From NCBI GenBank assembly GCA_018402545.1, contig JAGYIL010000001.1, positions 248,001 to 312,000 of the forward strand: a stretch of 64,000 nt of DNA, given 5' to 3'. The position numbers and the translations under genes are program-made. Below are positions 1 to 64,000 of this stretch, in pieces. The stretch comes from Saccharospirillum sp. GTDB lineage: Bacteria; Pseudomonadota; Gammaproteobacteria; Pseudomonadales; Natronospirillaceae. The first letter of the stretch is position 1. Each line of letters begins with the position of its first letter. Under the pieces are notes generated by a model. The model made no database searches. It saw only the letters and a program-made list of their open reading frames with translations, and was not told the DNA's origin.

Positions 1-1
1 C

Positions 2-853
<852 letters not shown>

Positions 854-870
854 TCGCGCCGGGGGTAATC

Positions 871-1299
871 ATGGCTATGACAGTACACTGCGACATCGTC
901 AGCGCGGAAGACAGCATCTTCGCGGGGCTGGTTGAAATGGTCGTTTGTGAGGGCGAAAAGGGTGAACTTGGTATCATGCCGGGTCACTTGCCTTTGCTGA
1001 CACGGCTGAACCCGGCACCGGTTCGGTTGATACTGCAGAACGGTTCGGAAGAAGTGTTCTACGTATCCGGCGGCTTCCTTGAAGTCCAGCCGCATGTTGT
1101 GACCATTCTGGCCGATACAGCTCTGCGCGGTGGTGACATCGACATGGCTGCGGCTGAGAAAGCCAAGGCCGATGCCGAGAAGATCATTGCCGATAGAATC
1201 GCTGAAGAAGAATTCGCGGTGGTGGCAGCTGATCTGGCGCGTGCGTCAGCCCAGTTGCGTACCCTGCGCGAACTGAAGCGACTGCGCGGCAATAAGTAA
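871..1299 (+). CDS. atpC: F1F0 ATP synthase subunit epsilon
   Basis: Follows atpD; MTVHCDIVSAEDSIFAGLVEMVV...GELGIMPGHLPLLTRLNPAPVR. Confidence 0.97.
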   Translation: MAMTVHCDIVSAEDSIFAGLVEMVVCEGEKGELGIMPGHLPLLTRLNPAPVRLILQNGSEEVFYVSGGFLEVQPHVVTILADTALRGGDIDMAAAEKAKADAEKIIADRIAEEEFAVVAADLARASAQLRTLRELKRLRGNK

Positions 1300-1319
1300 C
1301 AGGCTTAAGTGGCTTGTCG

Positions 1320-1347
1320 AAAAAGCGACCTACGGGTCGCTTTTTTT
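1320..1347 (+). terminator. Rho-independent terminator after atpC
   Basis: AAAAAGCGACC-TACG-GGTCGCTTTTTTT. Confidence 0.85.
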
Positions 1348-1350
1348 ATG

Positions 1351-1532
1351 CGTCGGAGTTTGGGACTGTAGCATTGGTCCGCGTCGGATGCCGGGTGTGC
1401 CTCTGTGGGGTCGGCTTGAATCCGTCCATGGCGGTCCGACGTCTCGGGCCTAGACCGCAGCATCCATGCTGCGGACTACCCCACAGAGGTAACCCCGGCA
1501 CCCGTCGCTCGCATCGGGCCAACTCTGAAACC
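1351..1532 (-). repeat. Dispersed intergenic palindrome, copy 1
   Basis: Closing stem 1390-1411 / 1478-1499 (19/22 complementary); core CCGCAGCATGGATGCTGCGG...CATGGACGG on the minus strand; same architecture as copies 2-6. Confidence 0.8.
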
Positions 1533-1536
1533 TTGT

Positions 1537-1620
1537 ACTCACTACTAACAGCTCGTGGCTCTCAGCTCGAAGCTCTTAACTCGAAGCTCGCAGCTCACAA
1601 CTCGCAGCTCAGAACTTGCC
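1537..1620. repeat. Degenerate heptamer tandem array (RCTCNNA, about 12 units)
   Basis: ACTCACT ACTAACA GCTCGTG GCTCTCA GCTCGAA GCTCTTA ACTCGAA GCTCGCA GCTCACA ACTCGCA GCTCAGA ACTTGCC in constant 7-nt register. Confidence 0.8.
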
Positions 1621-1682
1621 TCAACCCCCCAAAACCCCGACACTCCCACTCCATAATAAATTCAAACGATACGCGCAGTACT

Positions 1683-2609
1683 ATGACCTCACGCCAACTC
1701 CTGATCGCCATCGGCTTCTCAGCCATGGCTAATTTCTTCTGGGCAACCAACGCCATCGTCGGCAAAATTGCCGTTGTATCGCTGCCGGCTTTTACCCTGT
1801 CCCAGTTTCGCTGGTGGCTGGCATTCTTGCTGATCGCGCCCTTTGGTATTCCGCATATCCGCCGCCAATGGCCCTGGTATCGAACTCACTTCAAAACGCT
1901 GCTGCTGCTCGCCTTGTTGAGTGTCACTCTGTACAACACGCTGCAGTACTGGGCCCTGAAGTACACTCAGCCAGTCAACGTTGGGGCCATGGCGGCGCTG
2001 ATGCCGGTGATGATCTTTATGCTCAGTGCCTGGCTGGGCATTGGTCGGATGAGCGTTGCCCAGTGGCTCACCGCCACGCTGGCTGTGTTCGGTGCCTTTG
2101 TGGTGCTTACGGATGGTCAGATGGCGCTCAGCATTGGTGGCCAGTCGCTGATCGGCGATGGTATTTTCTTTATCGGGTTGATCAGCTGGTCGTTCTATTC
2201 GGTGATGCTGAAGAAGTTGCCGGTCTGGGAAGTGAACAGCGTGGGCATGCTGACATTTTTTATTGGTGTGGGCAGTTTGATGATCGTACCGTTCTGGTTG
2301 AGCGGGGCTTTGCGTGGCGAGATTCTGATACCACCGACTGACTTGTGGTGGACGGTGGCTTATGTGGCGGTGTTTCCTTCGCTGGTCGCGTTCTTCTCCT
2401 GGATCAAGGCGGTGGGGGCCAGTAATGCCAACATTGCCGGGCTGATGATGACCACGGCACCACTGTTCAATGCGTTGTTGACGCTTGTGGTGCTACGTGA
2501 GCCGGTATCGGCGGCGCAGTGGCTGGGCATTGTCTGCGTTATTGTGGGTGTTGCGTTGACTTTGCTGTTGACGCAACTGCGGCAAAAAGCCAAAGGAATA
2601 GCAGAATGA
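1683..2609 (+). CDS. EamA/DMT family transporter
   Basis: Multi-TM protein with two EamA-like repeats; start reassigned to MTSRQLLIAIGFSAMANFFW (supplied ORF extends upstream through repeats). Confidence 0.85.
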   Translation: MTSRQLLIAIGFSAMANFFWATNAIVGKIAVVSLPAFTLSQFRWWLAFLLIAPFGIPHIRRQWPWYRTHFKTLLLLALLSVTLYNTLQYWALKYTQPVNVGAMAALMPVMIFMLSAWLGIGRMSVAQWLTATLAVFGAFVVLTDGQMALSIGGQSLIGDGIFFIGLISWSFYSVMLKKLPVWEVNSVGMLTFFIGVGSLMIVPFWLSGALRGEILIPPTDLWWTVAYVAVFPSLVAFFSWIKAVGASNANIAGLMMTTAPLFNALLTLVVLREPVSAAQWLGIVCVIVGVALTLLLTQLRQKAKGIAE

Positions 2610-3217
2610 GCATTGCGATTAAACAAAGCTACTGGGCGCTGGCGCTGATCTATCTGATTGCCATGCTGGGCTCGCCCTTTGCGTTCGAGTGGGTGATCAA
2701 GGCGGCACCAATCTGGTTGCTGGCCTTTGCTGTGTTACGTGCGTCTTCGGTGCCAGCGAAGCCATTGTTATTAGTGGCTATTCTGATCAGTTCGTTGGGT
2801 GATGTGCTGCTGGAGCTGAACCTCTTTGTGTTTGGGCTCGGTGCTTTTCTGGTGGCGCAGCTGACGTACGGTGTTTTGTTTGCCCGGCGCTTTGCCTGGC
2901 GGCCTGACCGGTTTGCCTGGGTGGTGTTTTTGCTGGTGTGGGCCATGGCGGTGCTGATCTGGTGCTGGCCAAACCTGGCGGCCCTTACGGTGCCAGTACT
3001 GGCGTACATGGTCGCCATCCTGTTCATGGGTGTGTCCGCTTTGAACAGCCGGTTTGCGCTGTATCCGGCGTTTTTTGGGGCGGCGGTGTTTATTCTGTCA
3101 GACTCCCTGATCGCTATTGGCTTGTTCGCGTCGCCGTTCCCGGGGCAACCCTGGGCGGTTATGCTGACTTACTATCTGGCCCAGTTCTGTATTGTGCGGG
3201 CTTTGTTGCGGGATTGA
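2606..3217 (+). CDS. Lysoplasmalogenase-like (YhhN/TMEM86 family)
   Basis: ATGA overlap with upstream gene; MSIAIKQSYWALALIYLIAMLGSP..., SSLGDVLLEL, multi-TM YhhN pattern. Confidence 0.75.
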   Translation: MSIAIKQSYWALALIYLIAMLGSPFAFEWVIKAAPIWLLAFAVLRASSVPAKPLLLVAILISSLGDVLLELNLFVFGLGAFLVAQLTYGVLFARRFAWRPDRFAWVVFLLVWAMAVLIWCWPNLAALTVPVLAYMVAILFMGVSALNSRFALYPAFFGAAVFILSDSLIAIGLFASPFPGQPWAVMLTYYLAQFCIVRALLRD

Positions 3218-3413
3218 AGAAAAGAGTTGCTGGATTGATGAACAGAACGCCATGGTCGGCGTTCGGTTTTGAGTATTAGGCCCTTCTAAAGCGGAGGCGC
3301 GGACCATCGGTTGCCTTTGGCCCGCGTGCGGGGTCAGACTGTCGCTTTAATAACAATAATACACGGCGACCGGTCGGCTATACTGACGTCGGGTCAGCCA
3401 GTGGAGGTTCTGT

Positions 3414-4661
3414 GTGAATCTGATTCTCTATGCCATTCCCGGTTTTATGCTGTTGTTGTTGATCGAGCTGGTCGTCGACTGGCGCAAGAAAACCGGTTAT
3501 TACCGCACCAACGATGCCATCGCCTCACTCAGCACCGGTATGCTCAGCCAGACCATGGGTTTTGCCACCCGGCTGGTGAGCTTTTTGGCTTACGCCACAC
3601 TGTGGGCGGTGTTGCCGCACGGCGAGCTGACCATGACGCCGCTGCTCTGGGTAGTGGCCTTTGTGTTCTATGATTTTTGCTATTACTGGAGCCACCGCAG
3701 TCAGCATCAGATCAATGTGCTCTGGGGAATTCATGTGGTGCATCACCAGAGTGAGGAATTCAACCTCTCTACGGCATTGCGCCAGCCGTTCAATGGCTTT
3801 GTGATCGGCTCGATTTTCTATTTGCCCATGCTGTTTGTCGGCTTTCCACCCGAAGTTATTGTCACTGTCGGTTCGCTGAATCTGATTTATCAGTATTGGG
3901 TGCATACCCGCTTTATCGGCACGCTGGGCTGGTATGAAAAGGTGTTTGTGACACCGATGAACCACCGGGTTCATCATGCCATTAACGACCCCTATATTGA
4001 CCGGAATTTTGGTGGTGTGTTCATTCTCTGGGACCGCCTGTTCCGGACGTACCAGCCGGAGCTGGCGGACGAACCCTGCGCTTATGGCGTACGCAAGCCG
4101 CTGCACAGCTGGAATCCGTTTTTCGCCAACTGGCATGCCTGGGGGCAGCTGATTCAGGATGCCTGGCACGCTCGCAGCTGGAAAGACAAGCTGCGGATCT
4201 GGTTTATGCCCACCGGCTGGCGACCGGAGGACGTTAAAGAAAACTATCCCCTGCCGCGTTGCCTGCCGGACACCCAGCAGAAATTCAATAACGCGCCGTC
4301 GGCCGCTGTCAGTGCTGTTGTGGTCGCGATACACATTGTGCTGATGGGCTGGACTGTCTGGTTCCTGCTGTTCACCAATGACCTGACGTTTGGCCTGGCG
4401 CTGGCGCACTTCGTTCCATTGGGCGGGGGGCTGTATATTAATGGCCGGATTCTGGAGCAACGCAAATACGCTACGCGGCTTGCGGCTGCGTTCTGGCTGC
4501 TTTGTGCCACCTTGCCCTGGTGGGTGTCTGGCTGGCTGTTGCCTGCAGGGCTGGTCGCTGCGCTGTTTGTGGCGTTTGCCGTCACCACGGTTCTGGCGGC
4601 GACCTGGTCACGTCGTAAAGTCTGGGCTGAGAAATCGGTGGATCCGCGCACGCTGGCCTGA
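3414..4661 (+). CDS. Sterol desaturase / fatty acid hydroxylase superfamily membrane protein (alkylglycerol monooxygenase-like)
   Basis: His-box motifs FYDFCYYWSHRSQHQINVLWGIHVVHHQSEEFN and MNHRVHHAIN. Confidence 0.85.
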   Translation: MNLILYAIPGFMLLLLIELVVDWRKKTGYYRTNDAIASLSTGMLSQTMGFATRLVSFLAYATLWAVLPHGELTMTPLLWVVAFVFYDFCYYWSHRSQHQINVLWGIHVVHHQSEEFNLSTALRQPFNGFVIGSIFYLPMLFVGFPPEVIVTVGSLNLIYQYWVHTRFIGTLGWYEKVFVTPMNHRVHHAINDPYIDRNFGGVFILWDRLFRTYQPELADEPCAYGVRKPLHSWNPFFANWHAWGQLIQDAWHARSWKDKLRIWFMPTGWRPEDVKENYPLPRCLPDTQQKFNNAPSAAVSAVVVAIHIVLMGWTVWFLLFTNDLTFGLALAHFVPLGGGLYINGRILEQRKYATRLAAAFWLLCATLPWWVSGWLLPAGLVAALFVAFAVTTVLAATWSRRKVWAEKSVDPRTLA

Positions 4662-4757
4662 TCGCGGCTGGGTTTGTGGCATCCGATCTGGCATTATTTG
4701 AGGTGATTCCGATTGTCAGGCCGGTTAGGCCTTCTGTCACCCAGGTGGGCCTACCTT

Positions 4758-7376
4758 TTAGGTGTTTACCCGCTCCTTTAGCAGTTTTGCGAAAGGTTGC
4801 GGACGGTAGAAGAAGTAGCCTTGCAGTTCGTCACAGCCCAGTTCCGCCAGTAACCTGACCTGGGCTTCGGTTTCTACACCTTCGGCGACCACCGTCAGGT
4901 CGAGCGTATGGCCCAGATCGATAATGGCCTCGACCAGGGCCAGGTGCCTGGGTCCGTCTTCGAGCCGCTGAATAAAGCGCTGATCGATCTTGAGAACGTG
5001 CAGCGGTAGCGCTTGCAACATGCCCAGGTTGGAATAACCGGTGCCGAAATCATCCATGGCAAAGCGAATGCCCATCGACGACAGTTCGGCCATGGCGGCC
5101 AGGGTTGTGTCGGATTCTTCGGTCAGTGAGTGCTCGGTTATCTCGAATTCAACGCGGTGTGCAGGCACATTGGCCTGGTGTATTTCACTGGCGATGAACA
5201 GGCTCAGATTCCGCTCCTCCAATTGCTTGGGCGACAGGTTGATTGATACCACGACGTCATCGTCAAGCTGACCCAGATGCTCACTGAACTCTTCCAGGGC
5301 GCGTCGGATAACCCAGTTGCCGATCTCGACAATCAAATGGCTGCCTTCGGCGATGGGAATAAATTCGCCAGGTGAAACCACGCCCAGTTCATGGCTGTTC
5401 CAGCGCAACAGGACTTCCAGGCTGCGCCAGCGCTGATCGACCCGGTCGACCCGGGGTTGCAGCACCAGGTGAAATTCGTTGTTTTGCAGGGCATAGGGCA
5501 GCAGGCGCAGTATGTCCTGGCGGCGGTCGTTTTCGAGGTTCATCTGGTCGGAGTAGAACTGGTAACTGCCGCGGTCGATCTCTTTGGCCTTGCGCAGGGC
5601 GATCTCGGCTTTCTTGACCAGGCCCTCATAGTCGGTGTCGTCGGTCGGGCTGGTGGCGATGCCCAGCGTTGCGGTAATACTGATGCGCACTTCGTCGATC
5701 TCAATGATCTCGGTGATGGATTTCAGCAGCGTATCGGCCACAAAGATGGAATGGCTGGGGTCTTTCAGGTTTTGCAGGCAAATGGCGAAGGTATCGCCAG
5801 ACAACCGGGCAACGGTATCGCTGTTGCGAATGCAGTACTTGATGCGTTCGGTCAGTTGCTTGAGTACCTCATCGCCAACGGTGTGACCATAGTTGGTATT
5901 GATGGCCTTGAAGTTGTCGAGGTCAAACAGCACCAGCGCCAGGTGGTTCTGATTGCGTTGCGACAGCGAAATGCCCTGCTGTACCTGCTTGCCGAAGAAA
6001 TTCCGGTTGGACGCACCGGTGAGTGAATCGTAGTAGTTCAGCTTCTGCAGCTCGGCCTCGGTCGACTTGATCTCGGTGATGTCGCGCAGCATCCCGGTCA
6101 GTTCCTGGTTGTCGTTTACGGCAATGGTTTGTTCTACCCAGAGCAGGGCGCTCGGGGTAATGATGCGGTGTTCGAAGCGGGCAAAGGGCTGGCTGCCATC
6201 CAGCACGCTCTGGGTATGCATGGTGAAGTAGGGCCGGTCGGGCTCGTAGATGTAGTTGATCATCGCCTCCCGGTTCAACCTGGGCTGATCGGTGCCGAGC
6301 AACTCCATCATCGGGGCCGATAAGGCAAACTGATCGCCAGGCAACGAGGTCCAGGAGCCCAGCCGGCCGAGCCGCTGTGCTTCCAGCAGCTTGCTCTCCT
6401 GAATTTTCAATTGCAGCCGCTCCTTTTCACGCTGACGCATGACGCGGTATTGCGACCCCAGCAGCAAGACGATGAATAGCCAGACCCCAAAGGCCGAAGC
6501 GCGGGTCAACCACAATGTCTGGGTGGGGGTTGCCCAGCCCGCCTGGGGCTCAGCCAGAACCGACCAGGCCAGGCCGCCGTGCTCAAACTGGTTGGATACC
6601 CGGTGACGGCCCAGAGTGCCCTGGCTGAACAAACGGGTTGTGTCTTCACCACGGCTGACGGACAAGCCCAGTTTGAGGTTATCCATACCCGAGACGGCCC
6701 GCGCGATGACCTGATCCAGTGAGACCACGCCCGAAATGATCATGTGTGGCTGGCCGGAGATTGGCAGGCGGTAGACCAGCGCCGTGTCGCCTTGCAGCAC
6801 GTTCAATGGACCAACGATTTTAGCCGTCTGGGTTTCCATCACGTCGCGGATGTCATCGACCTGGTCGGGCACCAGCGCCAGGTTGGTGCCAAGCAGGGCG
6901 AGATTCTGCGGCTCCGGTGGGTAAACGTGGGTGATCATGAACTGGTTGGTGATGGTGGTGTTCAGCAGACTAAACGTCTGCGCCGGAATCAATTGCTGCA
7001 ACCATTGCCGGTAGCGTTCCTGGCTGACATCGGGTTCCGTTGAAACCAGCAAGCTCAGTGCGTCCAGATAGCCCCGGTTGGCGATAAGAGCGGTTTCCAG
7101 TTGGCTGGAAAGGCGACCAATCTGTTCCCTTACGACCTGCTGTTGCTGACTGCGGTCCCGTTCAATCACCAGTACCTCAAACCACTGGGTTACCGGAACA
7201 ACGGTGACAGCTGCAAGCATAGCAAGATGTATTGCCGTTAAATTTCTGCGATAGTAAGCGCTCACTAATAGCGTGATGGCGGCCGCGGCAGCAAGGGCTG
7301 CATCGCCACCCGTTGAGTCTACGAAAAAGGTCGCCAGCAACAGCAACAATGCGGTGACCAGACTCACTACCAGCAT
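4758..7376 (-). CDS. CHASE-PAS-GGDEF-EAL signalling protein
   Basis: CHASE-like HVYPPEPQNLALLGTNL; GGDEF site reads RLSGDTF; EAL site EVLLRW with DDFGTGYSNL. Confidence 0.88.
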   Translation of the reverse strand: MLVVSLVTALLLLLATFFVDSTGGDAALAAAAAITLLVSAYYRRNLTAIHLAMLAAVTVVPVTQWFEVLVIERDRSQQQQVVREQIGRLSSQLETALIANRGYLDALSLLVSTEPDVSQERYRQWLQQLIPAQTFSLLNTTITNQFMITHVYPPEPQNLALLGTNLALVPDQVDDIRDVMETQTAKIVGPLNVLQGDTALVYRLPISGQPHMIISGVVSLDQVIARAVSGMDNLKLGLSVSRGEDTTRLFSQGTLGRHRVSNQFEHGGLAWSVLAEPQAGWATPTQTLWLTRASAFGVWLFIVLLLGSQYRVMRQREKERLQLKIQESKLLEAQRLGRLGSWTSLPGDQFALSAPMMELLGTDQPRLNREAMINYIYEPDRPYFTMHTQSVLDGSQPFARFEHRIITPSALLWVEQTIAVNDNQELTGMLRDITEIKSTEAELQKLNYYDSLTGASNRNFFGKQVQQGISLSQRNQNHLALVLFDLDNFKAINTNYGHTVGDEVLKQLTERIKYCIRNSDTVARLSGDTFAICLQNLKDPSHSIFVADTLLKSITEIIEIDEVRISITATLGIATSPTDDTDYEGLVKKAEIALRKAKEIDRGSYQFYSDQMNLENDRRQDILRLLPYALQNNEFHLVLQPRVDRVDQRWRSLEVLLRWNSHELGVVSPGEFIPIAEGSHLIVEIGNWVIRRALEEFSEHLGQLDDDVVVSINLSPKQLEERNLSLFIASEIHQANVPAHRVEFEITEHSLTEESDTTLAAMAELSSMGIRFAMDDFGTGYSNLGMLQALPLHVLKIDQRFIQRLEDGPRHLALVEAIIDLGHTLDLTVVAEGVETEAQVRLLAELGCDELQGYFFYRPQPFAKLLKERVNT

Positions 7377-7486
7377 GCAGTCTATCCTCGGCTTGGTTAA
7401 GGGTTTTTTCAGTATAGCCCTGATCAGAGGCTGGCGGATACAGCTTCACAGCCCCTGGCGAGCGGAAATGCTGACAGGGTTCGACT

Positions 7487-8885
<1,399 letters not shown>

Positions 8886-8893
<8 letters not shown>

Positions 8894-10409
8894 GGGTTAG
8901 CGTCTCCTGTGACAGATGCTGCAGCGGCAGACTCAACTCCGCCCGAAAACCACCCTGTTCCCCCTGGCTGAGGGTCAGCGTACCGTCGTGTTCGAGTGCC
9001 ACATTATTCACAATGGCCAGCCCCAGCCCGGAACCCTGGCCGGCTGGCTTGCTGGTGTAAAAAGGCTCCAGCAGGGTTTCACTGGGGGCCGTGGCCAGTT
9101 CGTTGCCATCGTCCTCAACGATGAACCGGACCGAGGTGGCATCCGCCGCGATAATGACCCGAACCTGGCTCTGTGCGGCTTGCATGGCGTTGCGCATCAG
9201 ATTGACCAGTGCCAGTACCAGTCGGGATTCGTTGCCGACCAGAGAGGGCAGGTCGGGCGCGATCTCCCACTGAATACCGGCCAGGTGCTCCGGCCATTCG
9301 GAAGACAGGTCGTGCCCTGCCGCCCGGGCGACCGATTCTGGGTTCAGGCGTACCTGAGCGTGACCGTCAGGGCGGCAGTAATCGAGCAGCTGGCGCACGA
9401 TCCGGTTCAGCCGGCTGACCTGATGCTCAATCTTTTGCAGCTGCTCCTGCCCCCGAGCGTCGTCACCAATGTGGTTTCTCAGGCGTCTGGCCCGTCCCGA
9501 AATAACGCTCAGTGGCGCACCCAGTTCATGCGCAATGCCGCTGGCAACCCGGCCAATGGCGGCCATTTTCTCCTGCGCCTGCATGCGCTTGTTCAGTTCC
9601 CGCTGGGATTGCTGATGTTCCCGGACCTCGCGCTCAGCCTGGTCGAGCCCATCGAGCATGCGGTTCAGTGCCAGGCTGATGTCCGCCATTTCACGCGGGC
9701 CCGTCGCCGGCACCCGAATGGAGCGGTCGCCTTCCTCAATGCGGTTCATGGCATAAACCAGGCGTTGCACATGGCGACCAATGCCGCGGTAGTGACCAAA
9801 GACGATGATTATCACCATCAACCCGGCGGCAATAATCCAGGCACCCCAGGAGTAGAGGTTCACCATTCGGTTGGCCTGGTCGAAGTCGCTTTCCAGTCGG
9901 GTGATCTGGATCAGGCCGTTAATCTGTCTTCCGGCACCGTACAAAGGCAGGAATTGGCTGAACAGATCGCGGCCATCAATGGTGCGCGAGCGTTCCTGGG
10001 TATCGCCGGTTTCCACGACGATTTGGGCAACCTGTGAATTGCGCAAGTTGGAATCGGCCGTACCGACAGAGGCAATGCGATTGCCGTCGATGTCGAAAAC
10101 GGTGGCACCGTAGACCCGGCCGATCGAGAAAACCGAGTTAAGGGCGTTCTGGATGTCTGCCTCCTGGCCATTGGCCAGGCTTTCACCAATGGGCAACCTG
10201 ACGGCCCGGGCGACCAGCTCCAGATCCTGCTTGAGCCGTTCTTCCTGCGCCGGTGCAACGGCCAGGTGCAGGCTCAACTGCACCACCAGAGCCGACAAAA
10301 TCAGCAGTGGCATTACCACCCAGACCAGCATCGATAAATGCAAACTTCGTAGTGGACCCTTAAACACGGTTTCTTGTCTCCGATTAAAGCGGTTTTGCGG
10401 CGATGGCAT
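8886..10409 (-). CDS. Membrane sensor histidine kinase (HAMP, HisKA, HATPase)
   Basis: GIAHELGAPLSVISGRARR H-box; GQGSGLGLAIV G-box; overlaps downstream response regulator. Confidence 0.93.
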
Positions 10410-10789
10410 CTGATAACCCCAAGTCGGGTGGTGTATCTAAAGTATACACCATCTCTCGCCCAGGTATCGTGGCAGTGCCGTGCAACAACTGTTAATGCAG
10501 GAAATGAACCAGCGCTCTGCGGGGTAAAGGCTGCCGTTGTTTTGTGTGCAGCGAACAACCTGGGAATGCAACGCTATTGCGGTGCAGGTCAGCAACGATC
10601 CGGACCTCTATGAGCGAAGTCAGGACCAGATGTGAGACAAATGTATACAGAGTGGGTACAAGGTATCCAGTGCAGGCGCCGAATACCTGACCTTTGCAAG
10701 GCACAAAGGAGAGGTCGTGTTTCGAGAAAATGTATAAAATCCTTTAAAATCAGTGGGTTAGTAAATTTCTTTTGCAATTTTCTAATGCC

Positions 10790-10805
10790 TGGCACGATTC
10801 CCGCT
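10790..10805 (+). promoter_or_regulatory. Candidate sigma-54 (-24/-12) promoter
   Basis: TGGCACGATTCCCGCT: perfect TGGCACG -24 element and GG-N10-GC spacing, ~100 bp upstream of the ATG at 10905. Confidence 0.6.
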
Positions 10806-10904
10806 ATTACCAGGTCAACCGGCGAGAAGGGCGTCTCTGACAAACTTAACCCGGCAAATACGTAAACGTTTATACATCAGGTAAGTAAAGTAAGGAGAGT
10901 CGAT

Positions 10905-11246
10905 ATGAGTCACTTAAAATTGTTGGTAGCCGGTCTTACTCTGGTCGTTGCCGCTGCATTGTCTCCTGCAATGGCTGAAGATGGTGCTGCTAGTGTGGAC
11001 GACGCTCAACTGGAACAGTTTGCTACTGCCCTGACCGATGTGCGGGATCTGGGTAACGAGTATTCCGAGCAGATCGCGTCTGCTGAATCTCAGGAAGACG
11101 CTCAGGAGCTGCAACAGGAAGCTCAGGTTGAAATGGTCGCTGCCGTTGAAGATACCGGTATGACGGTTGAAGAGTACAACCAGATTGCCGAGCAGATGAG
11201 CCAGAACCCCGAGTTGATGGAACGTGTTCAGGCGATGCTGCAGTAA
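10905..11246 (+). CDS. Small secreted DUF4168-like protein
   Basis: Signal peptide MSHLKLLVAGLTLVVAAALSPAMAE; TVEEYNQIAEQMSQNPELMERV pattern. Confidence 0.75.
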   Translation: MSHLKLLVAGLTLVVAAALSPAMAEDGAASVDDAQLEQFATALTDVRDLGNEYSEQIASAESQEDAQELQQEAQVEMVAAVEDTGMTVEEYNQIAEQMSQNPELMERVQAMLQ

Positions 11247-11279
11247 TCGTCTCGACTGAGACTGGTTAGCATTGAGTCC

Positions 11280-11306
11280 AAGCCCGCCAGAGTGCGGGCT
11301 TTTTTG
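11280..11306 (+). terminator. Rho-independent terminator
   Basis: AAGCCCGC-CAGAGT-GCGGGCTTTTTT. Confidence 0.85.
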
Positions 11307-11324
11307 TGCGTGGCGCCCCGGCGC

Positions 11325-12275
11325 CTACACGCCACCGTGCCGCGGGCACACCCCAACACCGAGGCCCGTGCCCAGCGTTACCATCATGGCCGGTTTTGAA
11401 AACCGAAAGGCCAGCGCTGCTGCGGTGCTGTCGTGTTCCAGCAAGGCCAGCCCCGAGAAACCGGCGCCCGGCAACCACTGCTGGTGGAGTGTGGTGGCCA
11501 GGTGCTCGCAATCTTCAATAAGCCGGTGGTAAACGCCGGAGTGATAGTCGTGCGGATGGCCGTGGTCGAGATAGCAGGCCAGGCTGATGGCCAGTGGCAA
11601 GCGCCCGTCGAGGTGCTCGCGAGTGTCTTTCAATACCGCCCGGAAGGCTTCCGCCCTGAACAGGCCCTGATCGTCCAGCCAGTGATCTACCGTTAGTTCC
11701 GGCAGCGGCACAATGCGGTTGCCATGATGATACGCCAGCCCGCGTTTGATGCCGGTGGCGCCAAAATCCATCACCACCAGCGGCTCGGCGGAACCATAGT
11801 GCTGGGCCAGCCCAACCAGACCGGTTTGCCCGGCCCAGGGTGATACCAGCACGTTCAACGGCGCCAGCGCGTTTTCCAGCAGGTGCGCCAGCTGCTGGCC
11901 AAACTCGCCACTGGTCAGCCCTCCCGCCAAAACCAGGGTTTCGCAGCTTTGCCAGTAGTGCGCGTACCGGCGCTGGAAGTCGGACCCATCCGCCCAGGCC
12001 TGGCCGGTGCGGGCGGTTTGGATCACCCGGATCAGGCGTTTGGCAAAGGTCTGCAGAATGGCCTGGTCGGCCTCGGCCTCGCCGCTGAAGGTCGTCAGGA
12101 ACTGGCGCACCGAGCGCTCGTCGCCCGGGTTGTGTTCATGAATCAGCGACAGCAACGCCGGTGTCGAAACCCAGTACCGCGCTGGGCGGGGTTCATCCTG
12201 CGCGGTCATGACGACGGGCATGCGATTCAGCGAGGCTTCGGGCGTCAGTGCCAGCGGTGAGCCATGTGCATTCAT
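11325..12275 (-). CDS. ASKHA-fold (hexokinase/ROK-like) protein, function uncertain
   Basis: VVMDFGATGIKRGLAYH and MVTLGTGLGVGVCP phosphate-binding-like motifs. Confidence 0.55.
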   Translation of the reverse strand: MNAHGSPLALTPEASLNRMPVVMTAQDEPRPARYWVSTPALLSLIHEHNPGDERSVRQFLTTFSGEAEADQAILQTFAKRLIRVIQTARTGQAWADGSDFQRRYAHYWQSCETLVLAGGLTSGEFGQQLAHLLENALAPLNVLVSPWAGQTGLVGLAQHYGSAEPLVVMDFGATGIKRGLAYHHGNRIVPLPELTVDHWLDDQGLFRAEAFRAVLKDTREHLDGRLPLAISLACYLDHGHPHDYHSGVYHRLIEDCEHLATTLHQQWLPGAGFSGLALLEHDSTAAALAFRFSKPAMMVTLGTGLGVGVCPRHGGV

Positions 12276-12404
12276 AGGGGTGGGTCATCGATTAACATCC
12301 CGCCACCATAGTTCGCGATGGGCGACTTGAACAGGCGAATCGTGTCAGAATAGTGCTGACGAATGAATGAAACGAGATCCGGCCTTTGCCGGGTGAGGGT
12401 GGGT

Positions 12405-12842
12405 ATGGCTACATTGCTTCATCAGATCACAATCGACGCGCCGGCCAGCCGAATCTGGGAAATGCTGACAACCCGGCTTGGTCTGCAATCCTGGTGGGAT
12501 GGCACCGTCAGTATTGCCGGCGGCGATTGCTGGCGACTGAGCTCGGATGATCTGGACAGTCCGGTAACGCTCAAAGTGGTTGAGGAAGAGCCCGACAAAA
12601 CGCTGGAATGGTTGTGCGTGCTGGGCGACCCGGACTGGGAAAACACCCTGGTGTTGTGGACTCTGGAAAAGGCCGACCGCGGCTTCACCATTCGGCTGGA
12701 GCACCGCGACTGGCGTTTGAACGAGGCAGATCTTGCCGCCGAGAACACCCGCTGGGGCGAACGCCTGATGAAACTGCGCCTGCAGTGTCATCACAACGAT
12801 GACTTGCCGGTCAACGACGACGATCTGAGTGTCTGGACGTGA
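12405..12842 (+). CDS. SRPBCC/START-like ligand-binding domain protein
   Basis: HQITIDAPASRIWEMLTTRLGLQSWW... typical SRPBCC N-terminus. Confidence 0.7.
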   Translation: MATLLHQITIDAPASRIWEMLTTRLGLQSWWDGTVSIAGGDCWRLSSDDLDSPVTLKVVEEEPDKTLEWLCVLGDPDWENTLVLWTLEKADRGFTIRLEHRDWRLNEADLAAENTRWGERLMKLRLQCHHNDDLPVNDDDLSVWT

Positions 12843-13522
12843 TTCCCCCGGCCATCATCGAATGCAATCCGCACTTCTGCGTGCTCGATAAACCCGCTGG
12901 CTGGACGGTGCAGGAATCCGAAGACAGCTGGGGGCTGCTGCGTTGGGCACGGGCCCAGCTAGGTGGCGATGTCTTCCCGGTTCACCGGCTCGATAAACCG
13001 ACCACCGGCCTGGTACTGATGGCGCGCAACGCGGCCGCCAACCGGGCGCTGAGCATGCAGTTTCAGTACCGGCAGATTCAAAAACAGTACCTTGCCGTCA
13101 GCGATCACAAACCCAGTAAGAAACAGGGTGCCGTCATCGGCGATATGATCCGCAGCCGGCGCGGTCAGTGGAAGCTGGCACGCACTCGCGAGCATCCGGC
13201 CATCACCCGCTTCACCTCGGTATCACTCGCGCCTGGCGTGCGCGGCTATACGCTGGTGCCGCACACCGGCAAAACGCATCAGTTGCGTGTGGCGATGAAA
13301 AGCCTGTCGAGCCCGATCATCGGCGACAAACGCTATGGCGGCACCGAAGCCGAACGCCTCTATCTGCATGCGCATCGTCTGGCGTTCGACTGGCAGGGGC
13401 GGCATTATGCGTTTGAGTCGATGCCTCAGGGGCACTGGTTTGAGCGCTGGCGCGAGCTGGGCTTGCCGGAGGCGTCAGAGGTTTCGGCAGCCCTGGAAAC
13501 CCATGCGGGCGTTGATCAATAA
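12839..13522 (+). CDS. RluA-family pseudouridine synthase
   Basis: VHRLDKPTTGLVLMAR; THQLRVAMKSLSSPIIGDKRYGG. Confidence 0.9.
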   Translation: MIPPAIIECNPHFCVLDKPAGWTVQESEDSWGLLRWARAQLGGDVFPVHRLDKPTTGLVLMARNAAANRALSMQFQYRQIQKQYLAVSDHKPSKKQGAVIGDMIRSRRGQWKLARTREHPAITRFTSVSLAPGVRGYTLVPHTGKTHQLRVAMKSLSSPIIGDKRYGGTEAERLYLHAHRLAFDWQGRHYAFESMPQGHWFERWRELGLPEASEVSAALETHAGVDQ

Positions 13523-13536
13523 GCAAGGAGAGCCGG

Positions 13537-14934
13537 ATGCTGTGGTGGCAATTGCCGGAAGTCTGGATCAGTCTGGCCCTGTCGTGCACCCTGGGTGGTC
13601 TGGTGGTGGGTGGCTTTGCCATTCGCACTCGCCGTCAACTCGAAGCGGCCCTGGCCGACGCTGAACAGAATCATCAGCAAGTGCAGTTTGAACTGTCGCG
13701 ACATACGGCAGAACAGCAGCGGCTGGAGGCTCAGCTCGACGATTTGAACGCCCGGAACGACCGGCTTTTGTTGCAATTGCGTCAGCGTGAAACCCGGCTG
13801 GCCGGGCTTGAATCCCAACACCAGGCCGAGCAACAACACCACCGCGAACAGGTCGCCTTGCTGACCGACACCCGCGACGCCCTGAAAGCCGAATTCAGCC
13901 AACTGGCCAACGAGATTTTTGAAGCCAAAGGCAAACGGTTCAGCGAACAAAACCAGACCAGCCTGAACGCCTTACTGACGCCGTTCCGCGAACAGGTGCA
14001 GGAATTCCGCAAACGCATCGACGACATTCATACCCAGGATACCCGGGGTCACAGTGAGCTGATGAGTCAGTTGACTCAGTTAAAGGACCTCAATACCCAA
14101 TTAAACCAGCAGGCCGATGACCTGACCCGCGCGCTGAAAGGCGATAAAAAACTGCAGGGCAACTGGGGCGAAATGCAGGCCGAGAAAATTCTGGAAAGCG
14201 CGGGTTTGCAACGCGGCCGTGAATACGACCGGGAAGCCAACTTCAAAGACGACAATGGCCAGAACAAACGGCCGGATTTTCTGGTCAACCTGCCCGATGG
14301 CAAACACCTGATCATCGACAGCAAGGTCTCGCTGAATGATTACCAGCAATACGTCGCTGCCGACACTGAACTGGAACGCGAGCTGGCATTGAAGCGGCAC
14401 GTCGCGGCGGTCCGCCAGCACATTCGCAGCTTAAGCGATAAAAATTACCCGCATCTGAACGGTTTGAACTCACCGGATTTTGTGTTGATGTTCATGCCCA
14501 TCGAACCTGCCTTTGTTGCTGCCTTTCAATCCGACCCGGCGTTGTTTAACGACGGCTTCAAACAGAACATCGTGGTCGTTACGCCGACGACCTTGTTGGC
14601 AACGTTGCGCACCGTAGCCAATCTGTGGACGCTGGAACGCCAGAACGTGAACGCCAAACAGCTCTTTGATCAGGCCGGTAAGGTCTACGATAAACTGCGT
14701 ACCTTCGCGGTGCACATGGAAAAGCTCGGCAGCCAGATCAACACCGCCAGCAACACTTACGATACCGCCTGGAAAACACTGCGCGACGGCCGGGGGTCGC
14801 TGGTGCGCCAGGTTGAAATACTCGAAGAACTGGGCGCCACTGTGCGCCAGAAGCTGCCGGACAGCGTGGCCACCGAACTGTCGGCAAATCATCGCACCAA
14901 CGGCACCCGGGCCTCCTCAACCGAAGACGATTGA
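13537..14934 (+). CDS. rmuC: DNA recombination protein RmuC
   Basis: Coiled-coil N-terminus then KRPDFLVNLPDGKHLIIDSKVSLNDYQQY. Confidence 0.95.
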   Translation: MLWWQLPEVWISLALSCTLGGLVVGGFAIRTRRQLEAALADAEQNHQQVQFELSRHTAEQQRLEAQLDDLNARNDRLLLQLRQRETRLAGLESQHQAEQQHHREQVALLTDTRDALKAEFSQLANEIFEAKGKRFSEQNQTSLNALLTPFREQVQEFRKRIDDIHTQDTRGHSELMSQLTQLKDLNTQLNQQADDLTRALKGDKKLQGNWGEMQAEKILESAGLQRGREYDREANFKDDNGQNKRPDFLVNLPDGKHLIIDSKVSLNDYQQYVAADTELERELALKRHVAAVRQHIRSLSDKNYPHLNGLNSPDFVLMFMPIEPAFVAAFQSDPALFNDGFKQNIVVVTPTTLLATLRTVANLWTLERQNVNAKQLFDQAGKVYDKLRTFAVHMEKLGSQINTASNTYDTAWKTLRDGRGSLVRQVEILEELGATVRQKLPDSVATELSANHRTNGTRASSTEDD

Positions 14935-15004
14935 CCCGCGTCACTATCGAAGCGCCCCGGCTGTATTATATAATGTGTTTCTAATGTAAAGGCCGTTACC
15001 TGTC

Positions 15005-16744
15005 ATGCCCCATCGCGCTCATCTGTTTTCCCTGAAGCCAGCCCATGCACTGCGCGAAGTGATGGCTGAAGGCTATAACACAGGCAAGCTGGTGCGTGAT
15101 CTGCTGGCGGGCATCACCGTTGGCATTATTGCGATTCCCCTGGCCATGGCCCTGGCGATTGCCAGCGGTGTCCCCCCTCAATACGGTCTCTACACCGCTA
15201 TCATTGCCGGCTTTGTTATCGCCCTGACCGGCGGTTCCCGGTTCAGTATCTCCGGCCCGACAGCCGCCTTCGTCGTTATCCTATACCCCATTGCCCAACG
15301 CTATGGATTGGGCGGCCTGTTATTGGCCACCGTGATGTCGGGCATGATTCTGGTCGGGCTGGCAGTGCTGCGCCTGGGCCGACTGATCGAATACATTCTC
15401 GAGTCGGTGACCCTGGGTTTCACGGCGGGCATAGCCGTTGTGATTGCCATCTTGCAGGTGAAGGATGTGTTCGGCTTACCCATCGAATCGATGCCGGAAC
15501 ACACTGCAGACAAGGTCTGGCTACTGGCACAGTCATTACCCGAACTTGCCTGGCCCAGTGTGTTTGTGGCCGTCGCCACTTTTGCCGTGCTGCTGCTTTG
15601 GCCCCGGTTGCGCTGGCCGGTACCGGCGCATTTACCAGCGGTAGTAGTGGGCACGCTGATCGCCTGGTGGCTGAACAGCCAGGGCTGGTCAGTCGATACC
15701 ATAGGCAGCCGGTTCAGTTACTCCCTGGCCGATGGGTCGACGGGGCAGGGCATTCCACCGGTGCTGCCAGCCTTTGAGTGGCCCTGGCAACGCGCCGGTG
15801 GCGATGGCTTGCCGGTTGGGTTGAGCTGGGCACTGGTCATCGAATTGTTGCCTGCCGCCTTCGCGATTGCCATGCTCGGTGCCATCGAATCCCTGCTCTG
15901 CGCCGTTGTGCTCGACGGCATGTCGGGCAAGCGGCACAGTGCCAACAGTGAGTTGCTGGGGCAGGGCATTGGCAACATCGTGACGCCGTTTTTCGGTGGC
16001 ATTACCGCAACGGCAGCCCTGGCCCGGTCGGCCGCAAATTTCAAGAACGGTGCGGTCAGTCCGGTTTCAGCCATGGTGCACGCCGGTGTCGTCCTGCTGG
16101 GTCTGGTAGCTCTGGCGCCGGTGCTCGCCTGGCTGCCCATGCCCGCTATGGCGGCCTTGCTGCTGATGGTCGCCTGGAACATGAGTGAAGCGCCCAAAGC
16201 CGTGCACCTGCTAAAAACCGCGCCGCGTGGCGATATCTGGGTGTTCCTGACCTGTTTCTCACTGACTGTACTGGTCGACATGGTGATGGCTATTACCGTG
16301 GGCATCCTGCTGGCGGCTGTGCTCTTTGTGAAAGAAATTGCCGAGATGACCCGCGTTACCGACATCAGCCAGAATCGCAAACTGGTCGAGGGTGACTTGC
16401 CCGAGGGCTGGACAGTCCTGAAGATTAACGGGCCTTTGTTTTTTGCCGCCGCGGATCGGGTTTTTGGTGAAATGGCACAACTGTGCCAGCAGCGTCAGGG
16501 CATAATTCTGTACATGGATGGCGTACCGATTCTCGATGCCGGCGGGCTCGCTGCCCTGGAAAAGCTGATCGCCAATTGCGGTCGAAACAACACCCGTATC
16601 TTCATCGCCGACCTGCAATTCCAGCCGCTGAAAACCCTGGCTCGCGCCAAGGTAAAGCCGGTACCGGGGGTCAGTCAGTATTTTTCAACGCTGAATGAGG
16701 CGTTGCTGGCGGTTCGGTCGGAGCGACCTTCCGTTGCCTCGTAA
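15005..16744 (+). CDS. SulP family anion permease with STAS domain
   Basis: LLAGITVGIIAIPLAMALAIASGVPPQYGLYTAIIAGFV; C-terminal STAS. Confidence 0.93.
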   Translation: MPHRAHLFSLKPAHALREVMAEGYNTGKLVRDLLAGITVGIIAIPLAMALAIASGVPPQYGLYTAIIAGFVIALTGGSRFSISGPTAAFVVILYPIAQRYGLGGLLLATVMSGMILVGLAVLRLGRLIEYILESVTLGFTAGIAVVIAILQVKDVFGLPIESMPEHTADKVWLLAQSLPELAWPSVFVAVATFAVLLLWPRLRWPVPAHLPAVVVGTLIAWWLNSQGWSVDTIGSRFSYSLADGSTGQGIPPVLPAFEWPWQRAGGDGLPVGLSWALVIELLPAAFAIAMLGAIESLLCAVVLDGMSGKRHSANSELLGQGIGNIVTPFFGGITATAALARSAANFKNGAVSPVSAMVHAGVVLLGLVALAPVLAWLPMPAMAALLLMVAWNMSEAPKAVHLLKTAPRGDIWVFLTCFSLTVLVDMVMAITVGILLAAVLFVKEIAEMTRVTDISQNRKLVEGDLPEGWTVLKINGPLFFAAADRVFGEMAQLCQQRQGIILYMDGVPILDAGGLAALEKLIANCGRNNTRIFIADLQFQPLKTLARAKVKPVPGVSQYFSTLNEALLAVRSERPSVAS

Positions 16745-17029
16745 CTCAAGTTTCGGAGTTCGGTTTGGCTAAGAGGCATTGGCCCGCACCGGCCACCTGG
16801 GATACCCCTGTGGGGTCGGGCGGGATGCCGCCCACTCAATCCGTCCTGGCGGTCCGACGTCTCGGGCCTAGGCCGCAGGATATGAATCCCATCCATGGGA
16901 TTCACCCTTCGGGTTCGCTTCGCTCATGCTAAAACGCTCCCGGCGTTTTAGTCCATGCTGCGGACTACCCCACAGGGGTACCCCAGGTAGCCGCCGCTTG
17001 TCATTTCGGCGAACTCCGAAACTTGAGTT
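16743..17029 (-). repeat. Dispersed intergenic palindrome, copy 2 (with ~80-nt insertion in one arm)
   Basis: Outer 20-bp perfect IR 16743-16762 / 17010-17029 (AACTCAAGTTTCGGAGTTCG); closing stem 16795-16816 / 16967-16988 (21/22). Confidence 0.9.
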
Positions 17030-17154
17030 CTGAGGCTAGTGGCCCATGCGTAAAGTGAACAGTGACAGAACTTTGCGCATGAACCACTACCCCCCACCGC
17101 TGACATTTTTTGACAGACGGTTACACTGTGCTCCCCCACTCGACGGAGCCTGCC

Positions 17155-17934
17155 GTGGCTGATCTTTCCTGGTTGCAACTGACTGGTATTTTCCTGACCT
17201 TTGTCTGGAGCGGCTTTGTGCGTTCCGGTCTGGGGTTTGGTGGTGCGGCACTGGCGTTGCCGTTTCTGTTGCTGATCAGCGACCGGCCGGTGGTGTTCTT
17301 GCCGATCATTGCCATCCATCTGCTGGTGTTTTCGTCGATCACGGTCTGGCAAAGTCATCGCAATCGACCGAAGGCAACGGGCACGGAGAAAGCCGAGGGC
17401 AGCATCAACTGGCGCTATCTGCGCACGGTTATTCTGATTCTGCTGATTCCCAAGCTGATTGGCGTGTTCGGCTTGCTGACCCTGCCGGATGCGGTGATGA
17501 GCGGCATTATTTTCGTTATTGTCGGGCTGTATTCCGTCACTTACATTTTGCAGATGCCGTTTCGTAGCAACAGCAAATGGCTCGATGGGGTCTTTCTTGC
17601 CCTGGGCGGTTATATCAGCGGTACCTCATTGGTGGGCGCACCGCTGATCATTGCCGTGGTGTCCCAGAAGATTCCGCGGTTTCAACTGCGTGACACCCTT
17701 TTTGTGCTCTGGTTTATCCTGGTGTGCATCAAGCTGACGGCCTTTATTGCCTTCGATGTTGACCTGCAACTGATTCATCAGCTGTGGTTACTGCCTGCCG
17801 CAGCGATTGGCCATGTGATGGGGCTTCGTTTCCATACCCGCTTGCTGAAAACCGAGGCCTCACGATTCTATCAGGGCCTCGGCTGGGTGCTGTTGATCAC
17901 CAGTGGGATTGGCGTTATCCAACTCTGGCTCTGA
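17155..17934 (+). CDS. TauE/SafE (TSUP) family membrane protein
   Basis: FVRSGLGFGGAALALPFLLLISDRPVVFLPIIAIH; GTG start with GGAG RBS preferred over the upstream TTG at 17110. Confidence 0.8.
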   Translation: MADLSWLQLTGIFLTFVWSGFVRSGLGFGGAALALPFLLLISDRPVVFLPIIAIHLLVFSSITVWQSHRNRPKATGTEKAEGSINWRYLRTVILILLIPKLIGVFGLLTLPDAVMSGIIFVIVGLYSVTYILQMPFRSNSKWLDGVFLALGGYISGTSLVGAPLIIAVVSQKIPRFQLRDTLFVLWFILVCIKLTAFIAFDVDLQLIHQLWLLPAAAIGHVMGLRFHTRLLKTEASRFYQGLGWVLLITSGIGVIQLWL

Positions 17935-17959
17935 GCCGGATATCGCCACCTTAGCAGCG

Positions 17960-18952
17960 TCAGTCCTTTTCGCTGTCGAACAGCTCCGTGTCGATCTCGG
18001 CCAGTGTCGCCTTGCCGTAGCGAGGGCCGCTGACAGTATCGAGGTTAATCGCCCGGTCGAGTTCGTCGAGAACATCTTCGCTGAGTTCAATGTCGGCGGC
18101 GGCCAGGTTATCCCGGGCGTGGTCGAGTTTGGTGGTGCCGGGAATAGCGACCATGGTGGGGGTCTGGTTCAGCACCCAGGCCAGGGTCAGCTGGGCGGGG
18201 GTGATGCCCAGATCCGCCGCGATCGATTTGACCGGGTCGAGCATAGCCAGGTTTTTCGGATAGTGTTCGTCGGAGAAACGCGGCATCTTGCGGCGAATGT
18301 CGGTGTCAGGGAGCTGGTTCGGGTCGGTAAGCTCGCCGCTCAGGTAGCCCCGGGCCAACGGGCTGAAAGCGACAAAAGTGATGTCGAGCTCTTCACAGGC
18401 CTTCAGCACGGCAATTTCCGGATTGCGGCTCCACAGAGAGTATTCAGTCTGCAGGGCGGTGATCGGATGCTCGCGATGCGCCTTGCGCAGTGTGTCGGCC
18501 GAGACTTCTGATAAGCCCAGGTGCCGTACCTTGCCCTGTTGCACTAGATCGGCCATGGCACCAATGCTTTCTTCAATGGGAATGCGCTTGTCCCAGCGGT
18601 GCAGGTAGTAGAGGTCGATAACCTCGGTGTTCAGGCGGCGCAGGGCGTCTTCGCAGGTCTGTTTGATGACATCCGGGTGGCCATCAATTGAACGCTGACC
18701 GGTTTCATCCTTGAACATGCCGCACTTGCTGGCCAGGTAAAACTCATCGCGACGGTGCATTACGGCTTTGTCGAGCAGCGATTCGTTGCTGCCAAAGCCG
18801 TAGAGGGCGGCAGAGTCGAGGTGGTCGTAACCCAGGTCGAGCGCTTCGTTCAGGAAGGTAATGGCGTCGGCCTCAGCAGGCCGCGGGCCATAGGCGTGCG
18901 ACAGGTTCATGCAGCCAAGGCCGATGCGACGGGTGTCTTTCAGGTTCTTCAT
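17960..18952 (-). CDS. Aldo/keto reductase
   Basis: IGLGCMNLSHAYGP..., ALDLGYDHLDSAALYG, DLYYLHRWD; start reassigned to MKNLKDTRRIGLG. Confidence 0.93.
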   Translation of the reverse strand: MKNLKDTRRIGLGCMNLSHAYGPRPAEADAITFLNEALDLGYDHLDSAALYGFGSNESLLDKAVMHRRDEFYLASKCGMFKDETGQRSIDGHPDVIKQTCEDALRRLNTEVIDLYYLHRWDKRIPIEESIGAMADLVQQGKVRHLGLSEVSADTLRKAHREHPITALQTEYSLWSRNPEIAVLKACEELDITFVAFSPLARGYLSGELTDPNQLPDTDIRRKMPRFSDEHYPKNLAMLDPVKSIAADLGITPAQLTLAWVLNQTPTMVAIPGTTKLDHARDNLAAADIELSEDVLDELDRAINLDTVSGPRYGKATLAEIDTELFDSEKD

Positions 18953-19130
18953 GGGGCTCTCCGCTGTTTGATTTGGGGCCAGTGTACGTTTTTGCGGCGT
19001 TTCATGGTTAGTACGCTCTGTTGCAGCCCCTCTTTGGCCTGCAAATCCGTTTGTGGCGAGCCTGGTTGCAGGTTCGGTACGTTTCAAAAGCGAATGTCAG
19101 AGGGGGCGGTTTCGGCTAGGTACAGAAACG

Positions 19131-19682
19131 TCACTGCTTGGTGCAAAAATAGACCAGGGCGGGGGGGATGTTGATCAGCACGCGCTTGCATTCGTAACGA
19201 CCGTAAACCGACAGGAAGTAGGGCTGCAGCAGCCGGGTGTACTGAAAGGCGATGAACACCCCGCCCGGGCGCAGGGCGGCATGAATGTCTGAAAACAGGG
19301 CATGGCGCTGCTGGTTGTCGAAATTGGCAAACGGCAGGCCGGATATCACGCAATCGACGCTGTTCAGATCGTGGTTTGCCAGAACATCGGGCAGCAGAAA
19401 GGCATCGTGATGGGTGTGTACGTCCGGGAAGCGCGCGTTCAACTCGTGGCGCATGTCGTCGTCGCGCTCGAAACTGATAAAAGTTGAGCCGGGTTTGCGC
19501 TGGGCATCGATGGCGGCGGTGATGACGCCGGTGCCAGCGCCGAGTTCGACAATATGGTCGGTTGTTTGCCAGTCAACGCTTTCCAGCATCCGGGTCACCA
19601 GAAAGCGGCTACTGGGCACAATGCTGCCAATGGCCGCCGGTGACCGCGCGAAGCGTTTCATAAAGGTCCAAGTACTCAACAT
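19131..19682 (-). CDS. Class I SAM methyltransferase (phospholipid N-methyltransferase-like)
   Basis: FMKRFARSPAAIGSIVPSSRFL ... VELGAGTGVITAAI; PmtA-like N-terminus. Confidence 0.7.
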   Translation of the reverse strand: MLSTWTFMKRFARSPAAIGSIVPSSRFLVTRMLESVDWQTTDHIVELGAGTGVITAAIDAQRKPGSTFISFERDDDMRHELNARFPDVHTHHDAFLLPDVLANHDLNSVDCVISGLPFANFDNQQRHALFSDIHAALRPGGVFIAFQYTRLLQPYFLSVYGRYECKRVLINIPPALVYFCTKQ

Positions 19683-19912
19683 CTCACCTGCCTGGTCGCA
19701 TATTGGCGAAGGTTTTATTGTGGTTGGTGCCTGCCGGGTCGTTAGCGGTGGCCTGAAACCCAGGGTAATGGCTGAGCAGTGCTTCAATGTACCAGCCCTG
19801 AGGCCAGTCTGGCACCCTCTTTTCAACTCACACACACAGAAGATGACCAATGGCTGACGTAGACGCCATCTGACTCAGCCTCCATACTGGCCACTGTTCA
19901 GTCAGGGAAAAG

Positions 19913-22141
19913 GTGCCAGACGTGCGCAAATCGACCAAACGTACTTTGTATTACATCAATATCGGTGTAATCGCCGCGTTGGTGGCGTACCAGCTGTATC
20001 TGAACTTTTCCGAGCCGAAAGTCAGTTCGATGCATGCCGGCCAGATTGAACGCATTCAGAACCAGCTCGACGGTCGCGACCAATTCGAATTTTCGGTCGT
20101 CGGTAACGTCAATAATTCGGTCAGTATTTTTCAGGACCAGATCATACCGGTCATCAATGCCAGCGAGTCGGAATTCACCGTGTCTGCCGGTAACGCCGTT
20201 AGCGGGGGCGCCGCCGAGAATTACCGCTCGGTGTACACCATTTTCTCTTACCTGAACCACCCCTGGTTGCTCACTTACGGCAAGAATGAAGACGGTGAAC
20301 TGGGCCGGCTGCGCTTCTATGAACAGTATGGCCCGCATTTCTATTCGTTCGCTGCCGCCAACGCCAAGTTCATCTTTCTCGACAGTACCGACAACACCGC
20401 TTACAACTGGCAGCTGGACTGGCTTGAACATGAATTGTCGACGTCTGAAGCGGACCACCATTTTGTGTTCATCGGCTCGCCGGTTCACCCGCCGGCGCAC
20501 AACACGCCGATCTTTCAGGAAGACAGCTACTTCGAGAACGACCGGGTGAGGGCCGAGATGAGAGCCCTGTTTGAGGCCCACCAGGTCGACATCGTATTCT
20601 CATCGCAGATATCGGTTTACTACGATCAGACCATCGAGGGTGTACGCTACATTACCACCGGTGGTGGTGGTGGCCTGATCATCGATGACGAAAACAGCTT
20701 TCATCACTATTTGAGAGTCCGGGTAGAAGCCGATGAGGTCATCGCCGACGTGCAGCACCTCGATGTTTTTGAGACCTCCTGGTATCGCACCATCGAGAGT
20801 CTCTGGTCTTCGGTTTATACTTTCTTCTACGTCAGTTTCGGGCGCTTTCTGATCATTCTCAGTTTGCTGGTGCTGATCGGCCTCAAATTACGCGAAACCC
20901 TGTTTGAAGACCGGGATTTCTATTCCCAGTACGCCATCGATGACACGCCCTGGCGCAGTCAGCCGAAACGCGTTCTGTTTTTTACCAACAATTTCTTCCC
21001 GTTTATTTCCGGCGTGACCATTTCCATCGAGCGGTTATTGCGCGGCTTGAAAGCACAGGGGCACGAGGTAAAAGTGGTGGCGCCCCGGTACGATCAGGAG
21101 GGCGAGCCGAGGGAAGATACGCTGCGCGTCAGAACGCTCGCCGCCTTTGGCAGCAAGCGCGAATTCCGGCTCGCGAATGTGTTTCAGCGGAGTATTTTCA
21201 GGCTGTTTCGTGAGTACAAACCGGACATCGTGCACTTGCATCATCCGTTCTGGCTCGGCTCCATCGGCTTGTGGCTAGCCCGGCGGGCCAAAGTGCCTTC
21301 GGTTTACACCTACCACACCCGCCTTGAAATGTACGCGCATTATGTGCCGTTGCCGGGGCGCATTTTCCGGAATGTTATTTCGCATGAGCTGATCCGGCGT
21401 TTTTGCAACCGTTGTGATGGTGTGATCGTGCCGACGGTGTCGACAGAAGAATACCTGCGGCTCATTGGTGTGAAATCGCCCGTGTGCGTGCAACCGACCG
21501 GTATCGATTTTGAAAAGTTTAACCAGCGCGATGAAAACCGGATCGCCGAGCTGAAGACGCACTTTCAAATCGAGAAGACCGATCGCGTGCTGGTCAGCGT
21601 GTCGCGGCTGGGCAAGGAAAAGAACGTGGCCTTTCTGGTCGATGCCATGCATCAGTTGCAACAGAAAACAGATAAGAAGGTGCGCTTGCTGCTGGTGGGC
21701 GAGGGCGACGAACGCCCGGTTCTGGAAGAGAAAATCAAGACATTAGGCCTGCAGGCATCGGTGACGCTGGTAGGCGCCGTCAGCCCGGATACTATTCCCG
21801 ACTACTACCAACTGGCCGATGTTTTTGTGTTCGCCTCGAAATCAGAAACCCAGGGCATGGTGATTCTGGAAGCCATGGCCGCCGGCCTGCCCGTGGTAGC
21901 GGTTCGCTCCAGCGGCACCGATGATGTGATACAGGATGGCCAGACCGGCTTTAAAACCTTCGACCGGGTGGATCTGTGGGTAGAACGGGTGCAGCACCTG
22001 ATCGAACACGATGAGGTCCGCGCCGAGTTCGCCGAACGGGCGGTAGCCTTCGCCAGCCACCACGATACCGATGCCTTCGCTGAAAACATCAATGGGTTTT
22101 ACAGCGAACTGCTGGCCCGCCGGGCAAAAGAGCTCAGTTAA
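19913..22141 (+). CDS. Fusion: TM anchor + metallophosphoesterase-like domain + TM + GT4 glycosyltransferase
   Basis: N-terminal fold landmarks (FSVVGNVNNS, SAGNAVSGG, FIFLDST, ITTGGGGG) then TNNFFPFISGVTISIERLLRGLKAQGHEV...GLPVVAVRSSGTDDVIQDGQTGF (GT4). Confidence 0.85.
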   Translation: MPDVRKSTKRTLYYINIGVIAALVAYQLYLNFSEPKVSSMHAGQIERIQNQLDGRDQFEFSVVGNVNNSVSIFQDQIIPVINASESEFTVSAGNAVSGGAAENYRSVYTIFSYLNHPWLLTYGKNEDGELGRLRFYEQYGPHFYSFAAANAKFIFLDSTDNTAYNWQLDWLEHELSTSEADHHFVFIGSPVHPPAHNTPIFQEDSYFENDRVRAEMRALFEAHQVDIVFSSQISVYYDQTIEGVRYITTGGGGGLIIDDENSFHHYLRVRVEADEVIADVQHLDVFETSWYRTIESLWSSVYTFFYVSFGRFLIILSLLVLIGLKLRETLFEDRDFYSQYAIDDTPWRSQPKRVLFFTNNFFPFISGVTISIERLLRGLKAQGHEVKVVAPRYDQEGEPREDTLRVRTLAAFGSKREFRLANVFQRSIFRLFREYKPDIVHLHHPFWLGSIGLWLARRAKVPSVYTYHTRLEMYAHYVPLPGRIFRNVISHELIRRFCNRCDGVIVPTVSTEEYLRLIGVKSPVCVQPTGIDFEKFNQRDENRIAELKTHFQIEKTDRVLVSVSRLGKEKNVAFLVDAMHQLQQKTDKKVRLLLVGEGDERPVLEEKIKTLGLQASVTLVGAVSPDTIPDYYQLADVFVFASKSETQGMVILEAMAAGLPVVAVRSSGTDDVIQDGQTGFKTFDRVDLWVERVQHLIEHDEVRAEFAERAVAFASHHDTDAFAENINGFYSELLARRAKELS

Positions 22142-22818
22142 GGTTGGTTCCGGTAGCGTCGCACCAGCACCATTACGACAGCAAACAACAGGGCGACAAC
22201 AGCGGAAACGCCGATGGCCAGCAGCAGATCCTGATTGTCTTCAGCCTTCAGGATACGCCCGGCTTGCCCGCCTAGTACCGTCACAAAGGCCAGCCCCGGA
22301 ATAATGCCGATGGCCGAGCCGATCATATAGCGGGCAAAGGGCATGTTGAAGGCGCCCGCCATCAGGTTAGTGAAGGTGAACGGCGCCAGCGGCAGCAGGT
22401 TGATCAGGATCATGGCGCGAATACCGCGCACACTCATATAACCGGAAAGCGACTTCAGGTGCTTGCCACCATGACGCTCCAGCGGCTCACGCCCCAGCAG
22501 ATGCCCTATCCAGAAGGTCACCCCCGATGAACTCAGTGTACCCAGGGTGGCGTACAACAGCCCCCACCAAGGGCCGAACAACAGGCCGGTCAGAATCACC
22601 AGCAGGGTCAGCGGAAAGGCGAGCAAGAGCGCTATGACGTAGACCAGGATGGTGCCGGGAACAACCCAGGGTGAAGACCGAACGGTATCCAGCCGGCCAA
22701 GCCAGTTCTCCAGTTGCTCGGGCGTCAGCAGGCCGGTGCTGGCCAGGTAGCGCCACAGTATCGCCAGAATAATCAGCAGCACAACCAGGGCGAGTAGACG
22801 GATGACAGTGCGGGGCAT
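22138..22818 (-). CDS. TVP38/TMEM64 (VTT/DedA-like) membrane protein
   Basis: LLAFPLTLLVILTGLLFGPWWGLLYATLGTLSSSGVTFWIGHLLG. Confidence 0.88.
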   Translation of the reverse strand: MPRTVIRLLALVVLLIILAILWRYLASTGLLTPEQLENWLGRLDTVRSSPWVVPGTILVYVIALLLAFPLTLLVILTGLLFGPWWGLLYATLGTLSSSGVTFWIGHLLGREPLERHGGKHLKSLSGYMSVRGIRAMILINLLPLAPFTFTNLMAGAFNMPFARYMIGSAIGIIPGLAFVTVLGGQAGRILKAEDNQDLLLAIGVSAVVALLFAVVMVLVRRYRNQP

Positions 22819-22900
22819 TGGCTTTCCTGACGGGCGGGGCCATCGTGAGAAGTGAAGGGCGTATCCTCCGGTATGGGCCCTGCAAGTTCAAGCGACAGGC

Positions 22901-22926
22901 AAAAAAAGACCCGCCAGAGGCGGGTC
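22901..22926 (-). terminator. Rho-independent terminator of the ligJ-like gene
   Basis: Minus strand GACCCGCC-TCT-GGCGGGTC-TTTTTTT. Confidence 0.85.
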
Positions 22927-22967
22927 AGAAAGCACAACACAAGGAAGTCGGCTGGCCCGATACCGGG

Positions 22968-23975
22968 TCAGGCCTTAAGCCGTGGGAAGACAGCGCGGGC
23001 GTTGTCTTCAAATACCATTTTCTTCTCGGCGGCGTTCAACTTGGTGTTGCCGTCGATGTAGCGTTTGGTATCGTCAAAGTAGTGACCGGTGCGCGGGTCG
23101 ATGCCGCGCACTGCACCAATCATCTCTGAAGCAAACAGAATGTTTTTGGTCGGAATCACGTCGAGCAGCAGGTCGATGCCTTCCTGGTGATAGACACAGG
23201 TATCGAAGTAGATGTTGTTCAACACCTTCTCTTCCAGATCGAACCCCTGGTCCTGGGCAATGCCGCGGAACCGACCCCAGTGATAAGGCACCGCGCCACC
23301 ACCGTGCGGGATGATGAACTTGAGATCCGGGAAATCCTTGAACAGATCCGACATCATCAAATGCACAAAAGCGGTAGTGTCGGCACTGAGGTAGTAGGAA
23401 CTGGTGGTGTGGAAGCACTCGTGGCACGAACCGGACACATGAATCATTGCCGGAATGTTCAGCTCGCTCATCTTCTCGTAAATCGGGTACCAGAACTTGT
23501 CGTGCAGCGGCTTGTCTTTCCAGTAACCACCGGAAGGGTCCGGGTTCAGGTTGCAGCCGATGAAGCCCATCTCGTTAACGGTCCGTTCAAGCTCGCGCAC
23601 CACAGCATCCGGTTTGACGTTGGCGCTCTGGGGTAACTGGGCCACCGGCGCAAAGTTCTCCGGGAACAGATCGCAGACACGGCGAATCAGATCGTTGCAA
23701 TGCTCTGTCCAGGCGACGCTGGTGCTTTCGTTGCCAATGTGATGCCCCATCCAGCTGGCGCGAGGTGAAAAAATAGTCAGGTCAGTGCCGCGCTCCTGCT
23801 GAAGTTTCAGCTGGTTGTTCTTGATGCTGTCACGAATCTGGTCGTCGGTGATGTTCAGAATACCCTTGGTAGTCTGAAACATCGGATCGTTTTTCAGCTC
23901 CGCTTTTTGCTGGTCACGGTAATCGCCCAGCTCCGACGGTGCGGTGGTGTAATGTCCATGGCAATCGATGATCAT
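22968..23975 (-). CDS. ligJ: Amidohydrolase, LigJ-like 4-oxalomesaconate hydratase
   Basis: MIIDCHGHYTT..., FIGCNLNPDPSGGYWK, IPAMIHVSGSC, FIIPHGGGAVPYHWGRFRG. Confidence 0.8.
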   Translation of the reverse strand: MIIDCHGHYTTAPSELGDYRDQQKAELKNDPMFQTTKGILNITDDQIRDSIKNNQLKLQQERGTDLTIFSPRASWMGHHIGNESTSVAWTEHCNDLIRRVCDLFPENFAPVAQLPQSANVKPDAVVRELERTVNEMGFIGCNLNPDPSGGYWKDKPLHDKFWYPIYEKMSELNIPAMIHVSGSCHECFHTTSSYYLSADTTAFVHLMMSDLFKDFPDLKFIIPHGGGAVPYHWGRFRGIAQDQGFDLEEKVLNNIYFDTCVYHQEGIDLLLDVIPTKNILFASEMIGAVRGIDPRTGHYFDDTKRYIDGNTKLNAAEKKMVFEDNARAVFPRLKA

Positions 23976-24030
23976 GGCCGTCTCCAGTTTTGTTGTAATC
24001 CCAGAGTCTCAGGGATGTGTTGTAGTCTCA

Positions 24031-24230
24031 GTAACTCAAGGTTCGAAGTTTGCACAGGACGAGCGATGGTTGCCGGTGATGTCTCTGTGGGGAAGTCCGC
24101 AACATGGATGTTGCGGCCTAGGCCCCATGGACGGGTTCACGCCGACCCCACAGAGACATCACCGGTAGCCAGCGCGGGCGCAAGCCACCAGTGAACCCCT
24201 GACTCCGAAGCTGGTCGCACAGCGACCAGC
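24031..24230 (+). repeat. Dispersed intergenic palindrome, copy 3
   Basis: 20-bp perfect closing stem 24073-24092 / 24146-24165; core CCGCAACATGGATGTTGCGG, CCCCATGGACGGG. Confidence 0.88.
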
Positions 24231-24239
24231 CCTTGCCAA

Positions 24240-25476
<1,237 letters not shown>

Positions 25477-25669
25477 GGGTCGCTCTCTCAATGTTGAATG
25501 GTTCATTCTGGTACGGCGTTGCCAGTATAGTCGTTGTCCCGGTTGCCTCCTGTTGTCACTTTCGCTGGGCAACAGGGCACCGGTTTTATTCAGCTACGCT
25601 TTGGGGGTGACAACCAGACTAGTTAAGTGCACAATTTGGGACAACCTATAACATTAGGACGTTTCGTTC

Positions 25670-26560
25670 ATGAAGTGGAACATATCTGATTTGCCCGTCT
25701 TTGTGGCGGTTGTTGAAAAAGAAGGTATTTCGGCCGCGGCACGTTCGTTACGGATGCCGAAGTCGAGCGTTAGCCGGTTTGTACAGCGTTTGGAAGATGA
25801 CCTCCAGGTGCGCCTGCTGGAGCGCAACTCCCGCCAGATGCGGATGACCAGTGAAGGCGAGGTGTTCTTCAAACACTGTCAGCTCATCATGGAGCAGGTT
25901 GAAGCCGCCGATGCGCACATGAATGGCCTGAGCCACACCCCCAGCGGTGAGCTGACCATTTCACTGCCGATGGCGTTCAGCCGCGATGTACTGGCCGGTC
26001 ACCTGCACCGTTTCAACAAGCAGTATCCGGAGATTCAGCTGAACATTCAGGTAACCCCCACGGCGGTGGATCTGATCGGCGAGCACATTGATCTGGCGGT
26101 TCAGGTGGGTGATTTGCCCGATTCGGAACTGATCGCCGTCCCCCTGTTCGAGACCCCGCTGATCTGGGTGGCCAGCCCGAACACCTACCCGGCCGGCCAT
26201 ACCTTCCCCGGTCTGGATGCGCTGGTCGAGCAGGTGCACGTCTGCGAACGCCGCTACAACAAAACGGCGTTGCCGGTGCGTTACCAGTGCGACAAGCACA
26301 AGGTGGAAATACAGGCCTCGATCGAAACCACTGACCCGATTATGGTGCGCGATACGGTTATCGCCGGCTCTGGCGTTGGCCTGCTGCCCTCACTTTACTG
26401 CCGCAAGGCCATCGAACGCGGCGAGCTGGTGCAGGTGGCCCAGAACATGGAGCTGGACCTGATGGCCAAAGCCTCAGCGGTCTATACCAGCCGCCGCATG
26501 CTAAGCGCCAAGACCCGGTTGTTCATCGAGTTTCTTAAAGAACTGACCGTTGAGATGTGA
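25670..26560 (+). CDS. LysR-family transcriptional regulator
   Basis: N-terminal HTH (VFVAVVEKEGISAAARSLRMPKSSVSRFVQRLEDDLQVRLLERNSR); divergent from ligAB. Confidence 0.93.
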   Translation: MKWNISDLPVFVAVVEKEGISAAARSLRMPKSSVSRFVQRLEDDLQVRLLERNSRQMRMTSEGEVFFKHCQLIMEQVEAADAHMNGLSHTPSGELTISLPMAFSRDVLAGHLHRFNKQYPEIQLNIQVTPTAVDLIGEHIDLAVQVGDLPDSELIAVPLFETPLIWVASPNTYPAGHTFPGLDALVEQVHVCERRYNKTALPVRYQCDKHKVEIQASIETTDPIMVRDTVIAGSGVGLLPSLYCRKAIERGELVQVAQNMELDLMAKASAVYTSRRMLSAKTRLFIEFLKELTVEM

Positions 26561-26593
26561 GATCTGGCTAGGGTTTTCTAAGGTGGCTAAGTC

Positions 26594-26814
26594 GGGTGTC
26601 ATGAGTTAGAAATTCGCGGACAATTTGGCTGGTTACCTTCCTTTGCTTCAGTGCCAAACGGACTGTCGGGTGTGTCTGCTGGGGGCACGCCGTAAATACA
26701 TCCATGTAGACTCGGAGACCGCGTCCCTGCGGTCTAACGGCCCCCAGCAGACACACCCAACAGTCCTTGTATAGTAAGTGGTTCAATCAACTCGAATTTC
26801 TAACTCATGACACC
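26594..26814. repeat. Dispersed intergenic palindrome, copy 4 (divergent subfamily)
   Basis: Perfect 23-bp outer IR 26594-26616 / 26792-26814; closing stem 26660-26686 / 26740-26766 (26/27). Confidence 0.9.
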
Positions 26815-26856
26815 CTGAGCCCAGCGGTCACAGCAACCACAGTAATTTTTCTATAT

Positions 26857-26872
26857 TTCGATATTACTAGAA
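26857..26872 (+). promoter_or_regulatory. Candidate ArsR operator 1
   Basis: TTCGATATTACTAGAA inside ATATTTC-N10-GAAATAT dyad upstream of arsR. Confidence 0.6.
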
Positions 26873-26912
26873 ATATATTGACGACCTGCTTCCCGGGTGG
26901 ATAATTAGCCCA

Positions 26913-27215
26913 ATGACAACACTTACACTTGAACAAGCCGCCGCCCAACTGGCAGAACTGGGCCACCCGACCCGCCTGGGGCTATATCGTCTTTTAGTTC
27001 GCGCCGGCCATGGTGGGGCACCGGTTGCCGAATTGCAGCAGCAACTGGAGGTGCCAGGGTCTACCTTGTCGCACCACCTGAGTCGCTTGGTTAATGTCGG
27101 TCTGGTGAAGCAGGTTCGGGAAGGGCGGGTATTGCGGTGTTTTGCCCAGTACGACCGGTTGAACACCCTGATCGGTTACCTGATGGAAGAGTGCTGTACC
27201 GAGAGCAGTTGCTAA
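26913..27215 (+). CDS. arsR: ArsR/SmtB-family regulator
   Basis: winged-HTH ([44 protein letters not shown]), C-terminal ECCTESSC cysteines; arsH downstream. Confidence 0.85.
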
Positions 27216-27245
27216 CGGTTGAGCGAGTTTTTTTTGGTTTTATAG

Positions 27246-27261
27246 TTCGATATATCTGGAA
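27246..27261 (+). promoter_or_regulatory. Candidate ArsR operator 2
   Basis: TTCGATATATCTGGAA, 13/16 identical to operator 1, in the arsR-arsH gap. Confidence 0.5.
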
Positions 27262-27274
27262 TTATGGAGGCATT

Positions 27275-28006
27275 ATGACACTGATACCCGACCACAGTCT
27301 TGAGAGCACCCTGAGTGAGTTGCAGAAGGGCTATCAGCAACCCAATTCCCATGCGCCGCGGATTCTGGTGTTGTATGGCTCACTGCGGCCAGAGTCGAAC
27401 AGCCGCAAGCTGGCGCTGAACGCCGCTCAGATGCTGGAGCAGTTCGGGGCCGAAGTGCGGGTGTTTGATCCGGAAGGCTTGCCGGTGTGCGACCGGGTCT
27501 CGGTGGATCACCCCAAGGTTGTTGAGCTGCGTGAGCTGGCGCAGTGGAGCGAAGGCATGGTCTGGTGTTCCCCGGAAATTCATGGCGCGGTGTCGTCGGT
27601 GTTTAAAAATCAGATCGACTGGATACCGCTCAGTGAGGGCGCGATTCGGCCAACTCAGGGCAAGACGCTGGCGGTGATGCAGGTTAACGGCGGGTCGCAG
27701 TCGTTTAATGTGGTCAATGCGCTGCGCGTGCTGGGCCGCTGGATGCGCATGTTCACCATCCCCAATCAGTCATCGGTGCCCAAAGCCTTTCAGGAATTCG
27801 ATGCCGATGGCCAGATGAAGGATTCGCCCTACCGCGACCGGGTTGTGGATGTGATGGAGGAGTTGTTCCGCATGACACTGCTGCTGCGCAACCAGTCTGC
27901 GATGCTGACGCATCGTTTTTCAGAGAACAAGGCGGATTATCAGGCTCGGGTTGACGATGTTGCCAGCGTAGAATCCCCGGTTGCCAAACGTCCGTGCTGC
28001 GCCTGA
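27275..28006 (+). CDS. arsH: ArsH organoarsenical oxidase / NADPH-FMN reductase
   Basis: [50 protein letters not shown]. Confidence 0.93.
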
Positions 28007-29139
28007 TTCATCAGCACAGCCAGCCAACGGTACTGGCCAGCGGTGTATTAACATTGGCGCTGGTGTCCGATTCGGTTCTGTATTTATTGCTGCCGCTGTA
28101 CTTTGAAGACTTCGGGCTAACGCTGATCTGGGTCGGTATTCTGTTGTCGGCCAATCGCTTCGTCCGCTTGCTGATCAACCCCTGGTTGCTGCCCTGGTTC
28201 GAGCGCTTTGGCCCGCGCACCTCCATGTTGCAAGCTGTTGCCCTGGCCACGGCCGCGAGCCTGGCGTTTCTGATGCTTTCCAGCCCCTGGGTGTTATTGC
28301 TCGCCCGTTTGCTGTGGGGCATGGCTTATGCGCTGATGCGGCTGGGGTGTCTGCATTACGCGACTCACCAGCCGGAACGACGCATGGTGAACCTGGGCTG
28401 GTACACCAGCTTGCAGGAAGTCGGGCCCTTGTCGGTGTTGCTGATCGCGCCCTGGCTGGTGCAATTCATTGCTATTGAGGCCGTGCTGGTGCTGGCCAGC
28501 GCGCTCTGCCTGGTGGCGTTGTGGCCGGCGCTGGCGTTGCCCCGGGCGCAATCGGACCCGCAGTCGCCAACCCGGGCGCGCTTTCCCTGGCCCAATGCCT
28601 GGCACCGGCTGACGTTTGTTTTGTGCTTGTTGTTCGATGGAGTCTGGACCGTGGTATTGGCGCCTTTGCTGGTGGTCGCCGGCTGGTCGACGGCGGCCGC
28701 CCTGGCGATCACCGCCTGGTTGCTGCTTGCCAAGCGACTGTTCAATTTGCTGGTAGGGGTGGTCTCTATTCGGGTGAATCCCTGGGTGCCCGAACGGCTT
28801 TGGCTGGGTATTTCCCTGGCTCTGATGCTGGTCGCCGGTGTGCTGATGGCCCTCACTGAGGTGCTCTGGGCCAGTGGGTTCGCCATCACTGGGCACGGGC
28901 TCTACATGATACTGGTGCCCAAGCGCCTGGCGGACGAGGCATTGTCTGATGGCAGCCGTCACCACAGCCTGAATGGTTTCACCTTCTGGCGGGATCTGGC
29001 CGCCGCCACAGGTGCACTGCTGGCCAGTCTGTTGCTGGCAGCAAGCTGGACGCCAATGTTCTACGGCTTGCTCACAGGCTTGGTGGCATTGATGCTGCTG
29101 TCGGCAAGATACGGTGTTATATCGTCCACATCGAACTGA
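27994..29139 (+). CDS. MFS transporter in the ars cluster
   Basis: 12-TM-like MFS pattern; overlaps arsH end by 13 nt. Confidence 0.85.
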
Positions 29140-30701
29140 TCGGGTAATAGAAAACGCTCGGCATAGTCTCTCCATTTACCACTGCGCAGAAACAGCTCGA
29201 ATACATCCGGGTCGATGTGCTGGTCGTCGCGCATGTTTTTCAGAATGGAAAATGCCTGGCTCAACGGCATCGGCGGTTTGTAGGGGCGTTCTTTCGCCGT
29301 CAGCGCTTCGAACACATCGGCCACGCCCATCATCCGGGCCGGAATCGACATTTGCTCGCGGGTCAGGCCGCGCGGAAAGCCGCGCCCGTCCATGCGTTCA
29401 TGGTGCCCTCCTGCATACTCCGGTACCCGGCGCAATTTGGGTGGAAAGGGCAGTTGCTCGAGAATATCGATGGTAATGTCGATGTGGCGATTAATTGCCT
29501 GGCGTTCTTCGTCGTTCAGGGTACCCCGGGTAATGCACAGGTTGGTGACTTCATCTTCGTTCAGTAATGGCTGGGTGTTGCCCCAGGCATCGCGCCAGGT
29601 CCGGCTGGCAATGGCCCGAACCCGGTCTTTTTCCGGCTCTGGCATAAACTCACCACCGCGATTAATCCGCTCCAGAAAATCCAGCTCTTCACGCAAGGCA
29701 TCGACTTCAGCCGCCGACGCGGCCTGGGCCATGGCGGCGGCGAAGCGCGCGGCAACGGCATCGAAGCCATCGAGCAGGCGTTGCAGCTTGCGGCCCTTGT
29801 TCAGAATGGTTTCCGAGGTGGCCAGCTTGCCGCAGTCGTGCAGCCAGGCGGCTACGTGCAGCTCATACCATTCGTCATCGTTTAAGTTGAAGTCAGCGAA
29901 GTAGCCCTCGGTTTCCTCGCAGGCCGCGCGCGCCATCATTTCCGTCAATACCGGAATGCGCTCGCAATGGGCCGAGGTATGCGACGACCTAACATCAATG
30001 ATACGTGCCAGAGCCTGAATAAAGGCATCGAGCAGGTCTTTATGGCTTTGCACCAGTAACTGGTTATCGAGTGACAGGGCGGCAAACTTGGCCATGGCCT
30101 GAACGGTGCGCTGGTCGTCATCGGTGAAGGGGCGGGTCTCGCCTTCCGCGGTGTGTGCATTAATCAGCTGCAGCACGCCAATCACCCGGTCTTCATGGTT
30201 TAACAGCGGCAGAGTCAGCATGGAGCGGGAGCGATAACGGTGTTCGGCATCAAAATGGCGGGTACCGCTGAAATCGAAATCGCCAGTCTGATAAACATCA
30301 TCAATATTGACCGCCTGACGCGTCAGGGCCACCCAGGAGGCAACATTCTGATGATTTGGCTGACCGCTCCCGGAGCCATTCGACGGGCGATGATAAAGCG
30401 GAATGGCCGGCCATTGGCTCAGCTGATCCGGGTCGCGGCTTTCCAGCCCAAGCACCGTATTATGAATGGCCTTAAAGACTAACTGAGGAGAATCCGAACT
30501 TTCATCCAGCTGGTAAAAAGTGCCACCTTCAGCCCCGGTCAGCAACCGGGCTTCTTTCAGAATGCGATGCATCAGCCCGGCTACGGTAGTTTCCCGTGCC
30601 AGTCGAACCAGCAAATCACTGGTGGAATCCACACTCCAGGCGGCTAGTGCCCTATCAGTGTGTTCTGAATGATTTCGAACAGAAGGGTCGGGGGTCGTCA
30701 T
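29061..30701 (-). CDS. GAF domain + HD-GYP-like c-di-GMP phosphodiesterase
   Basis: GAF region; HDCGK, then HHERMDGRGFPRG (GFP rather than GYP); start reassigned to MTTPDPSV. Confidence 0.85.
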   Translation of the reverse strand: MTTPDPSVRNHSEHTDRALAAWSVDSTSDLLVRLARETTVAGLMHRILKEARLLTGAEGGTFYQLDESSDSPQLVFKAIHNTVLGLESRDPDQLSQWPAIPLYHRPSNGSGSGQPNHQNVASWVALTRQAVNIDDVYQTGDFDFSGTRHFDAEHRYRSRSMLTLPLLNHEDRVIGVLQLINAHTAEGETRPFTDDDQRTVQAMAKFAALSLDNQLLVQSHKDLLDAFIQALARIIDVRSSHTSAHCERIPVLTEMMARAACEETEGYFADFNLNDDEWYELHVAAWLHDCGKLATSETILNKGRKLQRLLDGFDAVAARFAAAMAQAASAAEVDALREELDFLERINRGGEFMPEPEKDRVRAIASRTWRDAWGNTQPLLNEDEVTNLCITRGTLNDEERQAINRHIDITIDILEQLPFPPKLRRVPEYAGGHHERMDGRGFPRGLTREQMSIPARMMGVADVFEALTAKERPYKPPMPLSQAFSILKNMRDDQHIDPDVFELFLRSGKWRDYAERFLLPDQFDVDDITPYLADSSINATKPVSKP

Positions 30702-30888
30702 ACTGCGCTCCTGAGGTCCCGATAACTGCGTGGCAGAGCCACAGCAGAAAAGCATAGCCCAGATGTGCGGTGGAGTGACCCCTTGGGGGCAAAATAGTTG
30801 GCAGTTTGGCAACTGAGTCAGAAATCCGTGTCGGCCACAAGGTAGGCCTATCCTGGTTTTCAGTCGTCCGAGTTACCGAGAAACTTAG

Positions 30889-31000
30889 TGCCGGACACCC
30901 GGTATACCTCTCCGGGGTAGTTCGCAGCATGGATGCTGCGATCTAGGCTCCATGGATGGATCTACGCCGACCCCGGAGAGGTATACCGGGTGTCCGGCAC
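30889..31000 (+). repeat. Dispersed intergenic palindrome, copy 5
   Basis: Perfect 31-bp IR 30889-30919 / 30970-31000; core CGCAGCATGGATGCTGCG. Confidence 0.92.
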
Positions 31001-31040
31001 GGACTCATGCCTCCTGAAAAAGAAACCTCCCAGACAGCCA

Positions 31041-31856
31041 CTACTCCTCAACCGTCCGAACTTCACCCTCACGCCCGGCCATTCGGGTGCGTAACCAGCC
31101 CCAGAGCCGTCGGGTAGTGCGATTTGGCGTAGCCTGGTTGTAAAACGAGGCTTGCCCGGGGTCTCGGATCTGAGTGAAGCGTTCGAGTTGGTTGCGTCGG
31201 GCGGCCGCGCGGCGGTTATCGGCCGCACTTAACGCCGCCGGGGTGTCGTCGGAGACCCAGTCGAGTATCGCGATGTTCAGGCTGCCGATCAGGTCGGGCA
31301 GGTCGGGTTCGATGGTTTTGGCGTTGACCATTATCAGCCCGTAGCCGATGTCCTGGTCTGGCGTCAGACGTTCCGACAGATAGCGGGCCGCCCAGTAGGC
31401 GCCCTCACCATAGCCAAGAATCACCAGATTGAACTGGCCGTCCTGGTTCAGTCGTTGCAGACCGAGCGCAATGCGATCGAGCGTCGCATCGGCATCGGTG
31501 GCATAGCCGCCGACCAGTGGCAGGGCGATCGACAGGGTATTCCAGCCGACATCGGGCAGATAGTTGCGTGTTTGTTGCAGCAACACTGGCCAGTCCGGGT
31601 TGTGGCCCTGGTCGTGCAGAATCAGCACCGCACCCTGGGGATTTGCCGTGCGTTGTTGCAGGCTGAGGCCCAGAAAGGCGTTATCGCCTTCGCCCAGAAT
31701 GACGATTTCTTCGCCATTTTGAGCATTGGCCCGGGCCTGAGCCAGGTCATTCAGGTGGTTGGCACGCGCCTGGCCCAGCGCTTCTGCCCGGCTGTAAGCG
31801 CTAACCGCGAGCAGGGCAAACAGGCTGACCATCAGCAGCAGGGAGCGTTTTGTCAT
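31041..31856 (-). CDS. DUF3530 family alpha/beta-hydrolase-like secreted protein
   Basis: Signal peptide; GAVLILHDQGHNPDWP; LVILGYGEGAYWAARYL. Confidence 0.8.
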   Translation of the reverse strand: MTKRSLLLMVSLFALLAVSAYSRAEALGQARANHLNDLAQARANAQNGEEIVILGEGDNAFLGLSLQQRTANPQGAVLILHDQGHNPDWPVLLQQTRNYLPDVGWNTLSIALPLVGGYATDADATLDRIALGLQRLNQDGQFNLVILGYGEGAYWAARYLSERLTPDQDIGYGLIMVNAKTIEPDLPDLIGSLNIAILDWVSDDTPAALSAADNRRAAARRNQLERFTQIRDPGQASFYNQATPNRTTRRLWGWLRTRMAGREGEVRTVEE

Positions 31857-31959
31857 CGGGCGGTAACCCGGGTTTTATCGGTGGTCGGACACATTGGCGT
31901 TTGACCTCCCTCTGGCAGTCACTAGAATGGGCGTTCCGCCAGCCGTGAGACGCCCCGAA

Positions 31960-32637
31960 ATGTCCGATTTTGTCATAGCCCCCTCCATTCTGTCCGCCGA
32001 TTTTGCCCGCCTGGGCGAAGAAGTGGATGCCGTTCTGAACGCCGGTGCCGACTGGGTCCACTTCGATGTGATGGATAACCACTACGTGCCCAACCTGACC
32101 ATCGGCCCCATGGTGTGCAAGGCATTGCGCAATCACGGCGTGACCGCACCCATCGACGTGCACCTGATGGTGTCTCCAGTAGATCGGCTGATTGGCGACT
32201 TTATTGAGGCCGGCGCCAGCATCATTACCTTCCACCCGGAAGCCAGCGACCACATCGATCGCTCGCTGCAGCTGATCCGTGATGGCGGCTGCAAGGCCGG
32301 CCTGGTATTCAACCCGGCCACCCCGCTGCATTATCTCGATTACGTGATGGACAAGATCGACCAGGTGCTGATCATGTCGGTCAACCCCGGTTTCGGCGGT
32401 CAGTCATTCCTGCCCTCCGCGCTCGATAAACTGCGTGACGCCCGCGCCCGTATACAAGCCTCGGGCCGCGATATTCGGCTGGAAGTCGACGGCGGCGTGA
32501 AAGTCGATAACATCCGGGCAATAGCCGAAGCCGGTGCTGATGCGTTCGTTGCCGGCTCTGCCATTTTTAACACTGATGACTACAAAACCCGCATCGCCGA
32601 AATGCGCGAGGAACTGGCCAAAACCCGTAGCGCCTGA
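31960..32637 (+). CDS. rpe: Ribulose-phosphate 3-epimerase
   Basis: [48 protein letters not shown]. Confidence 0.97.
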
Positions 32638-32689
32638 TCGATGTCTACCACTCAGTTAATGGCTCAGTTGCCTCCACAGAGTGGTTTTG

Positions 32690-32873
32690 ACTTAAGGTTC
32701 GGAGTTTGCAACCAATTGAGTGTCAGGTGCCGGGTGTACCTATCCGGGGTAGTCTGCAGCAGGGATGCTGCAGTCTAGGCCCCATGGATGGGTTTACGCC
32801 GACCCCGGATAGGTATACCCGGTGCCTGGCACGGACTCATGGCACCAATGTACAACCGAACTCCGAAACGCGA
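32690..32873 (+). repeat. Dispersed intergenic palindrome, copy 6
   Basis: Closing stem 32724-32750 / 32802-32828 (25/27); core CTGCAGCAGGGATGCTGCAG, CCCCATGGATGGG; imperfect outer IR TTCGGAGTT. Confidence 0.88.
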
Positions 32874-32952
32874 GTATTGGACATAGCGGCTTTATAACGA
32901 CGTACTATTTAAGCGGTGCCATGTTTGCACCGCCCTTCACCCGGGAGATCCT

Positions 32953-33783
32953 GTGGACGAATTACTGGTATTTGACCTCGACGGTACGCTGATCGACGGC
33001 GAAGATAGCATCACCGACCTGACTCGCACTGCGTTGAACAAGCTCGATGAACTGGGCGTTGCCTGGACCGTCGCCACCGGCCGTATGCCACATGGCGGTC
33101 GCGAAGCGCTGCCCGATGTGCGGTTCCGCCACCCCCAGGCGTACAAGAACGGCGTGCTGATCTGGGATCTCAACGAAAACGTGCGCATCAACGCCCAGCC
33201 GATGGACCCGATGGAGTTGGTTGAAGTTTGCCGCCGTCTGGAAGTGCACGGCATTAACCCCTGGCTGAATACGCTCGATCACGAAGACCGCATTGGCGCG
33301 GTGATTCGCCGTATCGGCACCGAGCGCGAAGAAGCCTGGGCCAAATACATGGAAAGCCAGGCGATCAACGTGCAACTGAATGCCGATTTTTCCTCGATTC
33401 AGGAACAGATCCTGAACGTCTTCGCCGTGACCGAAAACCAGAAAGTGCTGTACATGGCCGAAGAACTGGCTGATATGCCCAATGTGCAAGTGTACGCCGG
33501 GCCCGATATGTACCGCGAAGGCTATTACTGGATGGACATTCACCACATCAGTGGCACCAAGGGCGATGCGGTCAAGTTTCTTCAACGGCAGACCGGGGCA
33601 AAACGCCTGGTCTGCTTTGGCGATTCAGACAACGACGTCAGCATGTTCAAGCTAGCCGACGAAGCGTACGCCATGGAAAACGCCCTCGATGAAGTAAAAG
33701 CCGTATCGACCGGCATCATCGGCAAGAACACCGACAGTGCCATTGCCTATTTTCTGGCAGAGCGCTACGGCTTTAGTCTGTGA
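32953..33783 (+). CDS. Cof-type HAD-IIB family hydrolase
   Basis: LLVFDLDGTLIDGEDSIT, CFGDSDNDVSMFKLADEAYAMENA. Confidence 0.9.
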   Translation: MDELLVFDLDGTLIDGEDSITDLTRTALNKLDELGVAWTVATGRMPHGGREALPDVRFRHPQAYKNGVLIWDLNENVRINAQPMDPMELVEVCRRLEVHGINPWLNTLDHEDRIGAVIRRIGTEREEAWAKYMESQAINVQLNADFSSIQEQILNVFAVTENQKVLYMAEELADMPNVQVYAGPDMYREGYYWMDIHHISGTKGDAVKFLQRQTGAKRLVCFGDSDNDVSMFKLADEAYAMENALDEVKAVSTGIIGKNTDSAIAYFLAERYGFSL

Positions 33784-34457
33784 CACCGGTAACCGCCATA
33801 CTGTTCGATCTCGACGGCACCCTGGTCGACAGCGCGCGCGGCATTTACGCCGCGCTCGACGAGGTATTAACCACGCTCACCGGCCATGGCTGCAGCATTG
33901 AAGACGTACGCCGCTGGGTCGGCAATGGGCCGGAAAAACTGGTAGAACGCGGCCTCTACAGCCACGGTTACGAAGACGATGCCAGCAGGGCACACACGCT
34001 GTTTCGCGAGGCTTATCAGCGCACGCTGATGCAGGCCGATATTTACCCCGGCGTCGTCAACGGCCTGGCAACCCTGCAACACCAGGGGCTCAGGCTGGCG
34101 TGCATTACCAATAAAAGTTCTCACTTTACCGGCACCTTTCTGTCTGAACTGGGGCTGGCGTCTTTCTTTGACCGGGTATTGTGCGGCGACGAAGTCGAAC
34201 GACCCAAGCCCGACCCGCAAAGTCTGGTTCAGGTGTGTGCCGAATTTGGCATTGAGCCGGCCGCAGCCATCATGGTCGGGGATTCTGAAAACGACCTTAA
34301 ACCGGCCCATGCTATTGGGATGCGTGGCATTGCCGTCGGTTACGGTTATCATGGCAACGTGCCGCTGGAGGCGTTTCATCCACTGGCCATTGTCGATGAC
34401 TTCGAGTCTGTCGTTAAACTGTGTTTGGCCGCTGCAAGCCCTGCGCCGCAGCACTAA
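33780..34457 (+). CDS. gph: Phosphoglycolate phosphatase
   Basis: ILFDLDGTLVDSARGIY, MVGDSENDLKPAHAIGM. Confidence 0.88.
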   Translation: MTPVTAILFDLDGTLVDSARGIYAALDEVLTTLTGHGCSIEDVRRWVGNGPEKLVERGLYSHGYEDDASRAHTLFREAYQRTLMQADIYPGVVNGLATLQHQGLRLACITNKSSHFTGTFLSELGLASFFDRVLCGDEVERPKPDPQSLVQVCAEFGIEPAAAIMVGDSENDLKPAHAIGMRGIAVGYGYHGNVPLEAFHPLAIVDDFESVVKLCLAAASPAPQH

Positions 34458-34483
34458 CCCTTCCTCACACAAGGACTTTTGTG

Positions 34484-34855
34484 ATGTATTTAGCTCAAAC
34501 GCTGGTGGCGCTGGTCGCCTTGCTGCACCTCGGCTTTCTGATATTGGAAATGTTTTTATGGACGTCACCCATAGGCCGTAAGGTGTTTGGCATGAACGCC
34601 GAAAAAGCTGAATTAACCAAGGTAATGGCCGCTAATCAGGGCCTGTATAATGGCTTTCTGGTTGCTGGTTTGCTCTGGGGTTTGTTGCTTGGCACATCCG
34701 GTGTTCCGGTAATGATATTTTTCCTCAGTTGCGTCATCGTCGCCGGGTTTTATGGCGCCGCTACGGTCAGCCGCAAGATTGTATGGGTGCAGGCCGTACC
34801 GGCCATTGCAGCCCTGGTAGTGCTTGGCATCGTTGCTCCGTTCAGCGGCGGTTAA
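34484..34855 (+). CDS. DUF1304 membrane protein
   Basis: ALLHLGFLILEMFLWTSPIGRKVFGM...NQGLYNGFLVAGLLWG. Confidence 0.88.
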   Translation: MYLAQTLVALVALLHLGFLILEMFLWTSPIGRKVFGMNAEKAELTKVMAANQGLYNGFLVAGLLWGLLLGTSGVPVMIFFLSCVIVAGFYGAATVSRKIVWVQAVPAIAALVVLGIVAPFSGG

Positions 34856-34871
34856 AGGCCAAGGGCTCGAA

Positions 34872-34895
34872 CGCTCTCCCGGCTACGGGAGAGCG
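34872..34895. terminator. Possible hairpin terminator between convergent genes
   Basis: CGCTCTCCC-GGCTAC-GGGAGAGCG; no clear T-tract. Confidence 0.4.
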
Positions 34896-34928
34896 ATCTC
34901 TTGGGGTTAAAGAGCCTGGCAAGTCTGT

Positions 34929-35603
34929 TTACCCTCGCTCATCCTCAATAAACAGAAAATTCCCAATCAACTCTTTACCACCCTCGGTCGCAAAGGATTC
35001 CGGATGAAATTGAATGCCGTGAATCGGATAATCGCGATGTTTCACCCCCATTAATTCGAAATTCCCACCCCGGGCCAGTCGCTCCCGGTCTTCGAAATCC
35101 TCTGCACTCAGATCTCCGACTGAAGCGGTTACCTGTAAACACTCAGGTAGAGTTTCAGCCGCTGCTATCAAGGAATGATAACGCATCACATCCAGTTGAT
35201 CGGGCACTCCCCGAAATACCGACTGGCCGTTGTGTGTGACCGGGCTGATCTTGCCGTGCATCGGCAATGGCGCTTTCACCACCTGGCCGCCAAATACGTG
35301 CACAATGCCCTGCATGCCAAGGCACACCCCGAGCAGTGGCGTCGTTTTACCCAGCTTTTCGATAACGTCGGCACAGACACCAAAGTAGCGCTCATCATCC
35401 GGTGAGCCCGGGCCCGGTGAAATGATGATGCGATCCGGCGCCATCGCTTTAATGTCGTCAAAGCTGATCTGGTCGTTGCGGCGGACCAGAATCTCGAATT
35501 GCTCAAGAGTGCCCCGGTTCTTGGCCGACGTCAGAATCTCCCCGATGAACTGATAAAGGTTATAGGTGAATGAATCGTAATTATCGATGATCAGGATTTT
35601 CAT
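34929..35603 (-). CDS. trpG: Anthranilate synthase glutamine amidotransferase component
   Basis: MKILIIDNYDSFTYNLYQ, ISPGPGSPDD, LLGVCLGMQGI. Confidence 0.92.
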   Translation of the reverse strand: MKILIIDNYDSFTYNLYQFIGEILTSAKNRGTLEQFEILVRRNDQISFDDIKAMAPDRIIISPGPGSPDDERYFGVCADVIEKLGKTTPLLGVCLGMQGIVHVFGGQVVKAPLPMHGKISPVTHNGQSVFRGVPDQLDVMRYHSLIAAAETLPECLQVTASVGDLSAEDFEDRERLARGGNFELMGVKHRDYPIHGIQFHPESFATEGGKELIGNFLFIEDERG

Positions 35604-36994
35604 GCCGACGCCTCCGAATCCATAAAGGGTTCCAGCGCCTTGCGTGTGCCTGCAAACTTGCGGCGAATTTCCTCATACTCATCTTCGGCGTTGCTGTCGT
35701 AGACATTGCCACCGCAGGTTTGCACATAGGCGCGCTCGCCGTTCACAAAAACCGTTCGGATTGGAATGGCGAAGGTGCAATCGCCATTGAACGAGAACTG
35801 ACCCACCGCCCCACCATAGGGGCCGCGGCCATCGATCTCCAGGTCGTTGATGATTTTCATCGCTTCAATTTTGGGCGCGCCGGTCAGCGTGCCTGCCGGG
35901 AAATTGCTGGCCAGGGCCGAAAACATGTCTTCGCCCTCTGCCATAATGCCGACGATTTCGCTGGAAATATGCTGCACATGGCTGAAGCGTTTAATGTCCA
36001 TCAGGCTGCGCACTTTTACCGTGCCGAACTGTGCCACACGGCCAATGTCGTTGCGGTGCAGATCGACAATCATATTGTGCTCGGCAATTTCTTTCGGGTC
36101 ATTCAACAGGGTGCGTGCATACTGAGTATCTTCCTGGGCGTTGGTACCACGTTTGGTAGTGCCCGCCAGCGGGAAGGTTTCCATTTCGCCCTGGCGCAAC
36201 CGAAACAGCATTTCCGGGCTGGCGCCCACCAGCTTCTGCGCACCGAATTTCACATAGTACATCTGTGGTGAGGGGTTAATCTCGCGCAGTTTTTCATAGA
36301 GTGCCAGCGTATCGCCTTCTATTTTAAAACGTTTTTTAAAACCCACTTCGCACTGAAAGATTTTGCCGTCGATGATGTCCTGTTTCACCTTGGCCACCGC
36401 AGCGGCATGCTCTGCCTGGCTCATGGTATCGCCCAGCGCTGTAATGCGCAGCTCAGCGTTCGGCACGTCGTCAGATTCGATGAGTGATTGCAGAAAATCG
36501 TAGCGGCTGTTGTCGTAATAGAAGTAGGTAACCTCACCGGTCATTTTGTCGAGAATCAGGCCATCTTTATATAAGCCAAACCGAAAGGTATCGAAATCAT
36601 CATTGGCTTTTAACTGCAGGGTCGGCTCGAAATACTGCATCGCATCGTAGCCCAGATAGCCAGACAACCCCCCCGCGTATTTTCGCGAGATGATGTTCTG
36701 CGGCATCAGGCTGCGCAACAGTTCATAGGGGTTGCTGCTTGAATAGGTGTTGGCATGGCCGTCGCGGTCTTCAATGGTCAGTTCCCGGCCATTGGCATAG
36801 AGGCAATACTCCGGATCAAACCCTATGATGGAATGCCGGGCAATGTGGCTGTCTTCACCGAGTGATTCCAGCATGTAGCAGGTATCGAACTGCTTCTCGA
36901 TCTTCTTGAACAGCTGAAAGAAATCGCAGTCGGCGGCCAGCTTCACATAGTGTGGTTTGCGCGGCAGCGTAAAGGGTTGGGGCGTGTCAGACAT
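35600..36994 (-). CDS. trpE: Anthranilate synthase component I
   Basis: LVGASPEMLFRL, FPLAGTTKRG, FPAGTLTGAPKIEAM; LESLGEDSHIARHS near N-terminus. Confidence 0.92.
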   Translation of the reverse strand: MSDTPQPFTLPRKPHYVKLAADCDFFQLFKKIEKQFDTCYMLESLGEDSHIARHSIIGFDPEYCLYANGRELTIEDRDGHANTYSSSNPYELLRSLMPQNIISRKYAGGLSGYLGYDAMQYFEPTLQLKANDDFDTFRFGLYKDGLILDKMTGEVTYFYYDNSRYDFLQSLIESDDVPNAELRITALGDTMSQAEHAAAVAKVKQDIIDGKIFQCEVGFKKRFKIEGDTLALYEKLREINPSPQMYYVKFGAQKLVGASPEMLFRLRQGEMETFPLAGTTKRGTNAQEDTQYARTLLNDPKEIAEHNMIVDLHRNDIGRVAQFGTVKVRSLMDIKRFSHVQHISSEIVGIMAEGEDMFSALASNFPAGTLTGAPKIEAMKIINDLEIDGRGPYGGAVGQFSFNGDCTFAIPIRTVFVNGERAYVQTCGGNVYDSNAEDEYEEIRRKFAGTRKALEPFMDSEASA

Positions 36995-37036
36995 AAAGGC
37001 ATCCAGGCAAGGTGGGTTCCGTTAAGGTGGGTTGGG

Positions 37037-37279
37037 TCAGTGGGTGTCGCGCAGGGCCCGCGAGCCCCGCGATACCGTGGCAATGCCCACACCCAGCAAT
37101 TCAGCGATTTTGCGGTGGGCCACACCCTCGTTCAGCAGTTTGAAAATCTGCAGGCGTTTACTGATTTCCTGGTATTCCGCCGGGGTCAGCAGGCTTTCCA
37201 GGGCGGTATCCATGGAACCGGGGGTGTCGATAGCCAGCAAATGGCGTATCAACTCGGTTTTGTACGGGTCGTCGGTCAT
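37037..37279 (-). CDS. trpR: Trp operon repressor
   Basis: LTPAEYQEISKRLQIFKLLNEGVAHRKIAELLGVGIATVSRGSRAL. Confidence 0.9.
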   Translation of the reverse strand: MTDDPYKTELIRHLLAIDTPGSMDTALESLLTPAEYQEISKRLQIFKLLNEGVAHRKIAELLGVGIATVSRGSRALRDTH

Positions 37280-37317
37280 CGTTTTTGGCCGCAGGTTCTG
37301 AAGTGGGTGTCTGGTAT

Positions 37318-37335
37318 GTACTAGCGTACTAGTAC
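37318..37335 (-). promoter_or_regulatory. TrpR operator
   Basis: GTACTAGCGTACTAGTAC vs Trp operator consensus GTACTAGTTAACTAGTAC (15/18); 39 bp upstream of trpR. Confidence 0.8.
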
Positions 37336-37408
37336 GATACCGATTGGCCGTTTGAAGTCAAGCCTTTTCAGTCAGCGGTGATACACTGCGCACCTGACAC
37401 TCATTGAA

Positions 37409-37984
37409 ATGCAGGTTTGCCCCGTGCACGACGACGCTACACTCATCGCCCAGACTCGCGCCTGGGTTGAACAGGTTGTGATCGACCTGAACCTTTGCCC
37501 CTTTGCCAAGCGCGAGCTGGTAAAAAACCGGGTTCGGTTCAGCGTAACCCACGCCACCTCCGAAGCCGCGCTGATCGAGGCGTTGCAAGATGAGTTGCTG
37601 TTCCTGGCCGGTGAAGATCGCATAGAAACGACACTGCTGATTCACCCGCGCATCTACGAGAGCTTTTACGATTACAACGATTTTCTGGGTGTCGCCGAAG
37701 GCCTGCTGATCGAACTGGAGCTGGAGGGCATCTTCCAGATCGCAAGCTTCCACCCCAAATACCAGTTCGGCGGAACCGAGCGCGATGACCCGGAAAACTA
37801 CACCAACCGCTCGCCATACCCCATGCTGCATCTGTTGCGTGAAGATTCACTGGAAGCCGCTATTGATGCCTACCCGGATGTCGATGCTATACCCGATAAC
37901 AACATTCAGATGATGAATGAACTGGGTGCGGATACCCTGAAGACGTTACTGGCGAAGTGCATGAACTACAGTGAGAACCGGTAA
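37409..37984 (+). CDS. DUF1415 family protein
   Basis: WVEQVVIDLNLCPFAKRELVKNRVRF; FQIASFHPKYQFGGTERDDPENYTNRSPYPMLHLLRE. Confidence 0.9.
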   Translation: MQVCPVHDDATLIAQTRAWVEQVVIDLNLCPFAKRELVKNRVRFSVTHATSEAALIEALQDELLFLAGEDRIETTLLIHPRIYESFYDYNDFLGVAEGLLIELELEGIFQIASFHPKYQFGGTERDDPENYTNRSPYPMLHLLREDSLEAAIDAYPDVDAIPDNNIQMMNELGADTLKTLLAKCMNYSENR

Positions 37985-38072
37985 GGGCATCCTGCTTATG
38001 CATCGTCATACCGGGCAATGCACCAACAGAGACCGCTGAACTCAACGAATCCAAACTGGGTATTTCCAACTT

Positions 38073-39035
38073 ATGCTGAATCTATTATTTGTCGCTCTGG
38101 GGGTTTTACTTCTGACCACTGGCGGGGAGGCGTTGATCAGAGGCTCTCTGGCCGCTGCCACGCGAATGGGTGTATCACCCCTGTTGAGTGGTCTGTTGAT
38201 CGTCGGGTTCGGTACCTCTGCTCCGGAGTTGGTTGTGTCAATCGATGCCGCCTTGAGTGAACGGCCCGACATCGCGATTGGTAATGTGGTAGGCAGTAAC
38301 ATCAGTAATGTACTGCTGATTCTGGGTCTATGTGCCCTGATAACGCCACTGGCCGTAAAACCTTTGGCGTTGCGCCGCGATGCAGTCACCGTTGTGGCGG
38401 CAAGTGTTCTTTTCCTGATATTGGTTGGCGGAAGCGCACTGGAACGATCGGATGCCGCCATCTTTCTGGCCGCACTCTCCGCCTACCTGATTTGGGCCTA
38501 CCGGACGGAACGCTCCGGAGCAGCGCCCTCGGCCGAGCTGCACCAGGCGGAAGGGGAAGAAGTCACCTCGCTGCCGAAGACGACGCTCTGGACCATTATG
38601 GCTATTGTATTGGGGTTGGTGCTGCTGATCTTGGGCTCGCAGGTTCTTTTGAGAGGGGCCGTGGGCATAGCGGAATCCTATGGTGTTTCAGAGGCTGTGA
38701 TCGGCCTGACTCTGGTGGCGGTAGGTACCTCCTTGCCTGAGTTGTCCATATCGGTGATTGCCGCTTTTCGGCGCCACGCCGATGTCGCTATTGGCAATAT
38801 TCTGGGGAGCAACATTTTTAACCTCCTGGGTATTCTGGGCGTGTCTGCGTTGCTCCAGCCACTGCCGGTTCATGAGCGGATATTGCAGTTCGATCAATGG
38901 GTGATGCTGGGAACCTCGGTCCTGCTGCTTTGGTTTCTGTACACCGGCCGTCGACTCAGTCGGCCCGAGGGCGCAGTATTGCTGCTAGGGTACGGCCTTT
39001 ACGTGGGCCTGAGTTTTACGGTATTTGGAGGGTAA
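38073..39035 (+). CDS. Calcium/sodium antiporter (CaCA family)
   Basis: Two repeats GFGTSAPELVVS...GNVVGSNISN and AVGTSLPELSIS...GNILGSNIFN. Confidence 0.93.
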   Translation: MLNLLFVALGVLLLTTGGEALIRGSLAAATRMGVSPLLSGLLIVGFGTSAPELVVSIDAALSERPDIAIGNVVGSNISNVLLILGLCALITPLAVKPLALRRDAVTVVAASVLFLILVGGSALERSDAAIFLAALSAYLIWAYRTERSGAAPSAELHQAEGEEVTSLPKTTLWTIMAIVLGLVLLILGSQVLLRGAVGIAESYGVSEAVIGLTLVAVGTSLPELSISVIAAFRRHADVAIGNILGSNIFNLLGILGVSALLQPLPVHERILQFDQWVMLGTSVLLLWFLYTGRRLSRPEGAVLLLGYGLYVGLSFTVFGG

Positions 39036-39053
39036 CTATGTTGGAGAATAACA

Positions 39054-39509
39054 GTGACTGACTTTCAAACTCGCTTCGTCATAGACGACGACAAACCCGC
39101 CTGGCAAGCCCTGTTCAACGGCTACGCCGACTTCTATGGCGTGCCGATGGATGATGCGACCGCAGACCGGGTATGGAACTGGCTGCTCGACCAAAACCAT
39201 GTACTCGAAGGGCTGGTGGTGTGTGATGAGGCCGGTGCTGTCGTCGGTCTGGCCCATGTTCGTGCCTGTCCGCGTCCACTGGGTGGCTGTGATGTGGGTT
39301 TTCTGGATGACATGTTTGTTGACCCGGCAGCACGCGGCAGCGGCGCTGCCGATGCTCTGTTCGACGCGCTGCAAGCTCTGGCCAGTGAACGTGGCTGGCC
39401 GGCCTTGCGCTGGATTACCCAGCATTTCAATGAACGGGGTCGTGGTTTTTATGACCGCTATACCGGTGGCCCGAGTGATTTCATCATGTACCAGTTGAAA
39501 CAGGACTAG
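39054..39509 (+). CDS. GNAT family N-acetyltransferase
   Basis: GFLDDMFVDPAARGSGAADALFDALQALASERGW. Confidence 0.88.
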   Translation: MTDFQTRFVIDDDKPAWQALFNGYADFYGVPMDDATADRVWNWLLDQNHVLEGLVVCDEAGAVVGLAHVRACPRPLGGCDVGFLDDMFVDPAARGSGAADALFDALQALASERGWPALRWITQHFNERGRGFYDRYTGGPSDFIMYQLKQD

Positions 39510-39576
39510 CGACTGTCAGGCAGGTAAGGGCTTTTGGTATGCTGTCGTTCACTGAATGTCTGATTAGAGGTTATGC

Positions 39577-40656
39577 ATGTCGTCTTACTGGAGCCCCCTG
39601 GTTCACTCACTGGACCCCTACACCCCGGGTGAACAACCCAGGGTAGACGGCCTGATCAAGCTGAACACCAACGAAAACCCTTACCCACCGGCACCGGGCG
39701 TTGCGCAGCTGTTACAGCAACCGGCGACAGCCGAACGGTTGCGGCTCTACCCGGACCCGAATTCACAGTCGTTGAAAGATGCCCTTACCAGCAACCTGGG
39801 TCTGAAGCCCGGGCAGGTCTTTGTCGGCAACGGTTCGGACGATGTATTGGCCATGGTGTTTATGGGGTTGCTCAAACAAGCCCGGCCCATCCTGTTTCCG
39901 GACATCACCTACAGCTTTTACCCGGTTTACTGCCAGTTGTTTGGGGTGGAATTTCAAAACATCCCTTTGGCGGATGACTTTTCTCTGGATCTGGACGCTT
40001 ATTCCAGCGATAACGGCGGCATCATTTTTGCCAACCCGAATGCCCCTACCGGCCTGGCGCTGACGCTCGGTCAGATTGAAACCTTACTGCAACGCAATAC
40101 AGAATCGGTTGTTGTCGTCGACGAAGCCTATGTGGATTTTGGCGCGGAGTCGGCCGTGGCATTGATCGACCGGTACCCTAATTTACTGGTGGTGCAAACA
40201 CTCTCCAAATCCCGCTCTCTGGCCGGCATGCGGCTCGGCTTTGCGGCCGGGCAGGCGCATTTGATCGACGCCCTGAACCGGGTCAAAAATTCCTTCAACC
40301 CCTATCCGATCGACCGAATTGCCGAAGCGGCAGGCTGCGCGGCTGTTCAGGATACGGGTTACTTTGAAGCTTGTTGTCAGCAGATTATGGCGACCCGAGA
40401 GGCCACCGCGGAAACCCTGGCCGGCCTGGGGTTTGAGGTATTGCCCTCAAAAACCAATTTCCTGTTTGCCAAACCACCGTCTGGCCTCGAAGCGGCGAAG
40501 CTGGCCGAGCGGTTGCGGCGGGATAACGTGTTGATCCGGTACTTTAACAAACCAAGAATCGACGCCTATGTCCGTATTTCGATCGGTACCGATGCCGACA
40601 TGGCGGTTCTTCTGGCGTGTGTTGAACGGTACGTGAACGAGCCATCTGCCGGCTGA
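39577..40656 (+). CDS. hisC: Histidinol-phosphate aminotransferase
   Basis: LNTNENPYPPAPGV, VVVDEAYVDFG, QTLSKSRSLAGMRLGFAAG. Confidence 0.92.
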   Translation: MSSYWSPLVHSLDPYTPGEQPRVDGLIKLNTNENPYPPAPGVAQLLQQPATAERLRLYPDPNSQSLKDALTSNLGLKPGQVFVGNGSDDVLAMVFMGLLKQARPILFPDITYSFYPVYCQLFGVEFQNIPLADDFSLDLDAYSSDNGGIIFANPNAPTGLALTLGQIETLLQRNTESVVVVDEAYVDFGAESAVALIDRYPNLLVVQTLSKSRSLAGMRLGFAAGQAHLIDALNRVKNSFNPYPIDRIAEAAGCAAVQDTGYFEACCQQIMATREATAETLAGLGFEVLPSKTNFLFAKPPSGLEAAKLAERLRRDNVLIRYFNKPRIDAYVRISIGTDADMAVLLACVERYVNEPSAG

Positions 40657-40739
40657 AGCGGTGTTTCGTCTCTTGTTGGGTTAATTGTCGTCTACACTGC
40701 GGCGACCAAAAGGGATAACCCCCAAACCAGGAGGCAACC

Positions 40740-41411
40740 ATGATTACCCTGGCATTCGATGTGTATGGCACCCTGATCGACACACAGGGCATTCAAGCCA
40801 ACCTGGCGGAAGCGCTGGGCGATGAGCAGCAGGCAAGTGCCATCAGCCGACGCTGGCGCGAGAAACAACTGGAGTACAGCTTTCGGCGCGGTCTGATGGA
40901 GCACTACCAGCCGTTTTCGGTCTGTACCCGACAGGCACTCGAGTACGTCTTGTTGGAGGCGCAGGCGACGCTGCAAGACAGCCAGAAAGACGCCCTGCTG
41001 GCCGCCTACCGAACGCTCCCCGCTTTCTCGGACGCCCGGGCCCTGTTGCAGCAACTTCAGTTAAGTGATGTCCGTGCCTTTGCCTTTACCAACGGTGAAG
41101 CCAAAGTGGCGGCTGACTTGCTGACCCACGCCGGTCTGATCGAATACCTCGATGGCATCGTCAGCGTCGATGTATTGCGCACCTTTAAACCCTCGCCCCG
41201 GGTCTATCACCATTTTATTGAGGCGACCGATGCTGTCCCCGATCAGACCTGGCTGATCTCCGGCAACCCCTTCGACATCATCGGGGCCCGATACGCTGGC
41301 TGGCGAACCGCCTGGGTGAAGCGCAGCGATGGGCCTTTCGACCCCTGGGATGAGGCACCGGAGGTGACGGTGACTGTCCTGTCGGAACTGCCGGAAAAGC
41401 TGGCGCTGTAA
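40740..41411 (+). CDS. Haloacid dehalogenase type II-like HAD hydrolase
   Basis: LAFDVYGTLIDTQGI; FAFTNGEAKVAADLLTHAGL; ISGNPFDIIGARYAGWRTAWVKR. Confidence 0.85.
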   Translation: MITLAFDVYGTLIDTQGIQANLAEALGDEQQASAISRRWREKQLEYSFRRGLMEHYQPFSVCTRQALEYVLLEAQATLQDSQKDALLAAYRTLPAFSDARALLQQLQLSDVRAFAFTNGEAKVAADLLTHAGLIEYLDGIVSVDVLRTFKPSPRVYHHFIEATDAVPDQTWLISGNPFDIIGARYAGWRTAWVKRSDGPFDPWDEAPEVTVTVLSELPEKLAL

Positions 41412-41515
41412 CACAGGCAAACAGCGTGCTTGTCGGCTCTCCTAAATGGGAATCTATATCATTTGCAGTTTATTTGTGTTGAAATGCAGCGCTTCTGATA
41501 ACAGGAGACCCCAGA

Positions 41516-42259
41516 ATGGCCAAACCCGAACCCCGGGAGCTTGAGGTACTGAGTTCCTGCGACGTTACCCCTCACATGCGCCGCATCACCCTGGGCGGTG
41601 CGGGCATGGCGTCGTTTCCGGCTGATCAGGCAAGCGCCTATATCAAACTGATTTTTCCGACCCCGGGCGAAGCCCGCCCGCTGATGCGAACCTACACCGT
41701 TCGCCACCACCGCGATGCTGAAATCGATGTTGATTTTGTGATTCACGATACGGCGGGCCCAGCATCCCAGTGGGCTCTGGACACCCAACCGGGCGATCGG
41801 ATTCTGATTGGCGGCCCGGGCCCCAAAAAGCTGGTCAATGAGCAGGCCGACTGGTTTCTACTGGTCGGCGACATGACGGCACTGCCCGCGATCAGTGTCA
41901 ATTTGGGGCTGCTGCCGGCCAATGCCCGGGGCTATGCCGTTATTGAGGTGCTCGACCGCGCCGACATTCAGGATCTGGAAAAACCGGATAATCTGGAACT
42001 GGTCTGGGTGGTTAACGCCGAGCCCGATCCGGACGGGCAGTTGCTGGTGAACCGGGTTAAGCAACTCGACTGGCTGGCAGGGCAGCCGGCCGTCTGGGCC
42101 GCCTGCGAGTTTCAAAGCATGCGTGCACTGCGGGCTTTTTTCAAACAGGACAAAGCGATCGCAAAGAGCCACCTTTATGTCTCCAGCTATTGGAAAATGG
42201 GCATCAGTGAAGACCAGCACAAGGTGGTAAAACGCCAGGATGCGGAGCAAACTGACTAG
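41516..42259 (+). CDS. Siderophore-interacting protein (FAD-binding ferric reductase)
   Basis: MRTYTVRHHRDAEIDVDFVIHDTAGPASQWA; DWFLLVGDMTALPAI. Confidence 0.93.
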   Translation: MAKPEPRELEVLSSCDVTPHMRRITLGGAGMASFPADQASAYIKLIFPTPGEARPLMRTYTVRHHRDAEIDVDFVIHDTAGPASQWALDTQPGDRILIGGPGPKKLVNEQADWFLLVGDMTALPAISVNLGLLPANARGYAVIEVLDRADIQDLEKPDNLELVWVVNAEPDPDGQLLVNRVKQLDWLAGQPAVWAACEFQSMRALRAFFKQDKAIAKSHLYVSSYWKMGISEDQHKVVKRQDAEQTD

Positions 42260-42282
42260 AGTACTGACTCGAGAGAACACTC

Positions 42283-42972
42283 ATGCACTATCAATGGATC
42301 GTCTTTGACGCCGACGACACCCTGTTCGATTTTGGCAAAGCAGAGCAACACGCAGTGGGTCGCTTGCTGACCAGCCACAATGTGGAAGATACCGACACCC
42401 ACCAGCGTTTGTACCGGGGTATCAACAAGCACCTCTGGCAAGAGCTGGAGCGTGGAGCCATCGCCCCGGGCGAACTGAAGGTGACGCGGATTCAGCGGTT
42501 TTTCGATGAAATGGGTATCAATGCCGACCCGGCAGAATGGGCCGATCATTTTCTGGATTTCCTCGCGGAAGGGTCACACCTGCTCGAGGGCGCCAAAGGC
42601 GTTGTGGCAGACCTGTCGCATCATGCGCGGCTCGGCATTCTGACCAATGGCCTAACCCGGGTGCAGCGCTCGCGGCTTGAGCGCAGTGGTCTGGCTGAGT
42701 ACATCGATGTACTGTGCATTTCCGAACAAGTGGGTGCCAGCAAACCCGCAGCGGCCATCTTCGAGGCCATGGAGCAAGCGATGCAACGCCCGGATAAAAA
42801 CCGGGTGCTGATGGTCGGCGACCGCTACGAGACCGATATCATCGGTGCTCGCCGGTTTGGCTGGGATACCGCCTGGTTGTCGCCGGAACTGCCCGACGAT
42901 CTGACCCCGCCCACTTATCACTTTACAGACATCCGTCAGTTGCCGGCTTTGTTGCTGGAGCCACAGAAATGA
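42283..42972 (+). CDS. yjjG: YjjG-type pyrimidine 5'-nucleotidase (HAD)
   Basis: WIVFDADDTLFDFGKAEQHA; LGILTNGLTRVQRSRLERSGL. Confidence 0.88.
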   Translation: MHYQWIVFDADDTLFDFGKAEQHAVGRLLTSHNVEDTDTHQRLYRGINKHLWQELERGAIAPGELKVTRIQRFFDEMGINADPAEWADHFLDFLAEGSHLLEGAKGVVADLSHHARLGILTNGLTRVQRSRLERSGLAEYIDVLCISEQVGASKPAAAIFEAMEQAMQRPDKNRVLMVGDRYETDIIGARRFGWDTAWLSPELPDDLTPPTYHFTDIRQLPALLLEPQK

Positions 42973-43022
42973 GTGACACGCCTAGTCAGTACCCCACCGA
43001 AAAGCCTGGCATCGTAGCCGGG

Positions 43023-43967
43023 TTAGCGGGGTTTGATCTTTTTGAAGTTCAGCAGCGCAATACCGGCACCAATCAGCACGATACCCACCAGTAAACCTTC
43101 CGGCGGTGTTTCCCCCTGTAGCATTACCGCCACCGGTACGCCGACCAGGGCGCCTACGGAGCCAAGCAAGCTCAGTAACACCGGTCCACCGGTTTTCTGC
43201 AGCAGAAAGAGCAGCCAGAACTGGCCGGCAAATACTGCGGCCTGCAGTGCAATCAGCGTCAGCGGTACATAGCTTTCTAACGGCACGGCAACTGAAAAAC
43301 CAGGCAGCAGTCCCATCAGCAGCAGCATAACGGCAGCGGCCATCACCATACCTGGCGCCAGGGCACTGCCCGGGACGCCGCTAGGCCAGCGCAGAGTTCG
43401 GTACAGGTTGCCAATGGCAAGCAAGACTGGCCCAGCCAGCGTTAACAGAATCCAGAACTGCTCTGCATCGGGTGCCGAGAGTTTGCGAGCCGCCAGAACA
43501 ACGGTGCCAGCCAGTGCCGATAGAACGCCCAGTGCACGCAGCGCCTGAAACCCTTCCAGGCGCAGTGCGAGTGCACCGAGATAGGTCAGTAACGGTGGCA
43601 GGGTGATGGTCAGGGCGACAAAGCCGGCACCCACGTGGGGAATGGCAGAAAAGAACAGCAAGTTGGCGCCTGCCACCCCGGCAAAGGCCGAGACAGCGTA
43701 GTATTCGATGGTCCGCCGGTTAACCGGTGGTAATTGCCGGCGCAGGGCCGACACCAGCAGCAGTAAAAACGCGGCGCCAGTGACCGACCAGAACAGAAAG
43801 GCCAGAGGCGATAACCGTACCTCACCGGCGAATTTGGCCAGATTGGTTGAGATGCCCAGCAGAGTCCCCCCGGCCAGTAGGCTGAGCAATGGAATAAGCC
43901 AGGTCTTTGGTGAATCGGGCCTGTTAGCAGAAAGAAGGGAGTGTGTGGTCCCGGATAAAGCGGTCAT
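43023..43967 (-). CDS. EamA/DMT family transporter
   Basis: 10-TM EamA-like repeats; start reassigned to MTALSGTT. Confidence 0.82.
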   Translation of the reverse strand: MTALSGTTHSLLSANRPDSPKTWLIPLLSLLAGGTLLGISTNLAKFAGEVRLSPLAFLFWSVTGAAFLLLLVSALRRQLPPVNRRTIEYYAVSAFAGVAGANLLFFSAIPHVGAGFVALTITLPPLLTYLGALALRLEGFQALRALGVLSALAGTVVLAARKLSAPDAEQFWILLTLAGPVLLAIGNLYRTLRWPSGVPGSALAPGMVMAAAVMLLLMGLLPGFSVAVPLESYVPLTLIALQAAVFAGQFWLLFLLQKTGGPVLLSLLGSVGALVGVPVAVMLQGETPPEGLLVGIVLIGAGIALLNFKKIKPR

Positions 43968-43989
43968 GAGTATCGTCCTCCGATAATGT

Positions 43990-44028
43990 CTTGATATCAA
44001 GATAAATGTATTATAGTTTGACGTCAAG
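43990..44028. promoter_or_regulatory. Tandem MarR-type operator
   Basis: CTTGATATCAAGATAAAT and TTTGACGTCAAGATAAAT, 27 bp apart, in the divergent EamA/MarR promoter region. Confidence 0.7.
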
Positions 44029-44052
44029 ATAAATCGGCGCGATACTGGCGGT

Positions 44053-44541
44053 ATGGATCAAGTAGACAAGATACTCTCGCAATGGCATCGGGAACGCCCC
44101 GACCTCGACGTAGCCCCCATGGGCACGCTCGGGCGGATCAAACGGCTGAACCAGCACCTGATGCGCGGCATGGAAAAAACCTGGGCGGCGTACGGTCTCA
44201 ACGGCGCCAGCTTTGACGTACTGGCTACCCTACGGCGCTCAGGGCCACCCTATGCGTTGTCGCCTGGCGAACTGATGGAATCGACCATGGTCACCTCGGG
44301 CACGATGACGAACCGCATCGACCAGTTGCAAAAGACGGGGCTTATCAACCGGGTGAAAAACCCGGAGGACGGGCGCGGTTTCCTGATCTCGCTGTCACCG
44401 GAAGGGCACCGCCTTATTGATGAAGCCGTAACCGCCCATGTGGAGACCCAGGCCAAACTGGCCGCTGCGTTAACGCAGGCGCAGCGACAACAGCTGGATG
44501 ACCTGCTGCGAACCTTTTTGGGTGGGTTTGAAGATAACTGA
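44053..44541 (+). CDS. MarR-family transcriptional regulator
   Basis: winged-HTH (YALSPGELMESTMVTSGTMTNRIDQLQKTGLINRVKNPEDGRGFLISLS). Confidence 0.93.
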   Translation: MDQVDKILSQWHRERPDLDVAPMGTLGRIKRLNQHLMRGMEKTWAAYGLNGASFDVLATLRRSGPPYALSPGELMESTMVTSGTMTNRIDQLQKTGLINRVKNPEDGRGFLISLSPEGHRLIDEAVTAHVETQAKLAAALTQAQRQQLDDLLRTFLGGFEDN

Positions 44542-44607
44542 CGGCAGGGCCGGTGCAGAGTGCATTGATAACGCGCTCTTCACCGGCGTCTCAGGGTTGC
44601 CAGACAC

Positions 44608-45198
44608 TCAGGAAATAGGCGGCGCAATCATCTCGATATAATCGCCATATCCCGCCGCTGCCATGTCACCTTTCGGAATAAACCGCAATGCGGCCGAGTT
44701 CATGCAATAGCGCAGGCCGGTTGGCTGGGGGCCATCGGTGAACACGTGGCCCAGGTGCGAATCGGCATGGCGGCTGCGTATTTCGGTGCGTACTGAGAAC
44801 AGTTTTCTGTCTTCTTTCTCGACCAGAATCTCCGGCATGATTGGCTGGGTGAAGCTCGGCCAGCCGGTTCCGGATTTGTATTTGTCGCGCGATGAGAACA
44901 GCGGCTCGCCCGAGACGATATCCACGTAAATGCCTTCGCGTTTTTCATCCCAGTACGGATTATTAAATGCTCGCTCGGTGCCATCTTCCTGGGTAACCCG
45001 GTATTGAATGTCCGAGAGCTGCTGCCTGAGCATCTGATCACTTGGCTTGGTGAACGTGGCTGCGTTAAAGCCCGGTGCGGCGCTCATGTCCATGTCATCC
45101 ATGCTGTCCATTTCATCCATGCCATCCATGGTGTCCATATCATCCATATCATCCATGCCTTCCATACTATCCATGCCGTCCATATCATCCCCATTCAT
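44608..45198 (-). CDS. msrB: Peptide methionine-(R)-S-oxide reductase with N-terminal Met-Asp-X tract
   Basis: [36 protein letters not shown]-terminus [20 protein letters not shown]... Confidence 0.92.
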
Positions 45199-45863
45199 GG
45201 GTCTGAACTGGCTGTAGTCGATGTGCCGGTCTTCCCCCACACCGCATCAATGAACTGATAGCGCCCGGAATTGTGAGTGTAGAACTTGTACCGGATCGGG
45301 TTTTCAGTGTGGTAATCCTGATGGTATTCCTCGGCATCGTAGAATGCCTGAAACGGCTCGATCTCAATGATGACCGGTTTTTCGTAGCGGTCTTCTTCAA
45401 TCAGCGCCTGCTTGGCTGCTTCTGCCAGCGCCTGTTGCTCCGGTGTGTGGTAGAAGATACCCGGGCGATACTGGCGTCCGCGGTCCACAAACTGGCCATT
45501 GGCATCGGTCGGGTCCATCATCCGCCACAAGCCTTGCAGCAGGCCTTCATAGGTGATGACGTCCGGGTCGTAATACACCTGAACCGCTTCGGTATGCCCG
45601 GTTTGGCCGCCGGAAACCTGGCTGTAGCTCGGGTTCATTTCCGAGCCACCGGTATAACCGGATACCGCTTCAGCAACGCCGGGCAATGCCTCGAAACCGG
45701 CCTCAACGCACCAGAAGCAACCGCCTGCGAAGGTGGCGACCGCCAGTGACGGATCGTTCGGGGCATACTGGCTGGTCTGGTCAGAATGATTGCTGGCCGC
45801 CACATGTACACCGGCAAAGGTGATGGCGACCAGCAAGCCTGTATAAAGCAATGACGTTTTCAT
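45195..45863 (-). CDS. msrA: Peptide methionine-(S)-S-oxide reductase with signal peptide
   Basis: [70 protein letters not shown] signal. Confidence 0.95.
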
Positions 45864-45969
45864 AGGGTGTTCCTCGTTAGCCTTGGGCAGAAGAAGGGGT
45901 TTCCTGTTCTACGAAAGACAGTCTGCCGGCAAAGGTTCACAGGAACGTCTGTTGTTTATAACAAAAGTA

Positions 45970-47481
45970 TCACAAGGCGTTAGGGTTGCCTGGCGAGGTC
46001 GTAAGCGTGGTCGCCAGTGGCAGGCTGACCACAAACTCTGCGCCCGCCTCGTGGTGGTTGCCGGCACGGAGGCTACCGTGTTGCAGCGTCATGATGCGTC
46101 GGGCAATGGCCAGCCCTAGCCCGGCATGAGCCGAGCTGCGTCCGGCAGGCCCGCGGTGAAACGCGTCGAAGATAAACGGCAGGTCATCTGCAGGGATGCC
46201 GGGGCCGGTGTCGTGCACCGTTACGGTGACGGCCTCACCCGCCTGGGCGAGCGTCAGTTCGATGCGTCCGTTATCGGGGGTATGGTCCATGGCGTTGCTG
46301 ATCAGGTTGTCGAGCACGCGCTCGGTCATGCCGAGGTCGGCGTAGGCCAGGGGCAGGGCCAGTTCACCGCCAACCGACAGCGCCAGGTTCCGGTTGCTGG
46401 CGGCTGGCTGGTGTTTTTGCACCACATCGTGAATCAGCTCTGGTAGGGAAAACGGCTCTGGCTCGGGCTGTTTTTCCCGGGCTTCGAGGGCGGCCAGTTC
46501 AAACAGTTCGTCGATCAGTCGGCCGAGCCGGCGTGATTCGTTCAGGGCGATGGTTAGAAACCGCGCCTGTTCTTCATCGCTCAGATGGTCGCGTTTAATC
46601 AGCAGGCTTTCAATGTACCCCTGCAAGGAGGCCAGTGGCGTGCGCAGGTCATGCGATACCTGAGCCACCAGCTGACGCCGCAAGGCATCTTTCTCCTGCA
46701 ACTGGTCCAGTTGCACCCTAATGCGGGTCGACATGCGCTCGAACGTCGAGGCGAGCGTGTCTATTTCATCACCGGCCGGGGCCGGCAATTGGGGGGCGTC
46801 CGTCGCCAGTTGGTTCTGGAAATGATCGACCCGGTCTGCCAGGCGTTTCAGCCGGCGTGTGAGCAGATGAAACACGGCCAGCCCGGCCAGCAACCCAATG
46901 CCCAGGCTGATCGCCACGGCCCAGGCGCTGGTGATGAAAAACTGGCTTTCCCGGGCCATCAGTTCAGCGGCATCGTACTCCTCGCCCCGCAGCACCACAT
47001 ACAGATACCCCTCAACATTGCCGGCCGAGGGTACCGGCGTTACGGAAAACACTTTCTGCCGGTCGTGGCTGCGAGGGTCGTCACCCAGCAGCGGGTAGGC
47101 ATTGGCATCGGCCAGCAACCGGCGAATGGGCGCCATCGACACGCTGTTGCGTTTTATCTTATCGGGGTCGGCCGAATACGACAGAATGCGGCCATCGGGG
47201 TCGATCAGGTAGATCTCGATGCTGGGGTTTATCGACATGTACAGCGAGAACAGCTTGTCCAGTTCGTCGAAATTCAGCTCACCGTTATCAACCAGGTTCT
47301 GGTCGGCCACCAGGTTCATCGCCAGGTTGCGGTTCAACTCCTGATTGACCGATGCCTGGTAGCGGCTCAATGCCACCAGACTGATGGCGGTGTACACCAG
47401 CCCAACGGCCACCAGCAGAACAAACAAACCGAGTGACAAACGGGCATAGACGCTGCGAGCCATCCTAAAGGGGCTTTTCAT
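45970..47481 (-). CDS. Sensor histidine kinase
   Basis: VSHDLRTPLASLQGYIESLL; DNLISNAMDHTP; GLGLAIARRI. Confidence 0.93.
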   Translation of the reverse strand: MKSPFRMARSVYARLSLGLFVLLVAVGLVYTAISLVALSRYQASVNQELNRNLAMNLVADQNLVDNGELNFDELDKLFSLYMSINPSIEIYLIDPDGRILSYSADPDKIKRNSVSMAPIRRLLADANAYPLLGDDPRSHDRQKVFSVTPVPSAGNVEGYLYVVLRGEEYDAAELMARESQFFITSAWAVAISLGIGLLAGLAVFHLLTRRLKRLADRVDHFQNQLATDAPQLPAPAGDEIDTLASTFERMSTRIRVQLDQLQEKDALRRQLVAQVSHDLRTPLASLQGYIESLLIKRDHLSDEEQARFLTIALNESRRLGRLIDELFELAALEAREKQPEPEPFSLPELIHDVVQKHQPAASNRNLALSVGGELALPLAYADLGMTERVLDNLISNAMDHTPDNGRIELTLAQAGEAVTVTVHDTGPGIPADDLPFIFDAFHRGPAGRSSAHAGLGLAIARRIMTLQHGSLRAGNHHEAGAEFVVSLPLATTLTTSPGNPNAL

Positions 47482-48176
47482 TCGCGAAACCGGTAACCGA
47501 CACCCCAGACGGTCTCGATGTAGTGCGGCTGGGTGAGGTCGGTTTCGATCTTGCCGCGCAACCGGTTAATGTGGGTGTTGACCGTGTGTTCATAGCCTTC
47601 GTGGTTGTAGCCCCAAACGGCATCCAGCAATTGCAGGCGGCTGAACACCTGGCCCGGGTGGCTGGCAAAATGCAATAGCAGGTCGAATTCGCGCGCCGTC
47701 AGTTCCACTTCGACATCGGCGATCCAGACCCGGCGTTTTGAAGGGTCGAGCCGAAGCTGATCGCGCACCACGATGTCATTGACCGGCTCATTTGCCGGTT
47801 GTGACATCGCATCGACCCGGCGAAACAGGGCTTTTACCCGGGCGGTCAGCTCAGCCACACTAAACGGTTTGGTCAGGTAATCATCGGCGCCCATTTCCAG
47901 GCCGAGTACCCGGTCCAGCTCCGAGGTGCGTGCGGTCAGCATCAACACCGGGGTGTAGCCCGGCAGGGTGCGAATTTCCCGGCACACCGAGAGGCCATCC
48001 ATACCCGGCAGCATCAGATCCAGTATCACCAGATCAATGCCGCCCTCGCGGAAACGGGCCAGTCCTTTGTCGCCCCGGTTTTCGACCAGCACGGCGCAAT
48101 CGAGATCCTCAAGATGCATGCGCACCAGTTGCGCGATGTCGGGTGTATCTTCAATGATCAGTACCGTGCGTTTCAT
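47478..48176 (-). CDS. OmpR-family response regulator
   Basis: VLIIEDTPDIAQLVRMHLE, DLMLPGMDGLSVCREIR, C-terminal winged helix VWGVGYRFRE. Confidence 0.95.
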   Translation of the reverse strand: MKRTVLIIEDTPDIAQLVRMHLEDLDCAVLVENRGDKGLARFREGGIDLVILDLMLPGMDGLSVCREIRTLPGYTPVLMLTARTSELDRVLGLEMGADDYLTKPFSVAELTARVKALFRRVDAMSQPANEPVNDIVVRDQLRLDPSKRRVWIADVEVELTAREFDLLLHFASHPGQVFSRLQLLDAVWGYNHEGYEHTVNTHINRLRGKIETDLTQPHYIETVWGVGYRFRE

Positions 48177-48200
48177 CGGGGTCTGTTTCAGGTTGGGTGA

Positions 48201-49973
48201 TTATGAAGAGCAACTATAGTGCGACCAGCCACCGGCATCAAAAAGTTGCACGGGCTTGAGCAGATAGTACTTTTCTTCAACGGCTTCCGATTGTTCCGCG
48301 TATGGCTGAGTCATCACATCCTGCAGTTCATGCACCAGTGAATAGTCGCCCAGCATCGCTTGCTGATACGCAGGCACCACAAACCATTCCCGCATCGTGT
48401 ATTTCGGGTTGGTGAGTTTCATTTGCCGGGCGATGTCTTCACGCGAGCGCGAAGATGCAGAGTCTGATTCGCTGCTGATGAGTGACTGCCACTGGGCGAG
48501 CCATTCTGACCAGCGTTTTTCCATGCCATCCGGGTCTGTTGAGTACACTGAGCGTATGGCGGCACCAGCACTGTCTGATGCTTTGTAGAAGCTTTTCCTG
48601 AGAGGCGCAATGTCGTCGGGCAGCGATGACAGTTCGCGGAAAAACAGAGTGTAATCAACCGGGGTTTGCGCCATTAGCGAAACCAGTTCTTTGAATAATG
48701 GCTCGTCGAAGGTGGTTAACCCAAGTTTGGCGGCCCACATGGTTTCAAGTTCAGCCTGCATGACCACCGGGAAGTCACGGTGAATCTCGATCAGTTGTTT
48801 CAGGCTGTCCTGGTCTGATACCAGCAGTGGCTGCAGGGCTGAGCAAAACGAGTAAAAGTTGCGCTCTGCGGCGGCGGGCTGGTTCAGGAATGAGAAGTGT
48901 TGGCCACCGCCTGTCCAGGGTTGGAACATCGGGTCGAACGCATCGCAAAAACCGAAGGGGCCGTAATCGAGCGTGAAGCCACCGGCGGCACAGTTATCGC
49001 TATTGAAGTTGCCCTGGCAGTAGCCAACCCGTATCCAGTTGGCGACCAGCCGGGTGAGCCGGTCGCGGAACAGACGCGCCAGTAGTACGACCTTTTCAGA
49101 TGTGCTCAGGCCCGGGTCGATTTCGCCGTCGTATTCACGATCGATCAGGTGCAACACCAGCTGTTCGAGCTCTTCCATCGCGCGCGGGTGTTCATTCTTG
49201 CGAGCACGACGGCCGAACAGTTCGAGCTGGCCGACCCGAATAAAGGAGGGCGCCACACGAGTGGAAATCGCGACCGGGTCGAGTACCAGAATGTCCGGGT
49301 TCTCGGAGCGTGAGCCTTCCGAATACCAGGGTCGTCTGACCTTTTCTGTTTTTGAAGCATACAAACTCAGCGAACGTGACGTGGGCACCCCGAGCGCATG
49401 CATGTGTTCCTGCGCCAGAAACTCCCGAACGCTGGAGCGCAACACGGCCCGGCCATCGGCTCCGCGGCAATAGGGCGTGCGCCCGCCGCCTTTCAACTGC
49501 ATTTCCCAGCGCTTGCCGTTGGCCACCGCCTCCAGCACAGATACCGCGCGACCATCGCCGTAGCCGTTACCGGTCTGAAACGGGCACTGCTGATAGTATT
49601 CGGTGCCGTAGATAGACAGCGCATAGCCGGTGGCCCAGCCGACCTTGCGCAAAGGTTCCGGCACATGGGTCAGGTCGCCCGAGAACATGGCCATGAAGTC
49701 GGCTGATTGGGCCAGGCTGTCGTCCAAACCGAGCTCACGAAATAATGCTTTGCTGTGCGCGACGTACTCGGGGTTTTCAATGGGCGTTGGGGCCACGGGA
49801 ACATAGTGGCCCGAGAATACCTGGCGCGGTGCGTGATCAGCGCCGTCTGCTTTTGCATCCGGATCATGGTTGAGCGAATCCATGAACGAGTAATTCGCCA
49901 GTGCGGCAAGCGCTTCAAGCGTTGTAACGGCGCTGGTTTTCGGGTCATTAGCCGGCATGGCGGAGTTCCTCAT
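48201..49973 (-). CDS. selO: SelO/YdiU family protein adenylyltransferase (cysteine form)
   Basis: [72 protein letters not shown]-terminal YSCSS. Confidence 0.95.
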
Positions 49974-49995
49974 AGTCTGAATTGGCCGGGCACCT

Positions 49996-50319
49996 TCAGT
50001 AGGTCGGCATGGTGCTGTCAACCTGTTTGGCCCAGGCGTCAACGCCACCGGTCAGGTTGATGACCCGGGTGAAACCCTGCTGCTCAAGATACATTCCAAC
50101 CTGCATGCTGCGCACCCCATGGTGGCAGATGCAGATGATCGGCTGATCTGCGTCCAGCGCTTTCAGGTTGTCTGGCACCGTGTTCATGGGCATCGTCACC
50201 GACCCCTCTATATGGCAGGTCTCGAACTCCCAGGGCTCACGTACGTCGAGCAGCACGGGTTGGTCGCGCTCCCCATCGTCGAGCCATGAGTTCAGTTCCT
50301 GTGCGGCTAAGCTTTGCAT
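49996..50319 (-). CDS. Single-domain rhodanese-like protein
   Basis: [23 protein letters not shown]; catalytic-type ICHHGVRS. Confidence 0.9.
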
Positions 50320-50536
50320 GGTTGGGAGCCTCTGTGGCCTCGGTAAAGTGGAGCACGACATCTGCCCGCTCCAGTCGTTGCGGTCATTTAACAGCTATGG
50401 TGGTGTTGAAGTACCGGGTCTGCAAGGGCGGCGGTGAAATGATCGTACGTGGCGGGGGGATTAACCGGGGCGGTTATCTGGTGTCAGGCCGGTTATCCAT
50501 GAACGGAAAACCGGCCTTTGCTGGTGTGGTTTGTAA

Positions 50537-52291
50537 TTAGAACGCGTAGTGAGTTGCCTGGCTGGCAACCACGATGCCCGTTACCAGCAAACCGTTGATG
50601 AACGCACCGGTGTATACCGTACCGGTGGTCCGGTAGGCCACCGTAAACACCAGGGCGGCAATGGTCATCAATGGCAGGAACTGGAACGCGATGATGGTCC
50701 ACAGGGGTTCGGACGCAATGGTCATGCTGCCGCCGAGGAACAACGGCGTGTACTGCACGATCAGCAACACGGCGTAACCGCCCATCAGCAGTACCCAGTT
50801 GACGAATAATTCCCGCCGAAAGCTCCAGGCGCCGTTGCGTAACTGGCCATGCAGCAGAATACCGACCACAGTAAAGAACAGGCAGAAGGGAACGGCGTAG
50901 ACCAGCGCAATGCGCAACTGCAACGCGCTCAGCGGCTTGATGGCGAATACCCAGAACCGGTAATCGGTATCAAAGATATAGGCAGTGGCGATCAGCGACG
51001 CATACAGCACGCCAACCACCGCCAACGCCAGACCCAGCGAGCGGACCACAACCAATAGCGAGAAACCCTGGCTGGTGGCCAAGCCATAATGGCGCGCCGT
51101 TGCACCGGTTTGCCGGTTCAGCAGTGTGTGCCAAAGCATGAACAAGACCAGAGAGATGATGCCAACCCCCAGCGCCCACACCATTACCTGAGTGGTGATG
51201 TTCTGCGGCAGCCAGGCACTGGCCTGCCAGCCCCAGGCTTCACTGAACCCCTTGAACGGGAACAGCGTCACTACAGGCAGCGCCATGAACACCAGCGCGC
51301 CGATCCACCAGCCGCCGCCGACAATGGGTTTCGGTTCGGCAGGAGTGCCCTGAAGCGACTGAAAAGGCGCCGTTTTCGCAAGCGCAGGGATGATCGCAGG
51401 AATCAGCAACACCATGCCGATCAGCGCCAGCAGGGTGCCCAGTTCTTTCCACATCCAGATCTGGTCTGAGGCCGGAATGGGTTGCCCGCCTTCCAGCGTG
51501 CGATCGAACCAGTCGATGGCGTAGCCAATGGCTTCGGTCGACAGGTGATCACCCGGGTGAGTGACCGGCGGCTGGTACAGAATGCGGGCGGTGCCAGCGT
51601 CGATATCGCCATAGAGTTTGCCAGGTTCAATGGTTTCATCGGTATTGAACAGCGTCTTCAGTTTGTCAGTCGAGCGGATATCGGTCGGAACTTCCACGCC
51701 CCACATCAGTTGCGAAAACTCATCGTACGCCGAGAACACCACGGCCAGGTTGCGGGGCCAGGTAGCGGTGCCGTCGGGCGCGCCGAAGGTACCGGTCGAC
51801 GACCCTTCAATCACGATCGACTTATAGGCATCCGGCATGACAGAGGCGGCGACCAGTGATGACCAGCCGCCCATTGAGTGGCCTTCGAGACCGATGTTAT
51901 CGGTATCCACAAACGGTAAGGTTTGCATGTAAGCGAGTGCATCCATACCACCAAAGCCGTTGGCAAAGGCGGGCGCGTCTGAATAGCCGTGACCGGTCTG
52001 GTCGGGCGCCAGCACCACATAACCCCGGCGGGCAAACTCAATGGCAAAGCCCGACTGGGTTTCATTGCTGTTGATGTAGCCGTGAATGGCCACAATGCCC
52101 GGGGCCGGGTTGTCATTGGTGACCCCATTGGGCACGTAGAGCCGGGCATGGGTAACCAGCCCGTTGTTCCCGGCAAACCGGACAGTGCTGACATCCACCT
52201 CTCCGGAGACGGTTTGAATGCGATTTGCGAGAAAGCCACCGAGCAGAATCAGCACGATGCCGATCAGAGCCGTTCTTAGTGTTGTTGACAT
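50537..52291 (-). CDS. Alpha/beta hydrolase fused to a C-terminal polytopic membrane region
   Basis: VAIHGYINSNETQSGFAIEFARRGYVVLAPDQTGHGYS; GLEGHSMGGWSS; several hydrophobic TM segments after residue ~290. Confidence 0.8.
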   Translation of the reverse strand: MSTTLRTALIGIVLILLGGFLANRIQTVSGEVDVSTVRFAGNNGLVTHARLYVPNGVTNDNPAPGIVAIHGYINSNETQSGFAIEFARRGYVVLAPDQTGHGYSDAPAFANGFGGMDALAYMQTLPFVDTDNIGLEGHSMGGWSSLVAASVMPDAYKSIVIEGSSTGTFGAPDGTATWPRNLAVVFSAYDEFSQLMWGVEVPTDIRSTDKLKTLFNTDETIEPGKLYGDIDAGTARILYQPPVTHPGDHLSTEAIGYAIDWFDRTLEGGQPIPASDQIWMWKELGTLLALIGMVLLIPAIIPALAKTAPFQSLQGTPAEPKPIVGGGWWIGALVFMALPVVTLFPFKGFSEAWGWQASAWLPQNITTQVMVWALGVGIISLVLFMLWHTLLNRQTGATARHYGLATSQGFSLLVVVRSLGLALAVVGVLYASLIATAYIFDTDYRFWVFAIKPLSALQLRIALVYAVPFCLFFTVVGILLHGQLRNGAWSFRRELFVNWVLLMGGYAVLLIVQYTPLFLGGSMTIASEPLWTIIAFQFLPLMTIAALVFTVAYRTTGTVYTGAFINGLLVTGIVVASQATHYAF

Positions 52292-52689
52292 AGCAGGTTC
52301 CTGATTTTCGTTTTTTGTCGTTATTGAGTTCGAATATCTTCGAAATCGAATTCGGCACAGATATACCGAAACGGTTCTGCAATGTCTACTAAAACAGAAT
52401 ATGGTTTCGCATGGTGGAATTAAGAGGATGATTACATGGCTTACAGAGAGTCAGAGCGTCCGAACCAGCTGTTTGTTGGAGGAATTTCACAGAGTTGCAG
52501 CGCCAGGTGGCCGGGTTGATTGGCCGCTGTTGTAGCTATTCAGTTAGCAGTAATTCAGACAGCATCAATTTAGAGAGTATCCTTTTAGTGTATAACATGG
52601 TGTTTAAGGCGGCGGTGAAATGACCGCATTCGGCGGGCCAAGCACATGGAGCCAGCCCCTATACCCCTACCAGGGAGCGTAGATTAGCC

Positions 52690-53175
52690 ATGCGACATGA
52701 CAGACAAGGCAGGCGTGAGAGTAAAGAGAGCCGTGCTCTGAGAATTGGCAGGCGGTGTTTGCCACTGGTTGCAGGGCTGGCACTGTTCACAACAGCTGGC
52801 GCCAGTGAAGGGGCCGGTAGTAGGCCGTTTGATCTGTTCATGCCGCCCGGCGAATGCCGGCTGACGCTGTTCCCGGACGGTTCCGCCAACCTCCATTACG
52901 GCGTAGCGCCCTGGGTGGTTCGGGTTGCCCCCCAGACGTTCGATTTTACGCAGCAGTTGCACCGCTTCGAACAATTGGCCCGCCAACCTATAGATGCCAC
53001 CGACGCGCCTGACGTCAGCCTGGTATTGCCAGACACCAGCGTGGAAACGCGCCTGCAGGATGCAACATACGTTCGCCAACTGATGGAGCAAGCCTGGCAG
53101 GCCGGCTTGCCCCCCGGTAATGAGTTTGAGCAGCCTTACCCCGACTTGATACGGCAGGCGTGTCGGTTTGACTAG
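52690..53175 (+). CDS. Hypothetical exported protein
   Basis: Open frame with signal-like LRIGRRCLPLVAGLALFTTAGA; no family recognised. Confidence 0.5.
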   Translation: MRHDRQGRRESKESRALRIGRRCLPLVAGLALFTTAGASEGAGSRPFDLFMPPGECRLTLFPDGSANLHYGVAPWVVRVAPQTFDFTQQLHRFEQLARQPIDATDAPDVSLVLPDTSVETRLQDATYVRQLMEQAWQAGLPPGNEFEQPYPDLIRQACRFD

Positions 53176-53228
53176 TTCGGCTGTCGGGACGGCAACGCCT
53201 ATGTACTTGATTATGAGGATTATCACTA

Positions 53229-53522
53229 ATGGCTATGCACAATCCGCCGCACCCGGGCGAGTTTATCCGGGAGGTTTATCTGGAGCCTTTCAGCATCAGC
53301 GCTCGCCAGCTAGCGTCCAGCCTTGGCGTTTCGCCTTCTACCTTGTCTCGCTTGTTAAAAGGTGAGAGTGGTATCAGCCCGGAAATGGCATTGCGGCTTT
53401 CTAAAGTTCTTGGCCGTACGCCTGAGAGCTGGCTGATCATGCAGGATATGTATGACCTCTGGGTAGCTAGAAACTCACTTAATCTTGATGATATTCATCC
53501 TTTGGATTTCGAGGCGGCTTAG
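53229..53522 (+). CDS. higA: HigA-family antitoxin / XRE regulator (no HigB adjacent)
   Basis: [65 protein letters not shown]. Confidence 0.9.
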
Positions 53523-53601
53523 TCTGACCGAGAAAATGACATGAAATGACCGGTACTGGAACACCCTCTCCCGTCCGACGGAAGAGGGTTGGGCAAAGGG
53601 C

Positions 53602-55422
53602 TCAAGCCGACTGCAAAAACACCCGCCAGCTACCCAAAGCAGAAATATCCTCTGCACCATTTAACCCGGCAGCTTCACACACAAACCCTTTAACCTGCCG
53701 CTTATCACTCAGCACCACCGTGCCGATACCCAGCGGCGAAGGGATGCCCGAGATAAAATCTCCCACTGCGGTTTTCGGCAGCGCCCAGAGTTCCAATGCG
53801 ACGGAAACCCCGTCGGTTTCCTGGCGAACCAAACCCGGCCGGTAAGGTGGGCCACCAGCCAACGCGAACAACTTATACTGGGGTGCGGTTTCAGTTTTTT
53901 CGATAAAACGGCCGCCGCGCCAGGTCAATTCATGGTTAAGCGGCAGGCCACTCATGTGGGCACCGCACACGGCCAGTATCACTTCGTCGTTGGTTGCAGT
54001 TGCTGCCGGGGTTGGCGCACTCTGGTAAGGCCAACCGGTATTGCCGGGGCTGACCTGGGCCCAGGCTTCCAGGCGCTGGGCCTCGGCGGCGAGCAGGCTG
54101 TCTTTGCCATTGGTACCAATGAACGTGACACTGCCAGGGCGGCCGTCGCTACGCGGCGGGCAAGGCACGGTTAGCGCACACAGGTCGAGCAGGTTAACGA
54201 AGTTGGTGTAGGTGCCGAGCCGGTTGTTCGGCCCTATCGGGTCGGCTTCGAGGTCCGCCGTGGTGTAGAAGGTCGGGATGCTCGGTACGCACAGGTAGTC
54301 GAACGATGTCAGTATTGCCTGGCAGGTTTTCCTGAGCGCCTGCAATTGGTACAGGCCCTTGAACGCATCCATCGCCGTTAGTTTCTGGCCGGGCTCAATG
54401 ATCTGGCGGGTGACCGGGTGAACGGCGTCTGGTGTATGGGTGAGCAAGTCATCAATCACCAGGGTGCGTTCGGCGATCCAGGCGCCGTGGTAGAGCAAAT
54501 CGGCCACCTGATAAAACGGCGCGAAGTCGATGCGTTTAATGTGCGCGCCTTCGGCTTCCAGTTGGGCGAGCGTGGCTTCGAACGCATCGGCCTGCAGGGC
54601 ATCGTCAAAGAAGCGCAGGCTCGCCGCATCCGGTACGCCAATAACCGGGTTTGGCAGCGGTGTGCTGGTGGCGGGCAGCGTTAATGGCCGGGCGTAGGCA
54701 TCGGCTGCATCGTAGTTATTCGCTACGTTCAGCACCGTCATTGCATCATCGATGTTCAGCGCGAAGATCGAGACGCAATCCAGCGAACGGCAGGCGGGCA
54801 CAACCCCCCGGTTCGAAATCGCACCCAGTGTCGGTTTTAGCCCAACCAGGTTATTCAACGCGGCCGGCACCCGGCCGGAACCGGCCGTATCGGTACCGAG
54901 AGAAAAGGGCACCAGCCCCTGGGCAACGGCAACCGCCGACCCGGACGATGACCCACCGGGCACGATGTCCGGGTCGACGGCATTGCGCGGGTGCGGGAAG
55001 GGTGACCGCACGCCGACCAGGCCGGTGGCGAACTGGTCGAGATTGGTTTTGCCAATGGGCATCGCCCCGGCGGCGCGCAGGCAGGCGACGACGTGGGCAT
55101 CTTCGGCCGGTGCGTATTCAAACGCCACGCAGGCCGCCGTGGTGGGCATGCCAGCCACATCGATGTTGTCTTTAACCGCAAAGGGCATGCCCCAGAGGGG
55201 TTGTTCCGGGTTGAACTCACCCAGGCTATGGGCCAGTTTCACCGCCTCGGCTTCGTCCATTAAATGAATAAAAATGCCGGGGTCGTTCAACGCCCGCAGG
55301 CGCCGGTACAACTCGGTAATAATCTGGCTCGGGTGAACCACACCCCCGGCATAAGTCTGGCGCAACGACGCCAGCGTAAACGGTAATTCGGCCAGGGGCG
55401 GAACAGAATTCAGGTGATTCAT
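53602..55422 (-). CDS. atzF: Allophanate hydrolase
   Basis: Amidase signature VPGGSSSGSAVAVAQGLVPFSLGTDTAGSGRVPAAL plus allophanate-hydrolase-type C-terminal domain. Confidence 0.88.
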   Translation of the reverse strand: MNHLNSVPPLAELPFTLASLRQTYAGGVVHPSQIITELYRRLRALNDPGIFIHLMDEAEAVKLAHSLGEFNPEQPLWGMPFAVKDNIDVAGMPTTAACVAFEYAPAEDAHVVACLRAAGAMPIGKTNLDQFATGLVGVRSPFPHPRNAVDPDIVPGGSSSGSAVAVAQGLVPFSLGTDTAGSGRVPAALNNLVGLKPTLGAISNRGVVPACRSLDCVSIFALNIDDAMTVLNVANNYDAADAYARPLTLPATSTPLPNPVIGVPDAASLRFFDDALQADAFEATLAQLEAEGAHIKRIDFAPFYQVADLLYHGAWIAERTLVIDDLLTHTPDAVHPVTRQIIEPGQKLTAMDAFKGLYQLQALRKTCQAILTSFDYLCVPSIPTFYTTADLEADPIGPNNRLGTYTNFVNLLDLCALTVPCPPRSDGRPGSVTFIGTNGKDSLLAAEAQRLEAWAQVSPGNTGWPYQSAPTPAATATNDEVILAVCGAHMSGLPLNHELTWRGGRFIEKTETAPQYKLFALAGGPPYRPGLVRQETDGVSVALELWALPKTAVGDFISGIPSPLGIGTVVLSDKRQVKGFVCEAAGLNGAEDISALGSWRVFLQSA

Positions 55423-57080
55423 AGGGCGCTTTGCACCTCTCGCAATGTGGGTGTTACTAAAACGCGCTCGGGCGGTCGGGGTGCAGCCGACAGCAAGGCG
55501 CGGGTGTAGGGGTGTTGCGGTGCCGACATCACCTGCTCCGCCGGGCCGGCTTCGACGATGACACCGTCTTGCATCACGATCACTTCATCGCACAGCAAGC
55601 GCACCACGTTCAGGTCGTGGCTGACGAAGAGGTAGCTCATGCCAAGCCGTGCACGCAGGTCGGCCAGCAGGTTCAGAATGACCGCCTGAATCGACACATC
55701 GAGCGCGGCGGTCGGTTCATCCAGAATTAGAAATTTCGGGTCGAGCGCGATGGCGCGGGCAATGCCGACGCGGGCTTTTTGACCACCGGAAAGCTGGTGC
55801 GGGAACCGGCTGAGCAAGTTGGCGGGCAAGCCGGTTAACTCGGCCAGTTCCTCAACCCGTTCACGCAACGCCTTGCCACGCAAACCCGCCAGCCGACGCA
55901 GCGGTTCGGCGATGCAATCCCCGGCGCTGTGCCTGGGGTTCAGGCTATCGGTCGCGTCCTGAAACACCATTTGAATATCGCCGCGCAGCGGGTGCTTGCC
56001 GAACTGTTCGGCGGGTATCTGCGCCAGGTCATTCCCCTGGTAGAGAATCTGCCCTTCGGTTGGGTCGAGCAGCCTTACCAGCATCGACGAGGTGGTCGAT
56101 TTACCGCAGCCACTTTCCCCCACTAGCCCAACGCTCTGGCCCTGGTTCACCGTGAACGAAATGCCTTTCACCGCATGAACCGGTCCGGCTTTGCCCGCAT
56201 AGGTTTTGCGCAGGTCGCGCACTTCCAGTAATGGCTGGTCGCTGGGGGTGTAGTCGATTTCCGGGGGTCGACGGTCTGCCGGTAGCAGGCTGCGCACGCT
56301 GGCATCCGGCCTTGGCGTGGCCTCCACCAACCGGCGCGTGTAATCGTGTTGCGGGTTGGCGAATACGGCTTCGGCCGGGCCGGTTTCGACGATTTCGCCG
56401 TCTTTCATCACCGCAAGCCGGTCGCAATACTGGGCGGCCAGGCCCAGATCGTGCGTGATTAAAATCGACGCCATGCCGCGTTCGCGAATCAGCTCCTGGC
56501 TTAAATCCATCACCGCTTTCTGGGTGGTGATGTCGAGGCCCGTGGTGGGTTCATCGGCAATCAGCAAACGCGGGTCACAGGCGAGCGCCAGGGCAATAAC
56601 AATGCGCTGGCACATGCCACCCGAGAGTTCGAACGGGTAGGCGTGGTACCGTGCCTCCGGGTTATTAATGCGCACATCGCGCAATGCCTGTATGGCTTTT
56701 TCACGGGCATCGCCCCGGGTGGCTCGGGCATGCTGGCGCAGCACATCTTCTATTTGATGGCCGACTTTACGAATCGGGTTCAGGGCGGCGCGCGGGTTCT
56801 GAAAAATCATCGAGATTTCGCGGCCGCGAATGGTGCGCATGTCCTTTTCACTGGCGCGACGCAGATCGATGCCGCTGTAGGTCACTTCACCGGCGGTTAT
56901 GGAACCGCCCGCATCGAGAATGCGCATCAGCGCGAAGGAGGTGACCGACTTGCCGGAACCGCTTTCGCCGACAATGCCCAGGGTTTCCCCCTTGGCCAGT
57001 TCCAGGCTGATGCCGCGCACCGCTTGGACCTCACCGCGCCGGGTACGAAAGCCAACGGCCAGATCTTTGATGGATAACAT
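55419..57080 (-). CDS. Dipeptide/opine-type ABC transporter, fused double ATPase
   Basis: Two Walker A (GESGSGKSVTSF, GESGCGKSTTSS) and two signature motifs (LSGGMCQR, LSGGQKAR). Confidence 0.93.
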   Translation of the reverse strand: MLSIKDLAVGFRTRRGEVQAVRGISLELAKGETLGIVGESGSGKSVTSFALMRILDAGGSITAGEVTYSGIDLRRASEKDMRTIRGREISMIFQNPRAALNPIRKVGHQIEDVLRQHARATRGDAREKAIQALRDVRINNPEARYHAYPFELSGGMCQRIVIALALACDPRLLIADEPTTGLDITTQKAVMDLSQELIRERGMASILITHDLGLAAQYCDRLAVMKDGEIVETGPAEAVFANPQHDYTRRLVEATPRPDASVRSLLPADRRPPEIDYTPSDQPLLEVRDLRKTYAGKAGPVHAVKGISFTVNQGQSVGLVGESGCGKSTTSSMLVRLLDPTEGQILYQGNDLAQIPAEQFGKHPLRGDIQMVFQDATDSLNPRHSAGDCIAEPLRRLAGLRGKALRERVEELAELTGLPANLLSRFPHQLSGGQKARVGIARAIALDPKFLILDEPTAALDVSIQAVILNLLADLRARLGMSYLFVSHDLNVVRLLCDEVIVMQDGVIVEAGPAEQVMSAPQHPYTRALLSAAPRPPERVLVTPTLREVQSAL

Positions 57081-57082
57081 AC

Positions 57083-57961
57083 TCAGGTTCTCCGCCGTGG
57101 GTCGACGATGTCGCGCAGGCCGTCGCCCATTAAATTGAAGGTGAACACCGCCAACATCAGCCACAGGCCGGGGAACAAGGCGACCCACCAGTGGCCGGAG
57201 ACCACAAAGTCCGCCCCCTGGGCGACCATGATGCCCCACTCGGGTTCGGGCGGGCGCACGCCCAGTCCAATGAACGACAGGCCCGCCGCATTCAGAATCG
57301 CCCAGCCCAGGTTCAGTGATACCTGCACCATCATCGGTGGCAAGGCATTGGGGAAAATATGAAACGCCAGTACTCGCCAGTGCGAATTGCCCGATAACCG
57401 TGCCGCCAATGCAAAACCGGATTCACGCCGAATGTTCACTTCAGCGCGTACCAGCCGGGCATAAAACGGAATGTTGATAATGGCCGTGGCGTAGACAATG
57501 TTCTCAATGGTATTGCCCAGCGCCGCCACAATGCCCATGGCCAGCACAAACAAGGGGAACGCCATAATGGTATCGAACACCCGGTTCAGCACGGCATCCA
57601 GCCAGCCGCCCCAGTAACCGGCAATGGCACCGAGTACCGAGCCGATTACGAACGAAAGCGCCACAGCGGCAATGGAAATACTCAGGTCCAGCCGCGTGGC
57701 CACAATCACCCGGCTGAACACATCCCGCCCTAGGTTATCGGTACCGAACCAGTGGCTGAAGTTGGGCGGTTGCAGTGCAATGGCTGAATTGGTGGCGAGC
57801 GGGTCGTAAGGCACCAGGTAAGGCCCTAACACGGCCGAGCCGATAAAAAACGCGAATAACCCGAACGACAACAAGGTGACCGGGTTATCCCGCAGCACAT
57901 AAACCAAATGCGCCCACAGGCCGCCCTGGGTTGGAACTGAGGTGGGGGTTGCAGTCGTCAT
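57083..57961 (-). CDS. ABC transporter permease (DppC-like)
   Basis: GTDNLGRDVFSRVIVATRLDLSISI; ARLVRAEVNIRRESGFALAAR. Confidence 0.93.
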   Translation of the reverse strand: MTTATPTSVPTQGGLWAHLVYVLRDNPVTLLSFGLFAFFIGSAVLGPYLVPYDPLATNSAIALQPPNFSHWFGTDNLGRDVFSRVIVATRLDLSISIAAVALSFVIGSVLGAIAGYWGGWLDAVLNRVFDTIMAFPLFVLAMGIVAALGNTIENIVYATAIINIPFYARLVRAEVNIRRESGFALAARLSGNSHWRVLAFHIFPNALPPMMVQVSLNLGWAILNAAGLSFIGLGVRPPEPEWGIMVAQGADFVVSGHWWVALFPGLWLMLAVFTFNLMGDGLRDIVDPRRRT

Positions 57962-59013
57962 TTGGCAGCAAACCTTATGCGCGGGTCGATCAGGGTGTAA
58001 CTCAGATCGATCACCAGATTCAGAAACACAAACAGCAGAGCCATGGCGAGCACAAAGCCCTGAATGGCCGCGTAATCGGAAACCACCAGCGCCTCTACCG
58101 CGTAAGAGCCAATGCCCGGCCAGGCGAAGACTTTTTCCACCAGCACATTGGCGCCGAGCACGAACGAGAACACCATGCCGAGCGTGGTGACCACCGGCAG
58201 CAAGGCATTGCGAAAGGCATAGCCGAACAACACCATGGCGCCGGATAAACCCGCCGCCCGGGCGGTGCGAATGTAGTCAGACGACAAGGCCGTGAGCATT
58301 GATGCCCGCGTCATTCGCGCGATGGGTGCCAGCGTAAACAGCGCGAGCGTAGTAGCCGGTAAAATAAGCTGTCGCAATGCCGCGAAAAAGGTTTCCGGGT
58401 CACCATCGATCAAGCTATCGATCAGGTAAAAACCCGTTACCCGGGGCGGTTCGAAATAAATAAAATCCAACCGGCCGAGCGGTGATGGCGCGATACCCAG
58501 CAGATAATAAAAAACATAAATCAGCAGAATGCCGGTAAAGAACGTGGGCAATGAAACACCCGCCGTGACCAGTACCCGACACAGATGATCCACCCAGGAA
58601 CCCTGACGCACCGCGGCCAACACGCCAAGCGGAATGGCAATAGCGCAGGCAATTAGCAACGCCGTTAAGGTTAATTCCAGCGACGCGGGCAAACGCATGG
58701 CCAGGTCCGTTAATACCGGTTGGCCGGTGGAGATGGAATTGCCCAGGTCCCCCTGCAGCAAATCCCCCGCGTAGAGAAAGAACTGCCGCCACAGCGGCTG
58801 GTCGAGCCCCAGTGCAACGCGCACTTCCTCGATCGACTGTTCATCGGCCATGGCGCCGGCGAAATAAACGGCGGGGTCGCCGGGCAGAGCCCGGGTCAGC
58901 ACGAAGCTGATGACCACCACACCGAACACCACCGGCACGGTTTGCAGAATGCGCCAGAGAACGGCGCGAAGCGGTGCACTCATAGTCTTAAACCCCAGCG
59001 ATTGGCCGTGCAT
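57958..59013 (-). CDS. ABC transporter permease (DppB-like)
   Basis: FVLTRALPGDPAVYF, RMTRASMLTALSSDYIRTARAAGLS. Confidence 0.92.
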   Translation of the reverse strand: MHGQSLGFKTMSAPLRAVLWRILQTVPVVFGVVVISFVLTRALPGDPAVYFAGAMADEQSIEEVRVALGLDQPLWRQFFLYAGDLLQGDLGNSISTGQPVLTDLAMRLPASLELTLTALLIACAIAIPLGVLAAVRQGSWVDHLCRVLVTAGVSLPTFFTGILLIYVFYYLLGIAPSPLGRLDFIYFEPPRVTGFYLIDSLIDGDPETFFAALRQLILPATTLALFTLAPIARMTRASMLTALSSDYIRTARAAGLSGAMVLFGYAFRNALLPVVTTLGMVFSFVLGANVLVEKVFAWPGIGSYAVEALVVSDYAAIQGFVLAMALLFVFLNLVIDLSYTLIDPRIRFAAK

Positions 59014-60592
59014 CCAATTGGCGGTGGAACCAGAACTCGTAATCCGTCGCGCCGTTTAGTGCCACGTTCAGGGCCGGTTGCCACAACGGAATGCGCGGAA
59101 TGTCTTCAATCACGATCTCGAACATGCGCTGAATAAGGCCCGCGTATTCCGGGTGGTCCATGGGCATGTGCAGGGTGCGGTTGGTGAGTTCTTCCACTTC
59201 TTCGTTGTAGTAGTTCGAAGAGTTAAACAGCTTGCCCTCCTGGTAGGCCCAGAAGAAATAGTAATCGGGCGTGTTCAACCAGCCGCCGAAGTTTTCCAGA
59301 TGGAAGGCGAGCGATTTATCCACCAGCGCCACGGTACGCCAGTTCGCACCCGGTATTTTTTCGACGGTGCAGGTGATGCCGATTTTCTCCAGGTTTTCCT
59401 GTATCAGCAGCGCCGTTGGTTCCATCCACGATGCCAAGTCCAGACTGATCGACAGCGGCACGCTAAAGCCATCGGCATAGTTCGATTTCGCCAAAAACTC
59501 ACGGGCGGTATCCAGGTTGGTGTTGTACGGGAAAGGGCGCGGCCATTGGGTATCGGTCACGGTTTCCGGGCCACCCCACATCGGCGCACCCCGGCCGTAA
59601 GCGGCGGTGTTGAAAATGGCCTCGTAGGGAATCGCCCAGGCGATGGCCTTGCGCACGTTCGCATCCTGGAAGGGTTCAAAGGCGGTGTTCAAACAGGCGC
59701 AGTGAATGCAGTTCTCGATAGGCGTTGAATGCACCGTCATCTTATCGGCCAGTTCGGCCGCATCCCGATCTGGAATATCGAACGAGACCTGCACATCGCC
59801 ACGCTCGATCAACGCACGCCGGGTCGACTGGCTGGGCACTTCGCGCACAATCACCCGTTGCACAGCCGGCAGCGGGCCACCGACCCAGTCGTCATTTCGT
59901 TCATACACTAGTTGCTGCCCCTGGTCCCACCGGGCGACTTTAAAGGCACCGGAACCGGCGGGGGTTTGGTGCAGGTAGTCCATGGCCCAGGGGTCATCGG
60001 CCGTGGCGTTGGCCTTGGCGACCTGGGCATTAATGATAAAGGGCACCGGCACGGCTAAGTCGGGCAGCGAGAGCTTCGACGGGAAGTCGAGGGTGACGGT
60101 GAAGGTTTCGGCATCGACCGCCGCGAACTGATCCGGCCGGCTTAAGCCCCCGGCGCGCATCTGGGTAGTCGGGAAGCCGCCGACCGAGACGGCCCGGTCG
60201 AACGACCATTTCACATCCTCGGCGGTGACTTTCCGGCCATCCCAGAAGGTGGCGTTGGGCTTCAGCTTAAAGGTGATGACCAGGCCATCATCCGAGAGGC
60301 TCCAGCTTTCGGCGAGCTCGGGCACGATGGTCTCGTAATCGTAAGAGAGTTCACCGCTCGGCAGGGTTTTGGTGCCGAAGCTGACCAGGCGGTCGTAACA
60401 GTTAATGGCCACCTGATAACTCGCCCGGTTGGTGCCCACCCGGTGCAAGTCGAGACTATTGATCGTTTGCCCCGATACCACCACCAGCGTATCGCGGCCT
60501 TCGGCCATGGCAGGCATTACTTTCAGAAAAGGCAGCGAGGCGGCGCCCAGTGCGGAGGTTTTCAGGAAGGTACGGCGATTCGTGTCGGTCAT
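58988..60592 (-). CDS. ABC transporter substrate-binding protein (family 5), Tat-like signal
   Basis: TNRRTFLKTSALGAASLPFLKVMPAMA; family 5 SBP pattern (LKPNATFWDGRKVTAEDVKWSFDRAV). Confidence 0.92.
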   Translation of the reverse strand: MTDTNRRTFLKTSALGAASLPFLKVMPAMAEGRDTLVVVSGQTINSLDLHRVGTNRASYQVAINCYDRLVSFGTKTLPSGELSYDYETIVPELAESWSLSDDGLVITFKLKPNATFWDGRKVTAEDVKWSFDRAVSVGGFPTTQMRAGGLSRPDQFAAVDAETFTVTLDFPSKLSLPDLAVPVPFIINAQVAKANATADDPWAMDYLHQTPAGSGAFKVARWDQGQQLVYERNDDWVGGPLPAVQRVIVREVPSQSTRRALIERGDVQVSFDIPDRDAAELADKMTVHSTPIENCIHCACLNTAFEPFQDANVRKAIAWAIPYEAIFNTAAYGRGAPMWGGPETVTDTQWPRPFPYNTNLDTAREFLAKSNYADGFSVPLSISLDLASWMEPTALLIQENLEKIGITCTVEKIPGANWRTVALVDKSLAFHLENFGGWLNTPDYYFFWAYQEGKLFNSSNYYNEEVEELTNRTLHMPMDHPEYAGLIQRMFEIVIEDIPRIPLWQPALNVALNGATDYEFWFHRQLDARPIAGV

Positions 60593-60732
60593 GGCTGGCT
60601 CCATCGGTTACGGGACATCAAATGAACAGTCTCGGGATGGTTTTATACTGCCGCTTTACCGGTGGTTCGGGAAATGCTATTAATTCACACTTCCGGTTCA
60701 TTAAATGCACCACTCGTTCACAGGGCAGACCC

Positions 60733-61641
60733 ATGCGGCATCTATACACCTTCCAGTTAATAGAGGCGGTGGCCCGCGCCGGCTCCATCCGCAAAGCGGC
60801 GGAAGACGCCAACATCACCGCCTCCGCCCTGAACCGCCGCATCGCACGCTTTGAAGCCGAATTCGGCGCCCCGGTGTTCGAGCGGCTAACACGCGGCGTA
60901 CGCCTGAACCCGGCCGGTGAGCTGGTGCTGCAACACTTCCGCAACCAGAAATCCGACCTGCAACGCGTGCAATCCCTGGTAGCCGACCTTTCTGGCATGC
61001 GCCGCGGCCACGTAACCCTGGCCTGCTCCCAGGCGCTGGTGCCGTATTTCATGCCCAACCAGATAGCGCGCTACCGGCGCGACTACCCCGGCGTTACCTT
61101 TGCCATAAAGGTACGGGACCGCAGCCAGGTAGAACGGGAACTGGCCAGCTTCAGCAGCGACCTGGCCCTGGTGTTTGAACCGGAACACCTGGTCGACTTC
61201 GACGTAATGCACAGCATTCCCCAACCCGTATGCGCTGTGTTCGCCGCAAGCCACCCCCTGGCCAGCAAACCCGACCTGCGCCTGCGCGACTGCCTGGAGC
61301 ACCCCCACATCCTCCCGGCCACCGAATACGGCGTACGCAACCTGCTAGACCGCGCCGCCAAAGCCCAGGGCCGCGCCGTAACCCCGGTGTTAGACACAGA
61401 ATCCTTCGAACTCATCCGCCACTATGTGCGCCATGAACAGGTGGTGGGGTTCCAGATACCCATAGGCCTGCAGGCCGCGCCCGATAACGGGTTGGTGTTT
61501 CGGGAATTGCCAGCGCGGGATGTGCCGATAGGGCATTTGTTGTTGGGGCAGTTGAAGGGGCGGGTGTTGCCGGTGGCGACGGCTCGGTTTGCTATGCAGC
61601 TTTCTGTTGCTTTGGAGGAGTTGGATGGTGAGCGGAGGTGA
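60733..61641 (+). CDS. LysR-family transcriptional regulator
   Basis: LIEAVARAGSIRKAAEDANITASALNRRIARFEAEFGAPVFERL; divergent from ABC operon. Confidence 0.92.
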   Translation: MRHLYTFQLIEAVARAGSIRKAAEDANITASALNRRIARFEAEFGAPVFERLTRGVRLNPAGELVLQHFRNQKSDLQRVQSLVADLSGMRRGHVTLACSQALVPYFMPNQIARYRRDYPGVTFAIKVRDRSQVERELASFSSDLALVFEPEHLVDFDVMHSIPQPVCAVFAASHPLASKPDLRLRDCLEHPHILPATEYGVRNLLDRAAKAQGRAVTPVLDTESFELIRHYVRHEQVVGFQIPIGLQAAPDNGLVFRELPARDVPIGHLLLGQLKGRVLPVATARFAMQLSVALEELDGERR

Positions 61642-61674
61642 GCTTGAACCTTACCCCAGACCCACACCCTCTTT

Positions 61675-61700
61675 TGTAGGAGGCCAGTCCCCTGGGCGAC
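61675..61700 (+). repeat. REP-like element
   Basis: TGTAGGAGGCCAGTCCCCTGGGCGAC resembles GTAGGAG...GCGAC REP sequences. Confidence 0.45.
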
Positions 61701-62108
61701 AGGAAGCAAAACAAACCCCAGAACCCGACTCCCGAAACCTCCACCCCGTTCAGCCAGAGCCCGTCGATGGTTCTTGGGGGGCGCAAACGCACCTCTCAGA
61801 ACAGAAATACTTGCCAACTCCGTCACAGAGTGCCATGGTGAACGGACAACTTATTTTGCCTTGGTGTGCCATGTAACCGGCCGGGCGGTAGCGATTTTGA
61901 TCGATTTTCATGGGCTAAAAATAACTCTTTCGTGCGAGCACACAACGTGGGTATCTATCGATACTTGCTTAGGTGAAAGCATCTAGGGGCCTTAATGAGG
62001 CTCTAGAATAAGGTTTTACAGAGTTTGGTGTGATTGGGTCATTTTGAAGTGGGTTTGGAACAGCTATAGAAGTTAGTTTGAATAAACTGTTAGGCACTAA
62101 GGTAACCT

Positions 62109-62705
62109 ATGGAAATTGCACCAAATTTCACTGCCGATCAATGGAGAGGGCTAGATCTCGTCGAGAAAGAGGATGACTGGCAGACCGCAATCGATGTTCT
62201 AAATGATCGATTAAGTGCCAGATATATTGAGCCTGTTGATAAGCTCATTGAAGCAGAGGATGAATTCAAAGCTACCGAGAGGCGATTTGGATTTACAATC
62301 CTAGCTATCGACTAGCTCTTAATAGAAACAATGCAAGCGTTCAAGGAAGGATTAGAAACAACTAATGGAAAATCTAAGAAAGTTTTTATTAACTTTCTTA
62401 GAAATAGTCCACATTTTTCTGGCTACTTTACGACTAACGAGCAGAGAGAGACATTTTACAAAGCATTTAGGTGCGGAATTCTTCATCAGGCCGAAGTTCA
62501 AAGTTCAGCCTTAGTGTGGTCAATCGGCGAGCTGTACGAGCGAATTGATGAAATGGAGGTTCTGAATAGGAATGCAGTTCATGAGGCATTGAAGTCAGAT
62601 ATACGAGATTAAATTGCTCAACTTAGAGCTCCAGCATCAAAAGAACTGCGCTCAAGATTTAAAAAGAAAATGGACTTCTTGGCGCGACGTGATGGCATTG
62701 TCTAA
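62109..62705 (+). pseudogene. Cassette-like hypothetical gene interrupted by in-frame TAG (62313) and TAA (62610)
   Basis: Both supplied ORFs (62109, 62331) and the tail IAQLRAPASKELRSRFKKKMDFLARRDGIV lie in one reading frame. Confidence 0.7.
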
Positions 62706-62781
62706 CAAAGCGCTGTTGCCGGCCTGGTTTTCCGCTTCGCTCCAAACCAGCCGAAAAACGTGGCGTAATTCAGCGCTACAC
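62700..62781 (+). other. attC-like recombination site (degenerate R')
   Basis: R''-type GTCTAAC, AGCGCTG/CAGCGCT outer pairing, CGGCCTGGTTT / AAACCAGCCG inner pairing with one extrahelical base, R' position reads GCTACAC instead of GTTRRRY. Confidence 0.55.
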
Positions 62782-62936
62782 TAGAATCAGTTTTAAATTT
62801 CCATCGATATATTGGGTGACGTTTGAGGGGTGACTCAGGCGCTAAAGTAATAAAGTTAGTTGGTGGTGATGTTGAAATTATCTCGTCATGGGAACGGAGT
62901 ATCTGCTCATCAATTTAAAGTGATTTTAGATTAGCA

Positions 62937-63434
62937 ATGACAAATTTTGAGGGAACAATGAAAATAAAAAATATAAAAGTTGAAAATTTTCGTCTGCTTC
63001 AAGATAGTTCGTTGGATATGACTGACGGATTAACTCTGATTGTCGGGAAAAACAATACAGGTAAAACGTCTTTTGTGGTCTTGCTTGAAAAGTTTCTATC
63101 TAAGCCAAACCCTTCTTTTAGTTTTAGTGATTTACCAGTCGCAGTAAGGAGTAAGCTTTATAATATTTCTGGGGAAACAGATACAGATGAGTTGAGCATA
63201 AGGTTATGTATCACTGTGGAATATACAGATGAAGACAATCTAAAGAATATTTCTAATTTTATGCTAGATTTAGATCCAGATAAATCAACTATCAATATAA
63301 TGTTTGAAGCTCGTATAGATCGTGATAGTTTACTTAATCGAATTCCAACCAAAAAAGATGGTGTTGATGAAGATAAATATTTCGCGGTTTCGTATAATAA
63401 GTGCAATTGGATAGAGAGAGAGGTCAGCTGGTAG
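62937..63434 (+). pseudogene. OLD/RecF-like AAA ATPase, truncated by IS30-type insertion
   Basis: MKIKNIKVENFRLLQDSSLDMTDGLTLIVGKNNTGKTSFVVLLEKFL; frame stops at the insertion junction. Confidence 0.75.
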
Positions 63435-64000
63435 ACTCAGCACCTTCCTCCGCCAAGAGAAAAAGCACTTATGAGTTACAACCAGCTGACCAGTAATGAA
63501 CGATACCAAATTTATGCGCTAATGAAAGCAGGACATTCACAAAAAAGCATAGCCGATGTGTTGGGCAGAAGTGCATCCACCATCAGTCGGGAGCTGCAAA
63601 GGAACCGTGGTCTGCGTGGCTACAGGCCTAAGCAAGCCCAGGAGTTTTCCGATAAGCGTCGCTGCGAGGCACATAAGGCGATCAAGGTCACGAATAGTGT
63701 CCGACACATGATTGAACAGCTGATTCGTCAGGATCTAAGCCCACAACAGGTTTCCAGCTATCTTGAAAAACATGCAGGAGTGTCGCTGCACCATGAGACG
63801 ATCTATCAGATCATTCTCGCGGATAAAGCCAATGGTGGGGACCTCTATAAGCACTTGAGAGTGGCCTCGAAACGGTATCGAAGGCGCTACGGTCATTATG
63901 ATCGCCGTGGCAAGCTCAAGAATCGTGTGAGCATTGACGATCGCCCAGCGATTGTTGATAGCCGCAGTCGAGTCGGGGACTGGGAAGGCGACACAGTTAT
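63425..64000 (+). mobile_element. IS30-family insertion sequence (left part; right end outside window)
   Basis: Begins about GTCAGCTGGTAGACTCAGC; carries IS30-type transposase; exact boundary uncertain. Confidence 0.75.
63471..64000 (+). CDS. IS30-family transposase (3' truncated by window)
   Basis: MSYNQLTSNERYQIYALMKAGHSQKSIADVLGRSASTISRELQRNRG ... RVGDWEGDTVI. Confidence 0.93.
   Translation, partial: MSYNQLTSNERYQIYALMKAGHSQKSIADVLGRSASTISRELQRNRGLRGYRPKQAQEFSDKRRCEAHKAIKVTNSVRHMIEQLIRQDLSPQQVSSYLEKHAGVSLHHETIYQIILADKANGGDLYKHLRVASKRYRRRYGHYDRRGKLKNRVSIDDRPAIVDSRSRVGDWEGDTV

Follow-up and report, generated by a model that had tools for sequence, protein, structure and literature searches.

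Six palindromic elements stand between genes in the first 33 kb of the window, by which we mean the whole 64-kb stretch of DNA analysed here. Do they belong to a known kind of repeat, and in what form are their stems under selection: as duplex DNA, as part of the messages of neighbouring genes, or as a folded single strand of their own?

A first-pass annotation had given coordinates and folds for all six, and a perfect 31-bp inverted repeat in copy 5; inspection of the sequence and folding bear this out (Table 1). It had also proposed one shared architecture. The copies are indeed homologous, but copies 1, 2 and 4 run in the opposite orientation. That none lies beyond 33 kb agrees with a search by R1, a covariance model based on 42 divergent copies, none of them from Yersinia: it matches five of the copies and finds no further one in the window at E<=0.01. 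Copy 2 is missed by the model because inserts split its arms; a nested hairpin element, with TGAATCCCATGGATGGGATTCA of its own, interrupts the first arm. The outer repeats of this copy (AACTCAAGTTTCGGAGTTCG, at 16743-16762 and 17010-17029) have no mismatches. Copy 4 is a variant, with GGGTGTCATGAGTTAGAAATTCG as its outer repeat and TACATGGATGTA as its P3 arm.

Table 1. The six elements of the window, with the loops and the bulge of copy 6
Feature	Position	Strand	Basis and remarks
Copy 1	1351..1532	-	Core 1397-1491; model R1, 61.5 bits; CGAGACGTCGGACCGC insert in second arm
Copy 2	16743..17029	-	Homologous by BLAST; unmatched by model R1
Copy 3	24031..24230	+	Core 24080-24159; model R1, 94.6 bits
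Copy 4	26594..26814	-	Core 26673-26752; model R1, 82.1 bits
Copy 5	30889..31000	+	Core 30905-30984; 93.6 bits; closing stem perfect, 31 bp; outer repeats decayed
Copy 6	32690..32876	+	Core 32737-32816; 97.4 bits, E 5.9e-25; outer repeats near 32690-32709 and 32857-32876
Copy 6, first-arm hexaloop AGGGAT (ANGGAN), C-G closing pair	32761..32766	+	Sequence and covariation, pairs 18-24/32-38
Copy 6, second-arm hexaloop ATGGAT (ANGGAN)	32784..32789	+	Sequence and covariation, helix 4
Copy 6, five-base bulge TTTAC on 3' side of second arm; conserved T-N-N-A-C	32793..32797	+	Invariant T57, A60 and C61

The fold and its covariation

Read on the strand that carries the GGA loops (the GGA strand), the element consists of a variable closing stem P1 of 20-31 bp and, within it, two arms, P2 and P3. 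P2 ends in a CANGGANG loop and is followed by a linker with an invariant AG. P3 has a CANGGANG loop as well, then the bulge T-N-N-A-C on its 3' side and a closing helix, for which one lineage has GGC/GCC and others have GCC/GGC (pair 44-64 is GC in 20 copies and CG in 18). In this genus the core is enclosed by the outer repeat AACTCAAGTTTCGGAGTTCG; copy 4 and its relatives have a different one.

The stems covary, as had been claimed from the six copies. Among the 42 divergent copies both sides have changed in 24 of 26 pairs, and 91.2% of cells are paired, against 35-49% when the partners are slid; the covariation score is 0.666 against 0.181 for shuffled alignments, none of 500 shuffles scoring as high. 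The loops are no less constant. A loop-agnostic pattern retrieved 129 copies, 118 with two A.GGA loops (an earlier set had 77 out of 80); 20 nt separate the two GGAs in 82 copies and 24 nt in 26. Among intergenic hairpins A.GGA. is the commonest hexaloop, and it does not occur in 296 coding loop readings.

Kinship, abundance and turnover

The first-pass annotation had taken no position on whether the family is undescribed, and had given a match to a known repeat family as a refutation of its reading. Named families do match: YPAL (also called RU-2) of Yersinia, the Rfam motif TwoAYGGAY and the Yersinia small RNA Ysr224. We are confident that the elements of the window belong to the YPAL/TwoAYGGAY kind. 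The Y. pestis RU-2 sequence printed by Delihas (PMC2759123) has P1, P2, linker and P3 as here and folds accordingly, and R1 matches three Yersinia YPAL loci with 53.6-58.8 bits (E 8e-13 to 2e-14). YPAL elements (about 168 bp; De Gregorio 2006, Delihas 2007) are, like the copies of the window, intergenic, mobile and close to genes. They share the P1 stem, the P2 arm CCGCGCCAAGGATGGCGCGG, a GAG-bearing linker and P3 (CCTACATGGATGTATTTACGGCG). The window copies differ in their outer repeats (AACTCAAGTTTCGGAGTTCG or GGTGTCATGAG...) and in having a longer and unbroken P1, tandem G.A pairs in some P2 arms, mostly a CTAG linker, and GGC/GCC rather than GCC/GGC; they are also far more diverse among themselves.

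TwoAYGGAY (RF01731; Weinberg 2010) likewise has twin AYGGAY-looped arms under a long stem, and tandem G.A pairs are reported for it, such as we see in P2 of 13 of 77 copies. Its second arm in Rfam, however, is a longer hairpin without the bulge of P3, and it entered the literature as an RNA rather than a dispersed repeat. Two copies from the genome of the window score 49.6 and 47.8 bits against RF01731, above the gathering threshold of 43, and copies from relatives score close to that cut-off; most copies fall below it, and Rfam at gathering level has no match in the window itself. Ysr224 (RF02770) scores 126-130 bits at the Yersinia YPAL loci on the opposite strand: it is YPAL read from the non-GGA strand, annotated as an independent small RNA, and its model matches copies from outside Yersinia weakly. 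Outside the literature search lay the original YPAL paper; within it, we found no published statement uniting the three. What had been catalogued separately as an insertion element of Yersinia, as an orphan RNA motif and as an opposite-strand small RNA is joined here into a single abundant gammaproteobacterial repeat, which suggests that cross-genome counts of such "sRNAs" are counts of a mobile repeat. ERIC and REP/BIME with RAYT tyrosine transposases are also palindromic intergenic repeats of many copies between co-directional or convergent genes. The REP/RAYT architecture clearly differs: by their published descriptions, REPs are 20-40 bp long, carry GTAG or CGTC tags and lack twin GGA loops.

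How common is the element? BLAST with copy 6 finds dozens of additional sites in the same genome. R1 accepted all 150 candidates scored, so that the genome holds at least 150 copies, and there are 25 in the 264 kb examined completely. Extrapolated from that density, the 4.25-Mb genome probably carries about 400; genome-wide figures rest on these scored candidates, at least 150, and on sampled stretches. BLAST detects the element in five of five congeners, and R1 is positive in 76 of 195 genomes of the order and in 55 of 274 of the class. Exact P3 cores are carried by Yersinia, Stenotrophomonas, Lysobacter, Methylotuvimicrobium, Ectothiorhodospira, Alishewanella, Arsukibacterium and Thiopseudomonas, among others. 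Collections of plasmids, phages and E. coli genomes gave nothing beyond a weak match (31 bits) on a Pantoea plasmid.

Copies have been gained, lost and inverted at orthologous sites. In one congener, about 81% identical in syntenic DNA, 36 flanked copies can be compared; about a dozen sites are filled in both genomes and many are empty, the divergence being too great to fix the exact ends of the elements and hence any target duplications. The copies in common show compensated stem changes, one of them with three pair-to-pair replacements and no broken pair. At four orthologous sites the elements lie in opposite orientation. One of these, locus L092, is an in-place inversion: a 52-nt core is identical but reverse-complemented, and the stem arms flanking it are nearly unchanged. 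The element is best explained as a non-autonomous intergenic repeat, formerly or still mobile.

Strand asymmetry of stem mismatches

In duplex DNA a G.T mismatch on one strand is an A.C mismatch on the other, and neither strand is favoured. If the stems were maintained as DNA cruciforms, or if repair perfected the palindromes without any selection, each strand should therefore have the two kinds in equal numbers. In the closing stems of 101 copies, read on the GGA strand, we count 142 G.U and 7 A.C, and 52 purine-purine against 16 pyrimidine-pyrimidine mismatches. Copies from other genera have 28 G.U and 10 A.C in the closing stem of the same strand; those of Yersinia YPAL are too uniform in sequence for an informative count. 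It is true that the stems are long and often perfect, and the inversion at L092 shows that recombination or template switching does occur at the stem. Cruciforms and unselected correction nevertheless leave the invariant loops unexplained as well, and with the asymmetry against them we reject both as most improbable. Of the interpretations first offered for the six copies, a selected three-way-junction fold and a MITE/ERIC-like dispersed element are upheld, by the covariation, by presence and absence among congeners and by the terminal inverted repeats; the cruciform is the one that the strand-asymmetric mismatches remove.

The element offers an internal control. In 25 copies the pairs of the outer repeats include 39 G.U and 27 A.C, against 40 and 0 in the closing stems that they enclose, and in 26 copies with decayed outer repeats the closing stems still have 38 and 2. 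We infer from this that the core is constrained in place, although part of the contrast could come from lineages of active elements whose outer repeats simply were unpaired.

A selected strand might still be that of the neighbouring message. Palindromes transcribed together with an upstream gene could stabilise or process the 3' end of its mRNA, with no need for a particular strand or loop, and a review of the Yersinia work proposes such a role for YPAL. The positions would suit it. Most elements are centred 55-150 nt from a stop codon; among 73 copies, none within a called gene, the flanking genes are co-directional in 56 cases, convergent in 14 and divergent in just 3. (By our own gene calls all six window copies do sit between co-directional genes, as had been noted; genome-wide this is merely a tendency.) Orientation, however, is random. 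With the GGA loops taken as sense, the 56 copies between co-directional genes divide into 27 sense and 29 antisense, and five of the six window copies are antisense to their neighbours. The ratio of G.U to A.C is 40:0 in antisense copies, 38:2 in sense copies and 9:0 between convergent genes, so that it persists where the gene transcribes the other strand. Given random orientation and an asymmetry independent of gene strand, we reject a function in read-through mRNA; mRNA 3'-end hairpins, which also leave the conservation of the GGA loops unexplained, are improbable. Since the asymmetry is on the GGA strand irrespective of gene orientation, selection has in all likelihood acted on that one strand, folded as a single strand, and neither on a cruciform nor on a read-through message.

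The strand asymmetry of closing-stem mismatches is a new observation, and the count is a simple test, applicable to any palindromic repeat, of selection on RNA or single-stranded DNA versus duplex DNA. A first impression from the flanks, that the elements prefer terminators, is not supported by the sample of gaps: 2 of the 23 gaps that hold an element have terminator-like sites, as do 25 of the 190 that lack one.

Possible roles of the folded strand

The mechanism that we prefer is that the GGA strand acts as RNA and that one CsrA/RsmA dimer would bind both of its loops. Any copy that is transcribed would then offer CsrA a binding site, which may titrate CsrA, mark and protect the transcript that carries it, or both. 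That a repeat of the YPAL/TwoAYGGAY kind makes an RNA with CsrA-bridged loops is the best explanation we can offer, and we give it not quite an even chance; that the predicted binding is the biological point of the element we suggest somewhat more tentatively. The published CsrA/RsmE site is an ANGGAN hexaloop (RUACARGGAUGU), and a dimer bridges sites 10-63 nt apart, best above 18. The elements fit in loop size and in both variable positions of the loop, as well as in the closing pair and the spacing. For TwoAYGGAY, binding of CsrA was put forward in 2014, as an untested proposal (PMC4333381); in the papers searched we found none that links YPAL with CsrA. The genome of the window has one csrA gene, and csrA is present in 37 of 40 element-rich genomes; one such genome, 98% complete, has no match to it. 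Because nearly every genome here carries csrA, finding the gene adds little support.

Several points count against a CsrA-binding RNA. Given the near-equal numbers of sense and antisense copies, about half would have to be transcribed against the neighbouring genes, and a scan of copies 5 and 6 for sigma-70 promoters found none. Were the sponge made up of hundreds of copies, each one would be under little selection. The conserved bulge TTYAC and the AG of the linker are not accounted for by CsrA.

Alternatively, the folded GGA strand, as single-stranded DNA or RNA, could be the intermediate by which the element spreads. An enzyme acting in trans (a recombinase, a transposase or a reverse transcriptase) would read its two-arm form, and the fold would be selected for mobility. 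We consider this possible, if on the doubtful side. It would explain why selection on one strand disregards gene orientation, and it is in keeping with the many presence/absence differences among congeners and with the outer inverted repeats. The target duplications of YPAL vary from 3 to 26 bp, with targets near dyad symmetries (PMC2229807); such variation is unusual for a cut-and-paste transposase and would fit an unusual route of insertion. Adjacent copies, moreover, are arranged as - then + in 12 of 12 pairs, and the whole-genome list adds one pair in the same order (C1:2624467-/2624635+). On the other hand, old-looking copies, those in common with the 81% identical congener or with decayed outer repeats, keep an intact stem, so that, besides mobility, re-insertion time and again or gene conversion would have to contribute. 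Nor is there any bias relative to replichore (38+/40- and 11+/11-), and single-stranded DNA linked to a replication strand was rejected on this ground. No autonomous partner was seen either: the outer repeat has 107 matches in the genome, and among the matches listed, inverted pairs lie less than 300 bp apart and none surrounds a gene as an autonomous transposon with the same outer repeats would.

The function of TwoAYGGAY becomes directly testable. To return to CsrA, its binding would set a global regulator in competition with the copies of the repeat, in their hundreds. A bolder suggestion, which we regard as rather unlikely, is that YPAL, TwoAYGGAY and Ysr224 are one class-wide mobile family with twin CsrA docking sites, and that dispersed selfish repeats, hundreds of them, load the Csr/Rsm regulator, serving as a genome-wide sponge or using CsrA binding for RNA-mediated spread of the element. 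The sponge RNAs CsrB/CsrC and RsmX/Y/Z also present GGA-looped hairpins at bridging distance. Their many sites are gathered in a single dedicated gene or a few such genes, whereas the elements described here are many dispersed loci with two sites each.

Orientation of the elements

Adjacent copies of the YPAL-type element are arranged in one order only: in all 12 pairs from G000 (the genome of the window) and its congener G001, a - copy (signs give the strand bearing the GGA loops) is followed by a + copy, never the reverse, so that their 5' ends face each other (for example, G000:C1:102083/102343). At loci L092 (G000:C4:389932), L021 and L023 and at G000:C1:2431834, a single intergenic site holds elements of opposite orientation in two species. 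At L092 the difference is a single clean inversion of the element core.

Other repeats with GGA loops

A hairpin element, CTAAAACGCCNGGAGCGTTTTAGC...GAATCCCATGGATGGGATTC, is nested in the P2 arm of YPAL-type copies, an insertion seen repeatedly, and it again has GGA loops. A second intergenic family, CAGGCTGTTGAAATTC...CCTTTTTCAACAACCTG, occurs in G000 and G001. It shares with YPAL-type elements an ANGGAN loop, here in its internal hairpin CCGGAACANGGANGTTCCGG, but in other respects looks unrelated to them.

Positions of the additional repeats
Repeat	Position
CTAAAACGCCNGGAGCGTTTTAGC...GAATCCCATGGATGGGATTC, nested	window 16862-16955; G000:C1 near 44685, 2350527, 2469307, 2534947
CAGGCTGTTGAAATTC...CCTTTTTCAACAACCTG	G000:C1:2368409-2368633; G001:C3:29518-29706; G001:C3:56057-56242
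CACCTAGGGAGCCTCTGAACAACTCC-ended	G001:C3:20935-21278
AACTCGNAGCTC-type	window 1545-1620

Further observations

The long palindromic repeat with CACCTAGGGAGCCTCTGAACAACTCC ends, a further family, is missing from the orthologous site in G000. Short degenerate AACTCGNAGCTC-type repeats adjoin copy 1, and a stretch resembling them adjoins element locus L014. Nine csrA homologues are present in G035, one of the element-rich genomes.
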